Below, one piece after another: positions 1-64,000 of a DNA stretch of 64,000 bases (position 1 is its first letter; the number at the start of each line of letters is the position of its first letter). The stretch covers positions 1-64,000 of the forward strand of contig JAURVT010000052.1 of NCBI GenBank assembly GCA_030655315.1. The letters run 5' to 3'. This DNA comes from Nocardioidaceae bacterium (lineage in GTDB: Bacteria > Actinomycetota > Actinomycetes > Propionibacteriales > Nocardioidaceae). The position numbers were made by a program, and so were the translations under genes. The notes under the pieces were generated by a model, which made no database searches, was not told the DNA's origin, and saw only the letters and a list, made by a program, of their open reading frames with translations.

Positions 1-1
1 G

Positions 2-406
2 CCCCGGGCGCTGTGGCGACCCGTGGTCGACGGCGGCGTGCCGCGCTCGCGGGTGGCCCGGGTGCGCGCCCGGACCGAGCGGCAGGCCGCGCAGTGGGAC
101 TCACGCCTCACCGCCGACGAGCGCGCCCGGCGCGACCGGCCGTCCGACACCGACGCCGGGCAGGGGCCGCCGAGCATCTGGAGCCCACCGGTCCGCGTGG
201 TGGCCTACTCCGGCCTGGAGGCGGACCGCCGCCGCGCGAGCGTCACGGTGTGGGCGAGGTCGGGCGGGTCGGCCACCTGGATGCGTCGGGACGTCGCCCT
301 GCAGTGGGCGCGCGGCGACTGGCGGGTGCGGTTCCCGCTGCCGGCCGCCTGGAGCACCGAACCGCCCACGTCGGACATCCGTCCGATCTCGGCCCTATCG
401 CCCTAA
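2..406 (+). CDS. VirB8/TcpC-like protein, C-terminal part (5' end outside window)
   Basis: This is the last 134 residues of a gene that begins before the window; the frame is open from base 2 to the TAA at 404-406. The tail contains a run of alternating strands ending in LQWARGDWRVRFPLPAAW. The same W...GDWR pattern ends the fold of the protein encoded at 2063-2908, so both may carry the NTF2-like domain of VirB8/TcpC assembly proteins. It sits directly upstream of the secretion-type operon on the same strand. The family assignment is inference from the paralogue and context, because the N-terminal membrane anchor lies outside the window. Confidence 0.5.
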   Translation, partial: PRALWRPVVDGGVPRSRVARVRARTERQAAQWDSRLTADERARRDRPSDTDAGQGPPSIWSPPVRVVAYSGLEADRRRASVTVWARSGGSATWMRRDVALQWARGDWRVRFPLPAAWSTEPPTSDIRPISALSP

Positions 407-410
407 CCGG

Positions 411-466
411 GGGACGCCTCGACGGGGCGTCCCTCACACTGGGGAGACGCGATCGCCGATCGCGTC
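411..466. promoter_or_regulatory. two palindromes between secretion genes
   Basis: Two inverted repeats lie side by side in the 113-base gap. The first (411-433) pairs GGGACGCC with GGCGTCCC across a short loop. The second (446-466) has perfect 10-base arms, GACGCGATCG and its complement, around one central base. The first could attenuate transcription. The second has almost no loop, so it looks more like a protein-binding palindrome than a terminator hairpin. What binds it is unknown. Confidence 0.45.
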
Positions 467-519
467 AGGATCATGCACACACGGACGGGGGACGTCGGGT
501 GGCCGACGAGGAGCAGATG

Positions 520-1749
520 ATGAGCGGCGAGCAGTTCGCGCAGCGACGCAACGCCGCGCCGCCGGGCGCCGCGCACCAGCCGCCGCAGCAGCCCCCGGGG
601 CGCCGTGTCGCGCCGGAGGGCGAGCGTCCGCCGGGACCGCCGCCCCCGCCGCCCACCCAGCAGGGCGGACCGCCCCGCGTGCCCGAGCAGGGACCGCCGC
701 AGGGCCGTCCCACCGGCCCGCCGGCGCAGCACCGCGACGGACCTCCGCAGCAGGGCGGGTGGGGCCCGGCGCCCGCCGGCCCCCCGCCCGAGCAGCAGCA
801 CGCACCGGCCGGGCCGGTCTCGGCCGACGCCTTCCTCGAGGGTCGCCAGCGCACCGCCCCGCTCGGCCCCGCGACGTGGGGCTGGCGCGGCTGGGTCCGC
901 CGGCTGACGTTCGGCCTCGTCGCGCCCAGCATGGGCAAGGCCGAGCAGGCCCACAACCACGACCGCAGCGCCGTCCAGCGCTCGTTCGAGGGCCCCCGCA
1001 CGATCGTCTTCGTCAACCCCAAGGGGGGCGCGGCCAAGACCACCAGCGTGCTGATGTCGGGCTACACCTTCGGCACCGTGCGCGGCGGCGGCGTCGTCGC
1101 GTGGGACAACAACGAGACCCGCGGCACCCTGGGTGTCCGCGGTCTGCGGGCCAACCACAACAACACCGCGCGCGAGCTGCTCGCCGCCCGCGAGCGCTTC
1201 TCCGACGTGTTCCGCGCACGCCTGGGCGACCTCGGCGGCTACGTCCGCTCCCAGGGCGAGGCGCACTTCGACCTGCTCGCCTCCGACGAGCAGCCGGGTG
1301 TCACCGGCACCATCCATGCCGACGACTTCCGCAACCTGCACCACCTGCTGAACCGCTTCTACCGGATGGTGCTGGTCGACACCGGCAACAACATCCGGGC
1401 CGAGAACTGGCTCGCGGCCGTCGACTCCGCCGATCTCCTCGTGGTGACCACCACTGTGCGCGAGGACACCGGCTACTCAGGCCTGTGGATGCTCGACGCG
1501 CTCGTCGCCGAGGGGCGTCAGGACCTCGTCGCGCGGTCGATCACCGTCCTGTCCGACCCGGCCCAGACCGTCGACAAGGAGCTCGCGGCGTCGCTCACCG
1601 AGGCGTACGCCTCGCGGTCGCGGCACGTCGTGCGGGTGCCGTTCGACCCGGTGCTCGTGTCGGGCTCCGTCGTGGACTACAGCCGCCTGTCGCGGGGGAC
1701 GCGGGACGCCTGGCTGCGCGCGTGCGCGGCCATGGCCGAGGCCCTGTGA
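520..1749 (+). CDS. ParA/MinD-like ATPase with proline/glutamine-rich N-terminus
   Basis: This protein is about 409 residues. Residues 1 to about 115 are a disordered Pro/Gln/Gly-rich arm. From about residue 160 there is a SIMIBI ATPase domain with a deviant Walker A, VNPKGGAAKTTS (around 168), and an acidic DTGNN segment near 287 matching the Walker B/switch region. MinD/ParA ATPases place protein machines on membranes or DNA, so a role positioning or energising the transfer apparatus is inferred. The start chosen is the second of two adjacent ATGs, six bases after GAGGAG; GTG at 499 after GGGGGA is a fair alternative. The stop overlaps the next start by one base (TGATG). Confidence 0.75.
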   Translation: MSGEQFAQRRNAAPPGAAHQPPQQPPGRRVAPEGERPPGPPPPPPTQQGGPPRVPEQGPPQGRPTGPPAQHRDGPPQQGGWGPAPAGPPPEQQHAPAGPVSADAFLEGRQRTAPLGPATWGWRGWVRRLTFGLVAPSMGKAEQAHNHDRSAVQRSFEGPRTIVFVNPKGGAAKTTSVLMSGYTFGTVRGGGVVAWDNNETRGTLGVRGLRANHNNTARELLAARERFSDVFRARLGDLGGYVRSQGEAHFDLLASDEQPGVTGTIHADDFRNLHHLLNRFYRMVLVDTGNNIRAENWLAAVDSADLLVVTTTVREDTGYSGLWMLDALVAEGRQDLVARSITVLSDPAQTVDKELAASLTEAYASRSRHVVRVPFDPVLVSGSVVDYSRLSRGTRDAWLRACAAMAEAL

Positions 1750-2066
1750 TGCTCGCCGTGGTGCTGCCCGGAGCGGAGGACGGCGGCACCGGGTTCAACC
1801 CGTTCGACGGCATCTCGCCGAGCTTCGGGCCGTTCCAGGGCCTGTTCACCTCGCGCGTCGGCGTCTTCCTGGCGATCGTGTGGGCGGCGGCGTTCGTGTA
1901 CGTCGCGTTCTGCCTGCTCGTGGCCATCGCCCGCGTGGCGACGAGCCGCAGGGGCGGCTACGGCGACGACCTCGACGACGCCCGCAACCAGCTCATCCGC
2001 AACGCCGCCGCGGCCGTGCTCCTCGCCGCCGTCCCGGTGATCTTCGGGGTGCTCGTCGGCACATGA
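1749..2066 (+). CDS. small membrane protein with two helices, pilin-like candidate
   Basis: This is a 105-residue protein with two hydrophobic segments, about 35-58 (VGVFLAIVWAAAFVYVAFCL) and about 85-104 near the C-terminus, joined by a charged loop rich in Arg and Asp. Its start overlaps the upstream stop by one base and its own stop forms ATGA with the next gene. Size and two-helix layout resemble VirB2/TrbC-type small membrane subunits of type IV systems, and its place before a TrbL/VirB6-like channel fits. There is no diagnostic motif, so it could be any small accessory membrane protein of the complex. Confidence 0.55.
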   Translation: MLAVVLPGAEDGGTGFNPFDGISPSFGPFQGLFTSRVGVFLAIVWAAAFVYVAFCLLVAIARVATSRRGGYGDDLDDARNQLIRNAAAAVLLAAVPVIFGVLVGT

Positions 2067-2908
2067 GCGTCCGCATCGACGACCCGGACACCGCGCAGCC
2101 CTCCCGGGGCGGCGGGGTGCGCGCTGCCCTCGTGGTGGTGGTCGGGCTGGTCGTGGTGGGTCTGCTCGTGTGGTCGTTCGTGCCGGCCGGGGACGACCCC
2201 GCCGAGCGGTCCGACCGGTTGTCGCGCACCGGCGACACCACCGCGACGGGCAGCCTCGAGCGCGGCACGGCGTCGGCCGACCTCGCCGGCGCGACGCGTC
2301 AGGTGGCCGGGGTGCCCCGCGGGTTCCCCCAGACGGTCGACGGCGCCGTCGAGTCCTACGTCGCCTCCCTCGGCCTGTTCGCCGCCGGCATGGCCCGGTT
2401 GACGGCGGCCGAGCTGGCCACCTTCGTCCGCGACTTCACCGGCACCGACACCGACTACTCCGCCCTCGCCGCCGACAAGCGCGCCCTACTCGGGCTCGAC
2501 GACCAGGGCCGCGTGATCGACGGCCGGGCCGGCGACGCCGTGGTGTCGGCCTGCCCGCCCGACCTCGGCGCCTACCGGACGAGCGACGTCGCGCCCGCGG
2601 ACGGTGCACCGACGTCGGTCACCGTGTCGTACTGGGGTCCCTGCGTCTACGGCGTCGGGTCGACGACCCACCGCGAGCGTCTCGACGTGGTCTGGCAGCA
2701 GACCACGGCCACCATGACCTGGACGTCCGGCGACTGGCGGCTCGCGCCGGGTGCGCAGCCGCCCGCGGCCCGGGCGCCGTCGCCCACCGACCTCAACCGG
2801 CCCGACACGACCTTCGCCCAGCGGGCCGCCCTGCTCGGCGACGGCTGGTCGCTGTTCAGCGGGGCCTCGCAGGCCTGGCCCACCGAGCTGCTGGGGCAGG
2901 AGCCGTGA
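2063..2908 (+). CDS. single-pass membrane protein, VirB8-like
   Basis: This is a 281-residue protein with a short cytoplasmic N-terminus, one hydrophobic anchor (about 20-43, ALVVVVGLVVVGLLVWSFV) and a large extracytoplasmic domain. The end of that domain (RLDVVWQQTTATMTWTSGDW) resembles the tail of the truncated gene at 2-406. VirB8/TcpC proteins have this layout: an N-terminal helix and a periplasmic or external NTF2-like fold that scaffolds a type IV secretion channel. ATGA overlap at the start and GTGA overlap at the end indicate coupled translation. The function is inferred from layout and neighbours. Confidence 0.55.
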   Translation: MSVRIDDPDTAQPSRGGGVRAALVVVVGLVVVGLLVWSFVPAGDDPAERSDRLSRTGDTTATGSLERGTASADLAGATRQVAGVPRGFPQTVDGAVESYVASLGLFAAGMARLTAAELATFVRDFTGTDTDYSALAADKRALLGLDDQGRVIDGRAGDAVVSACPPDLGAYRTSDVAPADGAPTSVTVSYWGPCVYGVGSTTHRERLDVVWQQTTATMTWTSGDWRLAPGAQPPAARAPSPTDLNRPDTTFAQRAALLGDGWSLFSGASQAWPTELLGQEP

Positions 2909-4362
2909 GCGCGAGGCGCCTCCTCCTGGCGCTCCAGGCGCTGCTGATCGCCGTCGGTCTCGCCCTCCCCGCCCTCCCGGCCGCCGCCGAGGCGCCCGAC
3001 GTCTGCGCGACCAACCCGGCTGCCTGCACGGTCGGCACCACGCCGGGCATCGAGTCCTCCCCGTCGGTCGGCAGCGTCGACGACGGGTCGCAGGGCATCG
3101 TGTCGCCGAGCGTCGAGACCGAGCGGACGCTCGCCGCGATCAACGAGTTCACGCCGGAGAACGCCGTCGACTCCTGGGCCCAGGCGTCGGCCGAGGGCGC
3201 GGTCTCGATCCTCGGCAAGGTGTCGGCCTGGCAGGACCGCGTCACGACCCCCGCCTTCGACCGCTCGTGGTGGCGCGACCAGTACGCCGTGATGTTCGGC
3301 CTCAGCCTGATGCTGTTCGCCTTCATGCTCGTGATCGTGGTGGCACGCGTCGGCGGCCCGGACGGCTCGGTGCCCGCCGCCCAGCTGCTGCGCGACTCCG
3401 GTCTCAAGCTGTGGCTCGTCCCGGTGGTCCTCGCGATCGCCCCGATCGTCCTGTCGCTGGTCCAGGGCACCACGGCCGAGCTCGCACGCTCGTTCGCGTC
3501 CGAGACCGGTGACGGCGCCGGCGGGGCCACGTCGGAGTTCCTCGACCAGATGACCGCGGTGAGCGGTGGCTTCGACGCCTTCGGCGGCGCGATCCTGGCG
3601 CTGCTGGTGCTGATGGGCATCCTGGTGTTCTCGGTGCTGCTGCTCATCGAGGTGGCCGTGGCCAGCTGGGGCCTGAACCTGCTCGGCCTGGTGGTGCCGA
3701 TCGCCATCGTCATGCACGTGTACCCGCCGTGGAGGCGGCCGCTCGCGCGGATCGCCGGCCTGATGTTCGGGCTGATGTTCACGCCCGTCGCGGTGAACTT
3801 CGTCTACTGGACCTTCTTCTCCACGGCCCAGGACCTGACCGACGGCCTGGACCTGTTCGGCACCGCCCTGTTCCTGCTCATCGGCACCCTGCTGCTCTGC
3901 GCGGCGCCCGTGCTGCTCATGCAGCTGTTCACGGTGCTCGCCCCGCGCTTCGCCGGACCCGCGCCGGCGACGGCCGGCGGCCCGCGTGGCGACGGGCCGT
4001 CGGCACGGTCGGTGACGCGGCTGTCGGACCACTTCCGCACCAAGGAGGGCTTCGCGGCGCAGACGTCGATGGTGCACGCGCACGAGCGGTCGGCTGCCCC
4101 CGCCGCCGGGCCCTCCGGTGACGGGGCCGCCGGGCCGCGGACCCGCACCGTCGAGCGTCCCGACCCACCGCGGCGCGCGGCCGCGGTGGACCGTCCCGAG
4201 CGTGACCCCGACCCCGGGGTGGAGCCCGAGGCCGTGCGCGCCCACGAGGCGGTCGCCGCGCAGCTGGGCGGCAAGAACGCCGACGAGGCGTTCGACCCCG
4301 AGCCGTTCGACCCGCCGCCCGCGCCGGGAGAGCCGCGCGACGACGGGTGGTGGCACCGGTGA
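2905..4362 (+). CDS. TrbL/VirB6-like polytopic channel protein
   Basis: This is a 485-residue protein. The N-terminus has an Arg-Arg start, a hydrophobic core and an AAAEA-type cleavage region, consistent with a signal peptide of about 30 residues. Membrane helices follow at about 127-149, 167-186, 226-272 (probably two), 283-305 and 317-345. The last 130 residues are a charged, proline-rich cytoplasmic tail. This architecture matches TrbL/VirB6-type inner channel subunits of conjugation-like systems, including chromosomal actinobacterial ones encoded next to SCO6880-family genes. Start is GTG within a GTGA overlap, and the stop overlaps the next GTG. Confidence 0.7.
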   Translation: MSARRLLLALQALLIAVGLALPALPAAAEAPDVCATNPAACTVGTTPGIESSPSVGSVDDGSQGIVSPSVETERTLAAINEFTPENAVDSWAQASAEGAVSILGKVSAWQDRVTTPAFDRSWWRDQYAVMFGLSLMLFAFMLVIVVARVGGPDGSVPAAQLLRDSGLKLWLVPVVLAIAPIVLSLVQGTTAELARSFASETGDGAGGATSEFLDQMTAVSGGFDAFGGAILALLVLMGILVFSVLLLIEVAVASWGLNLLGLVVPIAIVMHVYPPWRRPLARIAGLMFGLMFTPVAVNFVYWTFFSTAQDLTDGLDLFGTALFLLIGTLLLCAAPVLLMQLFTVLAPRFAGPAPATAGGPRGDGPSARSVTRLSDHFRTKEGFAAQTSMVHAHERSAAPAAGPSGDGAAGPRTRTVERPDPPRRAAAVDRPERDPDPGVEPEAVRAHEAVAAQLGGKNADEAFDPEPFDPPPAPGEPRDDGWWHR

Positions 4363-5864
4363 GCACCGCGTCGTCGGGCGGACCGGGCGCCACCGTCAGC
4401 CTGCTGGGTGGCGAGACGCGTCGCCGCAACCTCTTCGGCTCGTTCAGCGGTGGCCAGGTGGCCGTCCTCACCGGAGCCAGCGTGCTCTGGCTGGTCGTCC
4501 TGCTGGTGTCGCAGTCGTTCCCGGTGCTGGTCGTCGGCGTGCTCGCGCTGCTCGGGCTGTCGTGGCTGCTGCGCCGCCAGGACTCCAGCGGCGACTCGTG
4601 GGGCCGCACGCGCGGCGAGGGCCTGTGGTTCTGGATGCGCCGTCGTCGCGAGCTGGACGTCTGGTCGCCCGGCGGCGACCTGCCCAGCGCCGTCGGCAGC
4701 TTCCGCGAGCTCACCTACGCCGACGACCCCGACGCCCCGCCGGTCGCGATCATCCACCAGCGCGACCGCGCCCAGCGGTTCGGCCCGCAGTCGACCCTGG
4801 TCGCGGTGCTCGAGATCGTCGGCGGCGGCGACGGCCTGCGCGAGGTCACCGAGGTCAACCGCCGCGGCTCCCGCTTCGGGCAGCTGCTCGGCACCCTGGC
4901 CTCGCCGGAGTCGCCCGTCGAGCAGATCGACATCGAGACCCGCGTGCTGCCGGCCGACCCGTCGGCCTACGCCGACGAGATGGCCGCGATGCTCGCCCCC
5001 GGCTGCCCGCCCGCGCTGCGCGCGAGCATGGAGCAGCTCGCCGCCCACGGCGCTGCCCAGACCGAGACCTACCGGACGTTCGCCACGGTGCGGATGCCGC
5101 TGGCCGCCGTGCAGGCGCGCGTCGTCGGACGCGTGGCGTCAGCCGAGGACACCGTCGTCGCCGCCGTGGACGCGCTGCGCGTCGTCGTCGACCGCCTCGA
5201 GCGGTCGGGCCACGTGGTGCGCGGCGTGCTCGGACCCCGGCGCATCGCCGCGATGGTGCGCCACCTGCACGTCCCGAGCTTCGGTCTGGACGATCTCGAC
5301 GGCCTCGAGCGGATCCGCGACGGGTGGGCCTTCCCCGTCGTCCCGATGCGTGACGCCGTGCGCGTCGACGGACCGGACGGGCCGTGGTTCCACGCGGTGG
5401 CCTCGGTGCCGCGCGACTCCTGGCCGATGGACGTGGTGGGCATGCGGTGGATGCAGAACCTCGTCACCGACGTGAACCCCGCGACCATCCGCACGGTCAA
5501 GGCACAGCACCGGCTCGTCCCCAAGCGCCTCGCGCGCGGCAAGGCGACGATCGGCCTGACGCTCGACACCGCGGCCATCCGCTCGCGGGAGAAGAAGCAG
5601 GCGGTCTCGACCGGTGAGGACGAGGCGTCGGCGACCGCGGCCCAGCGGGTGATGAACGACCTGCTCGGTGCCGGCACCGCGGGCGACCACGCCGCGGTGC
5701 GGATCATCGTCTCGGCTCCGGACCTCGCCGCGCTGCGGATCGCGCGGTCGGCGGTGTCGGCGGCGGCCGAGGACTCAGGCATCACCCGGCTGCGGTGGTA
5801 CGAGAACCGCCACCACCAGGCGCTCGTGCTCGGTGCGCCGCTCGCGAGGGGGATCCAGGCATGA
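4359..5864 (+). CDS. SCO6880-family protein of an actinobacterial type IV-like system
   Basis: This 501-residue protein has two closely spaced membrane helices near the N-terminus (about 29-72) and a long soluble remainder with no Walker motif that I can see. Order, length and the N-terminal helix pair match the SCO6880 family, a conserved but functionally uncharacterised component of actinobacterial conjugation/secretion loci. It lies between a TrbL-like channel and a VirB4-like ATPase, where PrgI/VirB3-type proteins sit in other systems, so a membrane adaptor for the ATPase is a reasonable inference. GTG at 4359 is chosen because it makes the GTGA overlap with the upstream stop. Confidence 0.75.
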   Translation: MSTASSGGPGATVSLLGGETRRRNLFGSFSGGQVAVLTGASVLWLVVLLVSQSFPVLVVGVLALLGLSWLLRRQDSSGDSWGRTRGEGLWFWMRRRRELDVWSPGGDLPSAVGSFRELTYADDPDAPPVAIIHQRDRAQRFGPQSTLVAVLEIVGGGDGLREVTEVNRRGSRFGQLLGTLASPESPVEQIDIETRVLPADPSAYADEMAAMLAPGCPPALRASMEQLAAHGAAQTETYRTFATVRMPLAAVQARVVGRVASAEDTVVAAVDALRVVVDRLERSGHVVRGVLGPRRIAAMVRHLHVPSFGLDDLDGLERIRDGWAFPVVPMRDAVRVDGPDGPWFHAVASVPRDSWPMDVVGMRWMQNLVTDVNPATIRTVKAQHRLVPKRLARGKATIGLTLDTAAIRSREKKQAVSTGEDEASATAAQRVMNDLLGAGTAGDHAAVRIIVSAPDLAALRIARSAVSAAAEDSGITRLRWYENRHHQALVLGAPLARGIQA

Positions 5865-5890
5865 GGGGCGAGGAGGTGCGGGTCAGGTGA
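5861..5890 (+). CDS. possible 9-codon coupling minicistron
   Basis: A 9-residue frame (MRGEEVRVR) opens with an ATGA overlap on the stop of the SCO6880-family gene and closes with a GTGA overlap on the start of the ATPase gene. Its Glu-Glu codons are GAGGAG, which is also the ribosome binding site for the ATPase gene. It could pass ribosomes from one gene to the next, or be a by-product of the Shine-Dalgarno sequence. It has no recognisable domain. Confidence 0.3.
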   Translation: MRGEEVRVR

Positions 5891-7332
5891 GCATGCTGCG
5901 TCCGCGCACGAGGGACGAGGCGCCCGCCGTCCCCGAGGAGCCCGCCGCGGAGGCGCCGGCACCCGAGCCGAGGCGACGCTCGTCGCGCCGGGCCCGCTGG
6001 CTCGACCGGCTGGGGCTGTACGAGGTGTCCGAGGAGACGATCTTCACCTCCACGCGCCAGGCGCAGGCGGTCAACCCCGCGCTGGTCGCGACCCACGCGC
6101 CGCTGGCGGGGCCCATCACCGGCGTCGACGTCGACACCGGCAACGCCGTCTCCAACGGCCCGCACGAGCTCTACGCGCAGCGGCGCATCACCTCGCCCAA
6201 CGTGGTCGTCCTCGGCGACGTCGGCTCCGCGAAGTCGTCGCTCGTGAAGACCGTGTACGTCGCCCGTGCCGTCGCGTGCGGCAAGCAGGTGGCGGTCTTC
6301 GACCGCAAGAACCAGGAGGGACGCGGGGAGTACGCCGACGTCGCCCGGGTCTGCGACGGCACCACCATCGCCTTCTCGCGCACCAAGGGCTCGGCCATCA
6401 ACCTGCTCGACCCGCGCATCTCGACGTCGTCGCGCGACGGCGACACCGACGCCCGCATCGGCCAGGACCGGCTGCTGCTGATGGCCGCCGAGTACGCGCA
6501 CGGACGGCTCAGCTCGCACGAGCACCACGCACTGCGCTCGGCCCACCGCACGGCGCTCGCCCGCGCCGGTGCCGACGGTCGCAACGCCACCATCCACGAC
6601 GTCGTCGACGCGCTCTACGCGCCCGAGGCCGACGCCGTGCCGCGCGCCCACCTCGCCGAGAGCGAGGTCGTCACCCCACGCGACGTCGTCGACTGGGGGA
6701 TGGCGCTCGCGATGGACCTGGAGCGGTTCGTCGACGGCGACCTGTCCGGCCTGATCGACGCCGACACCTCGGACTCGGTCGACTGGTCCGCACCACTGCT
6801 CGTGTTCGACACCTCCGAGCTCGACGAGGACTCACCCGCGCTGTCGCTGGTGATGGCGTTGGTGGCCACGTTCCTGTCGTCGGTGTGGGCCGCGCGACCC
6901 GGCCAGCGGATCATCGTGCTCGAGGAGGGCTACCACACGGCCCGCCTCACCGGCCCGGGCACGACGAGCGTCGCGGGCATCCTGCGCTCGCTCGTCAAGC
7001 GTGGACGCGGCATCGGCCTGGCGTTCGTCACCGTCATCCACCACGTGTCCGACCTGCCGCCCGACTCCGACGCGATGAGCCTCGTGCGCGAGGCGCAGGT
7101 GGTGCACGTGTACCGGCAGTCGCGCTCCGACGACGCCCGGACCGTGGTGTCGCTGTTCGGCCTGCCGTCGTGGTCCGAGGACCTGTTGCCCGCCGTCGAG
7201 CCGGGGGTGCACGTGCTGAAGGTCGGCAAGGAGCCCGCACGCCTCGTCCGGCACATCCGTACCCGGATCGAGGAGGGCTTCACCGACACCGACGCGGCGA
7301 TGACCGGGGCGCGCCGAGGCACCGCCTCCTGA
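5887..7332 (+). CDS. VirB4/TraC-like ATP-binding protein
   Basis: This is a 481-residue soluble ATPase. It has a Walker A motif GDVGSAKSSLVKT at about 110-122, where Ala replaces the usual Gly before Lys, and a Walker B motif RIIVLEEGYH near 340. Both fit the HerA/FtsK-type ATPases that drive type IV secretion (VirB4, TraC, VirD4). No membrane helix is visible, which favours a VirB4-like role over a VirD4-type coupling protein. The start is GTG at 5887, ten bases after GAGGAGG, overlapping the stop of the short frame upstream. It is the last gene of the operon and converges with the L,D-transpeptidase 11 bases away. Confidence 0.75.
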   Translation: MSMLRPRTRDEAPAVPEEPAAEAPAPEPRRRSSRRARWLDRLGLYEVSEETIFTSTRQAQAVNPALVATHAPLAGPITGVDVDTGNAVSNGPHELYAQRRITSPNVVVLGDVGSAKSSLVKTVYVARAVACGKQVAVFDRKNQEGRGEYADVARVCDGTTIAFSRTKGSAINLLDPRISTSSRDGDTDARIGQDRLLLMAAEYAHGRLSSHEHHALRSAHRTALARAGADGRNATIHDVVDALYAPEADAVPRAHLAESEVVTPRDVVDWGMALAMDLERFVDGDLSGLIDADTSDSVDWSAPLLVFDTSELDEDSPALSLVMALVATFLSSVWAARPGQRIIVLEEGYHTARLTGPGTTSVAGILRSLVKRGRGIGLAFVTVIHHVSDLPPDSDAMSLVREAQVVHVYRQSRSDDARTVVSLFGLPSWSEDLLPAVEPGVHVLKVGKEPARLVRHIRTRIEEGFTDTDAAMTGARRGTAS

Positions 7333-7343
7333 CCGGGCCCGCC

Positions 7344-8069
7344 TCAGCGGCCGATGGCGATGACGGGCTCGTACCGCGGGTGCAGCAGCTCCATCATGTC
7401 CTGCATGAAGGCCCGCGGGACCGACACGCAGCCGCCCGTCGCGCCGGAGCCGTTGACGTGCAGGAAGATCCCCGACCCCTTGCGCCTGACGGCCGTCGGC
7501 CGGTTGAAGTCGATGACGATCGCCCAGCGGTACTGGCTGCGGTAGGACGGCAGGTACTCCGAGCCGTTGCGCCGGCTCGACGGGAGCGCGTGCCGGAACC
7601 CGCCCTGGCTGCGGTTGCGCAGCTGGTTGTAGAACGCCGACGCGTTGTCCTGCACCCAGTAGTCGCCGGTGCGCACCCGGTGAAACGGCAGGTCGGTGCC
7701 CGCGGGCGCGGCGCTGTTGCCGAACGCCTCGCGCATCGCGTACGTGCCCGTCGGCGTGGTGCTCGTCCACTGCTTGCGCTCACTGCCCGCGACGAGTCCG
7801 CCGGACCCGATCCGGGCGTCGGTCGTGGTGCGCCGCGCGTCCCAGCCGGTGGAGGTCCTGCGCCAGTAGGTGACGCGGGCGCGCGTCCCCGAGCTGCGGT
7901 TGACGGTCACCACCTGCTGGGTGTCGGCGGCGAGCGTCACCCTCACCCCGCCGAGCGTGACGGTGCGCGTCGCGGCGTCGGCGGGCGGCGTCCCCACGCC
8001 CAGTGCCACCGCGACCACCAGCACCACGGCCGTCAGGAGCGGGACGGGCAGCTGCAGGCGTCGGCTCAC
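7344..8069 (-). CDS. secreted L,D-transpeptidase (YkuD fold)
   Basis: This is a 241-residue protein with a signal peptide (VSRRLQLPVPLLTAVVLVVA, cleavage near ADA-AT) and a C-terminal YkuD domain. The catalytic stretch FLHVNGSGATGGCVSVPR carries the His and the nucleophilic Cys expected of L,D-transpeptidases. These enzymes make 3-3 peptidoglycan cross-links or attach proteins outside the membrane. GTG at 8069 is chosen for its 8-base distance from GGGGAGG; GTG at 8072 is possible. The 5' side abuts the MITE-like element at 8115-8323. It converges on the secretion operon, so a cell-wall remodelling link is possible but not shown. Confidence 0.85.
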   Translation of the reverse strand: MSRRLQLPVPLLTAVVLVVAVALGVGTPPADAATRTVTLGGVRVTLAADTQQVVTVNRSSGTRARVTYWRRTSTGWDARRTTTDARIGSGGLVAGSERKQWTSTTPTGTYAMREAFGNSAAPAGTDLPFHRVRTGDYWVQDNASAFYNQLRNRSQGGFRHALPSSRRNGSEYLPSYRSQYRWAIVIDFNRPTAVRRKGSGIFLHVNGSGATGGCVSVPRAFMQDMMELLHPRYEPVIAIGR

Positions 8070-8114
8070 CACCCCATCCTCCCCGACCGGGCGGGTCGGC
8101 GTCCCGTCCTGGTG

Positions 8115-8323
8115 TCGGATTCCCAGGTAGGCACGGGTTTCCGACGCAACCGCGGCGAGCTCTCCGTGGTCCCGTCGGTCCTCCATGCCGAGTGGGGCCG
8201 CCGGGACGGGTGGGACGACGTCGTCGTCCGCGTCACTCCTGCACCACCTGGCACGGAGAACCGGACCGATACCCGGGAAGTTCTCCGTGGTTCCGTCGGA
8301 AGTCCCCGCCTACCTGGGAATCG
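8115..8323 (-). repeat. MITE-like palindromic element, copy A
   Basis: This is a roughly 209-base non-coding element. Its left end is the 22-base terminal sequence starting TCGGATTCCCAGGTAGGC. The right end carries the inverse, GCCTACCTGGGAATC, with the outermost bases decayed. Inside, the arms contain GAGCTCTCCGTGG and GAAGTTCTCCGTGG segments able to form hairpins. It aligns along most of its length with the reverse complement of the element at 34070-34310. No transposase is encoded. The right terminal repeat runs into the PaaX-like gene and provides its stop codon. Confidence 0.8.
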
Positions 8324-9161
8324 TGGGACGGGAGGGGCGGACGAGGTCGCGCACCCAGGCGCGGGCCGGGGGGAGGTGGTGGGCGCGGGCGGTGGCGACG
8401 AGGGCGAGGCTGCGGGTGCCGGGCCAGTCCGGGGGGAGCAGGTGGGGTGGCAGGCCCGGGTCGAGCGACGGGATCGTGCGCCAGGCGTCGACGAGCCGCG
8501 CCAGGTGGACGAACGACGCCCGGCCGTCCGACGGCTCGGGCGAGTCGGCGTGCGCGTCGAGGAAGGCGAGGTGGCGGGCGGCGACGGCGTCGAGGTCCCA
8601 CCAGCGACGGACCACGTCGACCAGCGGCACGGGCGTCCCGACCTCGCGGCACGCGAACGTCGTCACGTGGTCGCGCAGGCCGAGGCCGTCCACCACGGCG
8701 TCGACGTCGGACGCGCGGTGGGCGGGCGCGACCCACAGCCCGGACGACACGGTCCCGCAGCCGGCCCAGGCCAGCTGCCGGCGCAGCTGGTGACGGTCGC
8801 CGCGCCGGTCCTCGGGGATGCTGAACGAGACGAGCAGCCAGCCGTCGTCGGGGCCGGCGCCGGGGCCGAAGATGCGGGTGTCGCCGCGCTCGAGCATCGA
8901 CGCCGCCCGGCCGCTCAGCGCGTAGCCGCTGCGCCCGTCGCGGGGCTCGGCCACCAGCACGCCGCGGGTCTTGAGCCGACCGACCGCCACCCGGGTGCTG
9001 TCGGCCGGCACGTCGAGCGCCTCGAGCAGCCGGACGAGGTCGGCCACCGCGACCCAGCCGCCGAGGTCGCGCAGGTGGGTGCCGAGCACCGTCCGCACCA
9101 GGGACGTGACGCTGCCCGGCCGGGAGTCGACGTCGTCGAGCCCGGCGCGGTCGTCGCTCAC
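8310..9161 (-). CDS. PaaX-family transcriptional regulator in the kynurenine operon
   Basis: This is a 283-residue protein with an N-terminal winged helix (about 15-75, with STRVAVGRLKTRGVLV as the recognition region). A central domain has the PaaX-type stretch DDGWLLVSFSIPEDRRGDRHQLRRQL, followed by a C-terminal alpha-helical domain. PaaX proteins repress aromatic catabolic genes and are relieved by aryl-CoA thioesters. The GTGA overlap with kynU implies co-transcription, so it probably regulates tryptophan breakdown, perhaps through anthraniloyl-CoA; that effector is inference. Its last residues, TIPR, and the TAG stop are encoded by the terminal repeat of element A, so the native C-terminus may have been altered. 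Confidence 0.75.
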   Translation of the reverse strand: MSDDRAGLDDVDSRPGSVTSLVRTVLGTHLRDLGGWVAVADLVRLLEALDVPADSTRVAVGRLKTRGVLVAEPRDGRSGYALSGRAASMLERGDTRIFGPGAGPDDGWLLVSFSIPEDRRGDRHQLRRQLAWAGCGTVSSGLWVAPAHRASDVDAVVDGLGLRDHVTTFACREVGTPVPLVDVVRRWWDLDAVAARHLAFLDAHADSPEPSDGRASFVHLARLVDAWRTIPSLDPGLPPHLLPPDWPGTRSLALVATARAHHLPPARAWVRDLVRPSRPTIPR

Positions 9162-10381
9162 CGGCCCGCGAGCTCGTCGCGCACGGCTTCGACGCCCGTC
9201 AGCAGCTCGCCGAAGCCGGTGCTCAGCGGGCTGAGCCCGAGGCGCAGGCCCATCGGCGCGCGGAAGTCGGGGATCACGCCGCGCGTCCACAGCGCCGCGG
9301 TGACCTCGCGGAACGACGGGTGGTCGAGCGTGACGTGGCCGCCGCGCTCGGACGGCTCGCGTGGCGTGGCGAGCTCGACGCCCAGCGGGGCCAGCAGCTC
9401 GTCGGACGCCTCGATCGCGAGCGCCGTCAGCAGCACCGACTTCTCGCGGACGGCGCCGATCCCGACCTCGGCGAGGAGGTCGAGCGTGTCCTTCATGGCG
9501 AGCATGCCGAGCACGGGCGGGGTGCCGCTGATGACGCGACGGATCCCGGCGGCCGGCTGGTACCCCGGCCCCATCGCGAACGCGTCCGCCCGTCCCATCC
9601 AGCCCTGCACGGGCTGGCGGAACTCCTCCTGGTGCTCGGCGCGCACGTAGGCGAACGCCGGCGAGCCCGGCCCGCCGTTCAGGTACTTGTAGGTGCACCC
9701 CACGGCGAGGTCGACGCCCCATGCGTCCAGCTCGACCGGCACCGAGCCGACCGAGTGCGACAGGTCCCACAGGACGAGCGCGCCCGCCTCGTGCGCCAGC
9801 GCGGTGATGGCGGCGACGTCGGCGAGGTGGCCCGACCGGTAGGCCACGTGGCTGAGCACGACCAGGGCCGTCCGCTCGGACAGCACGGGCGCCAGCTGCT
9901 CGGCGCGGACGCCGTCGCGCGGGTCGGTCTCGACCCAGCGCAGCGTCAGTCCCAGCTCGTCGGCGATGCCCTCGAGGACGTAGCGGTCGGTCGGGAAGTT
10001 GTCGGTGTCGAGCACCACCTCGTCGCGTCCGGGGCGCAGCGCGACGCCGCCGCGCGCGAGCTTGTAGAGCAGCACGGTCGTGGAGTCGCCGACCGTCACC
10101 TGGCCCGCGGCCGCGCCGAGGACGACGTCGCCGAGGCGGTCGCCGATCGCCAGCGGCAGGTCGAACCACTGCTCGTCCCAGCCGCGGATGAGCCGCCCGG
10201 CCCACGCGTCGGTCACGAACGACGTGATCCGCTCGGCGCTCGCCCGGAGCGGCCGGCCGAGGGAGTTGCCGTCGAGGTAGGCGACGACGTCGTCGTCCGG
10301 CCCGCGCAGGAACAGGTCGCGGTGCGCGCCCAGCGGGTCGGCGGCGTCCAGGTCGGCGGCGCGCGACGTCAGCGAGCTCAT
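9158..10381 (-). CDS. kynU: kynureninase
   Basis: This is a 407-residue fold-type I PLP enzyme that cleaves kynurenine (or 3-hydroxykynurenine) to anthranilate and alanine. Visible marks are YLDGNSLGR near the N-terminus, LVLWDLSHSVGSVPV (PLP-pyridine Asp) and the Schiff-base lysine in CTYKYLNGGPG, all typical of kynureninase. Length is normal for the family. The ATG overlaps the kynA stop (ATGA) and the gene ends in a GTGA overlap with the PaaX-like regulator. No formamidase (kynB) is seen beside it, so N-formylkynurenine hydrolysis must be encoded elsewhere. Confidence 0.93.
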   Translation of the reverse strand: MSSLTSRAADLDAADPLGAHRDLFLRGPDDDVVAYLDGNSLGRPLRASAERITSFVTDAWAGRLIRGWDEQWFDLPLAIGDRLGDVVLGAAAGQVTVGDSTTVLLYKLARGGVALRPGRDEVVLDTDNFPTDRYVLEGIADELGLTLRWVETDPRDGVRAEQLAPVLSERTALVVLSHVAYRSGHLADVAAITALAHEAGALVLWDLSHSVGSVPVELDAWGVDLAVGCTYKYLNGGPGSPAFAYVRAEHQEEFRQPVQGWMGRADAFAMGPGYQPAAGIRRVISGTPPVLGMLAMKDTLDLLAEVGIGAVREKSVLLTALAIEASDELLAPLGVELATPREPSERGGHVTLDHPSFREVTAALWTRGVIPDFRAPMGLRLGLSPLSTGFGELLTGVEAVRDELAGR

Positions 10382-11232
10382 CGGCCGATCTCCGTCCGGG
10401 CGGCGAACAGCTCGGGGAAGAAGGTGAGGTCGAGCGCCTTCTGCAGGTACCCGACGCCGCTGGAGCCGCCGGTGCCGCGCTTGCCGCCGATGATCCGGGT
10501 GACGGTGCGGACGTGCCGGAACCGCCACAGCTGGAAGTTCTCCTCGAGGTCGACCAGCTCCTCGAACGCCTCGTACGCCTCCCAGTGCTCGGCCGGCCGC
10601 TCGTAGATGCCGACGATCAGCGGGAGCAGCTCGTCGCGCAGGGTCCACGGCTCGCGGACGTCGCGCTCGAGGACGGACGCGGGCACGTCCAGGCCGGTCC
10701 GGGCGAGGTGGCGCCAGAAGGCGTCGTAGAGGGTGGGCGCGTCGAGCAGCGCGGCGAGGTCGGCGTGCGCGGCGGGGTCGGTGTCGAAGACCGCCATCGC
10801 CCTCGGGTCCTTGTTGCCGAGGATGAACTCGACGGCCCGGTACTGCGCGGACTGGAAGCCCGACGACGTCCCGAGGTCGTCGCGGAACTCGGCGTACTCG
10901 CTCGGGGTGAGGGTGGCGAGCACCGTCCACGCCTCGGCGAGGGTGCGCTGGACGTGCTTGACGCGGGCGACGCCCTTGAGCGCGCGGCCGAGGTCGTCGA
11001 CGTCCAGCGCCTCGACGGCGGCGCGCAGCTCGTGCAGCACCAGCTTGAACCACAGCTCGGTGGTCTGGTGCTGGACGATGAAGAGCATCTCGTCGTGGTG
11101 CTCGGGCCGGCTCACGGGCTTCTGGGCGCTGAGCAGCGCGGGGAGGTGCAGGTACTCGGCGTAGCTCATCCGGCCGGAGAGGTCGGTGACGACGCCGGCC
11201 TCCATCGGTCGGGTGCCGGTGCTGGGGTCCAT
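10378..11232 (-). CDS. kynA: tryptophan 2,3-dioxygenase
   Basis: This 284-residue heme enzyme oxidises tryptophan to N-formylkynurenine, the first step of the pathway. Family signatures are FIVQHQTTELWFKLVLHEL, SGFQSAQYR and the C-terminal FRHVRTVTRIIGGKRGTGGSSG, which holds the proximal heme histidine and the substrate-binding loop. It is the promoter-proximal gene of the kynA-kynU-PaaX operon. The ATG at 11232 fits the usual TDO N-terminus. A direct repeat lies just upstream at 11247-11276. The gene is intact. Confidence 0.95.
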   Translation of the reverse strand: MDPSTGTRPMEAGVVTDLSGRMSYAEYLHLPALLSAQKPVSRPEHHDEMLFIVQHQTTELWFKLVLHELRAAVEALDVDDLGRALKGVARVKHVQRTLAEAWTVLATLTPSEYAEFRDDLGTSSGFQSAQYRAVEFILGNKDPRAMAVFDTDPAAHADLAALLDAPTLYDAFWRHLARTGLDVPASVLERDVREPWTLRDELLPLIVGIYERPAEHWEAYEAFEELVDLEENFQLWRFRHVRTVTRIIGGKRGTGGSSGVGYLQKALDLTFFPELFAARTEIGR

Positions 11233-11246
11233 GGCGCCGACTATGT

Positions 11247-11276
11247 CACGATGATGACGGACGGCACAATGATGTC
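11247..11276 (-). promoter_or_regulatory. direct-repeat operator candidate for the kyn operon
   Basis: Two 12-base copies, CACGATGATGAC (11247-11258) and CACAATGATGTC (11265-11276), differ at two positions and are 18 bases apart start to start. They lie 15-44 bases upstream of the kynA start, where a repressor would block transcription. The PaaX-like protein encoded in the operon is the obvious candidate to bind here; this is inference. Confidence 0.45.
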
Positions 11277-11353
11277 ATGGGGTTTGATCCTCACGTGGCG
11301 TGAGGACGTGGGGCGGGCGCAGGCCGCTCGCATCTGACCGCTCACCGTGGCAG

Positions 11354-11395
11354 ACCCCCGCTCACCGTGGCGACCTCGCCGCAGTGAGCGGGGGT
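11354..11395. terminator. hairpin between fadH and kynA
   Basis: The 12-base perfect stem ACCCCCGCTCAC / GTGAGCGGGGGT has an 18-base loop. On the plus strand it is followed by TTT. The left arm overlaps the second of two direct copies of CCGCTCACCGTGGC placed 20 bases apart (11338-11351 and 11358-11371). It could end fadH transcription on the minus strand. Confidence 0.5.
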
Positions 11396-11396
11396 T

Positions 11397-11414
11397 TACC
11401 ACGACGTCGTGGTA
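11397..11414. promoter_or_regulatory. 18-base perfect palindrome downstream of fadH
   Basis: TACCACGACGTCGTGGTA is a perfect loop-free palindrome 13 bases beyond the fadH stop and about 165 bases upstream of kynA. A perfect palindrome without a loop is more typical of a dimeric regulator site than of a terminator. The protein that binds it is unknown. Confidence 0.4.
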
Positions 11415-11427
11415 GACCCAGGCCGCC

Positions 11428-13446
11428 TCAGAGGCGGGCCGCGAGCTCGGTGGCCTGACGGATGGCGCGCTCGGCGTCGAGCTCGGCGGCGACGTCGGCG
11501 CCACCGACGACGTGGACGGTGACGCCCGCCGCGCGCAGCGGCTCGGCGAGGTCGGAGACGGACTCCTGGCCGGTGCAGACGATCACCGTGTCGGCCTCGA
11601 CGAGGCGGGCGCGGCCGTCGACGGTGACGTGCAGGCCGGCGTCGTCGATGCGCTCGTAGGTGACGCCCCGCAGCATCTCGACGCCCGCGTCCCTGAGCGT
11701 CGTGCGGTGCACCCAGCCGGTGGTCTTGGCCAGGCCCTTGCCGAGCGGGGTGGTCTTGCGCTGCAGCAGCGTCACCTGGCGGAGCGGGGTCTCGTGCACC
11801 TTCTCGACCAGGCCGCCTCGCACGACGGCGGGGTCGCCGACGCCCCAGCGGCGCATCCAGGCCTCGGCGGTCTCGTGCGAGCGGCTGGTGCAGAACTCGG
11901 CGACGTCGAAGCCGACGCCGCCGGCGCCCATGATCGCGACACGGTCGCCCACGGCCCTCTCGCCGCGCAGCGCCTCGGCGTACGTCACCACGCTCGGGTG
12001 GTCGACTCCCTCCACCTCGGGCACGCGCGGGCGCACGCCGGTGGCGACCACGACGTCGTCCCAGCCGGCGCCGACGAGGGAGTCGACGTCGACCCGCGTG
12101 CCCAGGTGGACCTTGACGCCGAGCACCTCGCAGCGGCGGGTCCAGAAGCGCAGCGTCTCGGCGAACTCCCCCTTGCCGGGGATGCGCATCGCGAGGCGGA
12201 ACTGCCCGCCCACCTGCTCCTCGGCCTCCATCACCTCGACCTCGTGACCGCGCTCGGCCAGGGCGACGGCGGCCGAGAGCCCGGCGGGTCCCGCGCCCAC
12301 GACCGCGACGCGACGTCGACGCTGCGGCGGCACCGGCAGCAGGACGAGCGTCGTCTCGTGGCCGGCGCGCGGGTTGACCAGGCAGGACGCGCGCTCGTTG
12401 GCGAAGGTGTGGTCGAGGCAGGCCTGGTTGCAGGCGATGCAGGTGTTGATCTCGTCGGCGCGGCCGGCGGCGGTCTTGGCGACGAACTCGGGGTCGGCGA
12501 GCAGCGGGCGCGCCATCGAGACGAGGTCGGCCTGACCCGCGGCGAGGATGCGCTCGGCGACGTCGGGCGTGTTGATGCGGTTGGACGCCACGACGGGCAC
12601 GCCCACCTCGGCGCGCAGCCGCGCGGTCGTCCACGCGAACGCCGCCCGCGGCACCGAGGTGACGATGGTCGGGATCCGTGCCTCGTGCCACCCGATGCCG
12701 GTGTTGATGACGTCGGCGCCGGCCGCCTCCACGCGGTGCGCGAGCTCGGCGGTCTCGTCCCAGGTCTGCGCGTCGTCGACGAGGTCGAGCAGGCTCATCC
12801 GGTACTGGACGAGGAAGCCGGCTCCCGTCCGCTCGCGGACGCGCCGGACGACCGCCTCGGGGAACCGCATCCGCTTGGACGCGCTGCCACCCCACGCGTC
12901 GGTGCGGTCGTTGGTGCGCGCGGCGAGGAACTGGTTGACCAGGTAGCCCTCGGAGCCCATGATCTCGACACCGTCGTAGCCCGCGACCCGGGCGAGCGCG
13001 GCGGCGTCGGCGAAGTGGCCCACGCACGCCTCGACCTCGCGGGTGCTCATGGCGCGAGGCCGGAACGGCGTGATGGGCGACTGGCGGCTCGACGCGGCCT
13101 TGTTGAACGGGGTGTACCCGTAGCGCCCGGCGTGCAGCAGCTGCAGGACGATCCTCGCGCCGTGCTCGTGCGCGGCGTCGGTGACGAGCCGGTGCTTCTC
13201 GGCGAGCCGGCGCGACGTCATCTGCGACCCGGCCGGGAGCAGCCAGCCGCGCCAGTGCGGCGCGTACCCACCCGTCACGATCATCGCGACGCCACCCTTG
13301 GCCCGCTCGGCGACGTAGGCCGCGAGCTCGGGCAGGTGCTTGGCGCGGTCCTCCATCCCGGTGTGCATCGAGCCCATCACCACCCGGTTGCGCAGCGTGA
13401 ACGGGCCGACGTCGAGCGGCGACAGGAGCAGGGGGTGGTCGTTCAC
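11428..13446 (-). CDS. fadH: FadH-type NADH:flavin oxidoreductase (2,4-dienoyl-CoA reductase-like)
   Basis: This is a 672-residue protein. Residues 1 to about 340 form an old-yellow-enzyme TIM barrel with FMN. An iron-sulfur motif CIACNQACLDH...C (spacing CX2CX3CX11C) follows. The C-terminal half has FAD/NAD Rossmann folds (VAVVGAGPAGLSAAVALAERG and VAIMGAGGVGFDVAEF). This is the exact layout of bacterial 2,4-dienoyl-CoA reductase, which removes double bases-at-even-position intermediates of unsaturated acyl-CoAs, and of related trimethylamine dehydrogenases. With fatty-acid oxidation genes nearby the FadH role is preferred. It appears monocistronic. Confidence 0.85.
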   Translation of the reverse strand: MNDHPLLLSPLDVGPFTLRNRVVMGSMHTGMEDRAKHLPELAAYVAERAKGGVAMIVTGGYAPHWRGWLLPAGSQMTSRRLAEKHRLVTDAAHEHGARIVLQLLHAGRYGYTPFNKAASSRQSPITPFRPRAMSTREVEACVGHFADAAALARVAGYDGVEIMGSEGYLVNQFLAARTNDRTDAWGGSASKRMRFPEAVVRRVRERTGAGFLVQYRMSLLDLVDDAQTWDETAELAHRVEAAGADVINTGIGWHEARIPTIVTSVPRAAFAWTTARLRAEVGVPVVASNRINTPDVAERILAAGQADLVSMARPLLADPEFVAKTAAGRADEINTCIACNQACLDHTFANERASCLVNPRAGHETTLVLLPVPPQRRRRVAVVGAGPAGLSAAVALAERGHEVEVMEAEEQVGGQFRLAMRIPGKGEFAETLRFWTRRCEVLGVKVHLGTRVDVDSLVGAGWDDVVVATGVRPRVPEVEGVDHPSVVTYAEALRGERAVGDRVAIMGAGGVGFDVAEFCTSRSHETAEAWMRRWGVGDPAVVRGGLVEKVHETPLRQVTLLQRKTTPLGKGLAKTTGWVHRTTLRDAGVEMLRGVTYERIDDAGLHVTVDGRARLVEADTVIVCTGQESVSDLAEPLRAAGVTVHVVGGADVAAELDAERAIRQATELAARL

Positions 13447-13476
13447 GGGCGGGGTTCCTCACCGGTGGGGAGCGGG

Positions 13477-13734
13477 GTGTTCACTACTGGGGTGGGCAAC
13501 AGGTCGTGGTGGTTCCTCGTCGGCGCGGGCGTGTTCAACGTGGTGGTGTGGCCGCGGTTCGCGCTGGCGATCGTCCGCGACGACCGCGCCTGGGCCGGTG
13601 CCGCGTGGTCGAGCACGCCGCAGCCGTTCTTCTGGGTGCACGCGGTGCTGATCACCGCCGCGGTGCTCATCGGGCTGGGGGTGCTGGTCGTCGGCCTGCG
13701 GGGTCTGCGGGCGTCACGGCGGACGTCGCGATGA
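13477..13734 (+). CDS. SCO4848-family small membrane protein
   Basis: This is an 85-residue protein with two membrane helices (about 13-30 and 52-73). The pattern WWFLVGAGVFNVVVWPRF, then PFFWVHAVLIT and a closing GLRGLRASR, matches the actinobacterial SCO4848 family of unknown function. GTG at 13477 follows GGGGAGCGG; GTG at 13492 would also keep both helices. Its 3' end overlaps the convergent PadR gene by 68 bases, so the two transcripts are antisense at their ends. The function is unknown. Confidence 0.7.
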   Translation: MFTTGVGNRSWWFLVGAGVFNVVVWPRFALAIVRDDRAWAGAAWSSTPQPFFWVHAVLITAAVLIGLGVLVVGLRGLRASRRTSR

Positions 13735-14245
13735 TCTCCTCGCACCAGGCCACGACGGCCTCCTCGGTGCGGATGCCGCCGCGCAGCACCAGGTAGGGCC
13801 CGACGTCCTCGGGCGCGAGCGCGCCGGGGTCGGGGTAGTGCCGCTCGCTGCTGCGGCGGAACCCCTCGAGCCGCTCGCGGTGGGCGACGAGGTGACGACG
13901 GACGTCGTCCAGCACCGCGGACGCGTCGCCGTGGTGGAGGCCGCGGACCCGGACGGCGAGGTCGCTGCGGGTCTGCTCGACGGCGCTCGGCGCGTCCACC
14001 CACGACGTGAGTGCGTCGCGTCCGGCGTCCGCGATGGCGAACACCTTCTTGTCCGGGCGGCCCTGCTGCTCGACGGCGGTCGAGGCGACCAGCCCGTCGG
14101 CCTCCATCCGGGCGAGCGTCCGGTACACCTGCTGGTGCGTCGCCCGCCAGAACAGCCCGATCGATCGGTCGAAGCGGCGCGTCAGGTCGTACCCGCTGGC
14201 CGGCTGCTCGGCGAGCGACACCAGGATCGCGTGCTCCAGGGCCAT
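13667..14245 (-). CDS. PadR-family transcriptional regulator
   Basis: This is a 192-residue protein. The N-terminal winged helix contains ALEHAILVSLAEQPASGYDL and QVYRTLARMEADGLV, both diagnostic of PadR regulators, and a C-terminal helical dimerisation domain (about 90-180) is typical of the Vir-type subgroup. PadR proteins usually repress a neighbouring stress or efflux gene; here the DHA2 efflux gene lies 146 bases upstream on the same strand but has its own MarR regulator. A TGCAC-N9-GTGCA site sits 18 bases before the ATG, suggesting autoregulation. The 3' end overlaps the opposite gene. Confidence 0.88.
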   Translation of the reverse strand: MALEHAILVSLAEQPASGYDLTRRFDRSIGLFWRATHQQVYRTLARMEADGLVASTAVEQQGRPDKKVFAIADAGRDALTSWVDAPSAVEQTRSDLAVRVRGLHHGDASAVLDDVRRHLVAHRERLEGFRRSSERHYPDPGALAPEDVGPYLVLRGGIRTEEAVVAWCEEIIATSAVTPADPAGRRPAPPAR

Positions 14246-14262
14246 GGATCGGACCGTACCTC

Positions 14263-14291
14263 TGCACCGCCGCGCAGTGCAACGAGGTGCA
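14263..14291 (-). promoter_or_regulatory. operator candidate upstream of padR-like gene
   Basis: TGCAC (14263-14267) and GTGCA (14277-14281) form an inverted repeat with a 9-base spacer, and a further GTGCA follows at 14287-14291. They lie 18-46 bases upstream of the PadR start codon. PadR proteins commonly bind spaced inverted repeats at their own promoters, so autoregulation is the likely role. Confidence 0.45.
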
Positions 14292-14325
14292 TAGGGTCCT
14301 GCTGCTGGTGAGCGCAGATGGACGC

Positions 14326-14365
14326 GACGACGCCCGGCCCGCAGGAGCGCGGACCGGGCGTCGTC
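14326..14365 (-). terminator. terminator hairpin after the DHA2 transporter
   Basis: GACGACGCCCGG (14326-14337) pairs perfectly with CCGGGCGTCGTC (14354-14365), with additional CCGC/GCGG pairing inside. It lies 27 bases beyond the stop of the transporter gene on the minus strand, as expected for an intrinsic-type terminator without a strong U tract. Confidence 0.6.
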
Positions 14366-14391
14366 GGTGGGTGGTGCGTCGGTGCTGGGCG

Positions 14392-15942
14392 TCAGTGCAG
14401 GATGACGGGCGGCGCGGCGTTCTCGTCGTCGTCCGTCAGGTGGGAGACCTCGCGCTTGCGCGGGAGCATCAGCGCCGGGACCAGCGTGAGGAGCACCAGG
14501 CCCCAGGCCACCCAGTAGGTGTCGGCGAACGCCTCGGCGGCCTGCACGAGGCCGGCGGCCATGCCCTGCTCGCCGAGCCGGGCGGCGACGTCGGAGTCCC
14601 GCAGGCCCGCCATGGCGGGTCCGGCGAGCTCGCTGCCCTTGATGTGGCTCGTCAGGACCACCGACATCACGGCGACGCCGACCGAGCTGGCGACCTGCTG
14701 GGTGATGTTGAGCAGCGTCGAGCCGCGGGCGACCTCGTGGTGGCGGAGCGTCTTGAGCGCCGAGGTCATGATCGGCATCATCGTCGCGCCCATGCCGAGG
14801 CCCATCACGAACAGCGCCCCGATGATGAACGTGTACGACGTGTCGGCCTCGAGCTGGGTCAGCCCGAGCATGCCGATCACGATCAGCACGAGCCCGACCG
14901 GGACGATGCGCCCGACCGGCATCCGGTCGGTCAGCGCACCGGCGATCGGCATGGTGAGCAGCGCGCCGATGCCCTGCGGGGCGATCAGCAGGCCGGCCGC
15001 CAGCGTCGTCTCGCCGCGGACCTCCTGGAAGTAGGTCGGGACGAGCAGCAGGCCGCCGAAGAAGGCCGACGCGAACAGGAACATCGTGACGATCGCGAGG
15101 GTCAGGTTGCGGTTGGAGAACAGCCGCAGGTCGAGCAGCGGGTGCTCGGGCTTGAAGGCATGGCGGACGAACAGGCCGATCAGCACCACGCCGGCGAGCA
15201 CCGACAGCCACACGCGGGGCGCGGTGACGTCGCCGTCCTCGACGGGCAGCGAGGAGACGCCGAACAGGAAGAGCGCGAGACCGGGCGACATCAGCAGCAG
15301 GCCGACGACGTCGAGCTTCTCGGCCGGGACCGGCGCGTCCTTGGGGAGCACGATCGACGCGTACACCAGCGCCAGGGCGCCGATGGGCAGGTTGATCAGG
15401 AAGATCCAGTGCCAGCTGGCGTTCTCGATCAGCCAGCCTCCGAGGATCGGGCCGAGGATGGGGCCGAGCAGCATCGGCACGCCGAGGATGGCCATCAGGC
15501 GACCCATCCGGGCGGGACCGGCCGCGCGGGTCATGATCGTCATGCCGAGCGGCATCAGCATGCCGCCGCCGAGGCCCTGCAGGACGCGGAACCCGATGAG
15601 CATGTTGATGTCCTGCGCCGCCGCGCAGAGCACCGAGCCGGCGGTGAACAGGGCCACCGCGGTGAGGTAGAGCCGCTTGGTGCCGAAGCGGTCCGCCGCC
15701 CAGCCCGTCAGCGGGATGACGGTCGCGAGCGAGAGCGTGTAGGCGGTGACCGTCCAGGCGACGGTGGAGTAGGCCAGCGGGTTCGCCGGGTCGTCGGAGA
15801 AGACGCGCTGGAAGGTCGGCAGGGCGACGTTGACGACGGTGATGTCGAGGATCGACATGATCGCGCCGAGCACGACGACGCCGGCGATCTTCAGCACCGC
15901 ACCGTCGATCTTGTCCGGGTAGGTCTGTTCAGCTGTGGACAT
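14392..15942 (-). CDS. DHA2 family (EmrB/QacA) MFS multidrug efflux transporter
   Basis: This is a 516-residue polytopic protein with about 14 predicted helices. The first carries MSILDITVVNVALPTF, the DHA2 motif for proton-coupled drug export, and GWAADRFGTKRLYL is the MFS motif A loop. It would export hydrophobic or cationic toxins. It begins inside the 3' end of the MarR gene (14-base overlap), so the pair is translationally coupled, and MarR repression lifted by a substrate is the expected control. The gene is intact and ends before a strong hairpin. Confidence 0.92.
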   Translation of the reverse strand: MSTAEQTYPDKIDGAVLKIAGVVVLGAIMSILDITVVNVALPTFQRVFSDDPANPLAYSTVAWTVTAYTLSLATVIPLTGWAADRFGTKRLYLTAVALFTAGSVLCAAAQDINMLIGFRVLQGLGGGMLMPLGMTIMTRAAGPARMGRLMAILGVPMLLGPILGPILGGWLIENASWHWIFLINLPIGALALVYASIVLPKDAPVPAEKLDVVGLLLMSPGLALFLFGVSSLPVEDGDVTAPRVWLSVLAGVVLIGLFVRHAFKPEHPLLDLRLFSNRNLTLAIVTMFLFASAFFGGLLLVPTYFQEVRGETTLAAGLLIAPQGIGALLTMPIAGALTDRMPVGRIVPVGLVLIVIGMLGLTQLEADTSYTFIIGALFVMGLGMGATMMPIMTSALKTLRHHEVARGSTLLNITQQVASSVGVAVMSVVLTSHIKGSELAGPAMAGLRDSDVAARLGEQGMAAGLVQAAEAFADTYWVAWGLVLLTLVPALMLPRKREVSHLTDDDENAAPPVILH

Positions 15943-16411
15943 GGGTCATTTCCTTCGTGGTGGTGCTGGTGCTGAGGTAGTCGCCCTGGAGGATGGGCTG
16001 GAGGGCCTCGTGCAGACGGTCGGAGTCGGCCTCGGGGAGACGGTCGACGAGGATCCGCAGGGCCTTGCGCTTCTGCTCGAGGTGCTGGTCGGCGACCTCG
16101 AGCCCGGTGGGGGAGAGCGTGACGAGCTTGACCCGGCGGTCCGCCGGGTCCTCGTGCCGCTCGGCGATGCCGAGCCGGACGAGCTGGTCGACGTTGCGCC
16201 CCGCCGCGGCCACGGACAGGCCGAGACGGCGGGCGATGTCGGTGATCGCCACGGGCTCGCCGACGTGCGAGAGCAGGAACGTCGTCCGGGCCTGGGAGAA
16301 GGTCACGTCGAGCTCGACGAGACGCTCCATCGCGTCACCCTGGACGAGGCTGAAGACCCGCTGCAGGAACAGCTCCAGCGACTCGTAGAGACGCTCGTTG
16401 GATGGTTGCAC
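15929..16411 (-). CDS. MarR-family transcriptional regulator
   Basis: This is about 160 residues with a winged helix: VAITDIARRLGLSVAAAGRNVDQLVRLGIAERHEDPADRRVKLVTLSPTG, including the DRR wing typical of MarR. It is co-transcribed with, and overlaps, the DHA2 efflux gene it probably represses. I start it at GTG 16411 because the palindrome GCAACTGTTGC lies just upstream. A GTG at 16468 would add 19 residues and bury that palindrome in coding sequence. No clear ribosome binding site supports either start. Confidence 0.85.
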   Translation of the reverse strand: MQPSNERLYESLELFLQRVFSLVQGDAMERLVELDVTFSQARTTFLLSHVGEPVAITDIARRLGLSVAAAGRNVDQLVRLGIAERHEDPADRRVKLVTLSPTGLEVADQHLEQKRKALRILVDRLPEADSDRLHEALQPILQGDYLSTSTTTKEMTHVHS

Positions 16412-16442
16412 CGGGCGATCGTAACGCCGATGCAACTGTTGC
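16407..16442 (-). promoter_or_regulatory. MarR operator candidate
   Basis: The perfect palindrome GCAACTGTTGC (16432-16442) and a flanking TTGCA (16407-16411) / TGCAA (16431-16435) pair surround the proposed MarR start. MarR dimers bind short palindromes overlapping their own promoters, so this probably controls the regulator-efflux operon. Confidence 0.45.
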
Positions 16443-16492
16443 GTCCGTGAATTCTTTGTGACGTGCACCCATCTCGTCGGTGCGGGTCGGTG

Positions 16493-17584
16493 TCAGGCCG
16501 CGGCCTCGCGCGAGGCCTCGACGGTGCGTCGCGCGGCGAGGGCGGCCACGCGTCCGGCCCGGTTCGCGCCGATCGTGCTCGCCGACGGTCCGTAGCCGAC
16601 GAGCTGGACCCGGTGGTCGCGGGCCGCGGTGGTGGGGGTGTGGGCGTCCTCGCGGGCGACCAGCCGGATGCCGCCGGACGGCTCGCGCAGGCGCAGCGGC
16701 GCGAGGTGGCCGACGGACGGACGGAACCCGGTGGCCCAGACGATGACGTCGGCGGGCCGCGTGGTCCCGTCGGCCCAGCGGACGGCGTGCGGCTCGACCG
16801 ACGCGAACATCGCGTGCCGGTCGTAGGCACCGAGGAGACGGGCCCGCTCCTCCTGCGGGCGGAGCGCCAGGCCGGTGACGCTGACGACGCTCTGCGGCGG
16901 CAGGCCGAGGCGCACCCGCTCCTCGACCAGGGCGACGGCGGAGCGTCCCGCGTCGGCGTCGAAGTCGCCCGGGCCGCGCCAGACCGGCGGCCGACGCGTC
17001 ACCCAGGTGGTGCGGGCCACGGGTGCGAGCTCGCCGAGGATCTGCACCGCGGACGCGCCCCCGCCCACGACCACGACGTCGAGGCCCGCGAGCGCGTCGG
17101 GGCCGTCGTAGTCGTGGGTGTGGACCTGGCGGCCGGCGAAGCGCTCGAGGCCGGGGTAGTGCGGCACGAACGGGCGCTCCCAGGTGCCGGTGGCGTTGAC
17201 GACCGCGGGCGCGGTCCACGCGCCGCGGTCGGTGCCCACGCGCAGGAGGCCGTCGGCGTCCTCGACGCGCGAGACCCGGACGGGCCGCAGGACGCGGAGG
17301 TCGAAGCGGTCCTCGTAGTCGCCGAAGTAGGCCGGCACGGCCTCGCGGGCGGGCGTGGCCGGGTCGGCGTCCGGGGCCGTCAGGCCGGGCAGCGACGCGA
17401 CGCCGTGCACGTCGTGCATCGACAGCGTCCGCCACCGGTGCTGCCAGGCGCCGCCGGGGGCGTCGTTGGCGTCCAGCACCACGTGGTCGACGCCGAGCCG
17501 GGCCAGGTGGTGCGCCGCCGACAGCCCCGCCTGCCCCGCCCCGACCACCACGACGTCGGTGCGGTGCTCGGCCGACGTGCTCAT
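16493..17584 (-). CDS. FAD/NAD(P)-dependent flavoprotein monooxygenase-like oxidoreductase
   Basis: This is a 363-residue protein with an N-terminal FAD Rossmann motif VVVVGAGQAGLSAAHHLARLG (about 11-31). A second nucleotide-binding motif, VVVVGGGASAVQILGEL, lies near the middle, and VIVWATGFRPS is the ATG(F) signature near the C-terminus. This layout is shared by class B-type flavin monooxygenases and CzcO-like oxidoreductases. The substrate cannot be told from sequence. The ATG at 17584 is used. A long hairpin separates it from the upstream hydrolase gene, so it probably has its own promoter in the short gap. Confidence 0.8.
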   Translation of the reverse strand: MSTSAEHRTDVVVVGAGQAGLSAAHHLARLGVDHVVLDANDAPGGAWQHRWRTLSMHDVHGVASLPGLTAPDADPATPAREAVPAYFGDYEDRFDLRVLRPVRVSRVEDADGLLRVGTDRGAWTAPAVVNATGTWERPFVPHYPGLERFAGRQVHTHDYDGPDALAGLDVVVVGGGASAVQILGELAPVARTTWVTRRPPVWRGPGDFDADAGRSAVALVEERVRLGLPPQSVVSVTGLALRPQEERARLLGAYDRHAMFASVEPHAVRWADGTTRPADVIVWATGFRPSVGHLAPLRLREPSGGIRLVAREDAHTPTTAARDHRVQLVGYGPSASTIGANRAGRVAALAARRTVEASREAAA

Positions 17585-17648
17585 ACCAGCAGAACCAGCA
17601 CCCCGACCCCGGTGTTCCCGGCACCCGCATCCCCCGCCCACGCCCCCT

Positions 17649-17723
17649 CCCGTCCGCGATCTGATGGGTTGGCGGGGTTCCCAGGCGGTGAGAACCCCGC
17701 CAACCCATCGGATCGCGGACGGG
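17649..17723. terminator. long hairpin, family 1 (CCCGTCCGCGATCTGA outer stem)
   Basis: The arms 17649-17680 and 17692-17723 pair over 32 bases with one mismatch around an 11-base loop. The outer stem starts CCCGTCCGCGATCTGA, and the inner stem is TGGGTTGGCGGGGTTC. It lies 22 bases past the stop of the debranching-like gene. The same outer stem with a different inner stem recurs at 51363-51445. Confidence 0.75.
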
Positions 17724-17745
17724 GCGGGCGCGGGGGGCGTGCGGG

Positions 17746-19623
17746 TCAGAGGGCGCCGAGGGCGCGGGCGACGGGGACGACGGACGCCGCGGCCCAGGCC
17801 TGGGGGCGGCAGGAGGCGGGGTAGGGCGAGGGTGGGAAGACGGAGTCGTCGAGTCCGGCGAACAGCTCGGGCATCCGGTGGTCGAACCCCTCGGCGGCCC
17901 GCAGCAGGCCGCGCGCGACGGTGGCGGCCGCGTCGACGTGGCCCGTCCGGCGCAGGCCGTCCACCACGACGGCGGTGTCGTGGGTCCAGACCGACCCGCA
18001 GTGGTAGCGCCATGGCCAGTAGCCGCCGTTGTCGCTCGAGAGCGTGCGGATGCCGTGGCCCGAGAACATCGTCGGGTGGAGGAGGCGGGCCGCGACGGTG
18101 GCGGTCTCGTCCTCGTCGAGCAGGCCGGTGCCGAGCAGGTGTCCCATGTTGCTGGCGACGCCGTCGACCCGCTCCTTGCGGGCGTCGAGCGCGAGCGCGG
18201 GGTAGGCGCCGAGCGCGTCCTCGCACCAGAACGCGGCGCGGAAGCGCGTGCTGAGCGCCGCGGCCCACGCCCGCCACTGCCCGCCCCCCGGGCGACCGAA
18301 CGCGTCGAGCAGCTCGGCACCGGCGAGCGCCGCCTCGTGGGCGTAGCCCTGCACCTCGGCGAGCGCGATCGGTCCGTCGGCCAACGAGCCGTCGGCGAAC
18401 CGGATGGAGTCGCCGGAGTCCTTCCAACCCTGGTTGGCCAGGCCGCGCCCGCCGTCGTCGGCGTACTCGGCGAAGCCGTCGCCGTCGGGGTCGGAGTGGT
18501 CGCGCATCCAGCCCAGCGCGGCCTCGAGCGCCGGCAGCAGCGCGCGCACCTCGTCGTCGGGCATCCCGGCGCGCCACGCCTCGGTCAGCACCACGACCCA
18601 CAGGAAGGTGGCGTCGACGGTTCCGTAGTAGACGGGCGGCAGGTGCAGGCCGCGACCGGCGTTCTCGCCCGGCATCACCATGGCCTCGGCCCGCACCTCG
18701 TGCAGGATCTTGCCGGGCTGCTCGGCGGTCTCGGGGTCGGTCCGGATGCCCTGGCGCGACGCGAGCACCCGCAGCGTCGACGCCGCGAGCCCGGGGTGGA
18801 GCGGCACCAGCATCCGCGCCGCCCAGAGGGTGTCGCGCCCGAACAGGGTGAAGAACCAGGGGGCGCCGGCGGCCAGGAACGCGTCGTCCGGCAGGTCGCG
18901 CGTCGCCATCAGGAGACCGTCGAGGTCGCCCAGCGAGCGCTCGGCCAGCCGGCGCAGCGCGGGGTCGTCGGTGCGCACCCGTCCGGCGAGCGCACCGATC
19001 GGACGTGACGTCGGTGCGACCACGGGCGCGGCGTCGTCGGTGCGCAGGGCCCAGGTGAGCCGCTGCTCGCCGTCGGCGGGCACCTCGACGTCCCAGCGCA
19101 GCCGCACCCGCGCACCGTCGACGAGCACGTCGGCGTCGTCGGCGTCGAGCCGGGCCGAGGTGCCGCCGCGTCGCCACCGGAGCTCGGCCGACGGGGCGAC
19201 GAGGTCCGGGCGCACGCCGCCCTTGACGTCCTCGAGCCCGGCGAGGTCGCTCGCGACGGCCACCTCGACGCGCACCCGTGCCGTCGTCGGGAGCGCGGAG
19301 CGCAGCACGAGCGTCTCGACGAGGTCGTCCCCGACCGCCTCGCGCGCACGCTCGAGCAGGAGCTGGGGGTCCGCGGTCGGCGCCGCCACGCTGCGCAGGG
19401 CCGAGGTGAACACGGCCCGGCCGCTGCCGTCGAGCAGGTGCGACAGGGCCTCGGGCTCGTCGCCGTCGACGGTGATGACCGCGTGCGACAGCACCCGGAC
19501 GTCGCCGCGGAAGACGCCCTGGGCGCCGTCCTCGCGGATCTGACCGCCGCGGTCGCTCCAGGCCTGGACGGGCGCCCGGAGGACGACGACGAGGTCGTGC
19601 AGGAAGGGCTGGCGGATCGGCAT
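17746..19623 (-). CDS. amylo-alpha-1,6-glucosidase-like (glycogen debranching) hydrolase
   Basis: This is a 625-residue protein. Residues 1 to about 210 are a beta-rich N-terminal domain typical of bacterial glycogen-debranching-like proteins (FRGDVRVLSHAVITVDG). From about 240 follows an (alpha/alpha)6 barrel with FFTLFGRDTLWAARMLV, NQGWKDSGDSI and GGYWPWRYHCGSVWTHD, which hold conserved catalytic-face residues. There is no signal peptide, so it acts in the cytoplasm, probably on a glucoside brought in by the divergent ABC importer. Two LacI-type operators lie in the 147-base divergent promoter region. The exact linkage cleaved is not predictable. Confidence 0.8.
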   Translation of the reverse strand: MPIRQPFLHDLVVVLRAPVQAWSDRGGQIREDGAQGVFRGDVRVLSHAVITVDGDEPEALSHLLDGSGRAVFTSALRSVAAPTADPQLLLERAREAVGDDLVETLVLRSALPTTARVRVEVAVASDLAGLEDVKGGVRPDLVAPSAELRWRRGGTSARLDADDADVLVDGARVRLRWDVEVPADGEQRLTWALRTDDAAPVVAPTSRPIGALAGRVRTDDPALRRLAERSLGDLDGLLMATRDLPDDAFLAAGAPWFFTLFGRDTLWAARMLVPLHPGLAASTLRVLASRQGIRTDPETAEQPGKILHEVRAEAMVMPGENAGRGLHLPPVYYGTVDATFLWVVVLTEAWRAGMPDDEVRALLPALEAALGWMRDHSDPDGDGFAEYADDGGRGLANQGWKDSGDSIRFADGSLADGPIALAEVQGYAHEAALAGAELLDAFGRPGGGQWRAWAAALSTRFRAAFWCEDALGAYPALALDARKERVDGVASNMGHLLGTGLLDEDETATVAARLLHPTMFSGHGIRTLSSDNGGYWPWRYHCGSVWTHDTAVVVDGLRRTGHVDAAATVARGLLRAAEGFDHRMPELFAGLDDSVFPPSPYPASCRPQAWAAASVVPVARALGAL

Positions 19624-19702
19624 CGGGGCTCCTCGGTCGCGGTGCGCGTGGGCTCGACGGTTGACAGGGCGGTGACGTGCGTCTCATCATGGGCCATCAA
19701 CA

Positions 19703-19748
19703 TTTGATCGATCAAATCCAATCACAACTGTCTCTTGGATCGATCGAA
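19703..19748. promoter_or_regulatory. paired LacI operators in divergent promoter
   Basis: TTTGATCGATCAAA (19703-19716) is a perfect 14-base palindrome. TTGGATCGATCGAA (19735-19748) is a near-palindrome with the same GATCGATC core. Their centres are 32 bases apart, about three helical turns, which suits a LacI-family dimer pair or a short loop. They lie between the hydrolase (minus) and the LacI regulator/importer operon (plus). Confidence 0.75.
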
Positions 19749-19770
19749 TCCACACCGTTCGGGAGGTGTC

Positions 19771-20778
19771 ATGGCGGAGCGAGCCACGCTGTCCAGCGTC
19801 GCCGAGCGTGCCGGCACCTCGCGCCAGACGGTGTCCAACGTGCTGAACGCGCCCGAGCGGGTGCGTCCGGAGACCCGCGACCGCGTCCGGGCGGCGATCG
19901 AGGCCACCGGCTACCGCCCGCACGTCGCCGCGCGCCAGCTGCGCACCCGACGCTCGATGAACGTCGGCCTGCGCCTGATGCCGCTCCAGGACGGCATCAA
20001 CGGATCGATCCTCGACGCGTTCGTGCACGCCCTCACCGAGAACGCCGCCCACGCGGGCTACCGCCTGGTCCTGTTCTCCGCGCCCGACGACGACGGCGAG
20101 ATCGCCGCCTACGACGAGCTGCTCGAGACCGCCGACCTCGACGCCTTCGTGCTGACGAGCACCCACCACGGCGACCGTCGCACCCGCTGGCTGCTCGACC
20201 ACGGCGTCGCCTTCGCGACGTTCGGGCGCCCCTGGAGCGCAGGCACCGACCCGCGCGACTCCGTCCACCACTGGGTCGACGTCGACGGGCGCCTCGGCGC
20301 CGCGGCCGCCACCCGCCACCTGCGCGACCTCGGCCACGAGCGGATCGGCTTCCTCGGCTGGCCCGCCGGTTCCGGCGCCGGCGACGAGCGTCGCGCGGGA
20401 TGGCGCGACGTGCTCGGGGCGGCGGCCGTGCTCGACGAGGCCGTCACCGACGGCGTCCGCCAGGGCTCGGACGCCGCCGCGCGTCTCCTGGCGGCGGGGG
20501 CGACCGCCCTCGTCTGCGCCAGCGACTCGCTCGCGCTCGGGGCGTTCCACCGGACCACCGCCGTCGTCGGCTTCGACGACACCCCCGTCGCCGCGGCCGT
20601 CGGCCTGAGCAGCGTCGCGCAGCCCGTCGAGGCCGCGGCCGCGCACGTCGTCGCGATGCTCGCCCGCGCGCTCGGCGACCCCGTCCCTCCCGTCCTGCCG
20701 TCCACACCCGACCGGCACGTCCTGCTGGAGCCCCGACTCGTCGTCCGCGACGAGCCGGTGTCCCTGGCCCACCCCTGA
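19771..20778 (+). CDS. LacI-family transcriptional regulator
   Basis: This is a 335-residue protein. The N-terminal helix-turn-helix plus hinge reads LSSVAERAGTSRQTVSNVLNAPERVRPETRDRVRAAIEATGY, classical LacI. The rest is a periplasmic-binding-protein-like sugar sensor. ATG at 19771 follows GGGAGG; an in-frame start at 19735 would lie inside the operator. It is the first gene of the importer operon, 11 bases before the binding protein, so it likely represses itself, the importer and the divergent hydrolase until the sugar is present. Confidence 0.92.
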   Translation: MAERATLSSVAERAGTSRQTVSNVLNAPERVRPETRDRVRAAIEATGYRPHVAARQLRTRRSMNVGLRLMPLQDGINGSILDAFVHALTENAAHAGYRLVLFSAPDDDGEIAAYDELLETADLDAFVLTSTHHGDRRTRWLLDHGVAFATFGRPWSAGTDPRDSVHHWVDVDGRLGAAAATRHLRDLGHERIGFLGWPAGSGAGDERRAGWRDVLGAAAVLDEAVTDGVRQGSDAAARLLAAGATALVCASDSLALGAFHRTTAVVGFDDTPVAAAVGLSSVAQPVEAAAAHVVAMLARALGDPVPPVLPSTPDRHVLLEPRLVVRDEPVSLAHP

Positions 20779-20789
20779 AGGAGAACGCC

Positions 20790-22046
20790 ATGTCCCCCCA
20801 CGTCCTGCGTCGCCCGTCCGCGCCCCGCGCGATCGGCGCCCTCCTGGCCGCCGGAGCCCTGACGCTCACCGCCTGCGGCGGCTCGAGCTTCGACGACTCC
20901 GGGTCCGAGGAGGCCGGCGGCGACCTCAGCGTGCTCATCGGCTCCTCCGGCGAGGCCGAGACCAAGGCCGTCGAGGGCGCGGTCGCCGCCTGGGCGAAGG
21001 AGTCCGGGACCGGCGCGAAGGTCACCACGGCGTCCGACCTGCCCCAGCAACTCAGCCAGGGCTTCGCCTCGGGCGACCCGGCCGACGTGTTCTACATCGC
21101 CGCCGACACCTTCGCGGGCTACGCCGACAACGGCTCGCTCGAGCCGTACGCGCAGGACCTGTCGAACCTCGACGACTTCTACCCGACGCTGACGCAGGCC
21201 TTCACCTACGACGACCAGGTCTACTGCGCGCCCAAGGACTTCTCCACGCTCGGCCTCGTCATCAACAGCCAGAAGTGGTCCGAGGCGGGACTCACCGACG
21301 CCGACGTGCCGACCACCTGGGACGAGCTCGCCGACGTCGCGCAGACGCTGACCCAGGGCGACACCGTCGGCCTGGCGATCAGCCCCGAGTACGCCCGCGT
21401 CGGCGCCTTCATGGCGCAGGCCGGCGGTGGGCTGCTGAACGACGAGCAGACCGAGGCGACGGCCGACAGCGACGCCAACGTCGCGGGCCTGAACTACGTC
21501 AAGGGCCTGCTGGCGGACGGGTCGATGGCCTTCACCACCGACATCGGCGCCGGCTGGGGCGGCGAGGCCTTCGGCAAGGGCCAGGCCGCGATGACCATCG
21601 AGGGCAACTGGATCTCCGGCGCGATGCAGGCCGACTTCCCCGACGTCGACTACCAGGTCGCCGAGCTGCCGGCCGGCCCCGCGGGCCAGGCGACGCTGCA
21701 GTTCACCAACTGCTGGGGCATCGCCGCGGACTCGGACAACAAGCCCGCCGCGCGCGAGCTCGTCGAGAAGCTCACCTCGCAGGACGACCAGCTCGGCTTC
21801 GCCAAGGCGTTCGGCGTGATGCCGTCCATCGAGTCCGCGGCCGACCCGTTCAAGACCGAGTACCCGCAGGACGCCGCGTTCGTCGACTCGGCTGCGTTCG
21901 CCAAGAACGTGCCGACGCTGCTCGGCTCGAAGGACGTCATCGACGACCTGAACTCCAAGCTGCCCACGCTCGCGGACACCGACCCCGCGACCATCCTCGA
22001 GACGACGCAGAAGGACCTCGAAGCCGTCGTCGCCGACAGCCAGTGA
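20790..22046 (+). CDS. sugar ABC transporter substrate-binding lipoprotein
   Basis: This is a 418-residue family 1 extracellular solute-binding protein. A lipoprotein signal ends in LTLTACGG, so Cys at about 29 is lipidated. The mature part has the two-lobed binding fold with WDELADVAQTL and AMTIEGNWISG, typical of malto-oligosaccharide or other sugar binding proteins. AAGGAG precedes the ATG by 6 bases. It ends in a GTGA overlap with the first permease gene. The ligand is probably an alpha-glucoside given the neighbouring hydrolase; this is inference. Confidence 0.9.
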   Translation: MSPHVLRRPSAPRAIGALLAAGALTLTACGGSSFDDSGSEEAGGDLSVLIGSSGEAETKAVEGAVAAWAKESGTGAKVTTASDLPQQLSQGFASGDPADVFYIAADTFAGYADNGSLEPYAQDLSNLDDFYPTLTQAFTYDDQVYCAPKDFSTLGLVINSQKWSEAGLTDADVPTTWDELADVAQTLTQGDTVGLAISPEYARVGAFMAQAGGGLLNDEQTEATADSDANVAGLNYVKGLLADGSMAFTTDIGAGWGGEAFGKGQAAMTIEGNWISGAMQADFPDVDYQVAELPAGPAGQATLQFTNCWGIAADSDNKPAARELVEKLTSQDDQLGFAKAFGVMPSIESAADPFKTEYPQDAAFVDSAAFAKNVPTLLGSKDVIDDLNSKLPTLADTDPATILETTQKDLEAVVADSQ

Positions 22047-23068
22047 GCCGGCGCGGGATCAGCGGGCGGCAGGGCGTCGCCGGCTGGACGTTCCTCTCGC
22101 CCGTCGTCCTGGTCCTCGGCCTGTTCCTCGTCCTGCCGGTCTTCATGGCGCTGTGGGTCAGCGTGTCGGACTGGCGGGGCCGGGGGAGCCCGTTCTCCGG
22201 TGACGTGGGGTTCGTCGGGTTCGACAACTACGCCGCGATCCTGTCGGGCGACGGCCGTGCGGCCCGGGACTTCGGCACGTCGATGCGCAACAACGTCTAC
22301 TACGTGGCGCTCGTCGTCCCGCTGCAGACGGCGCTCGCGCTGTTCCTCGCCATGCTCGTCAACAAGCGGGTGCTGCGCGGACGCGGGTTCTTCCGGACGG
22401 CGTTCTACTTCCCGTCGGTCACGAGCTCGGTGGCGATCACGGTGCTCTGGCTGTTCCTGTTCAGCTCGACCGGCGCGGTCAACAAGGTGCTGTCGCTCGT
22501 CGGCCTGGACGGACCCGACTGGTTCCAGGATCCGCGCGGGCTGCTGCACCTGCTGCTCGGCGTCGTCGGCGTCGACTCCGCGCCCGGTGCGCTCGCGAAC
22601 CACGACCTGCTCGGCATCAGCTGGTGGGAGTGGGTCTCGGGGCCGTCGGTGGCGATGACGGCGTTCATCCTGATGGCCATCTTCACCACGTCGGGCACGT
22701 TCATGCTCCTGTTCATCGCGGCCCTGCAGAACCTGGGCGGCGAGATCGAGGAGGCCGGGCAGATCGACGGCGCCAACGCCTGGCAGCGGTTCCGCTACCT
22801 GACGCTGCCGATGCTCCGCCCGACGATGTTCACCGTGCTCACGCTCGGGCTGATCGGCACCTGGCAGGTGTTCGACCAGATCTACACCGGCACCCAGGGC
22901 AACCCGGGCAAGACCACCCTCACCCCCGCGTACCTGTCGTTCAACGCGGCGTTCAACACCCAGCAGTGGGGCCAGGGCGCGGCGATCGCGTTCATCCTGT
23001 TCGCGATCATCGTCGTGCTCACGGTCCTGCAGCGCTGGCTCCTGCGCGAGAAGGACGGTGCCCGATGA
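22043..23068 (+). CDS. sugar ABC transporter permease (MalF/UgpA type)
   Basis: This is a 341-residue membrane protein with six or more helices, beginning WTFLSPVVLVLGLFLVLPVF. The coupling-loop EAA motif reads EEAGQIDGANAWQRFRYLTL, which contacts the ATPase. The start is GTG in a GTGA overlap and the end is an ATGA overlap, so all three transporter genes are translationally coupled. The stretch around residues 155-200 contains an extra extracellular segment rich in Gly/Asp/Leu, as in many CUT1 permeases. Confidence 0.92.
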   Translation: MSRRGISGRQGVAGWTFLSPVVLVLGLFLVLPVFMALWVSVSDWRGRGSPFSGDVGFVGFDNYAAILSGDGRAARDFGTSMRNNVYYVALVVPLQTALALFLAMLVNKRVLRGRGFFRTAFYFPSVTSSVAITVLWLFLFSSTGAVNKVLSLVGLDGPDWFQDPRGLLHLLLGVVGVDSAPGALANHDLLGISWWEWVSGPSVAMTAFILMAIFTTSGTFMLLFIAALQNLGGEIEEAGQIDGANAWQRFRYLTLPMLRPTMFTVLTLGLIGTWQVFDQIYTGTQGNPGKTTLTPAYLSFNAAFNTQQWGQGAAIAFILFAIIVVLTVLQRWLLREKDGAR

Positions 23069-23949
23069 CCACCACCGAGGTCAGGTCGACCCCCACGCCG
23101 GTCACGCCGAAGAGGCGGAGCACCGGGGCGCGGGGCGGCGACGTCGCCACCTACGTGGTGCTGGCACTGCTCGCGATCGTCTACATCTTCCCGTTCCTGG
23201 TCGACGTCGCGACGTCGTTCAAGACCGAGGCCGAGGCCGCCGTCGACCCGCTGTCGCTGGTGCCCTCGACGTGGACCGGCGAGGCCTACTCGCGGCTGTT
23301 CGGCAGCTCGGACTTCCCGACGTGGTTCAAGAACTCCGCGATCGTCACCGTGATCGTCACGCTGGCCCGGGTGTTCTTCTGCTCGCTGGCCGGGTACGCG
23401 CTGGCCCGGCTGACGTTCCGCGGGCGCGCGTTCGTGTTCGCGGCGCTCGTCGCGGTGATGGCGGTGCCCAACGTCGTGCTGCTGATCCCCAAGTTCCTGG
23501 TGCTCAACCAGCTGGGGATGTACGACTCCTACGCCGGCATGATCGTGCCGTTGATGGCCGACGCCGCGGCGGTCTTCATCATGAAGAACTTCTTCGAGTC
23601 CATCCCGGTGAGCGTGGAGGAGCAGGCGCGCATCGACGGCGCCGGCACCTTCCGGACGTTCTGGTCGATCGTGCTGCCGATGGCACGGCCCGCGGTGATG
23701 ACGATCGTGATCCTGTCGTTCCAGGCCTCCTGGAACGAGCTGAACCACTTCATCGTCTCGACCCAGAGTCCCGAGCTGACCACCCTGACCAAGGGCGTGG
23801 CCAACCTCGCGTCCGGCGCGCTCAGCCAGGGCACGCAGTACCCGCTCAAGCTCGCGGCCGCGGCCGTGATGACCATCCCGGTCGCCCTGGTCTTCTTCGT
23901 CTTCCAGAAGCGGATCATGAACGCCTCCTCGGGCGCGGTGAAGGAGTAG
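23065..23949 (+). CDS. sugar ABC transporter permease (MalG/UgpE type)
   Basis: This 294-residue protein is the second permease of the CUT1 importer. Helices begin at about 29 (VVLALLAIVYIFPFLV), and the EAA loop VSVEEQARIDGAGTFRTFWSIVLP is intact. The ATG overlaps the preceding stop. No ATP-binding subunit follows, so the importer probably borrows a shared MsiK-type ATPase encoded elsewhere, which is common in actinobacteria. It is the last gene of the LacI-controlled operon. Confidence 0.92.
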   Translation: MTTTEVRSTPTPVTPKRRSTGARGGDVATYVVLALLAIVYIFPFLVDVATSFKTEAEAAVDPLSLVPSTWTGEAYSRLFGSSDFPTWFKNSAIVTVIVTLARVFFCSLAGYALARLTFRGRAFVFAALVAVMAVPNVVLLIPKFLVLNQLGMYDSYAGMIVPLMADAAAVFIMKNFFESIPVSVEEQARIDGAGTFRTFWSIVLPMARPAVMTIVILSFQASWNELNHFIVSTQSPELTTLTKGVANLASGALSQGTQYPLKLAAAAVMTIPVALVFFVFQKRIMNASSGAVKE

Positions 23950-23996
23950 TCGGGCAGGGAGGGTGAGACGCCGCGGGCGGTGGTAGGTGAGCGTTC

Positions 23997-24002
23997 TACG
24001 AT
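23997..24002 (+). promoter_or_regulatory. -10 element of a leaderless promoter
   Basis: TACGAT ends 6 bases before the ATG at 24009 and no Shine-Dalgarno sequence is present. This spacing would place the transcription start at or next to the A of the start codon, giving a leaderless mRNA, which is common in actinobacteria. Confidence 0.5.
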
Positions 24003-24008
24003 TCGTCC

Positions 24009-24884
24009 ATGACCTCGATCAACCGCCGCCGCGGCGGGACGCTCGCCGCCGTCGCCGCCCTCCTCCTCGCCGCCGCCTGCGCGCCCGCCGAGGAGACCTC
24101 GGGCTCGGCCGACGCCACCGCCACCTCCGACGCCCAGTGCTCGCCCGAGCAGCTCGACACCCAGACGGCGGGCAAGCTGACCGTGGGCACCGACTCGCCG
24201 GCCTACTCGCCGTGGTTCGAGGACGACGACCCCACCAACGGCAAGGGCTACGAGAGCGCCGTGGCCTACGCGGTCGCCAAGGAGCTGGGCTACGCGGCGG
24301 ACGACGTCACGTGGATCACCGTCCCCTTCAACTCCAGCTACCAGCCCGGGGCCAAGAAGTTCGACTTCGACATCAACCAGGTCTCGATCACCGACGCCCG
24401 CGCCAAGGCCGTCGACTTCTCCGACCCGTACTACGAGGCCGCGCAGGCCGTCGTCACCCTCGGCGACAGCGAGTACGACGACGCGACCAGCTTCGCGGAC
24501 CTGAAGGACGCGCAGCTGGGCGCCCAGGTCGGCACCACCTCGCTCCAGGCGATCTCGCAGATCGGCGCCACCAAGGAGCCCCGCGTCTACGACGACTCCA
24601 ACGCCGCCACCCAGGCGCTGCAGAACGGGCAGATCGACGGCCTCGTCGTCGACCTGCCCACCGCGTACTACATCGCCGCCGCCGAGCTCGACGACGGCGA
24701 CGTGATCGGCCAGTTCCAGCCCGAGACGGGTGAGTCCGAGGCGTTCGGCCTGCTGTTCGCCAAGGGCAGCCCGCTCGTCCCGTGCGTCGACCGCGCGCTC
24801 GGCACGCTGCAGGACGACGGCACGCTCGGCGACCTCGAGCAGACCTGGCTGTCCCAGACGACCGGGGTCCCCGAGCTCTCGTGA
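24009..24884 (+). CDS. amino-acid ABC transporter substrate-binding lipoprotein
   Basis: This is a 291-residue family 3 solute-binding protein. The signal ends LLLAAACAP with lipidated Cys at about 22. The mature domain has LTVGTDSPAYSPWF, KFDFDINQVSIT and AQLGAQVGTTS, matching polar or basic amino-acid binding proteins. It heads an overlapping binding protein-permease-ATPase operon. The start is supported by a leaderless promoter rather than a ribosome binding site. The specific amino acid is not determinable. Confidence 0.9.
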   Translation: MTSINRRRGGTLAAVAALLLAAACAPAEETSGSADATATSDAQCSPEQLDTQTAGKLTVGTDSPAYSPWFEDDDPTNGKGYESAVAYAVAKELGYAADDVTWITVPFNSSYQPGAKKFDFDINQVSITDARAKAVDFSDPYYEAAQAVVTLGDSEYDDATSFADLKDAQLGAQVGTTSLQAISQIGATKEPRVYDDSNAATQALQNGQIDGLVVDLPTAYYIAAAELDDGDVIGQFQPETGESEAFGLLFAKGSPLVPCVDRALGTLQDDGTLGDLEQTWLSQTTGVPELS

Positions 24885-25735
24885 GCACGCTCGAGGGGTG
24901 GGTGCCCAGCGAGCGGCAGCGCGAGCGCGACGACCTGCGTCGTCGACGCACGCGTCGGCGCGGGACGGTCGCGTCCGTCTCGACGGTGGTCGTGCTGGGC
25001 GTGCTCGTCGCCGGCGTGCTCGCGGCCCCCGGCTGGGACCGCGTCCGCGGCACCTACCTCTCGGGCGACGTCGCCGCCGAGGCCTTCCCGCTGCTGGCCA
25101 GGGCGTTCGTCCTCAACATCGGGCTGTTCCTCGTCGCCGAGGTGTTCATCCTGCTGCTCGGCACGCTCGTCGCGGTGATCCGCGTCGTCCCGGCGCCGGC
25201 GCTCGCGCCCGTGAAGATCCTGGCCACGCTGTACACCGACGTCTTCCGCGGCACGCCCACCATCCTCGTGGTGTTCCTGGTCGGCTTCGGCCTTCCCGCG
25301 CTCGGCCTGCAGGGCGTGCCCACCAACCTGTTCGTGCTCGCCGTCGTCGCGCTGACGCTCAGCTACGGCGCCTACGTCGCCGAGGTCATCCGCGCCGGCA
25401 TCGAGTCGGTGCACCCCACGCAGTGGGCGAGCGGACGGGCGCTCGGCCTCTCGTACGGCCGGACGCTGCGCCACGTCGTGCTCCCGCAGGCGCTGCGCCG
25501 CGTCGGCCCGCCCCTGCTCAACGACTTCGTGTCGCTCCAGAAGGACACCGCGCTCGCCTCGCTGGTGGGTCTCGGCGAGATCCTGCGCCGCGCCCAGGAG
25601 GTGTCGAGCCGCGACTTCAACTTCACGCCCTACGTCGTCGCCGCCGTGTTCTTCGTGGTGGCCACCATCCCGCTGGCGCGGCTGACGGACTGGCTCGCCG
25701 TCCGCGCCGCCCGTCGCCAGGCCGGTGGCGCATGA
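24881..25735 (+). CDS. amino-acid ABC transporter permease (HisM type)
   Basis: This is a 284-residue membrane protein with a charged N-terminus of about 40 residues rich in Arg, then five or so helices. FRGTPTILVVFLVGFGLP is the usual family stretch and AEVIRAGIESVHPTQWASGR is the coupling EAA loop. It starts at GTG inside a GTGA overlap with the binding protein and ends at ATGA with the ATPase. A single permease gene suggests it forms a homodimer in the importer. Confidence 0.92.
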   Translation: MSTLEGWVPSERQRERDDLRRRRTRRRGTVASVSTVVVLGVLVAGVLAAPGWDRVRGTYLSGDVAAEAFPLLARAFVLNIGLFLVAEVFILLLGTLVAVIRVVPAPALAPVKILATLYTDVFRGTPTILVVFLVGFGLPALGLQGVPTNLFVLAVVALTLSYGAYVAEVIRAGIESVHPTQWASGRALGLSYGRTLRHVVLPQALRRVGPPLLNDFVSLQKDTALASLVGLGEILRRAQEVSSRDFNFTPYVVAAVFFVVATIPLARLTDWLAVRAARRQAGGA

Positions 25736-26466
25736 CCGCGCTGCTGCAGGTCTCCGGCGTCCGCAAGCACTTCGGGGACGACGCGGTGCTGCGCGGCATC
25801 GACCTCGAGGTCGACGCCCACGAGGTCGTCGTCCTGATCGGCGCGTCGGGCTCGGGCAAGTCGACCCTGCTGCGCTGCATCGACCTCCTCGAGACGGTCG
25901 ACGACGGAACCATCCACCTCGACGGCACCGAGATCACCGACCCGACGGCCGACGTCGACGCCGTCCGGGCCGACATCGGCATGGTCTTCCAGGCCTACAA
26001 CCTCTTCCCGCACCTGACCGTCCTCGACAACGTGACGCTCGCCCCGCGCCGCGTGCGCGGCACCGCGCGGCGCGAGGCCGAGGACGACGCCCGCGCGCTG
26101 CTCGCGCGGTTCGGGCTCGAGGGCAAGGCCGCGGCGCACCCGGACGCGCTGTCCGGTGGCCAGCAGCAGCGGGTCGCGCTCGTGCGCGCGGTCGCCATGC
26201 GGCCGCGGGTCCTGCTGCTCGACGAGGTGACGTCCGCGCTCGACCCGATGCTCGTCGGCGAGGTGCTCGACGTCGTCCGCGGCCTGCGCGACGAGGGCTG
26301 GACGATCGTGATGGCCACCCACGAGATCCCGTTCGCCCGCGAGATCGCCGACCGGGTGGTGTTCCTCGACGCCGGCGTGGTCGGCGAGCAGGGCACCGCC
26401 GAGGAGGTGCTGGGCTCGCCCCGTACCGACGCCTGCCGCACGTTCCTGCAGCGCTACCTGGGGTGA
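25732..26466 (+). CDS. amino-acid ABC transporter ATP-binding protein (GlnQ type)
   Basis: This is a 244-residue ATPase with Walker A GASGSGKSTLLRC (about 38-50), Q-loop VFQAYNLFPH, signature LSGGQQQRVALVRA, Walker B VLLLDEVTSALDP and switch His in MATHEI, all intact. It powers the polar amino-acid importer encoded by the two preceding genes and overlaps the permease stop by four bases. It ends 53 bases before the next operon. Confidence 0.95.
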   Translation: MTALLQVSGVRKHFGDDAVLRGIDLEVDAHEVVVLIGASGSGKSTLLRCIDLLETVDDGTIHLDGTEITDPTADVDAVRADIGMVFQAYNLFPHLTVLDNVTLAPRRVRGTARREAEDDARALLARFGLEGKAAAHPDALSGGQQQRVALVRAVAMRPRVLLLDEVTSALDPMLVGEVLDVVRGLRDEGWTIVMATHEIPFAREIADRVVFLDAGVVGEQGTAEEVLGSPRTDACRTFLQRYLG

Positions 26467-26491
26467 GCCGGCCGGGTCGGCCTTGACGACC

Positions 26492-26510
26492 GTGACAGTA
26501 GTGGTGTCAC
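26492..26510. promoter_or_regulatory. GTGACA-N7-TGTCAC operator, site 1
   Basis: GTGACAGTAGTGGTGTCAC has perfect 6-base inverted arms with a 7-base spacer. It overlaps the probable -10 (CACAAT, 26508-26513), which sits 6 bases before the ATG at 26520. A near-identical site lies upstream of the thiolase operon at 34797-34815. A repressor bound here would block both operons. Confidence 0.7.
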
Positions 26511-26519
26511 AATCACCCC

Positions 26520-27683
26520 ATGGCGACGCAGACGACATCCACCGGACCCCTGGCCGGCGTGCGCGTGGTCGAGATCGCGGGCATCGGGCCTGGGCCGTTC
26601 GCGGCGATGCTGCTGGCCGACCTCGGCGCCGACGTCGTCCGCGTCGACCGGCCCCGGCCGGGGCTCGTGGTGCTGCCACCCGAGCAGGACCTGCTCGCGC
26701 GCGGGCGGCCGTCCGTCGTCGTCGACCTGAAGAGCCCCGCGGGCGTGGGCGTCGTGCTCGACCTCGTGGAGCACGCCGACGTGCTGCTCGAGGGCTACCG
26801 ACCCGGCGTCGCCGAGCGTCTGGGCATCGGGCCGGACGACTGCCTCGCCCGCAACCCCGCGCTGGTCTACGGGCGGATGACCGGCTGGGGGCAGGACGGG
26901 CCGCTGGCCCAGACCGCCGGCCACGACGTCAACTACATCTCGGTGGCCGGGGCGCTGGCGCCGATGGGACGCGCGGGCGGGCCGCCGCAGATCCCGCTGA
27001 ACCTCGTCGGCGACTTCGGCGGCGGCGCGCTGTACCTCGTCGTCGGCGTCCTCGCGGCCGTGCTGGAGGCCCGCACCTCGGGTCGGGGCCAGGTCGTCGA
27101 CGCCGCGATCGTCGACGGGACGGCGCACCTCGCCACGATGATCACCGCGATGATGCGCGGCGGTGCCTGGACCGACGAGCGCGGCACCAACCTGCTGGAC
27201 TCCGGTGCCCCGTTCTACGACGTGTACGAGACGTCGGACGGCCGCTGGATGTCGGTCGGCGCGCTCGAGCCGCAGTTCTGGGCCCTCACGCTCGAGCTGC
27301 TCGGACTCACCGACGCGCCCGACCGGGACGACCCGGCGCGGTGGCCGGCCCTGCGACAGCTGCTCGCCGACACCTTCGCCACCCGGACCCAGGCCGAGTG
27401 GGACGAGGTCTTCGACGGCACCGACGCCTGCGTCGCGCCGGTCCTCCCGCTGGGGGAGTCGCACCTGCACCCGCACCTCGTCGCCCGCGGCACCTACGTC
27501 GACCACGCCGGCACGGTGCAGCCCGCGCCGGCGCCCCGCTTCTCCCGCACGCCCGCCACCCTCACCACGCCCCCGTCGCCGACGGGGGCCGACACCCGCG
27601 CTGCGCTGACGGCCTGGGGCGTCCCGGACGTCGAGGCGCTGCTGGCGTCGGGCGTCGTCACCCAGAACGGAGACCCGACATGA
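26520..27683 (+). CDS. CaiB/BaiF family CoA-transferase (alpha-methylacyl-CoA racemase-like)
   Basis: This is a 387-residue family III CoA-transferase: GVRVVEIAGIGPGPFAAMLLADLGADVVRVDR at the N-terminus and GYRPGVAERLGIGPDDC are family hallmarks. The GHDVNYISVAGAL stretch resembles alpha-methylacyl-CoA racemase, which epimerises 2-methyl-branched acyl-CoAs so that beta-oxidation can act on them. It overlaps the following acyl-CoA dehydrogenase (ATGA), consistent with branched-chain acyl-CoA degradation. It has no Shine-Dalgarno, and the promoter and operator overlap immediately upstream. Confidence 0.85.
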   Translation: MATQTTSTGPLAGVRVVEIAGIGPGPFAAMLLADLGADVVRVDRPRPGLVVLPPEQDLLARGRPSVVVDLKSPAGVGVVLDLVEHADVLLEGYRPGVAERLGIGPDDCLARNPALVYGRMTGWGQDGPLAQTAGHDVNYISVAGALAPMGRAGGPPQIPLNLVGDFGGGALYLVVGVLAAVLEARTSGRGQVVDAAIVDGTAHLATMITAMMRGGAWTDERGTNLLDSGAPFYDVYETSDGRWMSVGALEPQFWALTLELLGLTDAPDRDDPARWPALRQLLADTFATRTQAEWDEVFDGTDACVAPVLPLGESHLHPHLVARGTYVDHAGTVQPAPAPRFSRTPATLTTPPSPTGADTRAALTAWGVPDVEALLASGVVTQNGDPT

Positions 27684-28822
27684 AGCGCCACCTGTTCGAG
27701 CCCGACCACGACGCGTTCCGCGAGTCGATGCGCACCTTCGTCGACAAGGAGATCACCCCCCACCACGCCCTGTGGGAGGAGGAGGGACAGGTCTCGCGCG
27801 AGGTGTGGAGGGCCGCCGGCGAACAGGGCTTCCTCGGCTTCATGATGCCCGAGGAGCACGGCGGCGGGGGCGTGCACGACTTCCGCTACAACGCGATCGT
27901 CCAGGAGGAGCTGAGCCGGGCGCGCGCGAGCGGACCGGGGTTCGCCATCCACACCGACATCGTGTCCGGGTACCTGCTCGCCTACGCCACCGAGGAGCAG
28001 AAGGCGCGGTGGCTGCCGGGCTTCTGCTCCGGCGAGACCATCACCGCGATCGCGATGACCGAGCCGGGCACGGGCTCGGACCTGCAGTCCATCGCCACCA
28101 CCGCCGTCCGCGACGGCGACCACTACGTCGTCAACGGCCAGAAGACCTTCATCTCCAACGGCATCCTGTCCGACCTGGTGATCGTCGCGGTGAAGACCGA
28201 CCCGTCCGCCGGTGCCGCGGGCGTCTCGCTGCTCGTCCTCGAGCGCGGGATGGAGGGCTTCGAGCGCGGACGCAACCTCGACAAGCTCGGCATGAAGGCC
28301 CAGGACACCGCCGAGCTGTTCTTCTCCGACGTGCGCGTGCCGGTGGACAACCTGCTGGGCGAGGAGGGCAAGGGCTTCGTCTACCTGATGGAGAACCTGC
28401 CGCAGGAGCGCCTCAGCATCTCGGTGATCGCCGCGGCCGCGATCCGCGGCGCCATCGACCTGACGCTCGACTACGTCAAGGAGCGCACGGCCTTCGGCAA
28501 GCCCATCGGCTCCTTCCAGAACTCGCGCTTCGTGCTCGCCGAGCTGGAGACCAAGGCGCAGGTGGCGCAGGTCTTCGTCGACCGCTCGATCGAGGAGCTG
28601 AACGCCGGCACGCTGTCGGTGTCCGAGGCCGCGATGGGCAAGTGGTGGACCACCGAGCTGCAGAAGGAGACCGTCGACGCGTGCCTGCAGCTGCACGGCG
28701 GCTACGGCTACATGCGCGAGTACCCCATCGCGCAGGCCTACCTCGACACCCGCGTCCAGACGATCTACGGAGGCACCACCGAGATCATGAAGGAGATCAT
28801 CGGCCGCACGATGGGCCTGTAG
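27680..28822 (+). CDS. acyl-CoA dehydrogenase
   Basis: This is a 380-residue flavoprotein. AIAMTEPGTGSDLQSI, the FAD/substrate stretch KTFISNGILSDL and the C-terminal IYGGTTEIMKEIIGR, which places the catalytic glutamate region, are all present. It introduces the trans-2 double bond of acyl-CoA. Translational coupling to the CoA-transferase suggests a methyl-branched or medium-chain substrate. The gene ends 16 bases before a strong hairpin between convergent genes. Confidence 0.93.
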   Translation: MKRHLFEPDHDAFRESMRTFVDKEITPHHALWEEEGQVSREVWRAAGEQGFLGFMMPEEHGGGGVHDFRYNAIVQEELSRARASGPGFAIHTDIVSGYLLAYATEEQKARWLPGFCSGETITAIAMTEPGTGSDLQSIATTAVRDGDHYVVNGQKTFISNGILSDLVIVAVKTDPSAGAAGVSLLVLERGMEGFERGRNLDKLGMKAQDTAELFFSDVRVPVDNLLGEEGKGFVYLMENLPQERLSISVIAAAAIRGAIDLTLDYVKERTAFGKPIGSFQNSRFVLAELETKAQVAQVFVDRSIEELNAGTLSVSEAAMGKWWTTELQKETVDACLQLHGGYGYMREYPIAQAYLDTRVQTIYGGTTEIMKEIIGRTMGL

Positions 28823-28837
28823 CCCGCCGCTTCCCTG

Positions 28838-28887
28838 GACCTGTCGGTGCGTGGTGATGCCCTGGCATCACCAGCCACCGACAGGTC
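28838..28887. terminator. bidirectional hairpin, family 2 (CTGTCGGTG outer stem)
   Basis: GACCTGTCGGTG pairs with CACCGACAGGTC, and inside it TGGTGATGCC pairs with GGCATCACCA, leaving only a two-base loop. It lies between the convergent acyl-CoA dehydrogenase and anti-sigma genes, and its right end reaches into the anti-sigma stop codon (28886-28888). A related hairpin is at 38354-38403. Confidence 0.75.
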
Positions 28888-29569
28888 AGGAGACGCGGGG
28901 CAGGTCGGCGGTGAGGACGGTGGTGCCGGACGCGTCGAGGACGCGGACCGCCTCGACGTCCGCGCGGGGGACGGCGCCGTTCATCCGGCAGTCGGTGACG
29001 TCGGCCGCGGCGATGAACGAGCCGGTGGTGAGGACGTCGCCGTCGGTCTCGGCGAGCTCGACGCGGTAGCGCTCGCCGGTGCGCAGGCCCGAGACGTCGA
29101 GGACGGTCTCGGTGCCCCACGTGTGGGCGACCAGCGAGGCGTCGACGTCGACGCCCTCGGGCACCTCGGCGAAGGTGACGGGCTCGATCGCGCCCAGGGT
29201 GCCGGGGCCGCCGGCCACCACGGGGTCGTCCGGACCGGCGTCCTGGGTGCCGAGGACGTACCCGCCGAACCCCGCCAGGACGACGGCCGCGGCCGCCGCG
29301 GCGAGCAGCACCGGCAGCCGGCGACGCAGGTCGGCACCCACGGTCTGGCTGAGGACCCGGGCGCGGAGGCCCCGGGAGACCCCCGCGTCCTGCCAGGTGA
29401 GGTCACTCGAGCGCAGCGCGGCCACGACGTCCTGGTGGTCCCCGAGGTGCGCGGCCGCCTCCGGGTCGTGCCGGAGGACGTCGAGGAGCTCCTCGCGCTC
29501 GGCGGACGTCAGCTCGTCGGCGCTGGCGGCGCCGAGGAGCTCGGCGAGACGGTCGTCGTCGTCGCTCAT
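28886..29569 (-). CDS. anti-sigma factor (RskA-like C-terminal domain)
   Basis: This is a 227-residue protein. The acidic N-terminal region (DDDDRLAELLGAASADELTSAER) lacks the HXXXCXXC zinc motif. One membrane helix at about 87-108 (LPVLLAAAAAAVVLAGFGGY) is followed by an extracellular domain with the repeated strands typical of RskA. Anti-sigma factors of this type hold an ECF sigma at the membrane and release it after proteolysis. The ATG at 29569 overlaps the sigma gene stop (ATGA), confirming the pair; an upstream ATG at 29581 is less likely. Confidence 0.8.
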   Translation of the reverse strand: MSDDDDRLAELLGAASADELTSAEREELLDVLRHDPEAAAHLGDHQDVVAALRSSDLTWQDAGVSRGLRARVLSQTVGADLRRRLPVLLAAAAAAVVLAGFGGYVLGTQDAGPDDPVVAGGPGTLGAIEPVTFAEVPEGVDVDASLVAHTWGTETVLDVSGLRTGERYRVELAETDGDVLTTGSFIAAADVTDCRMNGAVPRADVEAVRVLDASGTTVLTADLPRVS

Positions 29570-30084
29570 GGAGTCCTCCATCCGTGGGTCTCGAGCGCCG
29601 TGCGCATGGCGCGCAGGCCGTAGTGCATGCGGGTGCGCAGCGTCGCGACGCTGGTGCCGGTGCGGTCGGCCAGCTCGGCGTAGGTGCTCCCGCCGAGGTG
29701 CACCGCGGTGACCACCTGACGGTGCTCGTCCGACAGCCCGCTCAGCGCGGCCAGCAGCTGGAGCCGGTCCTCGACGTCGTCCTCGACGCGTCGGTCCGAG
29801 GCCTGGTGCTGCCGGTCGGTCAGGTCGGCGACCACGCGGGGACGCCGGGCCTGGGTACGGAGCTCGTCGACGACGAGGTGGCGGGCGATCGCGAACAGCC
29901 AGGTCCGCTCGGACCCGACCGTCGCGTCGTAGCTGTCACGTCGGCGCCAGGCCCGGACGAAGGTCTCCTGGAGGAGGTCCTCCGCCCGGCCCCGGTCGCC
30001 GATCGCGTTGACGCAGAACCCGAGCAGGGCCCGGGCGTGGGCGTCGAAGGCCGCGGTGACGTCGAACGTGGCGCCCGTGGCCAC
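29566..30084 (-). CDS. ECF (group 4) RNA polymerase sigma factor
   Basis: This is about 172 residues. Region 2 spans about 20-85 (RAEDLLQETFVRAWRR; YDATVGSERTWLFAIARHLVVDELR) and region 4 about 110-165 (LSDEHRQVVTAVHLGGSTYAEL; VATLRTRMHYGLRAMR), with no region 3, as expected for ECF sigmas. It recalls the SigK/ECF19 group by pairing with an RskA-like anti-sigma. GTG at 30084 is chosen after GGGGACGAC. It lies 22 bases after the DUF4394 gene and couples to the anti-sigma. Confidence 0.85.
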   Translation of the reverse strand: MATGATFDVTAAFDAHARALLGFCVNAIGDRGRAEDLLQETFVRAWRRRDSYDATVGSERTWLFAIARHLVVDELRTQARRPRVVADLTDRQHQASDRRVEDDVEDRLQLLAALSGLSDEHRQVVTAVHLGGSTYAELADRTGTSVATLRTRMHYGLRAMRTALETHGWRTP

Positions 30085-30106
30085 CGTCGTCCCCGCGACC
30101 TGTCGA

Positions 30107-30961
30107 TCAGCGGCCGGTCGGCGCCGCGAGGTCGACGATCGCGCGGTCGGCGATCGACGAGGTGCCGGTGACCGTGCCGCGGTCGAGGTTGACGCGGTAG
30201 ATCTTGGTCTGGCCGCGGCTGGTGTTGGACACCAGGGCCGTGTCGCGCCCGCCCACGGTGGCGATGTCGAAGGCGGTGGTCGCGCGGATGTCGCGCGCCA
30301 GGCGGGCACCGGCGTTCAGGGTGCCGTCGTTCGGCGGCGCCTGCGTGTGGATGCGGTTGGACGTGATCTCGAGGTCGTAGAGCGCCGTCTCCGTCGCACC
30401 CTTGATCGAGTTGGCGTAGGCGGCGCTGACCACGCGCGGGGTGCCGCTGCCGGCCGCGAGCTTCAGCCGACCGTCGACGGTGGTCTCGCCGGTCGCGACG
30501 TTCACGCGGTAGTTCTCCCCGCTGGAGGAGACGATGCGCATCCGGTCGACGGTGGGGTTGAAGTCCACCCCGTACGACGAGGCGCCGGACGTGATCTTGT
30601 CGCCGTCGGCGTCGCGCAGGAACGAGCGGCTGTAGGTGCGGCCCGTCGCGGCGCTGATCTTGAAGACCTTCAGGGTCTTGGCCGGGGTGAGCGCCACGCC
30701 CCACAGCTTGTCGACCGCGGGGCGGTAGTCGATGCCGACGACGCGGTCACCCGAGGAGAGGCCGCGGATGGCCTTGGGCGTCGACGCGCGGTCGCGGCCG
30801 GTGTCGACCGAGGTGATCTTGCCGTCCTGGGTCAGGCCGACGACCCGGATGCCCGGGTCGAGGGAGGCGGGAGCGGTCAGGGCGCTGGCGGACAGCGTCC
30901 CGGCCGAGACGAGGGCGCCTGCGGTGGCGACGACGAGGGCGGTCTTGCTCATGGCTCGCAT
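30107..30961 (-). CDS. secreted DUF4394 protein
   Basis: This is a 284-residue protein with an N-terminal signal peptide (MSKTALVVATAGALVSAGTL) followed by a DUF4394 domain of WD/beta-propeller-like repeats. Recurrent units such as VVGIDYRPAVDKLWGVAL, YGVDFNPTVDRMRIVSSSG and AYANSIKG are the family signature. Function is unknown; the protein is extracytoplasmic. AGGAG five bases before ATG 30961 sets the start. It is the first gene of an operon with an ECF sigma and its anti-sigma, so it is probably a target of that sigma. Confidence 0.82.
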   Translation of the reverse strand: MRAMSKTALVVATAGALVSAGTLSASALTAPASLDPGIRVVGLTQDGKITSVDTGRDRASTPKAIRGLSSGDRVVGIDYRPAVDKLWGVALTPAKTLKVFKISAATGRTYSRSFLRDADGDKITSGASSYGVDFNPTVDRMRIVSSSGENYRVNVATGETTVDGRLKLAAGSGTPRVVSAAYANSIKGATETALYDLEITSNRIHTQAPPNDGTLNAGARLARDIRATTAFDIATVGGRDTALVSNTSRGQTKIYRVNLDRGTVTGTSSIADRAIVDLAAPTGR

Positions 30962-30982
30962 GTGATCTCCTGTCGAGAGGGC

Positions 30983-31074
30983 GTTCGGGTCCTTGCCACG
31001 GTGAGATGCCGCGGACCGGCGCCTGGTTCGTGCACGGTCGACAGGGGATACGTCGCCACCGCGTCGGACGTTCA
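30983..31074 (-). promoter_or_regulatory. ECF-type promoter candidates for the DUF4394-sigma operon
   Basis: Two possible ECF promoters face the DUF4394 gene. One is GAAC (31070-31073) with CGTA (31049-31052) 17 bases downstream. The other is GCATCT (31004-31009) with CCGAAC (30983-30988) 15 bases downstream, which resembles the published SigK-type pattern and would leave a short leader holding AGGAG. Which is real cannot be decided by eye. Confidence 0.3.
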
Positions 31075-31105
31075 ACGTCCGGGCGATCTTTCTCGAAACC
31101 TCTTC

Positions 31106-31552
31106 TCAGGCGGTCGCGATGAACTCGAGGTTGATGTCGTCGGGGTCCTGGAACGACAGGATCGACATGCCGCTGTCGGGCATGTCGATGATCTCGCCGT
31201 GGTCCACGCCCGCGTCGCTCAGCTGGCCGGCGATCGTGACGAGGTCCTCGCGCGAGCCCACCTGGAAGCTGACGTGGTCGAGGCCGACCCGCGTCGGGTC
31301 GAACGAGCTCGAGCCGGGCTCGACCGGGCGGAGCCCGAACAGGTTGCCGCCGACGGCGTAGACGACGCCGCCGAAGAACACCTCGGGCTGCTGGCGCACC
31401 GCGGGATCGGTCTCGTCGGCCTCGGAGTCGATCGCGGGCTCGAACCCGACGACGCCCTCGTAGAAGGCACGCGAGCGTGCGAGGTCGGTGACGCTGACGC
31501 GCACGTGGTGGATCTGGCTGATCAGGCCGGCGGGCTTGGTGCTCTCGGTCAT
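31106..31552 (-). CDS. VOC (glyoxalase/dioxygenase-fold) family protein
   Basis: This is a 148-residue single-domain vicinal oxygen chelate protein: IHHVRVSVTDLARSRAFYEGVVGF at the start, VGLDHVSFQVGSREDL in the middle and SFQDPDDINLEFIA at the end. These place two histidines and the C-terminal glutamate that bind a divalent metal. Members include glyoxalases, dioxygenases and resistance proteins, so the substrate is open. It follows the MerR gene by 47 bases on the same strand, suggesting a MerR-controlled response gene. GGGAG lies five bases before the ATG. Confidence 0.82.
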   Translation of the reverse strand: MTESTKPAGLISQIHHVRVSVTDLARSRAFYEGVVGFEPAIDSEADETDPAVRQQPEVFFGGVVYAVGGNLFGLRPVEPGSSSFDPTRVGLDHVSFQVGSREDLVTIAGQLSDAGVDHGEIIDMPDSGMSILSFQDPDDINLEFIATA

Positions 31553-31599
31553 GGGTGCTCCCTGTGTTCTGGTCCGCGGGACCCGGACCGAGCCCGTGT

Positions 31600-32355
31600 C
31601 TAGGTTCGGCGCCGGATCGTCTCGCGCTTGGTCTCGTCCACCGCATCCTCGTACGCGACCACCAGGGCCTGCACGGTGAGCGGCTTGAACCGCTCGACGA
31701 CGGCCGCGATCGCCTCGGGCGACTGTCCCGAGCTGCGCAGGTGCGGCCAGACCAGCGTGCGGAAGACCTCGGTGACCTGCTCGGCGACGGATCGCGCGCC
31801 CGCGGCGTAGATCCGCTGGACGGCCGCGGCGGCCTCGAGCGGCAGGCCGAGGTCGAGCATCTCCACCCCGATGCCGAGGTGGGCCGGCGCGAGCCGGAAC
31901 GCGTCGTCCTCCTGCGTCGGCTCGACCACGCCGAGCGCCAGCAGCACCTCGACGTCGTCGTCGCTGAGCGGTCGACCCGCACGGGTCTCGAGCGTGCCGC
32001 GGTCGACCGTCTCGGGCAGGTCGGGCAGCCACGGCGCCAGCAGGGTGCGGTGCAGCGCGACGTCGCCGGGCGAGGCGTCGACGGGGATCCGCTCGACGTA
32101 CCGCTCGATCGCCGACAGGGTGAACCCGTGCGCCTGCAGCTCGCGGACCAGCTCGAGCCGGGCCACGTGGTCGGGCCCGTAGAAACCGTGACGTCCGGCG
32201 CGACGCGGGGGCGGGATCAGGCCGCGTCCGGCGTAGAAGCGGACGGTGCGGACGGTCATCCCGACCCGGGTGGCGAGCTGGTCGACGGTGAGCTCGACGC
32301 CTGCGCCGGACGTCGCGTCGTCCTGCTCTGAGGTCACCGGGGGAGCGTACGACAC
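31600..32355 (-). CDS. MerR-family transcriptional regulator
   Basis: This is a 251-residue protein. The N-terminal winged helix ELTVDQLATRVGMTVRTVRFYAGRGLIPPP begins near residue 20 and continues with GHGFYGPDHVARLELVRELQAHGFTLSAIE, classical MerR. The long C-terminal helical region (about 100-250) is an effector domain of unknown ligand; no Cys metal site is visible. The start is uncertain: GTG 32355 sits 6 bases after TAGACG and could be leaderless, while GTG 32337 has no signal. It probably controls the VOC gene downstream. Confidence 0.85.
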   Translation of the reverse strand: MSYAPPVTSEQDDATSGAGVELTVDQLATRVGMTVRTVRFYAGRGLIPPPRRAGRHGFYGPDHVARLELVRELQAHGFTLSAIERYVERIPVDASPGDVALHRTLLAPWLPDLPETVDRGTLETRAGRPLSDDDVEVLLALGVVEPTQEDDAFRLAPAHLGIGVEMLDLGLPLEAAAAVQRIYAAGARSVAEQVTEVFRTLVWPHLRSSGQSPEAIAAVVERFKPLTVQALVVAYEDAVDETKRETIRRRT

Positions 32356-32365
32356 CTCATCCGTC

Positions 32366-32371
32366 TAGGGT
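32366..32371 (+). promoter_or_regulatory. -10 element TAGGGT upstream of the LPXTG gene
   Basis: TAGGGT lies about 58 bases before the GTG at 32429, leaving a leader that contains GGAG five bases before the start. The same hexamer is used at several other genes in this window. Confidence 0.4.
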
Positions 32372-32428
32372 GCTGCTGCGACACCCACCTGGCGCGATCG
32401 CGGCGCGCCTCGTCACTCTGGAGTACCC

Positions 32429-34062
32429 GTGCGCCGTCCGCTCCTCGCCGTCCTCGGCTCGCTCCTCGTTGCGGGAGCCGCCGCCGCCGCGCCGCCGGCC
32501 TCGGCCGAGCGCACCACCGACTGGGCGACCTGGACCGAGCTCGGGGCACGGCGGGGGACTTCACCACCACCCTGCGCCTGCCGGGCCTGACCTTCCCCGA
32601 GGCGACGGTGCGGAGCACCTCGCGCGGCGGAGGCGGCGTCGGGGTGCAGAGCGGCACCAGCGCCTTCCTGAACGCCGGCTCGCCGCCCGGTCAGGTGTTC
32701 GGCTCGAGCCTCGGGCGGCCCTACCTGAACCTGAGGCCGCGGGTCGACACGTCGGCCGGGTCGTCCACCACGACCTACACGTTCGCGTCGCCGACCCCCG
32801 CGGCCGGCTGGGCCATGGTGCTGGGCGACGTCGACGCGGACCAGGTGCGGGTGCAGGCGCGACGGGCCGACGGCGGCGCCGCGTCCGCCGACGACCTCGG
32901 GTTCGCGGGGTCGTTCAACGCGTGCGACTTCGGCACCCCGCGCACCGCCGGCTGCGCCGCGGGCGTGGGCGACGCCCCCGCGTGGGACGCCGGCACGCAG
33001 ACCCTGACCGGTGACACCGCCACCGCCACGACGGGGGCCTTCGCCGACACCGTCGGCGCCACGGGCTGGTTCCGGCCGACGACCCCGCTCAGCAGCATCA
33101 CGCTCACGTACACCCGGCGCGAGGGCGCCCCCGTCTTCCAGACCTGGTTCGCCGCCGAGAGCCGCGGCCTGTCGGGCACGGTCGTCGTGCCCGCGGGCGG
33201 CGCCCCGTGCACGGGCGGCACCACCACGGCGCGGCTGCTCACCGCCGACGGGACCGAGGTCGCCTCGGCGCCGGTGGTCGACGGCGCCTACGCCTTCGAC
33301 GGCCTCGCCCTGCGCGACGACTACCGCGTCGTGGTCGACCCGCCGGCGGGCTGCCTCGTCGAGGGCGACCCCGAGCGGGAGGCGTCGGCCGTCGTGGAGC
33401 AGCCGGACCAGCCCGACGCCGTCGTCGGCCCCTTCGAGGTCCGCGCGATCGTCCCCGCCCCGGTGTCCGGGACGGTCCGCGACACCGACGGTGCCGGGAT
33501 CGGTGGCGTGGCCGTCACGCTCGACCGCCCGGACGGGACCGCGGCAACCACCACGACCGCGGCGGACGGCACCTACCTGCTCGACGACAACCCGGTCGGC
33601 GACGGCTACGTCGTGTCGATCGACGTCCCCGCGGGCTACACCGGCGACGACGCGCGCGAGCCGTTCGACGTCACCGCGCCGGCAGCCGGGCAGGAGCCCG
33701 CGCCGGTGACGGGCCAGGACTTCGTGCTCGCCCCCGTCGCCGCCGAGCCCGGCACGCCGCCCGGCACGGACCCGACGACCCCGGAGCCGACGCCGCCGAC
33801 GGACCCGCCCGCCACCCCGGTGCAGCCCGGCGGCGGCGACGACGCGGGTGACGGTGCCGACGCGGGGGATGGCGCCGAGGTGGGTGACGGTGCGGCGGGC
33901 GACGACCCGTCGGCCGGCGTCCAGACGGGAGGGGCCGGCGGGGAGCTCCCCGACACCGGCGGCCCGTCCCCGGCGCCCCTCGCCCTCGGCGCCGGTCTCG
34001 CCCTCTCCGGCGCGGTCGTCCTCCTCACCGACGCCCGCCTGCGCCGCCGTCGCCGCCTCTGA
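32429..34062 (+). pseudogene. LPXTG-anchored surface protein with Cna/SpaA-like domain, frameshifted
   Basis: The GTG at 32429 (GGAG five bases before) opens a signal peptide, VRRPLLAVLGSLLVAGAAAA, but this frame ends soon after. The mature protein continues in another frame from about 32555 (DFTTTLRLPG) to 34062. A single missing G in the CTCGGGGCACG run near 32541-32551 would join the two frames as TELGGTAGDFTTT. The mature part has a carboxypeptidase-regulatory/Cna-like beta domain (GTVRDTDGAGIGGVAVTLDR), a Pro/Gly/Asp spacer, then LPDTGGP, a membrane helix and RRRRRL, a complete sortase signal. It is either a real inactivation or a sequencing error in a G run. Confidence 0.75.
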
Positions 34063-34069
34063 CCGGCCG

Positions 34070-34310
34070 TCGGATTCCCAGGTAGGCACGGTCTTCCGAC
34101 CGGGGCACGGAGAACTTCCCGGGTACCGGTACGGATCTCCGTGCCAGGTGGGACGGACGGTGCCGATGCGACGGGAGGGGTCGGACGGCGGACGGCGCGC
34201 GGCGTCCCGTCCCACGGACCACACGCGCACCACTGGGCACGGACGACCGACGGGACCACGGAGAGCTCTCCGTGGTTCCGTCGGAAAGCCGTGCCTACCT
34301 GGGAATCCGA
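34070..34310 (+). repeat. MITE-like palindromic element, copy B
   Basis: This 241-base element is bounded by perfect 22-base terminal inverted repeats that read TCGGATTCCCAGGTAGGC inward from each end and share the next four bases. Inside, CCACGGAGAGCTCTCCGTGG (34256-34275) is a perfect 20-base palindrome, and GCACGGAGA/TCTCCGTGC forms a second stem near the left end. It begins 7 bases after the LPXTG gene stop. It aligns with copy A (8115-8323) in reverse orientation. No protein is encoded. Confidence 0.85.
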
Positions 34311-34332
34311 CAGGCGGACGGCGGCGCCGGAC

Positions 34333-34722
34333 CTAGAGGTCGCCCTCGACGAACTGGGCGCGGCCGAGGCCGAAGGACCAGTCCTCGGGCTGGTTGGCGC
34401 TGACCGAGACGACCAGGTCGGTCTGGGGGACGTCGCACTCGGCCTCGAGGCGGTCGGCCAGGCGGCGGTAGAGCGCCTGCTTCTGCTCGGTGCTGCGGCC
34501 CTGCTGGAAGACGTGGACGACGGTGAGCGCGTCGGTCCGCTCGAACCCCAGGCCGGTGTCCTCGACGATCAGGCCGCCACGGGGGTGCTCGGTGACGACC
34601 TGGTACCGGTCGCGCGGGGGCGCGGCGAAGTCGCTCTCGAGCACCTCCTGGACCACGTCGGCGATGGCACGGACGGCGGCGGGCTCGCGACCCTGGACGA
34701 GGTCGATCCGGACGAGTGGCAC
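34333..34722 (-). CDS. tautomerase-family protein (4-oxalocrotonate tautomerase fold)
   Basis: This is a 129-residue protein starting VPLVRIDLVQGREPAAVRAI. Removal of the initiator would expose Pro at position 1, the catalytic base of tautomerases, and its length fits the larger Tautomerase_2 group with two beta-alpha-beta units. GTG 34722 is chosen because it gives this Pro and lies five bases after AGGAG. It would isomerise enol/keto acids; the substrate is unknown. Its upstream region is shared with the thiolase operon and holds the GTGACA operator, so the two may respond to the same regulator. Confidence 0.78.
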   Translation of the reverse strand: MPLVRIDLVQGREPAAVRAIADVVQEVLESDFAAPPRDRYQVVTEHPRGGLIVEDTGLGFERTDALTVVHVFQQGRSTEQKQALYRRLADRLEAECDVPQTDLVVSVSANQPEDWSFGLGRAQFVEGDL

Positions 34723-34796
34723 GGGGTCTCCTGGGGCTCGGACGTGGCGGGACGGACGGCGTCCGACTGTGGTGACGGACACAGCGGCTCGCTATG

Positions 34797-34815
34797 GTGA
34801 CAGTGTCGGTGTCAC
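34797..34815. promoter_or_regulatory. GTGACA-N7-TGTCAC operator, site 2
   Basis: GTGACAGTGTCGGTGTCAC has perfect inverted arms, extended by one further G/C pair on each side, with the same 7-base spacer as the site at 26492-26510. It overlaps a TATGGT -10 candidate (34793-34798) and lies about 84 bases before the thiolase start and 75 bases from the tautomerase start. Confidence 0.72.
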
Positions 34816-34898
34816 CATCGACCTCGACGGTGACCGACCAGTAACTTCGGATACCGATCTGAACGTGGCACCGCAGACACCCATTCCCTGGAGGGCCC

Positions 34899-36110
34899 AT
34901 GACCGAGGCGTTCGTCTACGACGCGATCCGCACCCCACGCGGGCGCGGCAAGAAGACCGGATCGCTGCACGAGGTGAAGCCGGTCGACCTCGTGATCGGG
35001 CTCATCGACGAGGTCCGCAAGCGCAACCCCTCGCTCGACGTCGACGGCATCGAGGACGTGGTGCTCGGCGTCGTCAGCCCGGTCGGCGACCAGGGCAGCG
35101 ACATCGCCAAGACGGCCGCGCTCGCCGCGGGCCTGCCCGAGACCGTCGCCGGCGTGCAGCTCAACCGCTTCTGCGCGAGTGGCCTGGAGGCCGTCAACCA
35201 GGCCTCGCAGCGCATCCGCTCGGGCTGGGAGGACCTCATCCTCGCCGGTGGCGTCGAGTCCATGAGCCGCGTCCCGATGGCCTCCGACGGCGGCGCGTGG
35301 GCGCTCGACCCGGCCACCGCGTTCGCCACCGACTTCGTGCCGCAGGGCATCGGCGCCGACCTGATCGCCACCATCGAGGGCTGGTCGCGCACCGACGTCG
35401 ACACCTACGCCGCCGAGTCCCAGGCACGGGCCGCCAAGGCGATCGCCAACGGCTACTTCGCCAAGTCGATCGTCCCGGTCACCGACGTCAACGGCCTCAC
35501 CGTGCTCGACCACGACGAGTTCGTGCGACCGGGCACCACCGTCGAGAGCCTCGCCGGCCTGCCGGCGTCCTTCGCGGGCATCGGCGACCTCGGCGGCTTC
35601 GACTCCGTCGCGCTGGAGAAGTACACGACCGTCGAGGCGATCGACCACGTGCACCACGCGGGCAACTCCTCGGGCATCGTCGACGGCGCCGCGCTCGTCG
35701 TCGTCGGCAGCGAGGCGGCCGGAGAGCGTCACGGCCTGCGCCCGCGGGCCCGCGTGCTGGCCACCGCGGTCAGCGGCTCCGAGCCCACGATCATGCTCAC
35801 CGGTCCCGCGCCGGCCACCCGCAAGGCGCTGGCCAAGGCGGGCCTCGAGGTCGGCGACATCGACCTGTTCGAGATGAACGAGGCGTTCGCCGCCGTCGTC
35901 ATGCGCTTCATGCGCGACCTGTCCGTGCCGCACGACGTCGTCAACGTCAACGGCGGCTCGATCGCGATGGGCCACCCGCTGGGTGCCACCGGCGCGATGA
36001 TCCTCGGCACGCTGATCGACGAGCTCGAGCGTCGCGACCAGCGCTACGGCGTCGCCACCCTCTGCGTCGGAGGCGGCATGGGCATCGCCACCGTCGTCGA
36101 GCGCGTCTGA
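34899..36110 (+). CDS. fadA: acetyl-CoA C-acyltransferase (thiolase)
   Basis: This is a 403-residue thiolase catalysing the last step of beta-oxidation. The acyl-accepting Cys lies in [11 protein letters not shown] (about 90), the catalytic His in [12 protein letters not shown] and the second Cys in LCVGGGMG, all intact. GGAGGG precedes the ATG. It is followed after 33 bases by the FadJ-type gene, forming a two-gene operon that encodes both halves of a trifunctional-type complex. A shared operator links it to the CoA-transferase/acyl-CoA dehydrogenase operon. Confidence 0.94.
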
Positions 36111-36143
36111 CCCGGCCGAACTTCCACAGGAGCACACCCCGTC

Positions 36144-38348
36144 ATGACTGACCAGCTGCGCAACACCGTCCGCTACGACCTGCACGACGACGGCGTCGTC
36201 GTGCTCACCCTGGACGACCCCGACCAGAGCGCGAACACCATGAACGAGGCCTACGCGGCCTCGATGAAGGCCGCCGTCGAGCGCCTCGTCGCCGAGAAGG
36301 ACGAGATCCGCGGCGTCGTCGTGACCAGCGCGAAGAAGACCTTCTTCGCCGGCGGCGACCTGAAGAAGATGGTCCAGGCCGGGCCCGACGACGCCCAGTC
36401 GGTGTTCGACGAGATCGAGGGCATCAAGGCCACGCTCCGTGCGCTCGAGACGCTCGGACGTCCGGTGGTCGCCGCGATCAACGGCGCCGCGCTCGGCGGC
36501 GGCCTGGAGATCGCGCTCGCCACCCACCACCGGATCGCCGTCGACGACGGTCGCTCCGAGATCGGCCTGCCCGAGGTCACCCTCGGCCTGCTGCCCGGCG
36601 GCGGCGGCGTCACCCGCACGGTCCGCATGTTCGGCCTGCAGGACGCGCTGATGAAGATCCTGCTGCAGGGCCCGCGGATGAAGCCGGCCCGCGCGAGGGA
36701 CGCCGGGCTGGTCGACGAGCTGGTCGACACCGTCGACCAGCTGGTGCCCGCCGCGAAGGCGTGGATCGAGGCGCACGCCGACGACGGGGACGCCGGCACC
36801 CAGCCCTGGGACCGTCAGGGCTACCGCATCCCCGGCGGCACCCCGTCGACGCCGAAGCTCGCGCAGTTCCTCCCTGCGTTCCCGGCCAACCTGCGCAAGC
36901 AGACCAAGGGCGCGGACTACCCCGCCCCGCGCAACATCATGAAGGCCGCGGTGGAGGGCGCCCAGGTCGACTTCGACACCGCCAGCCGGATCGAGTCGCG
37001 CTACCTCGTCGAGCTCGTGGTGGGCCAGACCTTCAAGAACATGACGCAGGCCTTCTTCTTCGACCTGCAGGCCATCAACGCCGGCCGCTCGCGCCCGGAC
37101 GGCGTCCCGGTGCGCAAGGCCGAGCGGCTGGCGGTGCTCGGCGCCGGGATGATGGGCGCGGGCGTCGCGTACGTGTCCGCCCGGGCCGGCATCGACGTCG
37201 TGCTCAAGGACGTCAGCCTCGAGGCCGCCGAGAAGGGCAAGGCGTACAGCCAGAAGCTCCTGGACGCTCAGGTCGAGAAGGGGCGCCTCACCGCCACCAA
37301 GCGCGACGAGGTGCTGGCCCGGATCACCCCCACGGACGACTACGCCGACCTGACGGGGTGCGACTTCGTGATCGAGGCGGTCTTCGAGTCCGTCGAGCTC
37401 AAGCACCGGGTGTTCGGCGACCTCGAGCCGGTCGTGGCCCCAGATGCGCTGCTCGGGTCCAACACGTCGACGCTCCCGATCACGATCCTGGCCGGTGGCG
37501 TGGACCGGGCCGAGGACTTCATCGGCATCCACTTCTTCTCGCCCGTCGACAAGATGCCGCTGGTCGAGATCATCGTCGGCGAGAAGACCTCCGACGAGGC
37601 GATCGCCCGCGCCATCGACTACACCCGCCAGATCAAGAAGACGCCCATCGTCGTCAACGACTCGCGCGGCTTCTTCACCAGCCGCGTCTTCGGCACGCTC
37701 GTGATGGAGGGCGCCGAGATGCTGGGCGAGGGCCTCGACCCCGTCACCATCGAGCGCGCCGCGACGAGCGCCGGGTTCCCCGCACCGCCGCTCGCGATGA
37801 TCGACGAGGTCGCGCTGACGCTCACCCAGAAGGTGGACGCCGAGGCCCGCAAGGCCGCCGACGCCGAGGGCATCACGCTCCCGGTGAGCGGTGCCAAGAA
37901 GGTGATCGACTTCCTGGTCGACCAGGGGCGCGCGGGCAAGGCGGCCGGTGCCGGGTTCTACGAGTACCCCGCGGACGCCAAGAAGCACCTGTGGCCCGGC
38001 CTGCGCGAGCAGTTCGCGTCCGAGGGCCACCAGATCCCCTACCGCGACATGCAGGAGCGGCTGCTCTTCGTGATGGCGGTCGAGACCGTCCGCTGCCTCG
38101 AGGAGGGGGTGCTGCGCACCGTCGCCGACGCCAACATCGGCTCGATCATGGGCATCGGCTTCCCTCCGCTCCACGGCGGCGCGCTGCAGTACGTCGACGG
38201 CTACCAGGCCGCTGACGGCCGCATCGGCGTCGCGGCGTTCTGCGAGCGGGCCGACGAGCTCGCGGCCGCGTACGGCGAGCGGTTCACCCCGCCCACCCTG
38301 CTGCGCGACAAGGCCGCCGCGAACGAGCGGTTCGCCCAGGCGCTCTGA
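36144..38348 (+). CDS. fadJ: multifunctional enoyl-CoA hydratase / 3-hydroxyacyl-CoA dehydrogenase
   Basis: This is a 734-residue protein. Residues 1 to about 190 are the enoyl-CoA hydratase (AAINGAALGGGLEIALATHH, then SEIGLPEVTLGLLPGGGG with a catalytic Glu). From about 328 the NAD-binding domain starts RLAVLGAGMMGAGVAYVSARAG, with IGIHFFSPVDKMPLVEII carrying the catalytic His, and two C-terminal 3HCDH domains follow. It performs hydration and oxidation steps of fatty acid beta-oxidation together with the thiolase upstream. The symbol fadJ (versus fadB) is a convention. AGGAG precedes the ATG. It ends 5 bases before a bidirectional hairpin. Confidence 0.94.
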   Translation: MTDQLRNTVRYDLHDDGVVVLTLDDPDQSANTMNEAYAASMKAAVERLVAEKDEIRGVVVTSAKKTFFAGGDLKKMVQAGPDDAQSVFDEIEGIKATLRALETLGRPVVAAINGAALGGGLEIALATHHRIAVDDGRSEIGLPEVTLGLLPGGGGVTRTVRMFGLQDALMKILLQGPRMKPARARDAGLVDELVDTVDQLVPAAKAWIEAHADDGDAGTQPWDRQGYRIPGGTPSTPKLAQFLPAFPANLRKQTKGADYPAPRNIMKAAVEGAQVDFDTASRIESRYLVELVVGQTFKNMTQAFFFDLQAINAGRSRPDGVPVRKAERLAVLGAGMMGAGVAYVSARAGIDVVLKDVSLEAAEKGKAYSQKLLDAQVEKGRLTATKRDEVLARITPTDDYADLTGCDFVIEAVFESVELKHRVFGDLEPVVAPDALLGSNTSTLPITILAGGVDRAEDFIGIHFFSPVDKMPLVEIIVGEKTSDEAIARAIDYTRQIKKTPIVVNDSRGFFTSRVFGTLVMEGAEMLGEGLDPVTIERAATSAGFPAPPLAMIDEVALTLTQKVDAEARKAADAEGITLPVSGAKKVIDFLVDQGRAGKAAGAGFYEYPADAKKHLWPGLREQFASEGHQIPYRDMQERLLFVMAVETVRCLEEGVLRTVADANIGSIMGIGFPPLHGGALQYVDGYQAADGRIGVAAFCERADELAAAYGERFTPPTLLRDKAAANERFAQAL

Positions 38349-38353
38349 CCCGA

Positions 38354-38403
38354 GAGCTGTCGGTGCCTCAGGGGGCCATGACCCTGTGAGGCACCGACAG
38401 CTC
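38354..38403. terminator. bidirectional hairpin, family 2
   Basis: GAGCTGTCGGTGCCTCA (38354-38370) pairs perfectly with TGAGGCACCGACAGCTC (38387-38403), and the loop has extra GGG/CCC pairing. It separates the convergent FadJ-type and glgC genes and ends one base before the glgC stop. The outer CTGTCGGTG stem recurs in the hairpin at 28838-28887. Confidence 0.8.
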
Positions 38404-38404
38404 G

Positions 38405-39664
38405 TCAGTCGAGGCGGAAGTCCTTGCCGGCGACGACGAGGCCCGACTCGCTGATGGTGAAGCCGCGGGCGGCGTCCTCCTCGGGGTCGACGCCGATGCG
38501 CGCGCCCGGCGGCACCACGACGTTCTTGTCGAGGATGGCGTGCTTGACGATCGCGCCCGCGCCGATCGTGACGTTGTCGAGCAGCACCGAGTCGCTCACG
38601 TGGGCCCCGGCGTCGACGAAGGCGCGCGGTGAGAGCACCGAGCCGTCGACCGTGCCGCCGGCGACGATCGCGCCGGGCGACACGATGGAGTCGGTGACGT
38701 GCGCCGGCTCCTTCTTGGCGCCGCGGACCATCTTGGCCGGCGGGTGCGAGCCGTAGCTGGTGTAGATGGGCCACTTGTCGTTGTAGAGGTTGAACACGGG
38801 CACCGGCTCGATCAGCTCGGTGTGCGCGTCGTAGTAGGAGTCGAGCGTCCCGACGTCGCGCCAGTAGGCCCGGTCGCGGTCGTTGGAGCCGGCCACCTCG
38901 TTGCGCCCGAAGTCGTAGACGCCCGCGGCGCCCTTGGCCACGAACGCGGGGATGATGTCGCCGCCCATGTCGTGCTTGGAGGTGTCGTCGTCGGCGTCGC
39001 GGGTGACGGCGTCGACGAGCGCGTCGGCGTCGAAGACGTAGTTGCCCATCGAGGCCAGGACCTCGCGGGGGGAGTCGGGCAGGCCCGGCGGGTTCGTCGG
39101 CTTCTCCAGGAACGCCGAGATCTTGGTGGGGTCGGACTTGTCGACGTCGATGACGCCGAACTGGTCGGCGAGCGCGATGGGCTGACGGATGGCCGCGACG
39201 GTCGCCGCCGCACCGGAGTCGAGGTGCGCGTCGACCATCTGGGAGAAGTCCATCCGGTAGACGTGGTCGGCGCCCACGACCACGACGATGTCGGGCTTCT
39301 CGTCCCTGATCAGGTTGAGGCTCTGGAAGATCGCGTCGGAGCTGCCGCGGTACCAGTGCTTGCCGACCCGCTGCTGCGCCGGCACCGGCGCGACGTAGTT
39401 GCCGAGCACCGACGACAGCCGCCAGGTGGTGGTGATGTGGCGGTCGAGGCTGTGCGACTTGTACTGCGTCAGCACGACGACCTGCAGGTAGCCCGAGTTG
39501 ACGACGTTGGACAGGGCGAAGTCGATCAGCCGGTAGATGCCGCCGAACGGGACCGCGGGCTTGGCGCGGTCGGCGGTGAGCGGCATCAGGCGCTTGCCCT
39601 CGCCGCCGGCGAGGACGATGGCGAGGACCTTGGGGCGGTGCGACCCGCGTCGGCGAGCGTTCAT
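38405..39664 (-). CDS. glgC: glucose-1-phosphate adenylyltransferase
   Basis: This is a 419-residue enzyme forming ADP-glucose for glycogen synthesis. The nucleotide-binding start is [41 protein letters not shown] and the glucose-1-phosphate site AFLEKP are present, and a C-terminal left-handed beta-helix (about 310-400) has hexapeptide repeats such as [21 protein letters not shown] 39664 is preferred over an upstream frame because TAGGGT lies 7 bases before it, giving a leaderless transcript. glgA lies 1.8 kb away on the other strand. Confidence 0.95.
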
Positions 39665-39671
39665 GGCTCGA

Positions 39672-39677
39672 ACCCTA
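39672..39677 (-). promoter_or_regulatory. -10 TAGGGT of leaderless glgC promoter
   Basis: On the minus strand TAGGGT is followed by 7 bases and then the glgC ATG. No ribosome binding site is present. The same hexamer and spacing precede glgA. Confidence 0.55.
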
Positions 39678-39738
39678 GCCAGGTGTGACGCCGGTCGCAC
39701 CGTCCCCCCTCAGTTCTCGGTAGGCGGCGCCGTGGGGG

Positions 39739-40896
39739 TCAGAACCGCAGTCGCCACAGCTGTCCGCTCCAGGCCGGGTTGCCCCCGAAGCCCTTGGCGG
39801 GGCTGGTGGAGAAGGCGTTCACGTAGACCTTGCCGTTGCGGGTGACGATCCCGGCGGGGAACGGGACGGCGACGCTGGTGCGCTTGCCGCCGGGTGCCAC
39901 CTTGACGACGCGGCCGGGGAAGCAGGTCGGGATCTGGGCCATCCCGCAGGAGCCGCCGAACAGCTCGCTCACGTAGAGGGTGCCGTCGGCCGACCGGGCG
40001 ACCCCGGTGACGGTGGTGAAGCCGCGCCAGGAGCGGACCGCGTCGCCGTCGTCGTCCAGCGCCCAGACCCGCGCCTTGCCGGGCAGCTCGGAGTGCAGCT
40101 CGCCCACGAGCAGGTTGCCGGTCCGCAGGTCGGGGGCCAGCACGGTGGGCACGGCGTCCACCTTGGCGCCGTACTCCCTCATGGTGTGGAACAGCGCGAC
40201 GTGGCCCCGTCGGCTGACCGTGAGGATCGAGTCTGCGGCGGCGTCGGCGACGAGCGTGCGGCCCTTCCAGGCCAGGACCGAGTACGGGTTGGAGTCGACG
40301 CCCTCGCCGTCGGGGTCGTTGCGGCGCTCGAACGCGGTGATGTTCGCGGCCACGCGGTTGCTGCCGCCGATGCGCTTGGAGACCAGCCGTCCGGCCTGCG
40401 CGCTCGGGATCCCCTCCGGGAACGTCTCGGGCGGGGCGTAGGTGATGATCGACAGGTACGGACCACCGGGACGCTTGGCCGCGCCGTCGCTGCCCGTCGC
40501 GAAGGTGCCGTCGGGGGAGGCCCCGGACAGCAGGCCGCTCATCACGTTCTTCTTCCTGCCGTCGACGATCAGCGTGACCTTGCCCGTGAGGCCGATGCAC
40601 TGGGGACCCATCGCCCCCTGGACGCAGTTCCTCTTGTCGTACGACCCGTGCCCGGCCTGCGCGACGAGTAGCCGGCGGCTCGGCGTCAGCGTGAGCTGGC
40701 GGGGGTTGTCGAGCCCGTCGACGACCACGACGGGCGCGGCCCGGCGCGCGGCGGCGATCGGGTCGTAGGGCTGTGCGCCGCCGGCGGCGGTGCCGGCGAC
40801 GGCGGTGTGCGGCGTGAGGAGCGCGAGCGTTCCGACGACCCCGACCCCGAGCGCGAGGACGCGTCGGGACCGGGAGGAGGCGAGGGTGGGGTGCAC
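39739..40896 (-). CDS. secreted ScyD/ScyE-like protein
   Basis: This is a 385-residue protein with a signal peptide (RVLALGVGVVGTLALLTP) followed by a beta-propeller with repeated segments such as VVVVDGLDNPRQLTLTPSRRLLVAQAG, GRTLVADAAADSILTVSRRG and GKVYVNAF. It ends in SGQLWRLRF. This pattern fits the ScyD/ScyE family of NHL-like extracellular proteins; in cyanobacteria relatives sit in scytonemin clusters, but in actinobacteria the role is unknown. GTG 40896 is the start. It is divergent from the LuxR-type gene across a region with CGTAGTGA repeats. Confidence 0.78.
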   Translation of the reverse strand: MHPTLASSRSRRVLALGVGVVGTLALLTPHTAVAGTAAGGAQPYDPIAAARRAAPVVVVDGLDNPRQLTLTPSRRLLVAQAGHGSYDKRNCVQGAMGPQCIGLTGKVTLIVDGRKKNVMSGLLSGASPDGTFATGSDGAAKRPGGPYLSIITYAPPETFPEGIPSAQAGRLVSKRIGGSNRVAANITAFERRNDPDGEGVDSNPYSVLAWKGRTLVADAAADSILTVSRRGHVALFHTMREYGAKVDAVPTVLAPDLRTGNLLVGELHSELPGKARVWALDDDGDAVRSWRGFTTVTGVARSADGTLYVSELFGGSCGMAQIPTCFPGRVVKVAPGGKRTSVAVPFPAGIVTRNGKVYVNAFSTSPAKGFGGNPAWSGQLWRLRF

Positions 40897-40953
40897 GGCA
40901 GGGCCTTTCGGTGACGGCCGGCCCCGAGCACGGCACGGACAGGTGCTCGCGAA

Positions 40954-41005
40954 CGTAGTGATCGCCGTCACGCACGGCTGTACGCTCTTGCGCGTAGTGA
41001 CTACG
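40954..41005. promoter_or_regulatory. CGTAGTGA repeats between ScyD-like and LuxR-type genes
   Basis: CGTAGTGA occurs at 40954-40961 and again at 40993-41000, where it is part of the perfect 13-base palindrome CGTAGTGACTACG (40993-41005). LuxR-family proteins bind such palindromes, so this is a candidate site for the regulator encoded 34 bases downstream, possibly acting on both divergent genes. Confidence 0.45.
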
Positions 41006-41038
41006 GGTAGTGGCGGCTCGGCGCCCGGAGGGGGCTCC

Positions 41039-41419
41039 ATGCGCACGACCGTCACGACGGCGCTGTCCACGGCCGACCACCAGGCCGTCGTCGGTGCGGC
41101 GGTGGCCGCCGGCGCGTGCGCGCACTGCGCCCGGCTCGTGGTCGCGCTGGTGGTCGGCGTGGCCACCGCCCGCGCCGACGCCGACGACGACCCGTTCCTC
41201 ACCGAGCGGGAGCGCGAGGTGCTGGTCCTGCTCGAGCAGGGCCTGACGGCGGTGCAGATCGGTCGTCGCCTCGCGATCACCCCGGCCACCGTGCGCAAGC
41301 ACCTGGAGCACCTCTACGCCAAGCTCGGCGTGCACGACCGGCTCAGCGCCGCCACCCACGCCCGTCGTCAGGGGCTGCTCGCCGACGACCCCGTCGTGAC
41401 GGCGGTCACGGCGCACTAG
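41039..41419 (+). CDS. small LuxR-type (GerE) helix-turn-helix regulator
   Basis: This is a 126-residue protein. The C-terminal half is a complete LuxR/GerE DNA-binding domain, LTEREREVLVLLEQGLTAVQIGRRLAITPATVRKHLEHLYAKLGVHDRLSAATHA. The N-terminal 55 residues are Ala/Val/His-rich and do not resemble a receiver domain, so it is an orphan regulator with no obvious phosphorylation site. GGAGGGGG lies five bases before ATG 41039. It ends 10 bases before glgA, whose own promoter overlaps the end of this gene. Confidence 0.8.
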   Translation: MRTTVTTALSTADHQAVVGAAVAAGACAHCARLVVALVVGVATARADADDDPFLTEREREVLVLLEQGLTAVQIGRRLAITPATVRKHLEHLYAKLGVHDRLSAATHARRQGLLADDPVVTAVTAH

Positions 41420-41422
41420 GGT
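41417..41422 (+). promoter_or_regulatory. -10 TAGGGT of leaderless glgA promoter
   Basis: TAGGGT, beginning in the stop codon of the LuxR-type gene, lies 7 bases before the glgA ATG at 41430, and no ribosome binding site is present. Just upstream GTGAC-GGCG-GTCAC forms a small inverted repeat (41397-41410). Confidence 0.55.
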
Positions 41423-41429
41423 GTCCGCC

Positions 41430-42626
41430 ATGCGTATCGACGTCCTGTCCCGTGAGTACCCGCCCGAGGTCTACGGAGGCGCCGGCGTCCACGTCGCCGA
41501 GCTGGTCTCGGCGCTGCGCGCCCGGGGCGACGTCGAGGCCCGGGTGGGCTGCTTCGGCGCACCGCGCACCGAGGTCGGCACCACCGCCTACGGCACGCCG
41601 GTCGAGCTGACCGACGCCAACGCGGCGCTGAAGACGCTCGGCACCGACCTCTCGATGGTCCAGGACCGGGCCGGGGCCGACCTCGTCCACTCCCACACCT
41701 GGTACGCCAACATGGCGGGCCACCTCTCGGGCCTGCTGCACGGCATCCCGCACGTCGCGACGGCGCACAGCCTGGAGCCCCTGCGTCCGTGGAAGGCCGA
41801 GCAGCTGGGCGGCGGCTACGCGCTGAGCTCGTGGGCCGAGCGCCAGGCGTTCGAGTCCGCGGCGAGAGTCGTCGCCGTCAGTGCCGCGATGCGCGACGAC
41901 ATCCTGCGCTGCTACCCCTCGGTCGACCCCGACCACGTGCCCGTCGTCCACAACGGCATCGACACCGAGCGCTGGCAGCCGCGCCACGACCCGGACCGGG
42001 CGCGGTCGCTCGGCGTCGACCCCGACCGTCCGAGCGCGGTGTTCGTCGGCCGCATCACCCGTCAGAAGGGCCTGCCCCACCTGCTGCGCGCGGCCCGCGA
42101 CGTGCCGTCGGACGTGCAGATCGTGCTGTGCGCCGGCGCCCCCGACACCCCTGAGATCGCCGCCGAGGTGGAGGCGCTCGTGGACGAGCTGCGGGCCACC
42201 CACCCGGGCGTCGTCTGGATCCCCGAGATGCTGCCGCGCGAGGACGTCACCACGCTGCTCACCGTCGCCACGGTGTTCCTGTGCCCGTCGGTCTACGAGC
42301 CGCTCGGCATCGTCAACCTCGAGGCGATGGCGTGCGAGACGGCCGTCGTCGCCACCGCCACCGGCGGCATCCCCGAGGTCGTCGTGCCCGGCGAGACCGG
42401 TCTGCTCGTCCCGATCGAGCAGGAGACCGACGGCACGGGCACGCCGCTGGACCCCGCGAGGTTCGAGGCCGACCTCGCGGCCGCCATCACCGACGCCGTC
42501 TCCGACCCCGACCGCGCCGCGGCCTGGGGACGCGCCGGTCGCGCGCGCGCCGTGGAGCACTTCAGCTGGGGCGCCGTGGCCGCCAGCACCCTCGAGGTCT
42601 ACGAGGCGGTCCTCGCCGAGCGGTGA
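41430..42626 (+). CDS. glgA: glycogen synthase, Corynebacterium type (GT4)
   Basis: This is a 398-residue GT-B glycosyltransferase. The N-terminus MRIDVLSREYPPEVYGGAG gives the nucleotide-sugar/glucan groove. The C-terminal Rossmann fold carries FVGRITRQKGLPHLL and the EX7E-type motif EPLGIVNLEAMACE. It matches the actinobacterial glycogen synthase family that uses ADP-glucose or makes maltose-1-phosphate. With glgC nearby in opposite orientation it supplies the glycogen pathway; a debranching-like enzyme lies at 17.7 kb. Confidence 0.92.
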   Translation: MRIDVLSREYPPEVYGGAGVHVAELVSALRARGDVEARVGCFGAPRTEVGTTAYGTPVELTDANAALKTLGTDLSMVQDRAGADLVHSHTWYANMAGHLSGLLHGIPHVATAHSLEPLRPWKAEQLGGGYALSSWAERQAFESAARVVAVSAAMRDDILRCYPSVDPDHVPVVHNGIDTERWQPRHDPDRARSLGVDPDRPSAVFVGRITRQKGLPHLLRAARDVPSDVQIVLCAGAPDTPEIAAEVEALVDELRATHPGVVWIPEMLPREDVTTLLTVATVFLCPSVYEPLGIVNLEAMACETAVVATATGGIPEVVVPGETGLLVPIEQETDGTGTPLDPARFEADLAAAITDAVSDPDRAAAWGRAGRARAVEHFSWGAVAASTLEVYEAVLAER

Positions 42627-42666
42627 CCTGCGGCGGCGCGACCAGCGAGCCGGGAGCGCGAGCCCC

Positions 42667-42672
42667 TAGGGT
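42667..42672 (+). promoter_or_regulatory. -10 TAGGGT of leaderless transglutaminase promoter
   Basis: TAGGGT ends 6 bases before the GTG at 42679 and no ribosome binding site is present, the same arrangement as at glgA, glgC and the SDR gene at 46510. Confidence 0.5.
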
Positions 42673-42678
42673 TCTCGC

Positions 42679-43485
42679 GTGATCCGCACCGTGACGTCGC
42701 ACCTCGAGCTCACCGCCGAGAAGGGCACCGAGCTCGTGTTCTCGGTCGCGGTCGCCCGCGTCGCCGGGTACGACTCGGTGGAGGAGCAGCTGGACCTCGT
42801 GTCGCACGGCGAGCCGGTGGCGTTCGAGGAGCTGCACGGCGACGGCGGGACGGTGCTGCACGTCGTCCACGCCGACCGTGACCTCGACCTGACCGTCGAC
42901 TACCGGGCCGTCGTCACCGGCACCGCCGACCCGCAGGACATGGACCTCGACGAGCGGGTGGTCTACCGGCGCCCCAGCCGGTACGTGCCGTCCGACCGGG
43001 TGCTCGCGCCGGCCCATGCCGCGTTCGGCGGCTACCAGGGTCAGCGCCTGCTCGACGAGGTCGCCGCCTGGGTGCAGCGCAACATCGCCTACGTGCCCGG
43101 CGCCTCGCGCTCCACCGACGGCGCGGTCGAGACGCTCCTGAGCCGCGACGGCGTGTGCCGCGACTTCACCCACCTGACGCTCGCGTTCCTGCGCGCGCGC
43201 GACGTCCCCGCCCGCCTGGTGTCGGCCTACGCGCCCGGCCTGGTGCCGATGGACTTCCATGCCGTCGTCGAGGCGTTCATCGACGGCCAGTGGCGGGTCG
43301 TCGACACCACCGGCCTCGCCCCCCGTCAGTCGCTGGTCCGGATCGCCACCGGACGGGACGCCGCCGACACCGCCTTCCTCAGCAGCTACGGCGGCTACGT
43401 CGGCTTCACGGGCATCAAGGTCGGCGCCGTGGTCAGCCCCTCCCTCCCCGTCGACGACGGCGCCTCCCCCTTCGTCCTGCACTGA
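42679..43485 (+). CDS. transglutaminase-like cysteine protease-fold protein
   Basis: This is a 268-residue protein. An N-terminal beta-rich domain of about 100 residues precedes the transglutaminase core: catalytic Cys in LSRDGVCRDFTHLTLAFLRA, His in PMDFHAVVEAFIDGQW and Asp in RVVDTTGLAP. This bacterial family (with an N-terminal extension) usually has protease or amidase rather than cross-linking activity. There is no signal peptide, so it is cytoplasmic. The leaderless GTG start is supported by TAGGGT. It is followed by a 600-base repeat-filled gap. Confidence 0.85.
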   Translation: MIRTVTSHLELTAEKGTELVFSVAVARVAGYDSVEEQLDLVSHGEPVAFEELHGDGGTVLHVVHADRDLDLTVDYRAVVTGTADPQDMDLDERVVYRRPSRYVPSDRVLAPAHAAFGGYQGQRLLDEVAAWVQRNIAYVPGASRSTDGAVETLLSRDGVCRDFTHLTLAFLRARDVPARLVSAYAPGLVPMDFHAVVEAFIDGQWRVVDTTGLAPRQSLVRIATGRDAADTAFLSSYGGYVGFTGIKVGAVVSPSLPVDDGASPFVLH

Positions 43486-43497
43486 CCCCGCGGGTGG

Positions 43498-43945
43498 CCC
43501 CGCCCCGCCCCGGCGGTGCCTGGGCAACCACGCGCCCGCCCCGGCGGTGCCTGAGCCACCACGCGCCCGCCCCGGCGGTGCCTGAGCAACCAAGATCGGC
43601 CGGAACGTGGTTGCTGACGCACCGCCGGTGGTGGGTGTGGCCCCCGGCGGTGGGTGTGGCCCCATGATCGGCCCGAACGTGGGGCCTCACCCACCGCCGG
43701 CCCGAGGGTGGCGCGCGTCCCCGCCAGGCTCGTCCTCGCTGCGTCTTCCCCGGGCGGGCAGGTGCCCCACCCGCCACACGCCCGCCCCGGCGGTGGTTGA
43801 GCAACGAAGCGCCCGCCCCGGCGGTGCCTGAGCAACCACGATCGGCCGGAACGTGGTTGCCGACGCACCGCCAGTGGGGCCGTACCCACCGCCGGCCCGA
43901 GGGTGGCCCGCGTCCCCGCCGGGCTGGTCCTTGCTGCGCCCTTCT
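43498..43945. repeat. 31-base tandem units within a larger duplicated intergenic block
   Basis: The 606-base gap 43486-44091 has no convincing gene. CGGCGGTGCCTGAGCAACCA units start at 43511, 43542 and 43573 (31-base period) and again at 43788 and 43819 (31 bases). After the last unit of each group a longer segment repeats: GATCGGCC-GAACGTGG followed by a CACCGCC block, then ACCCACCGCCGGCCCGAGGG and a CGTCCCCGCC stretch (about 43689-43743 and 43885-43939). A third diverged GATCGGCC-GAACGTGG copy starts near 43667. The rest of the gap (43946-44091) holds an 11-base tandem repeat and the promoter of the next gene. Confidence 0.75.
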
Positions 43946-44024
43946 CGACGCAGCAGGGCCGCACCCACCGCCCCACGGCACCACCGACCCCACCCCTGTG
44001 ACGCCCGTCACCCAAACTCGATGC

Positions 44025-44046
44025 ACGCAGAAACTACGCAGAAACT
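44025..44046 (+). promoter_or_regulatory. 11-base tandem direct repeat before the molybdoenzyme gene
   Basis: ACGCAGAAACT occurs twice head to tail with no gap, about one helical turn apart, 46-67 bases before the GTG at 44092. It could be a regulator site or carry a -35 region (GAAACT). No clear -10 element could be assigned. Confidence 0.4.
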
Positions 44047-44091
44047 GCCCACCGGACCAATCCATTCGGGCCGCCGGGGCGAAGTACCGGT

Positions 44092-45666
44092 GTGACCACC
44101 ACGGCGACCACCAAGCTCACCGCAGCGGGCCTCGGCCTGCTCGCGGCGGCCTCGGGCGTCGCCGCGTCGTCGGGGGTGGCGGCCCTCACCGGCACGCCCT
44201 CGCCGATCATCTCGGTGGGCAACCGCTTCATCCTGCTGACGCCCGGCTGGCTGAAGGACTTCGCGATCGAGCAGTTCGGCACCAACGACAAGCCCGTCCT
44301 CATCGGGGGCGTCGTGGCCGCGATCGCGATCCTGGCCGCGGTGGCCGGCCTGCTGGCGCTGTCCAGGCCGAGGGTGGCGGTCGGGATCACCGCCGCGCTC
44401 GGCCTGGTGGCGCTGCTCGCCGCCGTCACCGACGGCACCACGGACGCGAACATCGTCCAGAAGGCCCTGCCGGGCCTGGTGGCGCTCGTCGTCTCGGTGG
44501 GCGCGCTGGTCCTGCTGTTCTCGGAGTACCGCCGACGCACCGACGAGAAGACGCACGTCCTCCTCGACGCCCACCCCGGCGACGACCTGCCCGCAGGCTT
44601 CGACCGTCGCCGTTTCCTCACCGTGGTGCTCGGCACCGGCGCGGTGCTGGTGCTCGGCGGTGCGGTCGGACGCTTCCTCGGCGGCGGTGCCGCCAGCGCC
44701 TCGCGGTCCAGCATCACCATCCCGCGACCGGCCGTCCCGGCTCCCGCCGTTCCGGCGGGCGTGCAGGCCGACGTCACCGGCATCTCGCGCTACCTCACCC
44801 GCAACCGCGATTTCTACCGCATCGACACCGCGCTCCAGGTGCCCGACGTGCCGGCCGACACGTGGTCCATCCGCATCCACGGGATGGTCGACAACGAGCT
44901 CAACCTCTCGTTCGCCGACGTGCTCGACCGCCGCCTCGTCGAGAGCCGGATCACCCTCACCTGTGTCTCCAACCAGGTCGGCGGCCCCTACGTGGGCAAC
45001 GCGTCCTGGATCGGCGTCCCGCTGCAGGAGCTGCTCGCCGAGGCCGGCGTGCAGGACGGCGCCGACGCGGTGAAGTCGACCAGTGCCGACGACATGACGA
45101 TCGGCACGCCCCTCGAGGCGATGACCGACGACCGCGGGTCGCTGCTGGCCATCGCGATGAACGGCGAGCCGCTCCCGCTGGAGCACGGCTTCCCCGCCCG
45201 TCTCGTCGTCCCGGGCCTGTTCGGCTACGTGTCCGCGACCAAGTGGGTCGTCGACCTCGAGGTCACCCGGTTCCAGGACTTCGAGGCCTACTGGACCCCG
45301 CGCGGCTACAGCGAGAAGGCCCCCATCAAGTTCAGCTCACGCATCGACGTCCCCAAGGCCTTCCAGACGTTCCCCCGGGACGCCGTGCGGGTCGGCGGCG
45401 TCGCGTGGGCTCAGACGGTCGGCATCCAGACCGTCGAGGTGCAGGTCGACGACAGCGACTGGAGCGAGGTCACCCTCGCCACCCAGGACAACGTCAACAC
45501 CTGGCGCCAGTGGTCGTGGGAGTGGCAGGACGCCACCCCCGGGAACCACACCCTCCGCGTCCGCGCCACCAACGGCGACGGGGAGACACAGACCTCCGAT
45601 CGGGCCTCAGTCAGGCCCGACGGATCCACCGGCTGGCACAGCATCCAGTTCCGGGTGGAGGACTGA
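44092..45666 (+). CDS. membrane molybdopterin-dependent oxidoreductase (sulfite-oxidase fold)
   Basis: This is a 524-residue protein. Four or so N-terminal helices (about 8-155) precede [20 protein letters not shown], a Tat-like twin-arginine segment and further helix at about 176-200. The soluble part has the sulfite-oxidase molybdopterin fold with the Mo-ligand Cys in [19 protein letters not shown], and a C-terminal Mo-co dimerisation domain ([21 protein letters not shown]). It would work outside the membrane on an unknown substrate. In many actinobacteria this gene neighbours fasciclin lipoproteins and SigK-type regulators, as here. Confidence 0.88.
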
Positions 45667-45743
45667 GCACCATCTCGTCCGCGAGAAGAACGCCCCGAAC
45701 GGGTCCGACCACGGGCCTGTCGACCAGAGCAAAGGAAGTCACC

Positions 45744-46412
45744 ATGCGCAGCATCCGCACCAAGTCCCTGGCCGTCGCCGCCGTCGCTCCCCTCGTCCTG
45801 TTCACCGCCGCCTGTGGCGGTGGCTCGGACGACGCCGCGTCGGACACCTCGTCCTCGGACGCCGCGACCACCGAGTCCGCCGAGCCCACCACCGACGCCG
45901 CTGACTCCGACCTCGTCGGCGCCGGCTGCGCCGACTACGCCGCCCAGGTGCCGGACGGCGCCGGTTCGGTCGAGGGCATGGCGCAGGACCCGGTGGCCAC
46001 CGCCGCCAGCAACAACCCCCTGCTGAAGACCCTGACCGCCGCGGTCTCGGGCCAGCTCAACCCCGACGTCAACCTGGTCGACACGCTCAACGGTGGCGAG
46101 TTCACCGTCTTCGCGCCCGTCGACGAGGCCTTCGCCGCGCTGCCCGAGGCCACCGTCACCGAGCTCGGCACCGCCGCCGGCGCCGAGACGCTGACCAGCA
46201 TCCTCACCTACCACGTGATCGCGGGCCAGATGGCTCCCGACGCGATCGACGGCACCTTCCCGACCGTCAACGGTGCGGACCTGACCATCTCCGGCTCGGG
46301 CGACGACATCACCGTCGGTGAGAACGGCGCCAAGGTCATCTGCGGTGGCGTCAAGACCGCCAACGCGACCGTCTACCTGATCGACGGCGTCCTGACGCCC
46401 CCGGCCAGCTGA
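45744..46412 (+). CDS. fasciclin-domain lipoprotein (MPT70/MPT83-like)
   Basis: This is a 222-residue protein. The lipobox [10 protein letters not shown] gives lipidated Cys at about 24, then comes an Asp/Ser/Thr-rich linker. The fasciclin domain (about 85-222) has [33 protein letters not shown] and [13 protein letters not shown], the H1 and H2 signatures. Such surface proteins mediate adhesion in other species; in mycobacteria relatives are SigK targets. AAAGGAAG precedes the ATG. It lies 77 bases after the molybdoenzyme gene and ends before a strong terminator. Confidence 0.9.
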
Positions 46413-46434
46413 CACCTGCTCCACCGCACCACCC

Positions 46435-46469
46435 CGACGGCCCCCGGAGCACCGCTCCGGGGGCCGTCG
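46435..46469 (+). terminator. terminator hairpin after the fasciclin gene
   Basis: CGACGGCCCCCGGAGC pairs perfectly over 16 bases with GCTCCGGGGGCCGTCG around a three-base loop, 22 bases past the stop codon. No U tract follows. Confidence 0.8.
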
Positions 46470-46488
46470 TGCGTCCCGCCCACGGTTA

Positions 46489-46502
46489 CCTACCGGTAGG
46501 GT
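46489..46502 (+). promoter_or_regulatory. palindromic operator overlapping -10 of SDR gene
   Basis: CCTACCGGTAGG (46489-46500) is a perfect 12-base palindrome. Its last bases form the -10 TAGGGT (46497-46502), which lies 7 bases before the ATG at 46510. A TetR-type repressor site is likely; the regulator is not adjacent. Confidence 0.5.
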
Positions 46503-46509
46503 GCGAGGC

Positions 46510-47325
46510 ATGGCTGCCCGCTCGTCCGCGTTCCACCCGGGCGACCGCGCCCTCGTCACCGGCGCCGCGTCGGGCCTCGGTCTGGCGCTCGCCACGCACC
46601 TCGCCGCACGGGGCTGCCGGGTCCTCGCCACCGACGTCCACGACGACGTGCCGGGCACCCTGCAGCATCTCGGTCGCGTCACGTACCGACGCCTCGACGT
46701 CACCTCCGACGACGACTGGTCCGCCGCGCTCGCGTGGGTGCGCGAGGAGTGGAACGGCCTCGACGTGCTCGTCAACAACGCGGGCGTCGCCGCCGGGGGC
46801 CGGATCGAGCTCACCACGACCGACCAGTGGCGCCGCGTCGTCGACATCAACCTGCTCGGCGTCGTGCGCGGCTGCCGCACGTTCGTGCCGATGCTCAAGG
46901 AGCGTCGCGCCGGACGCATCGTCAACGTCGCCTCCGCGGCCGGGCTCGTGCACCCGCCGCGGATGAGCGAGTACAACGCCGTCAAGGCCGGGGTGGTGGC
47001 GCTGAGCGAGACGCTGTCGCACGAGCTGTCGCCGTACGACGTCGCCGTGCACGTGGTGTGCCCGACGTTCTTCCGGACCAACCTGTCGAGCTCGCTGCAG
47101 GGCGACGACGCGTCGGCGCACGCCTCGGCGGTCAAGCTGATCGACCGCTCGACGGTCACCCCCGACCAGATCGCCGCACGGGTGCTCGCCGGCGTCGACG
47201 CCGGGCGCCACGTGATCCTCACCGACCGCGAGGGCACCGTCGCGTACGCCGCCAAGCGCTTCGTCCGTCCGCTCTACGACCGCGCGATGCGCCGGGCGTC
47301 GAGGCGGATGGCCGCGCAGGAGTGA
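46510..47325 (+). CDS. SDR family oxidoreductase
   Basis: This is a 271-residue short-chain dehydrogenase: cofactor motif ALVTGAASGLGLALATHLA, NNAGVAAGG, catalytic Ser in VNVASAAG and YNAVKAG (Tyr-X3-Lys). It probably uses NADP(H) on an unknown hydroxyl/keto compound; the C-terminal basic helix (RRASRRM) resembles membrane-associated SDRs of lipid metabolism. The start is leaderless. It overlaps the next gene by four bases, so they are co-translated. Confidence 0.88.
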   Translation: MAARSSAFHPGDRALVTGAASGLGLALATHLAARGCRVLATDVHDDVPGTLQHLGRVTYRRLDVTSDDDWSAALAWVREEWNGLDVLVNNAGVAAGGRIELTTTDQWRRVVDINLLGVVRGCRTFVPMLKERRAGRIVNVASAAGLVHPPRMSEYNAVKAGVVALSETLSHELSPYDVAVHVVCPTFFRTNLSSSLQGDDASAHASAVKLIDRSTVTPDQIAARVLAGVDAGRHVILTDREGTVAYAAKRFVRPLYDRAMRRASRRMAAQE

Positions 47326-47966
47326 GCGCGATCCTGCTCGTCCGCCACGGCCAGGCGTCGTGGGGCACCGACGACTACGACCGGCTGTCCGAGCGCGGGC
47401 ACGCCCAGGCCGGGTGGCTGGGCCAGTCCTGGGAGGCCGCGGGGTTCGTCCCGACGCACGCGGTCGCGGGCGGCATGCGTCGTCACGCCCAGACCGCGAC
47501 GGGCGCGCTCGACGTCGCCGACCCGACCTCCACGGGCTGGGACGTCGACGCGCGCTGGGACGAGTTCGACCACGAGGTCTTCGCCGGGGGCGACGCCGCC
47601 GTGCTGGGCGGCGACCCGCACGTCTTCCAGGCGGTGCTCGACGAGGGCCTCGCGACGTGGGAGGCCTCGGACGGCGCGGGCTACCCCGAGCCCTACGGGA
47701 CGTTCCGCGACCGCGTGCGTGCCGGGTTCGACGACCTCGCCACGTCGCTCGGACGCGGTGAGCGCGCGGTGGTGTTCACCTCCGGCGGACCGGTGGCGCA
47801 GGTCGCGTCCTGGCTGCTGACGGGCGACGACGGCATCTGGCGGCGGATGAACCGCGTGGTCGCCAACGCGTCGGTCACCACCGTCACGATCGGCCGCTCC
47901 GGCCGGACGCTGCTGACGTTCAACGAGCACACCCACCTGCCGTCCGACGCCATCACCTTCCGCTGA
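47322..47966 (+). CDS. histidine phosphatase family protein
   Basis: This is a 214-residue protein of the phosphoglycerate mutase-like superfamily. The catalytic RHG motif is in AILLVRHGQASWGTDDYDRLSERG, with a second Arg/His region GGMRRHAQTA and the distal stretch VVFTSGGPVAQV, where the usual second His after SG is not obvious. GTGA overlap with the SDR gene upstream and 13 bases to the next SDR suggest one operon. The substrate is unknown; sugar or lipid phosphates are both possible. Confidence 0.82.
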   Translation: MSAILLVRHGQASWGTDDYDRLSERGHAQAGWLGQSWEAAGFVPTHAVAGGMRRHAQTATGALDVADPTSTGWDVDARWDEFDHEVFAGGDAAVLGGDPHVFQAVLDEGLATWEASDGAGYPEPYGTFRDRVRAGFDDLATSLGRGERAVVFTSGGPVAQVASWLLTGDDGIWRRMNRVVANASVTTVTIGRSGRTLLTFNEHTHLPSDAITFR

Positions 47967-47979
47967 GCCGAGGAGCCCG

Positions 47980-48738
47980 ATGCGTCGTCGCACCCTGATC
48001 ACCGGAGCGAGCTCGGGCCTCGGCGCCGGCATGGCCCGCCACCTCGCCGCGCGCGGCCACGACCTCGCGCTCACGGCCCGCCGCACCGACCGGCTCGACG
48101 CGCTGCGCGACGAGCTGCTCGCCGCCCACCCCGGGATCCACGTGGTCGCGCACCGGCTCGACGTCGACGACCACCCGCAGGTGTTCGACGTCGTCGCGGC
48201 GGCGGCCGACGACCTCGGCGGCCTCGACCGCGTCGTCGTCAACGCGGGCCTCGGCACGGGCGCCCGCGTGGGGACGGGCCGCTTCGAGGCCAACCGCGAC
48301 ACCCTGATGACCAACGCGGTCGCGGCGCTCGCGCAGTGCGAGGCCGCGATGGGCCACTTCTACGCCCGCGGCGCCGGGCACCTCGTGCTCGTCTCGTCCC
48401 TGGCCGCCTACCGCGGGCTCCCGGGCGCGCAGACGGCCTATGCGGCGAGCAAGGCCGCCGTCGCCCACCTCGCCGAGGGCATCCGGATCGACCTGCTGCG
48501 CCACCCCGGGCACGACATCGCCGTCACCACCCTGTTCCCGGGCTACATCGTGTCGGAGATGAACGACGTGGACGAGCGGGACGTCCCGCTGATGACGGGC
48601 ACCGTGGCGGGCACCCGCGCGATGGTCGACCTGATCGAGCGCGAGGTCGCCGAGGCCTCCGTCCCGCGCCTGCCGTGGGTGCCGCTCGGCTTCGTGCTGC
48701 GGCACGCCCCGCTGCGGGTGCTGCGCCGGCTCGTCTGA
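47980..48738 (+). CDS. SDR family oxidoreductase
   Basis: This is a 252-residue short-chain dehydrogenase with TLITGASSGLGAGMARHLA, VNAGLGTG (NAG), LVLVSSLAAYRG and the Tyr-X3-Lys in YAASKAAVAHLAEG. It is complete and follows the phosphatase after 13 bases on the same strand. The C-terminal VPLGFVLRHAPLRVLRR is typical of the SDR subgroup acting on lipophilic substrates at membranes. The substrate is unknown. Confidence 0.88.
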   Translation: MRRRTLITGASSGLGAGMARHLAARGHDLALTARRTDRLDALRDELLAAHPGIHVVAHRLDVDDHPQVFDVVAAAADDLGGLDRVVVNAGLGTGARVGTGRFEANRDTLMTNAVAALAQCEAAMGHFYARGAGHLVLVSSLAAYRGLPGAQTAYAASKAAVAHLAEGIRIDLLRHPGHDIAVTTLFPGYIVSEMNDVDERDVPLMTGTVAGTRAMVDLIEREVAEASVPRLPWVPLGFVLRHAPLRVLRRLV

Positions 48739-48829
48739 GCCCCGGGTCGCCGCGCGGGGAGGGGTCTCAGAGTCCGAGACGCCTGTCCGGATGGGGAACA
48801 CCGCGGCCCGCCGGGTCCTTGAACCCTGT

Positions 48830-49495
48830 ATGACCTCGATCGCGATCATCGGGGCGGGAGCCGGTCTCGGCGCCGCCGTCGCACGGAAGTTCGGCTCGGA
48901 GGGCTACTCCGTCGGACTCATCTCGCGCAACCAGGCCCGGGTCGACGCCCTGGCCGCCACGCTCGTCGCCGACGGCGTGCAGGCCGCCGGGTTCGCCGCG
49001 GACGTCCGTGACCCGGCGTCCATCTCGGCCGCCCTCGAGCAGGTGACCGAGACCCTCGGTCCCATCGAGGTGCTGCAGTACAGCCCGCTGCCGCAGAAGG
49101 ACTTCATGCGTCCGGTCCTCGAGACCACGCCCGCCGACCTCGTCGGACCGGTCGAGTTCTCGATCTACGGCCCGGTCGCCGCGGTGCACCAGGTGGTGCC
49201 GGGCATGCGCTTCCTCGGCGAGAACAAGGGCACCATCCTGTTCGTCAACGGCGGCTCGGCCGTCAAGCCCGGCCGCGACGTGACCGGAACGTCCGTCGCC
49301 TTCGCCGGACAGGCCGCCTACGCCGAGCTGCTGAACGAGGTGCTCGGCGAGGAGGGCATCCAGGTCTCGCAGCTGATCATCGGCGGCGCCATCGTCGAGG
49401 GTGACGAGGACAAGGACCCGGCCGTCCTGGCCGACCACCTGTGGGACCTCCACACCAAGCGCGACCGCTTCCGTCTCCAGATCAGTGAGGACTGA
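48830..49495 (+). CDS. SDR-like protein lacking the usual Tyr-X3-Lys
   Basis: This is a 221-residue protein with an intact Rossmann start, SIAIIGAGAGLGAAVARKFG, but otherwise atypical. NNAG is replaced by QYSPLPQ, and the expected YXXXK position reads YAELLNE, so the catalytic lysine is missing. It could bind NAD(P) without acting as a classical dehydrogenase. ATG 48830 has no clear ribosome binding site; an ATG at 48791 would add 13 residues. It ends three bases before the next SDR gene, implying a pair that may act together. Confidence 0.75.
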   Translation: MTSIAIIGAGAGLGAAVARKFGSEGYSVGLISRNQARVDALAATLVADGVQAAGFAADVRDPASISAALEQVTETLGPIEVLQYSPLPQKDFMRPVLETTPADLVGPVEFSIYGPVAAVHQVVPGMRFLGENKGTILFVNGGSAVKPGRDVTGTSVAFAGQAAYAELLNEVLGEEGIQVSQLIIGGAIVEGDEDKDPAVLADHLWDLHTKRDRFRLQISED

Positions 49496-49498
49496 GAC

Positions 49499-50341
49499 AT
49501 GACCGAGCAGAGCACCGGCAAGACCTGGTTCATCACCGGCACCTCCAAGGGGTTCGGCCGCGAGTGGGCCATCGCGGCCCTCGAGCGCGGCGACCGCGTC
49601 GCCGGCACCGCGCGCGACACCAGCACGATGGACGACCTCGTCGAGAAGTTCGGCGACCGCGTCCTCGCCATCGAGCTCGACGTGACCGACCGGGCCGCCG
49701 ACTTCGCCGCCGTCAAGCAGGCGCACGACCACTTCGGCGCGCTCGACGTCGTCGTCAACAACGCCGGGTACGGGCACTTCGGCATGGTCGAGGAGCTCAC
49801 CGAGGACGAGGCCCGCGGCCAGATCGAGACCAACGTCTTCGGGGCCCTGTGGATCACGCAGGCCGCGCTCCCGTACCTGCGCGAGCAGGGCAGCGGCCAC
49901 GTCATCCAGGTGTCGTCCATCGGGGGCATCTCGGCGTTCCCGTCCGTCGGCATCTACCACGCGTCCAAGTGGGCTCTCGAGGGCTTCAGCCAGTCGCTGG
50001 CCCAGGAGGTCGCCGGCTTCGGCATCAAGGTGACGCTGGTCGAGCCCGGTGGCTTCTCCACCGACTGGAGCGGCCCGTCCGCCAGCCGGTCTGACGAGAT
50101 CGAGGCCTACGCGGACGTCCGCGAGGCCGCGGCCAACCGTCCCAGCGCCAGCGGCACCCCCGGTGACCCGGTCGCCACCCGCACGGCGATCCTCAAGGTC
50201 GTCGACGCCGACGAGCCGCCCCTGCGCGTGTTCTTCGGCGACAAGCCCCTCGGCATCGCCGAGGCCGACTACGAGTCGCGGCTGAAGACGTGGCGCGAGT
50301 GGCAGCCCGTCGCCCTCGAGGCGCACGGCGGCCAGGGCTGA
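49499..50341 (+). CDS. SDR family oxidoreductase
   Basis: This is a 280-residue classical SDR with WFITGTSKGFGREWAIAALE, NNAGYGHFG, catalytic Ser in VIQVSSIGG and YHASKWALEGFSQSL. The KGFG variant of the cofactor loop and length fit a broad oxidoreductase group often annotated as 3-ketoacyl reductase-like. GAGGA, within the end of the preceding SDR-like gene, serves as ribosome binding site. The substrate is unknown. Confidence 0.9.
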   Translation: MTEQSTGKTWFITGTSKGFGREWAIAALERGDRVAGTARDTSTMDDLVEKFGDRVLAIELDVTDRAADFAAVKQAHDHFGALDVVVNNAGYGHFGMVEELTEDEARGQIETNVFGALWITQAALPYLREQGSGHVIQVSSIGGISAFPSVGIYHASKWALEGFSQSLAQEVAGFGIKVTLVEPGGFSTDWSGPSASRSDEIEAYADVREAAANRPSASGTPGDPVATRTAILKVVDADEPPLRVFFGDKPLGIAEADYESRLKTWREWQPVALEAHGGQG

Positions 50342-50468
50342 CCCACCCGACCCCGGTGCAGCGCCCACCCGCGCTGCCCGGTCCGCACGAGGCCGTCCCG
50401 TCCACCCGACGGGGCGGCCTCGTCCTGCGTCCCGCGACGTGTCGGTGGCATGGGGGCAGGATGGGCGC

Positions 50469-51362
50469 GTGAGCAGGGACCTGGTGACGATCGCGCGCGA
50501 CCTCTACGCCGGGCGGCCGCAGGACTTCACCGTGTGGCGCGACGAGCTCGCCCAGCAGGCCAGGTCCGAGGGTGGGCGCGCGCTCGCCGCCGCGGTGAAG
50601 AAGCTGAGGAAGCCGTCGGCGGCGGCGTGGGTGGTCAACGCGCTGTCGGCCACCGACCGCTTCGACGACCTCGACGACCTCCGCGAGCAGCTGCTCTCGG
50701 CCCAGGCCGCGGTGGACGGCGTCGCGATGCGGCAGCTCGGGCGAGACGCCCGCGTGCTCGCCCGGCAGATCGCCGAGAGCGGGAGCGTGCTGGCCGACGA
50801 GGCGGGCGTCGTCCTGAGCGCCGCCGCGCTCGCCGAGGTGCAGGAGACGCTGCGCGCCGTCACGGTCGACGCCGGTGTAGCCGCGGCCGTCCGCACGGGA
50901 TTCATGGTCCGGTCGGTGACGTCCACCGGCCTGGAGGCCGTCGACGTCTCGGCCGCGGTCGCGGTGGCTTCCGCGCTGCCCGACGTCGAGGAGCCGGCCG
51001 AGCCCGAGGACGACCAGCCGTCGGCGACGGTCAGCGACCTGTCCGCGGCGCGCACCCGTCGGGAGGAGCGCGAGGCGAAGCGGGCCGAGGAGGAGCAGAA
51101 GCGGGCCGAGGCGCAGCGGGCCCGCGAGCTGAGGGCGGCGCAGAAGCAGCTCGACGCCGTGACTGCCGCCGCGAAGCAGGCCGAGCAGGCGTGCACGGCC
51201 TCGACGACCCGGCTGGAGAAGGCCGGGCGCGCACTCGCCGAGGCCCAGCAGGTGCTCGACGAGGCGCAAGCGGCCGAGGAGGAGTCCCGCGCCGCCGCCG
51301 ACGAGGCCCGTCTGGCCGTCGACGCCGCCCGGGCCGACGTCGACCGCCTCACCGACCCCTGA
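50469..51362 (+). CDS. conserved coiled-coil protein of unknown function
   Basis: This is a 297-residue protein with no domain I can name. The N-terminal 100 residues (LVTIARDLYAGRPQDFTVWRDELA; LRKPSAAAWVVNALS) are a conserved-looking helical block. From about 195 to 295 there is a long Ala/Glu/Arg/Lys-rich coiled coil (REEREAKRAEEEQKRAEAQR). There is no signal or membrane helix. It resembles a family of uncharacterised actinobacterial proteins with this two-part layout. GTG 50469 is used. It ends at a family 1 hairpin and converges on metX. Confidence 0.6.
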   Translation: MSRDLVTIARDLYAGRPQDFTVWRDELAQQARSEGGRALAAAVKKLRKPSAAAWVVNALSATDRFDDLDDLREQLLSAQAAVDGVAMRQLGRDARVLARQIAESGSVLADEAGVVLSAAALAEVQETLRAVTVDAGVAAAVRTGFMVRSVTSTGLEAVDVSAAVAVASALPDVEEPAEPEDDQPSATVSDLSAARTRREEREAKRAEEEQKRAEAQRARELRAAQKQLDAVTAAAKQAEQACTASTTRLEKAGRALAEAQQVLDEAQAAEEESRAAADEARLAVDAARADVDRLTDP

Positions 51363-51445
51363 CCCTCCCGTCCGCGATCTGAAGCGTTGTGGTGCTGGAG
51401 CAGACCCGATGAGCACCACAGGGCTTCAGATCGCGGACGGGAGGG
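51363..51445. terminator. bidirectional long hairpin, family 1
   Basis: Arms 51363-51396 and 51412-51445 pair over about 34 bases with two or three mismatches. The outer stem CCCGTCCGCGATCTGA is identical to that at 17649; the inner stem (GTTGTGGTGCT-like) is unrelated to the other copy. It starts immediately after the TGA of the coiled-coil gene and ends 19 bases before the metX stop. Confidence 0.78.
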
Positions 51446-51464
51446 ACGCGGGGCGGGAGGGCGG

Positions 51465-52604
51465 TCAGGTGTCGAGGAGGCGGCGGGCGAGGGGGTCGAC
51501 GGCGTCCAGCTCGACCAGGAAGCCGTCGTGGCCGTGCAGGGACTCGACCACGTCGAGGTAGTCGCAGGTGGGGACGGCGTCGGCGATCTGCTCCTGCTGG
51601 GCCAGGGGGTAGAGACGGTCGGAGTCGATGCCGGCCACCACCGTCCGGGCCGTGATGCGGGCGAGCGCCGCGTCGACGCCGCCGCGCCCGCGTCCGACGT
51701 CGTGCGTGTCCATCGCCCGGGTCAGCGTGACGTAGCTGTTGGCGTCGAAGCGGTGCACCAGCTTGTCGCCGTGGTGGGCGAGGTACGACTCGACGGCCCA
51801 CCGGCCGTCGTCCTGGGCCTCGCGCCCGAACCGCTCCTCCAGCTCGTCGGCGCTGCGGTAGCTGAGGTGCGCGACGCGTCGCGCGAGGGCGAGCCCGCGG
51901 TGGGGTCCCTCGCCGTCCGCCGCGTCGTAGTAGTCGCCGCCGGCGAAGGCGTGGTCGGCACGGATGGCCTCGACCTGCGTGGTCGACAGGCCGATCTGGT
52001 CCGCGGACGCGGTCGCCGACGAGGCGAGGAGGAACAGGGCGGCGACGCGCTCGGGCCAGGTGATCGCCCACTCCAGCGCGCGCATCCCCCCGGCCGACCC
52101 GCCGGTCACCGCGGCCCAGCGCGTGATGCCGAGACGGTCGGCGAGCCGGGCCTCGGCGGCCACCTGGTCGCGCACGGTCAGGGCCGGGAACCGGGCGCCC
52201 CAGGGCCGACCGTCGGGGCCGGGCGACGACGGCCCGGTCGACCCCTGGCAGCCGCCCAGGATGTTGGGGGCGACGACGAAGTACCGGTCGGTGTCGACCG
52301 CGCGTCCCGGGCCGACCAAGCCGGCCCACCAGCCGGGGGAGGGATGGCCGGGCCCAGCGTCGCCGCTGACGTGACTGTCGCCGGTGAGGGCGTGCAGCAC
52401 CAGCACCGCGTTGGACGCGTCGCGGTCGAGCTCGCCCCAGGTCTCGTAGGCGAGGCGGACGTCCGGCAGCACCGTGCCCGACTCCAGCGCGACGTCGCCG
52501 AGCGTCTCGAACCGGCGTCCCCCGACGGGGTCGCCCTCCCGCCACGCACCGGTGGCGGGAGGGGCGGCCGTGCGGTCAGGACTTCGCAGCACGGAACCCC
52601 GCAT
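51465..52604 (-). CDS. metX: homoserine O-acetyltransferase
   Basis: This 379-residue alpha/beta hydrolase transfers acetyl (or succinyl) from CoA to homoserine in methionine synthesis. The nucleophile Ser sits in WAAVTGGSAGGMRALEW, the oxyanion/early motif in LHALTGDSHVSG, and the catalytic His in SLHGHDGFLVE near the end. Its start overlaps the metY 3' end by 29 bases; GTG 52592 would shorten this overlap and is possible. The metY-metX order with overlap is common and couples the two steps. Confidence 0.92.
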   Translation of the reverse strand: MRGSVLRSPDRTAAPPATGAWREGDPVGGRRFETLGDVALESGTVLPDVRLAYETWGELDRDASNAVLVLHALTGDSHVSGDAGPGHPSPGWWAGLVGPGRAVDTDRYFVVAPNILGGCQGSTGPSSPGPDGRPWGARFPALTVRDQVAAEARLADRLGITRWAAVTGGSAGGMRALEWAITWPERVAALFLLASSATASADQIGLSTTQVEAIRADHAFAGGDYYDAADGEGPHRGLALARRVAHLSYRSADELEERFGREAQDDGRWAVESYLAHHGDKLVHRFDANSYVTLTRAMDTHDVGRGRGGVDAALARITARTVVAGIDSDRLYPLAQQEQIADAVPTCDYLDVVESLHGHDGFLVELDAVDPLARRLLDT

Positions 52605-53868
52605 CGAGGTCGGCCAGGATGTCGTCGATGCCCTCGAGGCCCACCGCGAGCCGCACGAGCCCCGGCGTGACGCCGGTGACGAGCTGCTCGGACTCGCTGA
52701 GCTGCGAGTGCGTCGTGCTGGCGGGGTGGATGGCCAGCGAGCGCACGTCGCCGATGTTGGCGACGTGGCTGTGCAGCTCGAGCGAGTCGATGAACGCCCG
52801 ACCGGCGGTGATGCCGCCGGGCAGCTCGAACGCGAGCACCGCGCCAGGTCCGCGCGGCGTGTACTTCTGGGCGGCCGCGTACCAGGGGCTCGACGGCAGA
52901 CCGGCGTAGGTGACGCTGACGACGTCGTCGCGCGCCTCGAGCCACTCCGCCACGGCCTGGGTGTTCTGCACGTGGCGCTCGATGCGCAGGCTCAGCGTCT
53001 CCAGGCCCTGGGCGAGCAGGAAGGCGTTGAACGGCGAGACCGACGCACCGAGGTTGCGCAGCCCCTGGACGCGCGCCTTGGTGATGTAGGCCGCCTCGCC
53101 GAGCGCCTCGGCGTACTTGAGCCCGTGGTAGCTCTCGTCGGGCTCGGTGAAGCCGGGGTACTTGTCGCCGTGGGCGCCGTAGTCGAACGTGCCGCCGTCG
53201 ACGATGACGCCGGCGATCGCGGTGCCGTGACCGCCGATGTACTTGGTCGCCGAGTGCACGACGGTGTCGGCGCCGTGCGCGAGCGGGTTGAGCAGGTACG
53301 GGGTCGCGATCGTGTTGTCGACGATGAGCGGGACGTCCACCTCGTGGGCGACGGCCGCGACGGTCTCGAGATCGAGCACGTCGCCCTTGGGGTTGCCGAT
53401 GGTCTCGCCGAAGAACGCCTTGGTGTTCGGCTGCGCGGCGGCGCGCCACTGCTCGGCGTCGTCGGGGTCGGCCACGAACGTCACCTGGATGCCCAGCTTG
53501 GGGAAGCTGTGGCGCAGCAGGCTGTCGGTGCCGCCGTACAGGCTCGACGAGGCGACGACGTGGTCGCCCGCCTCGGCGATGTTGAGCAGCGCGAGCGTGG
53601 TCGCGGCCTGGCCCGAGCCCACGAGGAGCGCGGCGATGCCGCCCTCGAGCGCGGCGATCCGCTGCTCGACGGCGTCCTGGGTGGGGTTCATGATCCGCGT
53701 GTAGATGTTGCCGGGCTCGACCAGGCCGAACAGGTCGGCGGCGTGCTGGGTGTCGCGGAACGCGTACGAGGTCGTCTGGTAGATCGGCAGCGCGCGGGCG
53801 CCGGTGGTGGGGTCGGGCGTCTGGCCCGCGTGGATCTGCTTGGTCTCGAAGGACCACGAGTCGTTCAT
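52576..53868 (-). CDS. metY: O-acetylhomoserine sulfhydrylase
   Basis: This 430-residue PLP enzyme of the Cys/Met metabolism family makes homocysteine from O-acetylhomoserine and sulfide. FETKQIHAGQTPDPTTGARA at the N-terminus, YTRIMNPTQDAVEQRIAALEGG and the PLP lysine in VVHSATKYIGGHGTAI identify it; the length is typical of MetY rather than the shorter MetB. ATG 53868 is preceded by GGGAG at eight bases. It is first in the metY-metX operon. I could not find a convincing SAM riboswitch in the 110-base leader. Confidence 0.92.
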   Translation of the reverse strand: MNDSWSFETKQIHAGQTPDPTTGARALPIYQTTSYAFRDTQHAADLFGLVEPGNIYTRIMNPTQDAVEQRIAALEGGIAALLVGSGQAATTLALLNIAEAGDHVVASSSLYGGTDSLLRHSFPKLGIQVTFVADPDDAEQWRAAAQPNTKAFFGETIGNPKGDVLDLETVAAVAHEVDVPLIVDNTIATPYLLNPLAHGADTVVHSATKYIGGHGTAIAGVIVDGGTFDYGAHGDKYPGFTEPDESYHGLKYAEALGEAAYITKARVQGLRNLGASVSPFNAFLLAQGLETLSLRIERHVQNTQAVAEWLEARDDVVSVTYAGLPSSPWYAAAQKYTPRGPGAVLAFELPGGITAGRAFIDSLELHSHVANIGDVRSLAIHPASTTHSQLSESEQLVTGVTPGLVRLAVGLEGIDDILADLDAGFRAAKS

Positions 53869-53978
53869 GGGCGGCGCTCCCGGAAGGTCATGTCGATGGA
53901 CGAGATCGACCATCGCACGCCGTTCGAGGAGTGGACGACCGTCTCGTCAGGTGGACCGCCCGGCGGTCTCCACCCGGG

Positions 53979-54938
53979 TCAGGCGACGTCGTCGAGGTCG
54001 GAGCGGCGGGCGCGCTTGTCGGCGTAGAGGGCCCGGTCGGTCCGGCCGAGCCAGGTGGCGAGGTTCTCGCGCTCCCAGGTGGTGGCGCCGTGCGACCACC
54101 GGGTGTCGCCCGAGGCGACCGCCATCCGTCGCAGGACGGCGGACGCGGCGTCGAGGTCGGTACGACGCAGCAGGAACACGAACTCGTCCCCGCCGAGCCG
54201 CCCGCCGAGGTGCCCGGGGCCGAGCGTCGCGCGCCAGCGGGCGGCGACCTCGGCCAGCAGCCGGTCGCCCTCGGCATGCCCGCGGGTGTCGTTGACGGCC
54301 TTGAAGCCGTCGAGGTCCACCACGACGAGCACGAGGCTCTCGCCCGAGCGGCGGGCCGCGGTCATCGCGTCGGCGGTCCGGCGCAGGAAGGCCGACCGCA
54401 CGAGCATCCCGGTGAGCTGGTCGTGGTCGGCGTCGCGTCGGGCGTCGTGGACCATGTGGTGCAGCACGAGCGCGAGCACCGCGACGTTCGCCACCACCAC
54501 GAGGTATCCGGTGGGGCGGAAGGCGAAGTCGCTGGTCAGCATCGCCGCCGCGAGCAGGACGGCCATCGTGGCGAGCAGCCCGACCAGCTGCCGCCTGGTC
54601 CAGAACCAGGCGGCGAAGACCGCGAGCCACGTGAGGATCGTGGCGTTCAGGACCTGGCCGCTCTCGGTGAGCGCGCCCCGGACGATCAGGCAGACCATCG
54701 CGACCGCGAGGTAGGTGCCGACGACGACCACGCGGGACGGGACGCGCGACCCGCCGAGGATGCCGAGGGCGCCGCCGACGAGGCCCAGCAGCCCGAGGAC
54801 CGGGGCCACCGCGAGCGGGCGGTCGGCGTAGGGGAACAGGATCGTGAGCAGGCACAGCAGCCCCGCCACGAGGTAGCCGGTGCCGAGCGCGCGCGCCGCG
54901 GTCCAGCGCTTCGCCGGGAGCCCGAGCCCAGTCAGCAT
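53979..54938 (-). CDS. membrane GGDEF diguanylate cyclase
   Basis: This is a 319-residue protein. Six or so helices span about 15-150 as a compact membrane sensor with no recognised ligand motif. The GGDEF domain from about 155 has HDQLTGMLVRSAF, VVVDLDGFKAVNDTRGHAEGD and the active GGRLGGDEFVFLL, which is intact, so cyclic di-GMP synthesis is expected. An RXXD inhibitory site is not obvious upstream of it. GGGAG precedes ATG 54938. It is divergent from the TetR operon. Confidence 0.88.
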   Translation of the reverse strand: MLTGLGLPAKRWTAARALGTGYLVAGLLCLLTILFPYADRPLAVAPVLGLLGLVGGALGILGGSRVPSRVVVVGTYLAVAMVCLIVRGALTESGQVLNATILTWLAVFAAWFWTRRQLVGLLATMAVLLAAAMLTSDFAFRPTGYLVVVANVAVLALVLHHMVHDARRDADHDQLTGMLVRSAFLRRTADAMTAARRSGESLVLVVVDLDGFKAVNDTRGHAEGDRLLAEVAARWRATLGPGHLGGRLGGDEFVFLLRRTDLDAASAVLRRMAVASGDTRWSHGATTWERENLATWLGRTDRALYADKRARRSDLDDVA

Positions 54939-55045
54939 GCCGTCGTCTCCCTGGTCGCGTGCGTGTCCTCCCCATCCTGACGTAGATCGGACGTTCGAGT
55001 GGCCACTTCGGGGTAGATGGGGTAGGGAATCGCCGGCGTCCGGAC

Positions 55046-55071
55046 ACATACATGCAGGCTTGACTGTTTGT
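55046..55071 (+). promoter_or_regulatory. imperfect palindrome upstream of the TetR/AtuA operon
   Basis: ACATACATGCAGG and, on the other strand, ACAAACAGTCAAG match at 9 of 13 positions, forming a 26-base imperfect palindrome that contains TTGACT, a -35-like hexamer. It ends 23 bases before the TetR start, so it is a likely autoregulatory operator. Confidence 0.45.
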
Positions 55072-55094
55072 TGGGCCGCGACGAGGATGCCGGC

Positions 55095-55709
55095 ATGACG
55101 GCGGCCACCCGGGAGCGCACCCCGCAGGGGGAGCGGACGGCCCGCACCCGGGCGCGGCTGATGGACGCGACGATCGCGTGCCTGGTCGAGCGGGGCTGGG
55201 CGGGCACCTCGACGACCGTCGTCTCGCAGCGGGCCGGGGTGTCCCGGGGGGCGCAGCTGCACCACTTCCCGGCCAAGCAGGACCTCGTGCTGGCCTCGGT
55301 CGAGCACCTTGCCGAGCGGCTGCGGGTCGACCTCGACGCGGCCGTCGCCGACCTGCCGACGGGCGGCCGTCGCACCCGCGCCGTCCTCGACGTGCTCGCC
55401 GAGCACCTGTGCGGGCCGGTGTTCGCCGCCGCGCTCGAGCTGTGGGTGGCCGCCCGCACCGATACCGCGCTGCACGACGCCGTCGCGGGCTTCGAGCAGC
55501 GCCTCGGGCGCGAGACCCACGCGCACGCCGTCCGGCTGCTCGGCGTCGACGAGTCGGTGGGCGAGAACCGCCAGCTCGTCCAGTCGACCCTCGACCTGCT
55601 GCGCGGCCTCGCGCTCGCGCAGACCCTCGCCGACGACTCCCGTCGCCGCGCCACCCTGCTCGACACCTGGGCCGGGGTCCTCGACGACCGCCTGCAGGAG
55701 CCCTCGTGA
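55095..55709 (+). CDS. TetR-family transcriptional regulator
   Basis: This is a 204-residue protein. The N-terminal helix-turn-helix is ARLMDATIACLVERGWAGTSTTVVSQRAGVSRGAQLHHFPAKQDLVLA, a clear TetR pattern, and the rest is a helical ligand domain. GAGGA precedes the ATG. It leads a seven-gene overlapping operon for acyl-CoA catabolism, so an acyl-CoA or terpenoid intermediate is the probable inducer. It overlaps the next gene by four bases. Confidence 0.9.
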   Translation: MTAATRERTPQGERTARTRARLMDATIACLVERGWAGTSTTVVSQRAGVSRGAQLHHFPAKQDLVLASVEHLAERLRVDLDAAVADLPTGGRRTRAVLDVLAEHLCGPVFAAALELWVAARTDTALHDAVAGFEQRLGRETHAHAVRLLGVDESVGENRQLVQSTLDLLRGLALAQTLADDSRRRATLLDTWAGVLDDRLQEPS

Positions 55710-56503
55710 ACGCCGTGCTCGACTCCGTCCTGACCGACCTCGCGGCCGAGGGCGACTCGCTGCGCTCGCTCGTGCGCGACCTGCCCGACGACGCGTGGCG
55801 CACGCCCACGCCGTCGCCCGGCTGGACCGTCGCCCACCAGGTCGCGCACCTGCACTGGACCGACGACGTCTCGGTGGTGGCGATCAGCGACGTCGACGGG
55901 TTCGCCTCGCTGCTGGAGCGCGCGGCCGGCGACCCGGCGGGCGTGGTCGACGCCGCGGCCGAGCGCCTCGTCGCGATGCCGCCGGCCGACCTGCTCGGTC
56001 GGTGGGACGGCACCCGCGCCCTCCTCGTCGACGCGCTGCGCGGGGTCCCGCCGGGCACCAGGATCGCCTGGTTCGGACCGCCGATGTCGGCGGCGTCGAT
56101 GGCGACGGCCCGGCTGATGGAGACCTGGGCGCACGGCCACGACGTCGCCGAGGCGCTGGGGCACAAGGTCGAGCCGCACGACCGCGCCCGCCACGTGGCC
56201 CACCTCGGCGTCCGAACCCGCGGGTTCGCCTACTCCGTGCACGGCCTGGAGCCGCCGACGGCCGAGGTGCGCGTCGAGCTCGTCGCACCGTCGGGCGAGG
56301 TCTGGGCCTGGGGGCCGCCGGACGCCGAGCAGCGCGTCACCGGCTCGGGGTGGGACTTCGCGCTGCTCGCCACCCGGCGCCGCCACCGCGACGACGTCGA
56401 CGTGCACGCCGACGGCGCCGACGCCGGCGAGTGGCTGGACGTCGTGCAGGCGTTCGCGGGCCTGCCCGGCCCCGACCCGAGCCGCCGGGACGGCTCGGCA
56501 TGA
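55706..56503 (+). CDS. TIGR03084-family putative metal-binding protein
   Basis: This is a 265-residue protein of the DinB/maleylpyruvate-isomerase-like superfamily: PTPSPGWTVAHQVAHLHWTD and METWAHGHDVAEALG place the three histidines that bind a divalent metal. Many relatives use mycothiol as cofactor, but no substrate is known for TIGR03084 proteins. GTGA overlap with TetR and ATGA overlap with AtuA tie it to the acyl-CoA pathway, where it may perform an isomerase or thiol-dependent step. That role is inference. Confidence 0.8.
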   Translation: MNAVLDSVLTDLAAEGDSLRSLVRDLPDDAWRTPTPSPGWTVAHQVAHLHWTDDVSVVAISDVDGFASLLERAAGDPAGVVDAAAERLVAMPPADLLGRWDGTRALLVDALRGVPPGTRIAWFGPPMSAASMATARLMETWAHGHDVAEALGHKVEPHDRARHVAHLGVRTRGFAYSVHGLEPPTAEVRVELVAPSGEVWAWGPPDAEQRVTGSGWDFALLATRRRHRDDVDVHADGADAGEWLDVVQAFAGLPGPDPSRRDGSA

Positions 56504-58206
56504 CCGGGGCGGCGGTCCGGATCGGCAACGGCTCGGGCTTCTACGGCGACCGGCTGTCGGCGATGCGCGAGATGCTCGAGGGCGGCGACCTGGACTTCCT
56601 CACCGGCGACTGGCTCGCCGAGCTCACCCTGCTCATCCTCGGCCGCGACGCCGCCAAGGACCCCGCGCTCGGCTACGCGCGCACCTTCCTGCGCCAGCTC
56701 GACGACTGCCTGGGCCTCGCGCTCGAGCGCGGCGTGCGGATCGTGGCGAACGCGGGCGGGCTGAACCCCTCCGGGCTCGCCGACGCCGTCCGCGGGGTCG
56801 CCGCCCGGCAGGGCCTGACGGTCGCGGTCGCCCACGTCGAGGGCGACGACCTCCGCTCCCGCACCGCCGAGCTCGGCCTGGCGGGGTTCGGCGGCGCCGA
56901 GCCGCTCACCGCCAACGCCTACCTCGGCGCGTTCGGCATCGCCGCGGCGCTCGACGCCGGCGCCGACGTCGTCGTCACCGGGCGCGTGACGGACGCGTCG
57001 GTCGTGGTCGGGTGCGCGGCGCACGCCCACGGCTGGGAGCGCGACGCCTACGACGCGCTCGCCGGCGCCACGCTCGCCGGCCACGTGCTGGAGTGCGGCA
57101 CCCAGGCGACGGGCGGCAACTTCTCGGGCTTCCTCGACCTCCCGCGCCACACCCCGCAGCAGCGTCGCCTCGGCTTCCCGCTCGCCGAGGTGGCCGCCGA
57201 CGGCTCCTGCGTCGTCACCAAGCACCCGGGCACCGGGGGAGCGGTCACCGTCGACACCGTCACCGCCCAGCTCGTCTACGAGATCCAGGGCCGGATCTAC
57301 CTCGGGCCCGACGTCGCCACCGACCTCGGCAGCGTGCAGCTGGTGCCGGACGGTCCCGACCGGGTCCGCATGACGGGCACCCGCGGCTTCCCTCCGCCAT
57401 CCGACGTCAAGGTCTGCCTCACCACCCTCGGCGGCTGGCGCAACAGCGTCGAGATGGTGCTCACCGGGCTCGACGTCGACGAGAAGGCCGCGTTCGCCCG
57501 CGACCAGGTCGAGGACCACTGGGACGCCACCGGCACCCGCCCCGCCGAGGTGGAGTGGCGGCGCGACGGCGACCTCCTCGGCTGCCACGTGCGCGACTCC
57601 GCGCCCGAGCCCGTGGGACGCGCGTTCACCGCCGCGGTCGTCGAGCTCGCGCTCGGCTCGTACCCCGGCTTCCACGTGACGCACCCGCCCGCGTCCGGCG
57701 CCCCGTTCGGCGTCTACACCGCGGCCTACGTGCCGCAGACGTCGGTGCCGCACGTCGTCGTGCTCGACGACGGGACGCGCCTCGACGTCCCGCCGCCGGA
57801 GGTCACGGCGCCGTCGCCCGTGCTCGACGCGCGTCCGCCCGACGTCGGTGCGCTCGGTCAGCTCGAGACCCAGCCGACCGTGCTCGGAGGCCTGTTCCAC
57901 GCGCGCAGCGGCGACAAGGGCGGCGACGCCAACGTCGGGCTGTGGCCCCGCGCGGCCGGCGAGGCGGGCGACGGCGCGTTCGCCTGGCTCGTGGTCTCGG
58001 TCCCCCGGGTCCTCGAACTGCTGCCGGAGTGGACCGACCTCGAGGTCGACGTCGTCGTCCTGCGCAACCTCCGCGCGGTGAACCTCGTCGTGCACGGCCT
58101 GCTCGGTGACGGCGTCGCGTCCTCCACCCGTCCGGACCCGCAGGCCAAGGCCCTGGGCGAGCAGGTCCGCGCGCTCACCGTCCCCGTCTGGAAGGCCGTC
58201 CTGTGA
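56500..58206 (+). CDS. AtuA-family protein (acyclic terpene utilisation), fused two-domain form
   Basis: This is a 568-residue protein. Residues 1 to about 445 match the AtuA domain (RIGNGSGFYGDRLSAMREML; VANAGGLNPSGLADAVR; VVVTGRVTDASVVVGCAAH; GGNFSGF). About 460-568 is the AtuA-like C-terminal domain (LFHARSGDKGGDANVGLWPR). AtuA is required for citronellol/geraniol degradation in Pseudomonas but its reaction is not established. The neighbours, a carboxylase and dehydrogenases, match an Atu/Liu-type route. It overlaps both flanking genes by four bases. Confidence 0.88.
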   Translation: MTGAAVRIGNGSGFYGDRLSAMREMLEGGDLDFLTGDWLAELTLLILGRDAAKDPALGYARTFLRQLDDCLGLALERGVRIVANAGGLNPSGLADAVRGVAARQGLTVAVAHVEGDDLRSRTAELGLAGFGGAEPLTANAYLGAFGIAAALDAGADVVVTGRVTDASVVVGCAAHAHGWERDAYDALAGATLAGHVLECGTQATGGNFSGFLDLPRHTPQQRRLGFPLAEVAADGSCVVTKHPGTGGAVTVDTVTAQLVYEIQGRIYLGPDVATDLGSVQLVPDGPDRVRMTGTRGFPPPSDVKVCLTTLGGWRNSVEMVLTGLDVDEKAAFARDQVEDHWDATGTRPAEVEWRRDGDLLGCHVRDSAPEPVGRAFTAAVVELALGSYPGFHVTHPPASGAPFGVYTAAYVPQTSVPHVVVLDDGTRLDVPPPEVTAPSPVLDARPPDVGALGQLETQPTVLGGLFHARSGDKGGDANVGLWPRAAGEAGDGAFAWLVVSVPRVLELLPEWTDLEVDVVVLRNLRAVNLVVHGLLGDGVASSTRPDPQAKALGEQVRALTVPVWKAVL

Positions 58207-59363
58207 CCACCCCCTGGACCACCCCCGAGCGCGTCGCGCTGCGCGAGAGCGTCACCCGGTTCGCGCAGACGGAGGTCGTGCCGCACCTGCGCGACTGGGA
58301 GGACGACGGCCGCGTGCCACGCGAGCTGCACCGCGCCGCCGCGGCGGCCGGGGTCCTCGGGCTCGGGTTCGCCGAGTCCGTGGGCGGCGAGGGGGGCGAC
58401 GCCGTCGACGTCACCACCCAGACCGAGGCGCTGATCGAGGCCGGTGCGTCCAGCGGCCTGTGCGCCGCGCTGTTCACCCACGGGATCGCGCTGCCGCACG
58501 TGGTCGCCTCCGGGCAGGCGGACCTGGTCGAGCGCTACGTCCGACCCACGCTGGCCGGCGAGACGATCGGGTCGCTCGCGGTGACCGAGCCCGGCGGCGG
58601 GTCCGACGTCGCGGCGCTCACCACCCGGGCCCGCCGCGACGGCGACCACCTCGTCGTCGACGGCACCAAGACCTTCATCACCTCGGGCACCCGCGCCGAC
58701 TTCGTCACCACCGCGGTGCGCACCGGCGGACCGGGCCACGACGGCATCAGCCTGCTCGTCGTCGACACCGACCTGCCCGGGTTCACCGCGTCGCGACCGC
58801 TCGCCAAGATGGGCTGGCACTGCTCCGACACCGCCGAGCTCGCCTACGACGGCGTGCGGGTGCCGGTGTCGAACCTGGTGGGCGCCGAGGGGTCGGGCTT
58901 CGTCGCGATCATGCGGCAGTTCGTCTCGGAGCGGCTGAGCCTGGCGGTGCAGGCCTACTCGACGGCCCAGCGCTGCCTCGACCTCGCGGTCGCGCACGCC
59001 CGCGAGCGCGAGACCTTCGGCCGGCCGCTGATGGGACGCCAGGTGGTGCGGCACCAGCTCGTCGAGATGCACCGCCTCACCACCACGGCCCGGACCTACA
59101 CGCGCAGCGTGGTCGAGGCGGGCCTCGCCCCCGACGCCGACCCGATGCGCCAGGCGCTCGACGCGAGCATCGCCAAGAACGACGCCGTCGACGCCTGCAA
59201 GCAGGTGGTCGACCAGGCCGTGCAGCTGTTCGGAGGCGCGGGCTACCTGCGTGACTCCGAGGTGGAGCGGCACTACCGCGACTCGCGCATCCTCGGCATC
59301 GGCGGTGGTGCCGACGAGGTCCTGTCCGACCTGGCCGCCAAGCTGCTCGGGTACGCCGCATGA
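58203..59363 (+). CDS. acyl-CoA dehydrogenase
   Basis: This is a 386-residue flavoprotein with SLAVTEPGGGSDVAALTT, KTFITSGTRADFV and the C-terminal FGGAGYLRDSEVERHYRDSRILGIGGG, which ends in the usual FAD/NADP-facing stretch. Likely substrates are citronellyl-CoA or isovaleryl-CoA-like branched acyl-CoAs, judged from the operon. It starts with GTGA overlap and ends with ATGA overlap to the carboxylase beta subunit. Confidence 0.92.
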   Translation: MTTPWTTPERVALRESVTRFAQTEVVPHLRDWEDDGRVPRELHRAAAAAGVLGLGFAESVGGEGGDAVDVTTQTEALIEAGASSGLCAALFTHGIALPHVVASGQADLVERYVRPTLAGETIGSLAVTEPGGGSDVAALTTRARRDGDHLVVDGTKTFITSGTRADFVTTAVRTGGPGHDGISLLVVDTDLPGFTASRPLAKMGWHCSDTAELAYDGVRVPVSNLVGAEGSGFVAIMRQFVSERLSLAVQAYSTAQRCLDLAVAHARERETFGRPLMGRQVVRHQLVEMHRLTTTARTYTRSVVEAGLAPDADPMRQALDASIAKNDAVDACKQVVDQAVQLFGGAGYLRDSEVERHYRDSRILGIGGGADEVLSDLAAKLLGYAA

Positions 59364-60958
59364 GCCGCGCACGCACCACCGTCGAGCCCGGTTCGCCGGC
59401 GTACCTGGCCAACCGTGCGCTGATGCTCGAGCGCGTCGCCGACCTCGACGCCCAGCACGCGAAGGCGCTCGCCGGTGGCGGCGAGCGCTACGTCGAGCGG
59501 CACCACACCCGCGGCAAGCTGCTCGCCCGCGAGCGGATCGAGCTGCTGCTCGACGAGGACTCGGCCTTCCTCGAGCTGTCCACGCTGGCCGCCTGGGGCA
59601 CCGACTTCCCCGTGGGCGCCAGCCTCGTCACCGGCATCGGCGTGGTCGAGGGCACCGAGTGCATGGTCGTCGCGAACGACCCCACGGTGAAGGGCGGCTC
59701 GTCCAACCCGCTGACGGTGCGCAAGGGCCTGCGGGCCGCCGAGATCGCCGCCGAGAACCGGCTGCCGACCATCAACCTCGTCGAGTCCGGCGGGGCCGAC
59801 CTGCCCACGCAGAAGGACATCTTCATCCCCGGCGGCGCCACGTTCCGCAACATCACCCGGGCGAGCGCGGCGCGGACGCCGACCGTCGCGCTCGTGTTCG
59901 GCAACAGCACCGCGGGCGGCGCGTACGTGCCCGGCATGAGCGACTACGTCGTCATGGTCGACGGCGGCGCGAAGGTGTTCCTGGGCGGGCCGCCGCTGGT
60001 CAGGATGGCCACGGGCGAGGTCGCCGACGAGGAGTCGCTCGGCGGAGCGGGCATGCACGCCCGCACGTCCGGCCTGGCCGACCACCTCGCGGTCGACGAG
60101 CACGACGCGATCCGCCTCGGGCGCCAGGTGGTGCGCCGGCTCAACTGGCGCAGGACCGGGCCGACCCCCGCGCCCACCTTCGACGAGCCGGCGCTCGACC
60201 CCGAGGACCTGCTCGGCCTGGTCCCGTCGGACCCCAAGCAGCCGTTCGACCCGCGCGAGGTGATCGCCCGGCTCGTGGACGGGTCCGACTTCGACGAGTT
60301 CAAGCCCCTCTACGGGGCGAGCCTGGTGACCGGGTTCGCCCGGCTGCACGGCCACCCGGTCGGCATCCTCGCCAACGCGCAGGGGGTGCTGTTCAGCGAG
60401 GAGGCGCAGAAGGCGGCGCAGTTCATCCAGCTCGCCAACCAGGTCGACACGCCCCTGCTGTTCCTGCACAACACCACGGGCTACATGGTGGGCGCGGAGT
60501 ACGAGCAGGGTGGGATCATCAAGCACGGCGCGCAGATGATCAACGCGGTCTCCAACTCGACGGTGCCGCACCTGTCGGTCGTCATCGGCGCCTCCTACGG
60601 CGCCGGGCACTACGGCATGAGCGGACGCGCGTTCGGGCCGCGGTTCATGTTCAGCTGGCCCAACGCCCGCTCGGCGGTGATGGGCCCCGCGCAGCTCGCG
60701 GGCGTGATCAGCATCGTCGCCCGACAGGCCGCCGAGTCCAGGGGACAGGCGTACGACGAGGACGGCGACGCGCAGATGCGGGCGCTCGTCGAGCAGCAGA
60801 TCGAGGAGCAGTCGCTCGCGGCGTTCACCTCGGGGATGCTCTACGACGACGGCGTGATCGACCCGCGCGACACCCGCTCGGTGCTCGGCATCTGCCTGTC
60901 CGCGATCACCAACGGCCCCGTCGAGGGCGCACGCGGCTACGGGGTGTTCCGCCTGTGA
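59360..60958 (+). CDS. acyl-CoA carboxylase beta (carboxyltransferase) subunit
   Basis: This is a 532-residue carboxyltransferase with two crotonase-like halves: VVANDPTVKGGSSNPLTVRKG and VNLVESGGADLP in the N-half, and GILANAQGVLFSEEAQKAAQFI and VVIGASYGAGHYGMSGRAF in the C-half, forming the oxyanion holes. Sequence features fit the methylcrotonyl-/geranyl-CoA carboxylase group (LiuB/AtuC) better than acetyl-CoA carboxylase. It works with the biotin subunit encoded immediately downstream (GTGA overlap). Confidence 0.92.
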   Translation: MSRARTTVEPGSPAYLANRALMLERVADLDAQHAKALAGGGERYVERHHTRGKLLARERIELLLDEDSAFLELSTLAAWGTDFPVGASLVTGIGVVEGTECMVVANDPTVKGGSSNPLTVRKGLRAAEIAAENRLPTINLVESGGADLPTQKDIFIPGGATFRNITRASAARTPTVALVFGNSTAGGAYVPGMSDYVVMVDGGAKVFLGGPPLVRMATGEVADEESLGGAGMHARTSGLADHLAVDEHDAIRLGRQVVRRLNWRRTGPTPAPTFDEPALDPEDLLGLVPSDPKQPFDPREVIARLVDGSDFDEFKPLYGASLVTGFARLHGHPVGILANAQGVLFSEEAQKAAQFIQLANQVDTPLLFLHNTTGYMVGAEYEQGGIIKHGAQMINAVSNSTVPHLSVVIGASYGAGHYGMSGRAFGPRFMFSWPNARSAVMGPAQLAGVISIVARQAAESRGQAYDEDGDAQMRALVEQQIEEQSLAAFTSGMLYDDGVIDPRDTRSVLGICLSAITNGPVEGARGYGVFRL

Positions 60959-62952
60959 GCGCCGAGCCGGACGACACCCGCGAGATCACCCGCGTGCTCG
61001 TCGCCAACCGCGGCGAGATCGCCCGCCGCGTCATCGCCACCTGCCGCCGCCTCGGCATCCAGACCGTCGCGGTGTTCTCCGACCCCGACGCGCACGCGCC
61101 GCACGTGGCCGAGGCCGACGCCGCCGTCCGCTTGCCGGGATCGGCCGCGGCCGAGACCTACCTGCGCGGCGACCTGCTCGTCGACGCCGCGCGCCGCTCG
61201 GGCGCCGACGCGGTGCACCCCGGCTACGGCTTCCTGTCCGAGGACGCCGGGTTCGCCCGCGCGGTCGTCGCCGCCGGCCTGACCTGGGTCGGGCCGCGCG
61301 CCGACACGATCGACCAGATGGGCTCCAAGGTGCGGGCCAAGGAGCTGATGGCCGCGGCCGGCGTGCCCGTCCTCGCCGTCGACCCGGTCCACGCCGGACC
61401 GGACGACCTGCCGCTGCTCGTCAAGGCCTCGGCGGGCGGTGGCGGACGCGGGATGCGCGTCGTCCGCGCCGCCGGCGACTTGGACGCCGCGCTCGCGGAG
61501 GCCGCCTCCGAGGCCCGGTCGGCCTTCGGTGACGGCACCGTCTTCGTCGAGCCCTACCTCGAGACCGCGCGCCACGTGGAGGTGCAGGTGGTCTGCGACG
61601 AGCACGGCACCTGCTGGGTCCTCGGCGACCGCGACTGCAGCCTGCAGCGCCGGCACCAGAAGGTCATCGAGGAGGCACCCGCGCCGGGTGTCCCGGCCGA
61701 GCTGCGCGAGCGCCTGCACGCCGCGGCCCGCGCGGCCTGCGCTGCGGTCGGGTACGTCGGGGCGGGCACCGTCGAGATGCTCGTCGACGGCGACGACCTG
61801 TTCTTCCTCGAGATGAACACCCGCCTGCAGGTGGAGCACCCCGTCACCGAGTGCGTCACGGGCCTCGACCTCGTCGCGCTGCAGCTCGCCGTGGCGGAGG
61901 GACGTCCGCTCGTCGGCGAGCCGCCCGAGCCGTCCGGCCACGCGATCGAGGTGCGGCTCTACGCCGAGGACCCCACCGACGGGTGGTCGCCGCGGACCGG
62001 CACCGTGCGGCGCCTCGACGTCCCGGCCGCCCGGACCGCCTTCGACGTCCCCCCGGGCGCGGGCGTGCGCGTCGACTCCGGCGTCGTGCCGGGCACGCGG
62101 GTCGGCGTCCGCTACGACGCCATGCTCGCCAAGGTCGTCGCCACCGCGCCCGATCGCGCCTCCGCGCTCCGTCTGCTGGTGGGCGCGCTGCGCGACACCC
62201 GCGTGCACGGGGTGCTCACCAACCTCGATCTCCTGCTCGGCGCGCTGGCCGACCCCGACGTGCGCGCCGGTCGCGTCCACACCGGGCTGCTGGAGGAGCG
62301 GCTCGACGCGTGGGCCGCGCCGCGCGTCGACGCCCGTGTCCTCGACGACGTCGTGCTGGCCGCGGCGCTCGGGGACGCGGTCGCCGCGCACGAGGCGTCG
62401 CCGGTCCAGCGACGGGTGCCGGCGGCGTTCCGCAACGTGCCGTCCCAGCCGCGGAGCCGCGGCTACGCCGTCGCGGGCCGGGACACCGTGGTGACCGCCC
62501 GCTACGCCGACGTGCGCGGCCGCCTCGAGCCGGTGGGCACCGGGACGGTGGCCGTCCACGTGGCCGCGCACGAGGTGCGGCTCGAGCGCGACGGGGTGCA
62601 GCACGTCTACCGCCTGGCGCGCTCCGGCGACGAGGTCGACGTCGACGGCCCGCACGGCGGCGTCACGCTGCGTCGCGTGCCTCGCTTCGAGGACCCCGCC
62701 GAGCAGGTGGCCGACGGCTCGCTGGTCTCGCCGATGCCCGCCGCCGTCGTGGCGGTCGAGGTCGCCGCCGGCGACGAGGTCACGCGTGGCCAGGTCGTCG
62801 TCGTCCTCGAGGCCATGAAGATGCAGCACACCGTGGCGGCGCCGCACGACGGCGTCGTCGCCTCGCTCACCGTCGCGGTGGGCGACCAGGTCGAGTCCGG
62901 CGCGGTCCTGGCCGTCGTCGACGAGCAGAGCACCCCCGGAGGAGCCGAATGA
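60955..62952 (+). CDS. acyl-CoA carboxylase alpha subunit (biotin carboxylase + BCCP)
   Basis: This is a 665-residue protein. The biotin carboxylase domain (about 13-460) starts RVLVANRGEIARRVIATCRRLG, with ATP-grasp KASAGGGGRGMRVV, catalytic FLEMNTRLQVEHPVTE and a BC C-terminal lobe. The C-terminal biotinyl domain holds VVLEAMKMQHTV, whose Lys carries biotin. It carboxylates biotin for the beta subunit upstream, as in methylcrotonyl- or geranyl-CoA carboxylase (LiuD/AtuF). It ends with an ATGA overlap to the next dehydrogenase. Confidence 0.93.
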   Translation: MSAEPDDTREITRVLVANRGEIARRVIATCRRLGIQTVAVFSDPDAHAPHVAEADAAVRLPGSAAAETYLRGDLLVDAARRSGADAVHPGYGFLSEDAGFARAVVAAGLTWVGPRADTIDQMGSKVRAKELMAAAGVPVLAVDPVHAGPDDLPLLVKASAGGGGRGMRVVRAAGDLDAALAEAASEARSAFGDGTVFVEPYLETARHVEVQVVCDEHGTCWVLGDRDCSLQRRHQKVIEEAPAPGVPAELRERLHAAARAACAAVGYVGAGTVEMLVDGDDLFFLEMNTRLQVEHPVTECVTGLDLVALQLAVAEGRPLVGEPPEPSGHAIEVRLYAEDPTDGWSPRTGTVRRLDVPAARTAFDVPPGAGVRVDSGVVPGTRVGVRYDAMLAKVVATAPDRASALRLLVGALRDTRVHGVLTNLDLLLGALADPDVRAGRVHTGLLEERLDAWAAPRVDARVLDDVVLAAALGDAVAAHEASPVQRRVPAAFRNVPSQPRSRGYAVAGRDTVVTARYADVRGRLEPVGTGTVAVHVAAHEVRLERDGVQHVYRLARSGDEVDVDGPHGGVTLRRVPRFEDPAEQVADGSLVSPMPAAVVAVEVAAGDEVTRGQVVVVLEAMKMQHTVAAPHDGVVASLTVAVGDQVESGAVLAVVDEQSTPGGAE

Positions 62953-64000
62953 CCACCCCGACCCCCTACACCGAGTCGCGCGAGCGCGGCGAGCTGCGCC
63001 AGGCCGTCGCCGAGCTGGCCGGCACCTTCGGCCGTGCGTACTTCCTGCGCAAGGCGCGTGACGGCGAGAAGACCACCGAGCTCTGGAGCGAGGTCGGCAA
63101 GAACGGCTACCTGGGCGTCGCGGTGCCCGAGGAGCACGGCGGAGGCGGCGGAGGCATCGGCGACCTCGCCGTCGTCTGCGAGGAGCTCGCGGCGGCCGGC
63201 TGCCCGCTGCTGATGATGGTCGTCTCGCCGGCCATCTGCGGCACGATCATCACCCGCTTCGGCACGCCGGCGCAGCAGGCGCACTGGCTGCCCGGCTTCG
63301 CCGACGGCACCACCACGATGGCGTTCTCGATCACCGAGCCCGACGCCGGCTCGAACTCGCACCGGATCACCACCACCGCGCGCCGCGACGGCGACGCGTG
63401 GGTCCTCAGCGGTGGCAAGACCTACATCTCGGGGGTCGACGAGGCCTCGCACGTGCTCGTCGTCGCCAAGACCGAGCAGGCCGCGAGCGGACGCCTGCAG
63501 CCCGCGCTGTTCATCGTCCCCACCGACGCCCCGGGCTTCACCGCCCAGCCGATCGAGATGGACGTCGTCTCGCCCGAGAAGCAGTTCACGCTCTTCTTCG
63601 ACGACGTGCGGCTGCCCGCCGACGCGCTCGTCGGACGCGAGGACGCCGGGCTTGCGCAGCTGTTCGCCGGCCTCAACCCCGAGCGGATCATGGCCGCCGC
63701 GTTCGCCGTCGGCACCGCGCGGTTCGCGCTGCGGGCGGCCGCGGCGTACGCGAAGGAGCGGGAGGTGTGGGGCATGCCGATCGGCGCGCACCAGGCCGTC
63801 GCGCACCCGCTCGCCCAGTCGTACATCGAGACCGAGCTGGCCTCCCTCATGACGCAGAAGGCCGCCGCGCTCTACGACGCCGGTGACGACGAGGCCGCCG
63901 CCGAGGCGGCCAACATGGCCAAGTACGCCGCGGCCGAGGCGGCCGTCGACGCGGTGGACCGCGCCGTGCAGACCCACGGCGGCAACGGGCTCGCGAGCGA
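62949..64000 (+). CDS. acyl-CoA dehydrogenase, truncated by window end
   Basis: The first 350 residues are present and the frame is still open at base 64000. MAFSITEPDAGSNSHRITT, GGKTYISGVDEASHVLVV and the C-terminal AVQTHGGNGLASE show an acyl-CoA dehydrogenase, here of a type with a slightly longer N-terminus than the one at 58203. It starts at ATG 62949, overlapping the carboxylase stop, and is the seventh gene of the TetR-led operon. A second dehydrogenase suggests two oxidation steps in the pathway, for example citronellyl-CoA and a later intermediate. Confidence 0.9.
   Translation, partial: MTTPTPYTESRERGELRQAVAELAGTFGRAYFLRKARDGEKTTELWSEVGKNGYLGVAVPEEHGGGGGGIGDLAVVCEELAAAGCPLLMMVVSPAICGTIITRFGTPAQQAHWLPGFADGTTTMAFSITEPDAGSNSHRITTTARRDGDAWVLSGGKTYISGVDEASHVLVVAKTEQAASGRLQPALFIVPTDAPGFTAQPIEMDVVSPEKQFTLFFDDVRLPADALVGREDAGLAQLFAGLNPERIMAAAFAVGTARFALRAAAAYAKEREVWGMPIGAHQAVAHPLAQSYIETELASLMTQKAAALYDAGDDEAAAEAANMAKYAAAEAAVDAVDRAVQTHGGNGLAS

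Follow-up and report, generated by a model that had tools for sequence, protein, structure and literature searches.

A chromosomal type IV secretion operon without VirD4 or relaxase in a high-GC actinobacterium: a probable plasmid derivative and candidate non-conjugative machine

Introduction

VirD4 and a relaxase are the proteins that normally feed DNA into a conjugation channel. Several type IV secretion systems (T4SSs) of Gram-negative bacteria do without VirD4 and have non-conjugative uses, namely B. pertussis Ptl, Brucella VirB, H. pylori ComB, and Bartonella Trw (PMC12857230). According to the same 2025 review, the functions of Gram-positive T4SSs are nearly all limited to DNA translocation, dedicated Gram-positive effector T4SSs are a long-standing question, and the section on VirD4-less systems names Gram-negative ones only. 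A developmental, non-conjugative role was described for the cmd operon of Streptomyces (PMC2782261), and in a 2011 survey relaxases were numerous among actinobacteria while T4SSs were few (PMC3158045). At type VII secretion (T7SS) loci, EspI lowers ESX-1 secretion when ATP is low, as cited in a passage of PMC11302016.

Here we analysed a 64,000-nt stretch of DNA (the window) from a high-GC actinobacterium. At its start lie genes for the channel of a plasmid DNA-transfer machine, minus those for the two DNA-feeding proteins. Such a channel may have been re-purposed as a secretion or surface machine, a type with hardly any known Gram-positive examples.

Results

The locus is on contig C20, whose first base is window position 1. 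The seven ORFs of the block are on one strand, where the earlier note had placed them. The first is open at base 1 of the contig, and its missing upstream side was found on contig C26 of the same genome. The features are as follows.

C26:446-1474, divergent, beside the g1 start: SLT-M23 wall hydrolase (SLT and M23 both over cut-off)
C26 bases 369-1, locus L056, - strand of C26: N-terminal part of g1, with matching open end
2..406, + strand: g1, C-terminal part of a probable VirB8-like lipoprotein (134 aa; ORF open at the contig start)
about 517..1749, + strand: g2, EspI/MinD-like ATPase (proline-rich N-terminus; deviant Walker A KGGAAKTT)
1749..2066, + strand: g3, 105 aa with two TM segments (homologue at the same place in plasmid operons)
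2063..2908, + strand: g4, VirB8-like (one TM helix and an NTF2-like domain)
2905..4362, + strand: g5, TrbL/VirB6-like channel protein (homologue in all plasmid operons read)
4347..5864, + strand: g6, SCO6880-family protein (NF042935 72.2 bits, cut-off 60)
about 5887..7332, + strand: g7, VirB4 ATPase domain (start codon uncertain)
7344..8186, - strand: L,D-transpeptidase (YkuD; match above cut-off), right flank of the insertion, outside the operon

The SCO6880 and VirB4 matches, which lie far beyond chance level, together with housekeeping flanks bore out the claim of a chromosomal SCO6880-type T4SS operon. The description as seven overlapping genes was slightly overstated, since four junctions overlap (g2/g3, g3/g4, g4/g5, and g5/g6) and gaps of about 110 nt and about 22 nt separate g1 from g2 and g6 from g7. 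No in-frame stop or frameshift was found across the readable sequence of the eight genes, wall hydrolase included. Two VirB8-like proteins had been proposed. For g4 this stood: the protein was 33% identical to a Kitasatospora plasmid protein, it matched the profile of Streptomyces cmd-type VirB8-like proteins (E=4e-6 at Z=10,000), and a structure model with fold search gave a weakly modelled NTF2-like domain, arranged with one TM segment as in VirB8/TcpC. For g1 the homology was weak for each half, leaving its VirB8-like identity probable only, and a search for a g1 homologue in plasmids gave no match. The g5 protein matched Pfam TrbL at E=3.5e-4, under the curated cut-off, and g3 is perhaps VirB2-like.

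VirB4 appeared to be split between g6 and g7. The g7 protein matched NCBIfam VirB4-type models down to E=4e-10, and the profile of g7 and its kin matched the VirB4 structure 4ag5 at E=2e-13. The SCO6880 protein is probably a VirB3-like hairpin joined to the VirB4 N-terminal domain: PrgI/VirB3 matches were seen in relatives, and the top PDB matches of the g6 AlphaFold model were VirB4 chains (E=0.016), the model being poor (pLDDT 42) because only three sequences were usable. A g7-type match was present on 177 plasmids, only 10 of which MOB-suite labelled as conjugative. The split of VirB4 into SCO6880 and an ATPase domain may help explain why few T4SSs were found in the 2011 survey (PMC3158045).

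The earlier note had regarded a ParA-like partner as unusual for such a locus. This did not hold, in that a g2-type gene was in or beside the operon in nearly every plasmid relative read, and the protein resembled EspI/MinD-like ATPases rather than ParA. The g2 family profile scored 134-152 bits against two EspI/MinD-like proteins but no more than 18-27 bits against the partition ParA of plasmids; ParA matches to g2 itself were sub-threshold only, despite the KGGxxKT motif, and the operon held no ParB gene. A partition ParA was rejected on these scores and the missing ParB. Judged by its sequence, g2 belongs with the EspI/MinD-like ATPases of T7SS loci, with which it has motifs around the deviant Walker A in common. 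In a Mycolicibacterium plasmid ESX locus one EspI-like gene stands between espG and eccD, whereas the g2 gene stands in a T4SS operon. The EspI-like ATPase is a link between actinobacterial T4SS and T7SS loci.

The best match to the operon was the transfer operon of MobF-relaxase plasmids. On Kitasatospora sp. NBC_01302 plasmid NZ_CP108407 the genes are co-linear from the EspI-like ATPase to VirB4, with 57% identity for g2 and 67% for g7; there VirD4 comes next after VirB4 with a MobF relaxase nearby, whereas the block is without both. The wider group of MobF-plasmid T4SSs (Rhodococcus pDND3B, Cellulosimicrobium pTL2A, Tessaracoccus, Miniimonas pS16-1, Microbacterium, and Mycetocola) shares with the block the EspI-like ATPase, small TM protein, VirB8-like protein, TrbL, SCO6880, and VirB4 in the same order, and several members have a divergent SLT-type hydrolase, as the block has on C26. 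In these plasmids VirD4 continues the operon, and MobF was present in most of those read; the block differs further in being chromosomal and in its lipoprotein gene, which separates the hydrolase gene from the ATPase gene and lies on the strand of the operon. In a VirB4 tree built from ungapped sequences, g7 was sister to the Kitasatospora plasmid and a metagenome-assembled genome (MAG) with support of 96/87, within a 100/100 clade of five. Co-linearity, VirB4 clade, and adjacent wall hydrolase all agree with the channel part of a MobF-plasmid type T4SS, and these comparisons indicate that the block descends from a transfer operon of MobF conjugative plasmids.

We compared synteny across relatives, as had been proposed. 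Contig C26 carries the start of the split lipoprotein gene, the divergent hydrolase, and then serA and other housekeeping genes. In three related genera without the operon, the YkuD gene adjoins a cluster of a TM-protein gene and serA. This conserved flank order showed that C26 and C20 are neighbours and that the block, of roughly 9 kb, is an insertion missing at the same site in these genera. The unsequenced gap between the contigs falls inside g1, and joining the g1 halves by homology alone did not reach significance; the join of C26 to C20 therefore rests on synteny. An IS or other repeat was rejected as the cause of the contig end, as the first 400 bp had no second full copy in the genome. 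The insertion site has the L,D-transpeptidase gene on one side and the serA cluster on the other, and the flanking genes are ordinary chromosomal ones on both sides, as the earlier note had it. Operon GC3 was 0.94-0.98, like that of host genes, versus 0.79-0.87 in the nearest MAG relatives. Host-like codon use argues for long residence. The block was studied in a single genome, and some of the divergence and codon adaptation may predate integration.

The absence of relaxase, coupling protein, integrase, and plasmid genes held upstream too once C26 was added. No VirD4 followed g7, no relaxase was beside the operon with the C26 side included, no integrase was in the block counting that side, and no plasmid gene was on the window or the C26 upstream side. 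The upstream check did yield a wall hydrolase, in contrast to VirD4 and relaxase; no gene for a substrate or an accessory effector turned up. Genome-wide, no VirD4 of the operon's family was found (profile best E=0.011; none by tblastn), nor a MobF (TrwC) relaxase by profile search, MobF being the one relaxase family so searched. A VirD4 elsewhere in the genome was rejected (profile E of 0.01 or weaker; PF12696 match on an unrelated low-GC island). What the computations show is which genes are present and in what order, where the operon came from, where it was inserted, and that family VirD4 and MobF are absent. The block thus has neither the VirD4-type coupling protein nor the relaxase of a self-transmissible element, and the operon is not surrounded by the integrase and att repeats of an integrative conjugative element (ICE). 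A complete ICE enclosing the operon was looked for and ruled out by the housekeeping flanks, the absence of direct repeats longer than 14 bp between them, and the absence of tRNA genes within the window, with MobF and VirD4 likewise negative. Two loci considered as further VirD4-less operons, G323 and G447, were set aside since they look ICE-like (integrase-like ORF in G447, and another P-loop ATPase).

Discussion

We read the block as a plasmid-derived T4SS that lies in the chromosome and has no VirD4, and it was probably kept for a non-conjugative role; the "domesticated machine" of the earlier note is the reading we favour. We infer that the machine is functional, as we do each step of its mechanism. 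The eight genes in about 9 kb would encode a compact T4SS-like machine, which may have arrived without VirD4 and relaxase or lost both later. The SLT-M23 hydrolase would be a VirB1-like part that makes an opening in the wall, while the VirB8 and VirB6 proteins would build the envelope channel. The split VirB4 would power assembly or movement of the small subunit, and the EspI-like ATPase would gate the machine. Lacking VirD4, the machine could not by itself load a relaxase-DNA complex, so that substrates bypassing VirD4, or a surface structure, would be the most likely output, as proposed for Ptl, ComB, and Bartonella Trw in Gram-negative bacteria. More tentatively, the block may be a functional, fixed chromosomal Gram-positive T4SS without coupling protein or relaxase, gated by the EspI-like ATPase and serving to export protein, take up DNA, or form a surface structure rather than to conjugate.

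Alternatively, the block could be what is left of an integrated conjugative plasmid or ICE that is decaying. The genes for relaxase, VirD4, and integration would then have gone first, and those that remain would be out of use. The missing genes are exactly the DNA-handling genes that flank homologous plasmid operons, and the block is a lone insertion at a variable spot, missing from relatives. However, decay is unlikely given eight genes with intact reading frames where readable, codon use that speaks for long residence, and a remainder that is exactly a coherent channel and hydrolase with no replication or transposase debris.

It is less probable still that the block is a helper channel through which DNA is still moved, with another element providing the coupling protein and relaxase in trans. 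An island on contig C12 of the same genome encodes a distant TraG/TrwB-like ATPase by a Replic_Relax protein and a recombinase-like ORF, next to tRNA-Met, and had no T4SS of its own in the stretch read. G323 and G447 have the EspI-like ATPase, SCO6880, and VirB4 by a P-loop ATPase with short local similarity to that of C12. However, the codon use and GC of the C12 island differ sharply from those of the operon, so the two were not acquired together; the VirD4 profile of the operon's T4SS group does not recognise the C12 protein, and plasmid relatives carry VirD4 inside the operon.

A retained, non-conjugative derivative is our preferred reading. The operon resembles a naturally occurring deletion mutant without DNA-loading parts; it occupies a defined site in the chromosome, and its empty-site relatives make the question of Gram-positive effector T4SSs testable.

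Among known systems, Streptomyces cmdABCDEF (SCO4126-4131) is likewise a chromosomal operon with VirB8-like, TrbL, SCO6880, and VirB4 genes; this core recurs on Streptomyces-like chromosomes, in some cases with a divergent SLT hydrolase, and cmd deletion left tested plasmid transfer unaffected (PMC2782261). But a vertically inherited orthologue for differentiation and chromosome segregation is hardly credible and was rejected on the VirB4 tree and gene content: the window VirB4, which shares 36-37% identity with cmd-type proteins, clusters with MobF plasmids outside the separate cmd-type clade; the cmd-type loci read carry a VirD4-like gene but lack an EspI-like (ParA-like) ATPase, the reverse of the window; and the operon is missing at the same site in sister genera. 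By gene content, the block appears analogous to Ptl, Brucella VirB, ComB, and Trw, which likewise have a T4SS core without coupling protein; they differ in being diderm machines with outer-membrane parts.

Gene content and plasmid relatives of the operon

The earlier note had described a seven-gene SCO6880-type operon at the start of the window, and this observation was confirmed. The genes, all on the + strand, fill the first 7.3 kb in the following order:

g1: probable VirB8-like lipoprotein, C-terminal fragment only, since contig C20 starts at base 1 of the window
g2: ParA-like ATPase
g3: small protein of 105 aa with two transmembrane (TM) segments
g4: VirB8-like protein, one TM segment and an NTF2-like domain (structure model of modest confidence)
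g5: TrbL/VirB6-like protein (E=3.5e-4) with seven hydrophobic segments
g6: SCO6880-family protein (72.2 bits; curated cut-off 60)
g7: VirB4 ATPase domain, its family profile matching the solved VirB4 structure 4ag5 (E=2e-13)

The PDB neighbours of the g4 model included the Gram-positive VirB8-like proteins TcpC, OrfG, and PrgL, none below E=0.001. A co-linear operon was found on a Kitasatospora sp. NBC_01302 plasmid (NZ_CP108407; VirB4 67%, ParA-like 57%), where the shared genes were followed by a small protein and VirD4, with a MobF relaxase gene nearby. The same gene set was carried by a contig of a Streptomycetaceae MAG. A tree built from 30 VirB4 sequences placed the window as sister to Kitasatospora and the MAG (96/87) within a 100/100 clade of five; some rows were long-branched, including Tessaracoccus within that clade.

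Chromosomal insertion site

When the genome was searched with the Kitasatospora accessory proteins, contig C26 matched at its beginning (41%, E=2e-34). At this end of C26, a lipoprotein-like ORF runs off the contig, so that its N-terminal part alone is present; a divergent SLT-M23 wall hydrolase gene lies 76 bp away, and beyond it come genes for a TM protein, DUF1697, and serA. In three genomes of related genera (G020, G007, and G030), the order was FMN oxidoreductase, L,D-transpeptidase, TM protein, DUF1697, and serA, with orientations matching C20 plus reversed C26; C26 and C20 are therefore neighbours. G020 had other genes also between FMN oxidoreductase and L,D-transpeptidase, and between L,D-transpeptidase and the TM protein the three relatives showed either little intervening sequence or at least one further gene. 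Spanning the SLT-M23 gene through VirB4, the block of about 9 kb is thus an insertion between the TM-protein and L,D-transpeptidase genes, the latter convergent and 11 bp past g7. The clean empty site was that of G020, while G030 held a regulator and a transporter-like gene there, indicating that the spot is variable. The right flank is also variable, since a PaaX-type regulator, kynureninase, and tryptophan dioxygenase (8310-11232) lie between L,D-transpeptidase and FMN oxidoreductase in the window and are absent there in all three relatives. The unsequenced gap between C26 and C20 falls inside g1, and homology on its own gives weak support for joining the two halves. Both ends have 79-80% GC, which could plausibly have broken the assembly there with no repeat involved.

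Absence of DNA-loading components and probable retention of the operon

The earlier note had left the decision on this locus to its upstream side, which revealed no enclosing element; the flanks were the serA cluster on C26 and the L,D-transpeptidase gene on C20, and no att-like repeats longer than 14 bp flanked the operon. VirD4 was not found downstream of g7, a VirD4 profile gave nothing better than E=0.011 in the whole genome, tblastn with the Kitasatospora VirD4 gave no match there, and the genome contained no TrwC/MobF relaxase. On sequence grounds, the operon probably encodes a VirD4-less T4SS-like machine kept for a use other than ordinary conjugation.

The locus could also be a decaying remnant, which we consider unlikely. 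The readable parts of all eight genes (g1-g7 and the SLT-M23 gene) contained no in-frame stops. The GC3 of the operon was 0.94-0.98 (0.79-0.87 in the homologous MAG genes), and its codon use was about as close to host genes as host genes were to one another, short genes being noisier. Host-like composition and open frames together argue for long residence with frames kept, in this one genome and with divergence that may partly predate integration.

The only coupling-like protein found in the genome was a distant TrwB-like ATPase on contig C12, and a helper channel serving an element in trans is improbable. At about 30.2-53.5 kb, C12 carried a low-GC island with a recombinase-like ORF beside tRNA-Met, Replic_Relax next to the TrwB-like ATPase, and type I restriction-modification genes. 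The island resembles a mobilizable element; the stretch examined showed no T4SS, and codon use there, in contrast to that of the operon, was unlike host genes. Two other relatives, G323 and G447, had an EspI-like ATPase, TrbL, SCO6880, and VirB4 beside a TM-anchored P-loop ATPase and an SSB-like ORF, G447 also having a tyrosine-integrase-like ORF. These loci are probable ICEs that lack a VirD4 of the plasmid family.

An EspI-like ATPase as a standard partner

The ParA-like partner had been called unusual, a novelty that falls away because plasmid operons regularly carry such a gene. By tblastn, g2 had matches in 432 plasmids, and its homologue headed or adjoined SCO6880/VirB4 genes in the operons examined from Kitasatospora, Mycetocola, Tessaracoccus, Cellulosimicrobium, Rhodococcus, Microbacterium, and Paenarthrobacter. 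A profile of T4SS-linked g2-type proteins scored 134 and 152 bits against two EspI/MinD-like proteins, one encoded in a type VII locus of a Mycolicibacterium plasmid, with espG and eccD on either side, and the other annotated EspI in Rhodococcus opacus, versus 18-27 bits against partition ParA/Soj from the same kinds of plasmid. The ATPase is therefore a standard, EspI-like partner of these operons. EspI has been reported to reduce ESX-1 secretion at low ATP (work cited in PMC11302016), so energy-dependent gating is a reasonable guess for g2. The second Walker-A lysine was kept in the window (KGGAAKTT) and lost in the two nearest homologues, from Kitasatospora (KGGAGTTT) and the MAG (KGGASTTT). 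In the family alignment, one SCO6880-family member had a weak match to the type VII secretion protein EccE (E=0.0045), which may be a second T4SS-T7SS link in addition to the EspI-like ATPase.

A probable split VirB4

Since g7 is the ATPase half of VirB4 only, the economical reading is that g6 likely represents VirB3 plus VirB4-N, and g7 VirB4-C. In support, the Kitasatospora relative of g6 matched PrgI (E=9e-5) across its N-terminal TM region, and 2 of 13 SCO6880-family members weakly matched VirB3. The AlphaFold model of g6 was poor (three sequences, mean pLDDT 42); its best matches among 350,542 PDB chains were R388 T4SS VirB4 chains (prob 0.96, E=0.016). Standard tools may miss this class. 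A survey of actinobacteria found many relaxases and few T4SSs (PMC3158045), and MOB-suite labelled 177 plasmids with a g7-type VirB4 match as non-mobilizable (98), mobilizable (69), or conjugative (10), the Kitasatospora plasmid being non-mobilizable despite its T4SS, VirD4, and MobF genes. A split VirB4 may help account for both shortages.

Comparison with known systems

The proposed machine would work without VirD4 in a role other than ordinary conjugation. Among VirD4-less machines, Ptl, Brucella VirB, ComB, and Bartonella Trw serve two-step toxin export, effector export, DNA uptake, and presumed pilus display (PMC12857230). Streptomyces requires the cmd operon (cmdABCDEF, SCO4126-4131), a cousin of the window operon, to sporulate and segregate its chromosomes normally; deleting cmd left transfer of an SLP2-derived plasmid unchanged, and cmdA (SCO4126) was dispensable for sporulation (PMC2782261). 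In the chromosomal Streptomyces-type cmd loci, the last gene was VirD4-like, scoring 85-180 bits against the profile of plasmid VirD4; by our own equation from gene order it should be cmdA, the sole cmd gene without a sporulation phenotype. Orthology with cmd is highly improbable, the window's clade in the VirB4 tree being separate from the Streptomyces-type chromosomal cmd clade. What is left standing is a variant of a known system type with a predicted new use that can be tested.

Follow-up and report, generated by a model that had tools for sequence, protein, structure and literature searches.

Dispersed hairpin repeats at gene ends in a Nocardioidaceae genome and an apparently order-wide class of similar layout

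Elements A and B and their repeat family

Two non-coding palindromic elements, A and B, lie at gene edges in the first 64,000 nucleotides of contig JAURVT010000052.1 of a Nocardioidaceae bacterium (this whole stretch is the window). They raise the question of whether such elements are copies of a mobile repeat or signals of the host, and by what means they would be propagated. A preliminary description, made from the sequence alone, had presented them as oppositely oriented members of one family. Local alignment agreed with this, the score being 205 in inverted and 105 in direct orientation, with similarity over the whole length. The boundaries of both elements were redrawn (Table 1), that of A being a correction, while the family itself proved real. 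The terminal inverted repeats of B were perfect, as described, and measured 23 rather than 22 bp once GTCGG/CCGAC was included. The left end of A carried the same 22 bases, and its right end was shorter, with GTGGGACGGG replacing CCGAC after 15 exact bases. The 20-base palindrome reported around GAGCTC was perfect in B and imperfect in A.

Table 1. Features of the repeat elements in the window
Feature	Position	Strand	Remarks
Element A, 'full' form	8114..8322	-	Two half-units head to head, inverted with respect to B
Left terminal repeat of A, TCGGATTCCCAGGTAGGCACGG	8115..8136	+	22 bases as at the end of B
Right terminal repeat of A	8308..8322	-	15 exact bases, outermost bases lost
Third element, half-type	11343..11418 (approx.)	.	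Different subfamily of the wider class; core hairpin and one palindromic outer arm TTTACCACGACGTCGTGGTAGA
Element B, 'full' form	34069..34311	+	Between convergent genes
Left terminal inverted repeat of B	34069..34091	+	23 bp
Core hairpin, right half-unit of B	34234..34297	+	GGCACGG-NNNN-CCGAC ... GTCGG-NNNN-CCGTGCC; corresponds to positions 16-81 of the 96-nt model R2
Perfect 20-base palindrome CCACGGAGAGCTCTCCGTGG	34256..34275	.	Apex of the core hairpin in B
Right terminal inverted repeat of B	34289..34311	-	23 bp

A is flanked by an L,D-transpeptidase-like gene (7344-8072, minus strand) and a PaaX-like gene (8310-9161, minus strand), the predicted TAG stop of which falls within the end of A. 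The neighbours of B encode a protein with SdrD_B-like domains (32608-34062, plus strand) and a tautomerase (34333-34782, minus strand). The third element of the window sits between the tryptophan 2,3-dioxygenase gene (10378-11232, minus strand) and the next gene rightward.

We searched the host genome (4.18 Mb in 57 contigs) using B and its end sequence as queries. B gave 81 matching rows, equivalent to about 42 distinct elements in the whole genome, and the terminal 15-mer, with up to two mismatches, occurred 73 times compared with 4 for its reversed control, so the repeat is present far above chance. Since A and B aligned end to end and many further copies exist in the host, the homology is not confined to the short ends and the pair is not isolated. 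The inventory comprised 14 'full' elements (~205-250 bp, two half-units head to head, A and B included), 13 intact 'short' elements, 10 'half' elements, 3 split by an insertion sequence (IS) and 2 decayed. The short elements run for 94 bp from YGTCGG to CCGACR and form one long hairpin, in which the outer stem TGTCGGATTCCCAGGTAGGCACGG is followed by a 4-by-4 internal loop and the core stem CCGACAGGACCACGGAGA is capped by GAGCTC or a close variant. In the half elements a single outer end is retained with the core, and the sequence continues into AGGTGGTGC...GTGGGAC. Among the host copies, 19 of the 23 outer pairs were invariant and the internal loop was nearly free in sequence. This loop was T-rich and was composed of pyrimidines only or purines only in 54 of 67 arms, compared with the 40% expected from composition. 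Its commonest tetramer was TCTT (28 of 67 arms, e.g. L029-L101). The basic unit is the short form of 94-96 nt; half-units and head-to-head pairs are its derivatives, A and B being composites of two half-units. These data supported the description of a non-coding repeat with terminal repeats, internal hairpins and placement at gene edges. No Rfam family reached its gathering score in the window or at the elements of 19 loci, where the lone match was a tRNA outside the element, and the host repeat pattern had no match in 84,980 named genomes, a set in which the host itself is possibly not included.

An order-wide layout and its turnover between species

A covariance model built from the host short elements (R1) was run on 49 genomes of genus g19, which belongs to the same family as the host, and 14 of them contained elements. 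Their sequence was quite unlike that of the host elements and their layout and length were alike (for example TGACGGTTTACCACGGTCCCGTGGTAAACC-core-...CCGTGGTAAACCGACG, 96 nt). In one group with GATTCCCAGGTCGACCTGGGAATC arms, each of four genomes held 21-33 copies of the arm hairpin. We also scanned the 84,980 named genomes with an end-to-end pattern in which a gap of 50-80 nt was left free and the interior unconstrained. It returned 11 loci, 7 of them with identical spacing, in Aeromicrobium, Nocardioides, Nocardioidaceae and Propionibacteriaceae records. Although their interior had been unconstrained, the end-pattern loci fold as near-complete hairpins; 3 of the 11 (L224, L227 and L234) resemble chance matches.

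A second model, R2, was made of 16 sequences drawn from the g19 and end-pattern sources and applied with a cut-off of E up to 1e-4. When 397 genomes of the order Propionibacteriales were searched, 125, representing 10 of 41 genera, had matches and the other 272 had none; element counts per genome are lower bounds, 10 candidates having been scored in each. Nearly all the matches listed were exactly 96 nt long. The third element of the window was matched at 11343-11406 (E 2e-6). Within 94-96 nt, the shared layout has conserved tips (approximately TGTCGGWTTNCC), and its outer stem of 23 bp is separated from the core stem by a symmetric, unpaired internal loop. Viral contigs gave no match to this layout. 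Arm sequence varies within a genus from species to species, and a single genome can contain several subfamilies. Limited full-text searches of open-access papers yielded no description of such elements. The family of A and B belongs to an apparently undescribed, order-wide class of hairpin repeats. Genomes of Nocardioidaceae and Propionibacteriaceae commonly carry this class, which therefore bears on the annotation of gene ends, on assembly breaks and on the evolution of convergent gene pairs.

Turnover was examined in two collinear sister species, G036 and G063, which are 92.6% identical. For nine G036 element sites the counterpart in G063 could be identified, and 7 of the 9 had no full element there. 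One full element was common to both species (699758 in G036, 672824 in G063). At site 2780598 of G036, G063 retains the core with decayed outer arms; at 92042 and 412980 it has clean empty sites, at 125056 an ordinary terminator-like hairpin, at 1084796 a probable remnant, and at 1226456, 2616799 and 2567892 an unrelated short sequence. The species therefore differ in the presence and absence of elements, which shows turnover by gain or loss. G036 copies differ from one another by ~16% on average and the two species by ~7%, so several absences may be losses; the probable remnant and the core-only site point to loss rather than new insertion. The target-site duplications that had been suggested as a check were not visible at the readable empty sites; the clean ones (L160 and L163) have no direct repeat, but their flanks are diverged. 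At a further pair of orthologous sites (L141:1501-1594 and L179:1228-1322, flanks 91% identical), two species carry elements that are equal in length and unlike in sequence, next to a terminator-like hairpin common to both species; this suggests that replacement or fast concerted change fits as well as transposition. A hairpin of another type, ~50 nt long (GATTCCCCGGTCACGTGG...CCACGCGACCGGGGAATC), was seen in G063 (L215:7783-7832) and is absent at the same G036 site.

Placement, symmetry and alternative explanations

Neighbouring genes were called with a codon-usage gene caller, a crude tool with which single cases may err and the trend holds. Among the host elements with two called neighbours, 22 of 37 were flanked by convergent genes and 3 by divergent genes; the elements typically lay 2-40 bp 3′ of a stop codon. 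Related genomes gave similar proportions (27/44, a few of these sites being orthologous to one another, and 16/27), compared with a convergent share of 19% of adjacent gene pairs, or 15% at gaps of at least 30, in 800 kb of a related genome. The bias across the three sets had binomial p values of 4e-6 to 4e-12. No neighbouring gene recurred across loci except at orthologous sites or as a member of a generic family. Copies would survive chiefly at gene ends, and foremost between convergent genes, since insertion would be tolerated there.

Compensatory changes in the stems, which the preliminary description had proposed to look for, were strong between species and absent among copies of one genome. 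In the cross-species sets, which were partly retrieved with palindromic queries so that pairing is inflated, partly by construction, the covariation score was 0.493 compared with 0.128 in shuffles (0/500) and less than 0.09 in slid controls; 89% of cells were paired and 27 of 38 pairs had changed on both sides. Other settings reproduced the result. The free interior of the end-pattern loci constitutes the cleanest evidence. In the order-wide R2 sample, 43 of 45 pairs had changed on both sides and pairing fell to 0.5-0.8 near positions 27-32, indicating that the internal loop is common to the class. Within the host, in contrast, no pair had changed on both sides among copies; within G036/G063 there were 3 such pairs and 4.2 in shuffles. 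The two arms of one host full element were no closer to each other than arms of different elements, and the idea of an RNA structure maintained by compensation at each site was consequently dropped as unsupported in the host. Covariation between species and not within a genome suggests that symmetry is seemingly renewed in the propagating lineage instead of being repaired site by site. A mobile or repeatedly copied element would be expected to show this pattern, individually selected terminators less so. We infer that symmetry is selected during propagation; correction of imperfect palindromes by template switching is another way in which it could be renewed.

Altogether, we favour the reading, with a probability of about 0.6, that the repeat is a dispersed non-coding palindrome, miniature and non-autonomous, which works like a REPIN or a MITE and of which A and B are composite copies. 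The earlier suggestion of a non-autonomous mobile or structured extragenic element is partly upheld, namely by the repeat family, the gene edges and the presence/absence differences, and not by target-site duplications, a transposase or covariation within the genome. A trans-acting enzyme would recognise the folded form, which is either a single long hairpin or a clover of three hairpins. The unit would spread or be replaced within each lineage, so that the layout would stay fixed while the sequence became particular to each species.

The strongest rival, which we nevertheless consider unlikely, is a role at transcript ends: the elements would be host 3′-end signals, either bidirectional terminators or hairpins protecting mRNA 3′ ends, kept by selection on RNA, and the similarity of copies would come from gene conversion or duplication. 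Their position a few bases past stop codons and between convergent genes agrees with this, as does the high stability of the hairpins in both transcript directions. So do the two G063 sites at which a terminator-like hairpin takes the place of an element or the core hairpin outlasts its decayed outer arms. However, the hairpins at A and B lack a subsequent T-run, no terminator-like site was found at either element, and at L164 and L141/L179 the element already has a terminator-like hairpin as its neighbour. Moreover, G063 is hairpin-free at two sites where G036 has an element (L160 and L163), a terminator can do without a conserved primary sequence and without a constant length of 96 nt, and host copies lack compensatory changes.

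Proteins have been reported to bind BIMEs, and by analogy the elements could be bound as DNA by an architectural or topological protein at places where convergent transcription accumulates supercoils. The convergent placement would suit such a function; the outer arms are often palindromic themselves, like operators, and in the host a nearly invariant outer repeat contrasts with a nearly free internal loop. Yet arms that differ between species of one genus and subfamilies that coexist in one genome would be odd for a conserved housekeeping protein, and we regard this explanation as improbable.

Mobilisation and comparison with known systems

The REPIN- or MITE-like reading calls attention to the enzyme involved. 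No RAYT/Y1 transposase (PF01797) was detected in the host or in the 49 genomes of g19, while control genomes matched as expected, and no longer transposon with the same ends occurred among the matches in the 57-contig host assembly; the full-length relative or RAYT gene sharing the ends that had been anticipated was accordingly not encountered there. Only one inverted element pair has a gene between its members (C9:80718-82003). This gene (L105:1725-2999, host C9:80724-81998) encodes an AbiEi-domain protein of 328 aa with a possibly nuclease-like C-terminal part. It was dropped as a candidate mobiliser, its homologue adjoining only one other element among all loci, and its position between inverted halves is probably a coincidence. 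The elements would rather be moved by an enzyme acting in trans. That they are classical MITEs of a DDE transposon, the autonomous parent of which is absent from the assembly or was missed in it, is very improbable despite the terminal inverted repeats, the small non-coding format and the presence/absence between species, given that the sole gene-containing pair holds the AbiEi-domain gene, that no longer element with these ends was seen among the host matches, nor a target-site duplication at the readable empty sites, and that a fixed 96-nt interior kept as structure, not sequence, is unexpected for an internally deleted transposon.

The IS that splits three host elements is 1.3 kb long and encodes a 395-aa transposase, whose best match was the NCBIfam IS481-family model (E 9e-62, below the curated cut-off of the model). 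All three host copies lie inside elements, in one orientation and at a fixed site in the internal loop, where this adjoins the outer stem, flanked by a putative 13-bp duplication, CGG-NNNN-CCGACA. The elements make up ~0.14% of the genome, so the chance of finding 3/3 copies inside them is ~3e-9. The short target motif also occurs outside elements (2 in the window, 3.3 being expected by chance). The flanking tetramers pair as GAGA (C11-left with C3), TTTT (C11-right with C50) and GAAA (C15 with C4). The two duplications flanking the C11 copy (C11:107273-108603, L043/L108) thus mismatch each other and match the ends of C3 and C50, indicating that C11 joins two different insertions, through either recombination between IS copies or misassembly. 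Close relatives of this transposase were found neither in the family nor in plasmids. Tentatively, and with less confidence than for A and B themselves, we propose that the order harbours an apparently undescribed REPIN-like hairpin class of fixed 96-nt architecture, which would be propagated by an enzyme other than Y1/RAYT and serve as a landing site for a site-specific IS of the IS481 family.

Among known systems, bidirectional intrinsic terminators likewise form a strong hairpin right after the stop codons of convergent genes, whereas the elements described here have no T-run, repeat their primary sequence, keep a fixed length and sometimes have a separate terminator-like hairpin alongside. 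MITEs of DDE transposons share the terminal inverted repeats, the size below 300 bp, the lack of genes and the presence/absence between relatives; here, in contrast, no parent was found among the host matches, no target duplication is visible and structure is conserved rather than internal sequence. Similarly to the host IS, the REP-targeting IS1397, ISKpn1, IS621, ISPpu9/10 and ISRm19 are found only within copies of one palindromic repeat. The REP-targeting ISs surveyed belong to the IS3, IS110, IS4, IS256 and IS5 families, and IS481 is unmentioned (PMC1525189). The IS481 case would add one IS family to the users of dispersed palindromes as safe landing sites.

The closest comparison is with REPINs and REP-BIMEs. 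A REPIN is an inverted doublet able to fold as a single hairpin or a clover and is dispersed in extragenic space (PMC3116915). The likenesses include dispersed extragenic palindromes (~42 copies in the host), inverted doublets (14, made of half-units), an internal stem mismatch (the NNNN/NNNN internal loop), frequent location between convergent genes, lineage-specific classes and targeting by ISs (PMC3116915, PMC8266576, PMC1525189). Unlike them, the elements here have longer stems and a fixed length of 94-96 nt over two bacterial families. REPs also have a GTAG-type tetranucleotide at the 5′ foot (PMC8266576); in the host, GTAG precedes GCACGG, but relatives differ at the matching place. REP-BIMEs, moreover, have a RAYT (TnpA_REP), whereas the host and its 49 relatives have no such gene flanked by the repeats or elsewhere. 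With neither a PF01797 protein nor a conserved GTAG foot, the class is therefore not REP/REPIN by definition, though REPIN-like in working. REPINs are believed to rely on RAYT transposases. Were a RAYT-free, REPIN-like class widespread, dispersed palindromes would have to be made and spread by another enzyme or process, which could be searched for with the close species pairs and many carrier genomes reported here.
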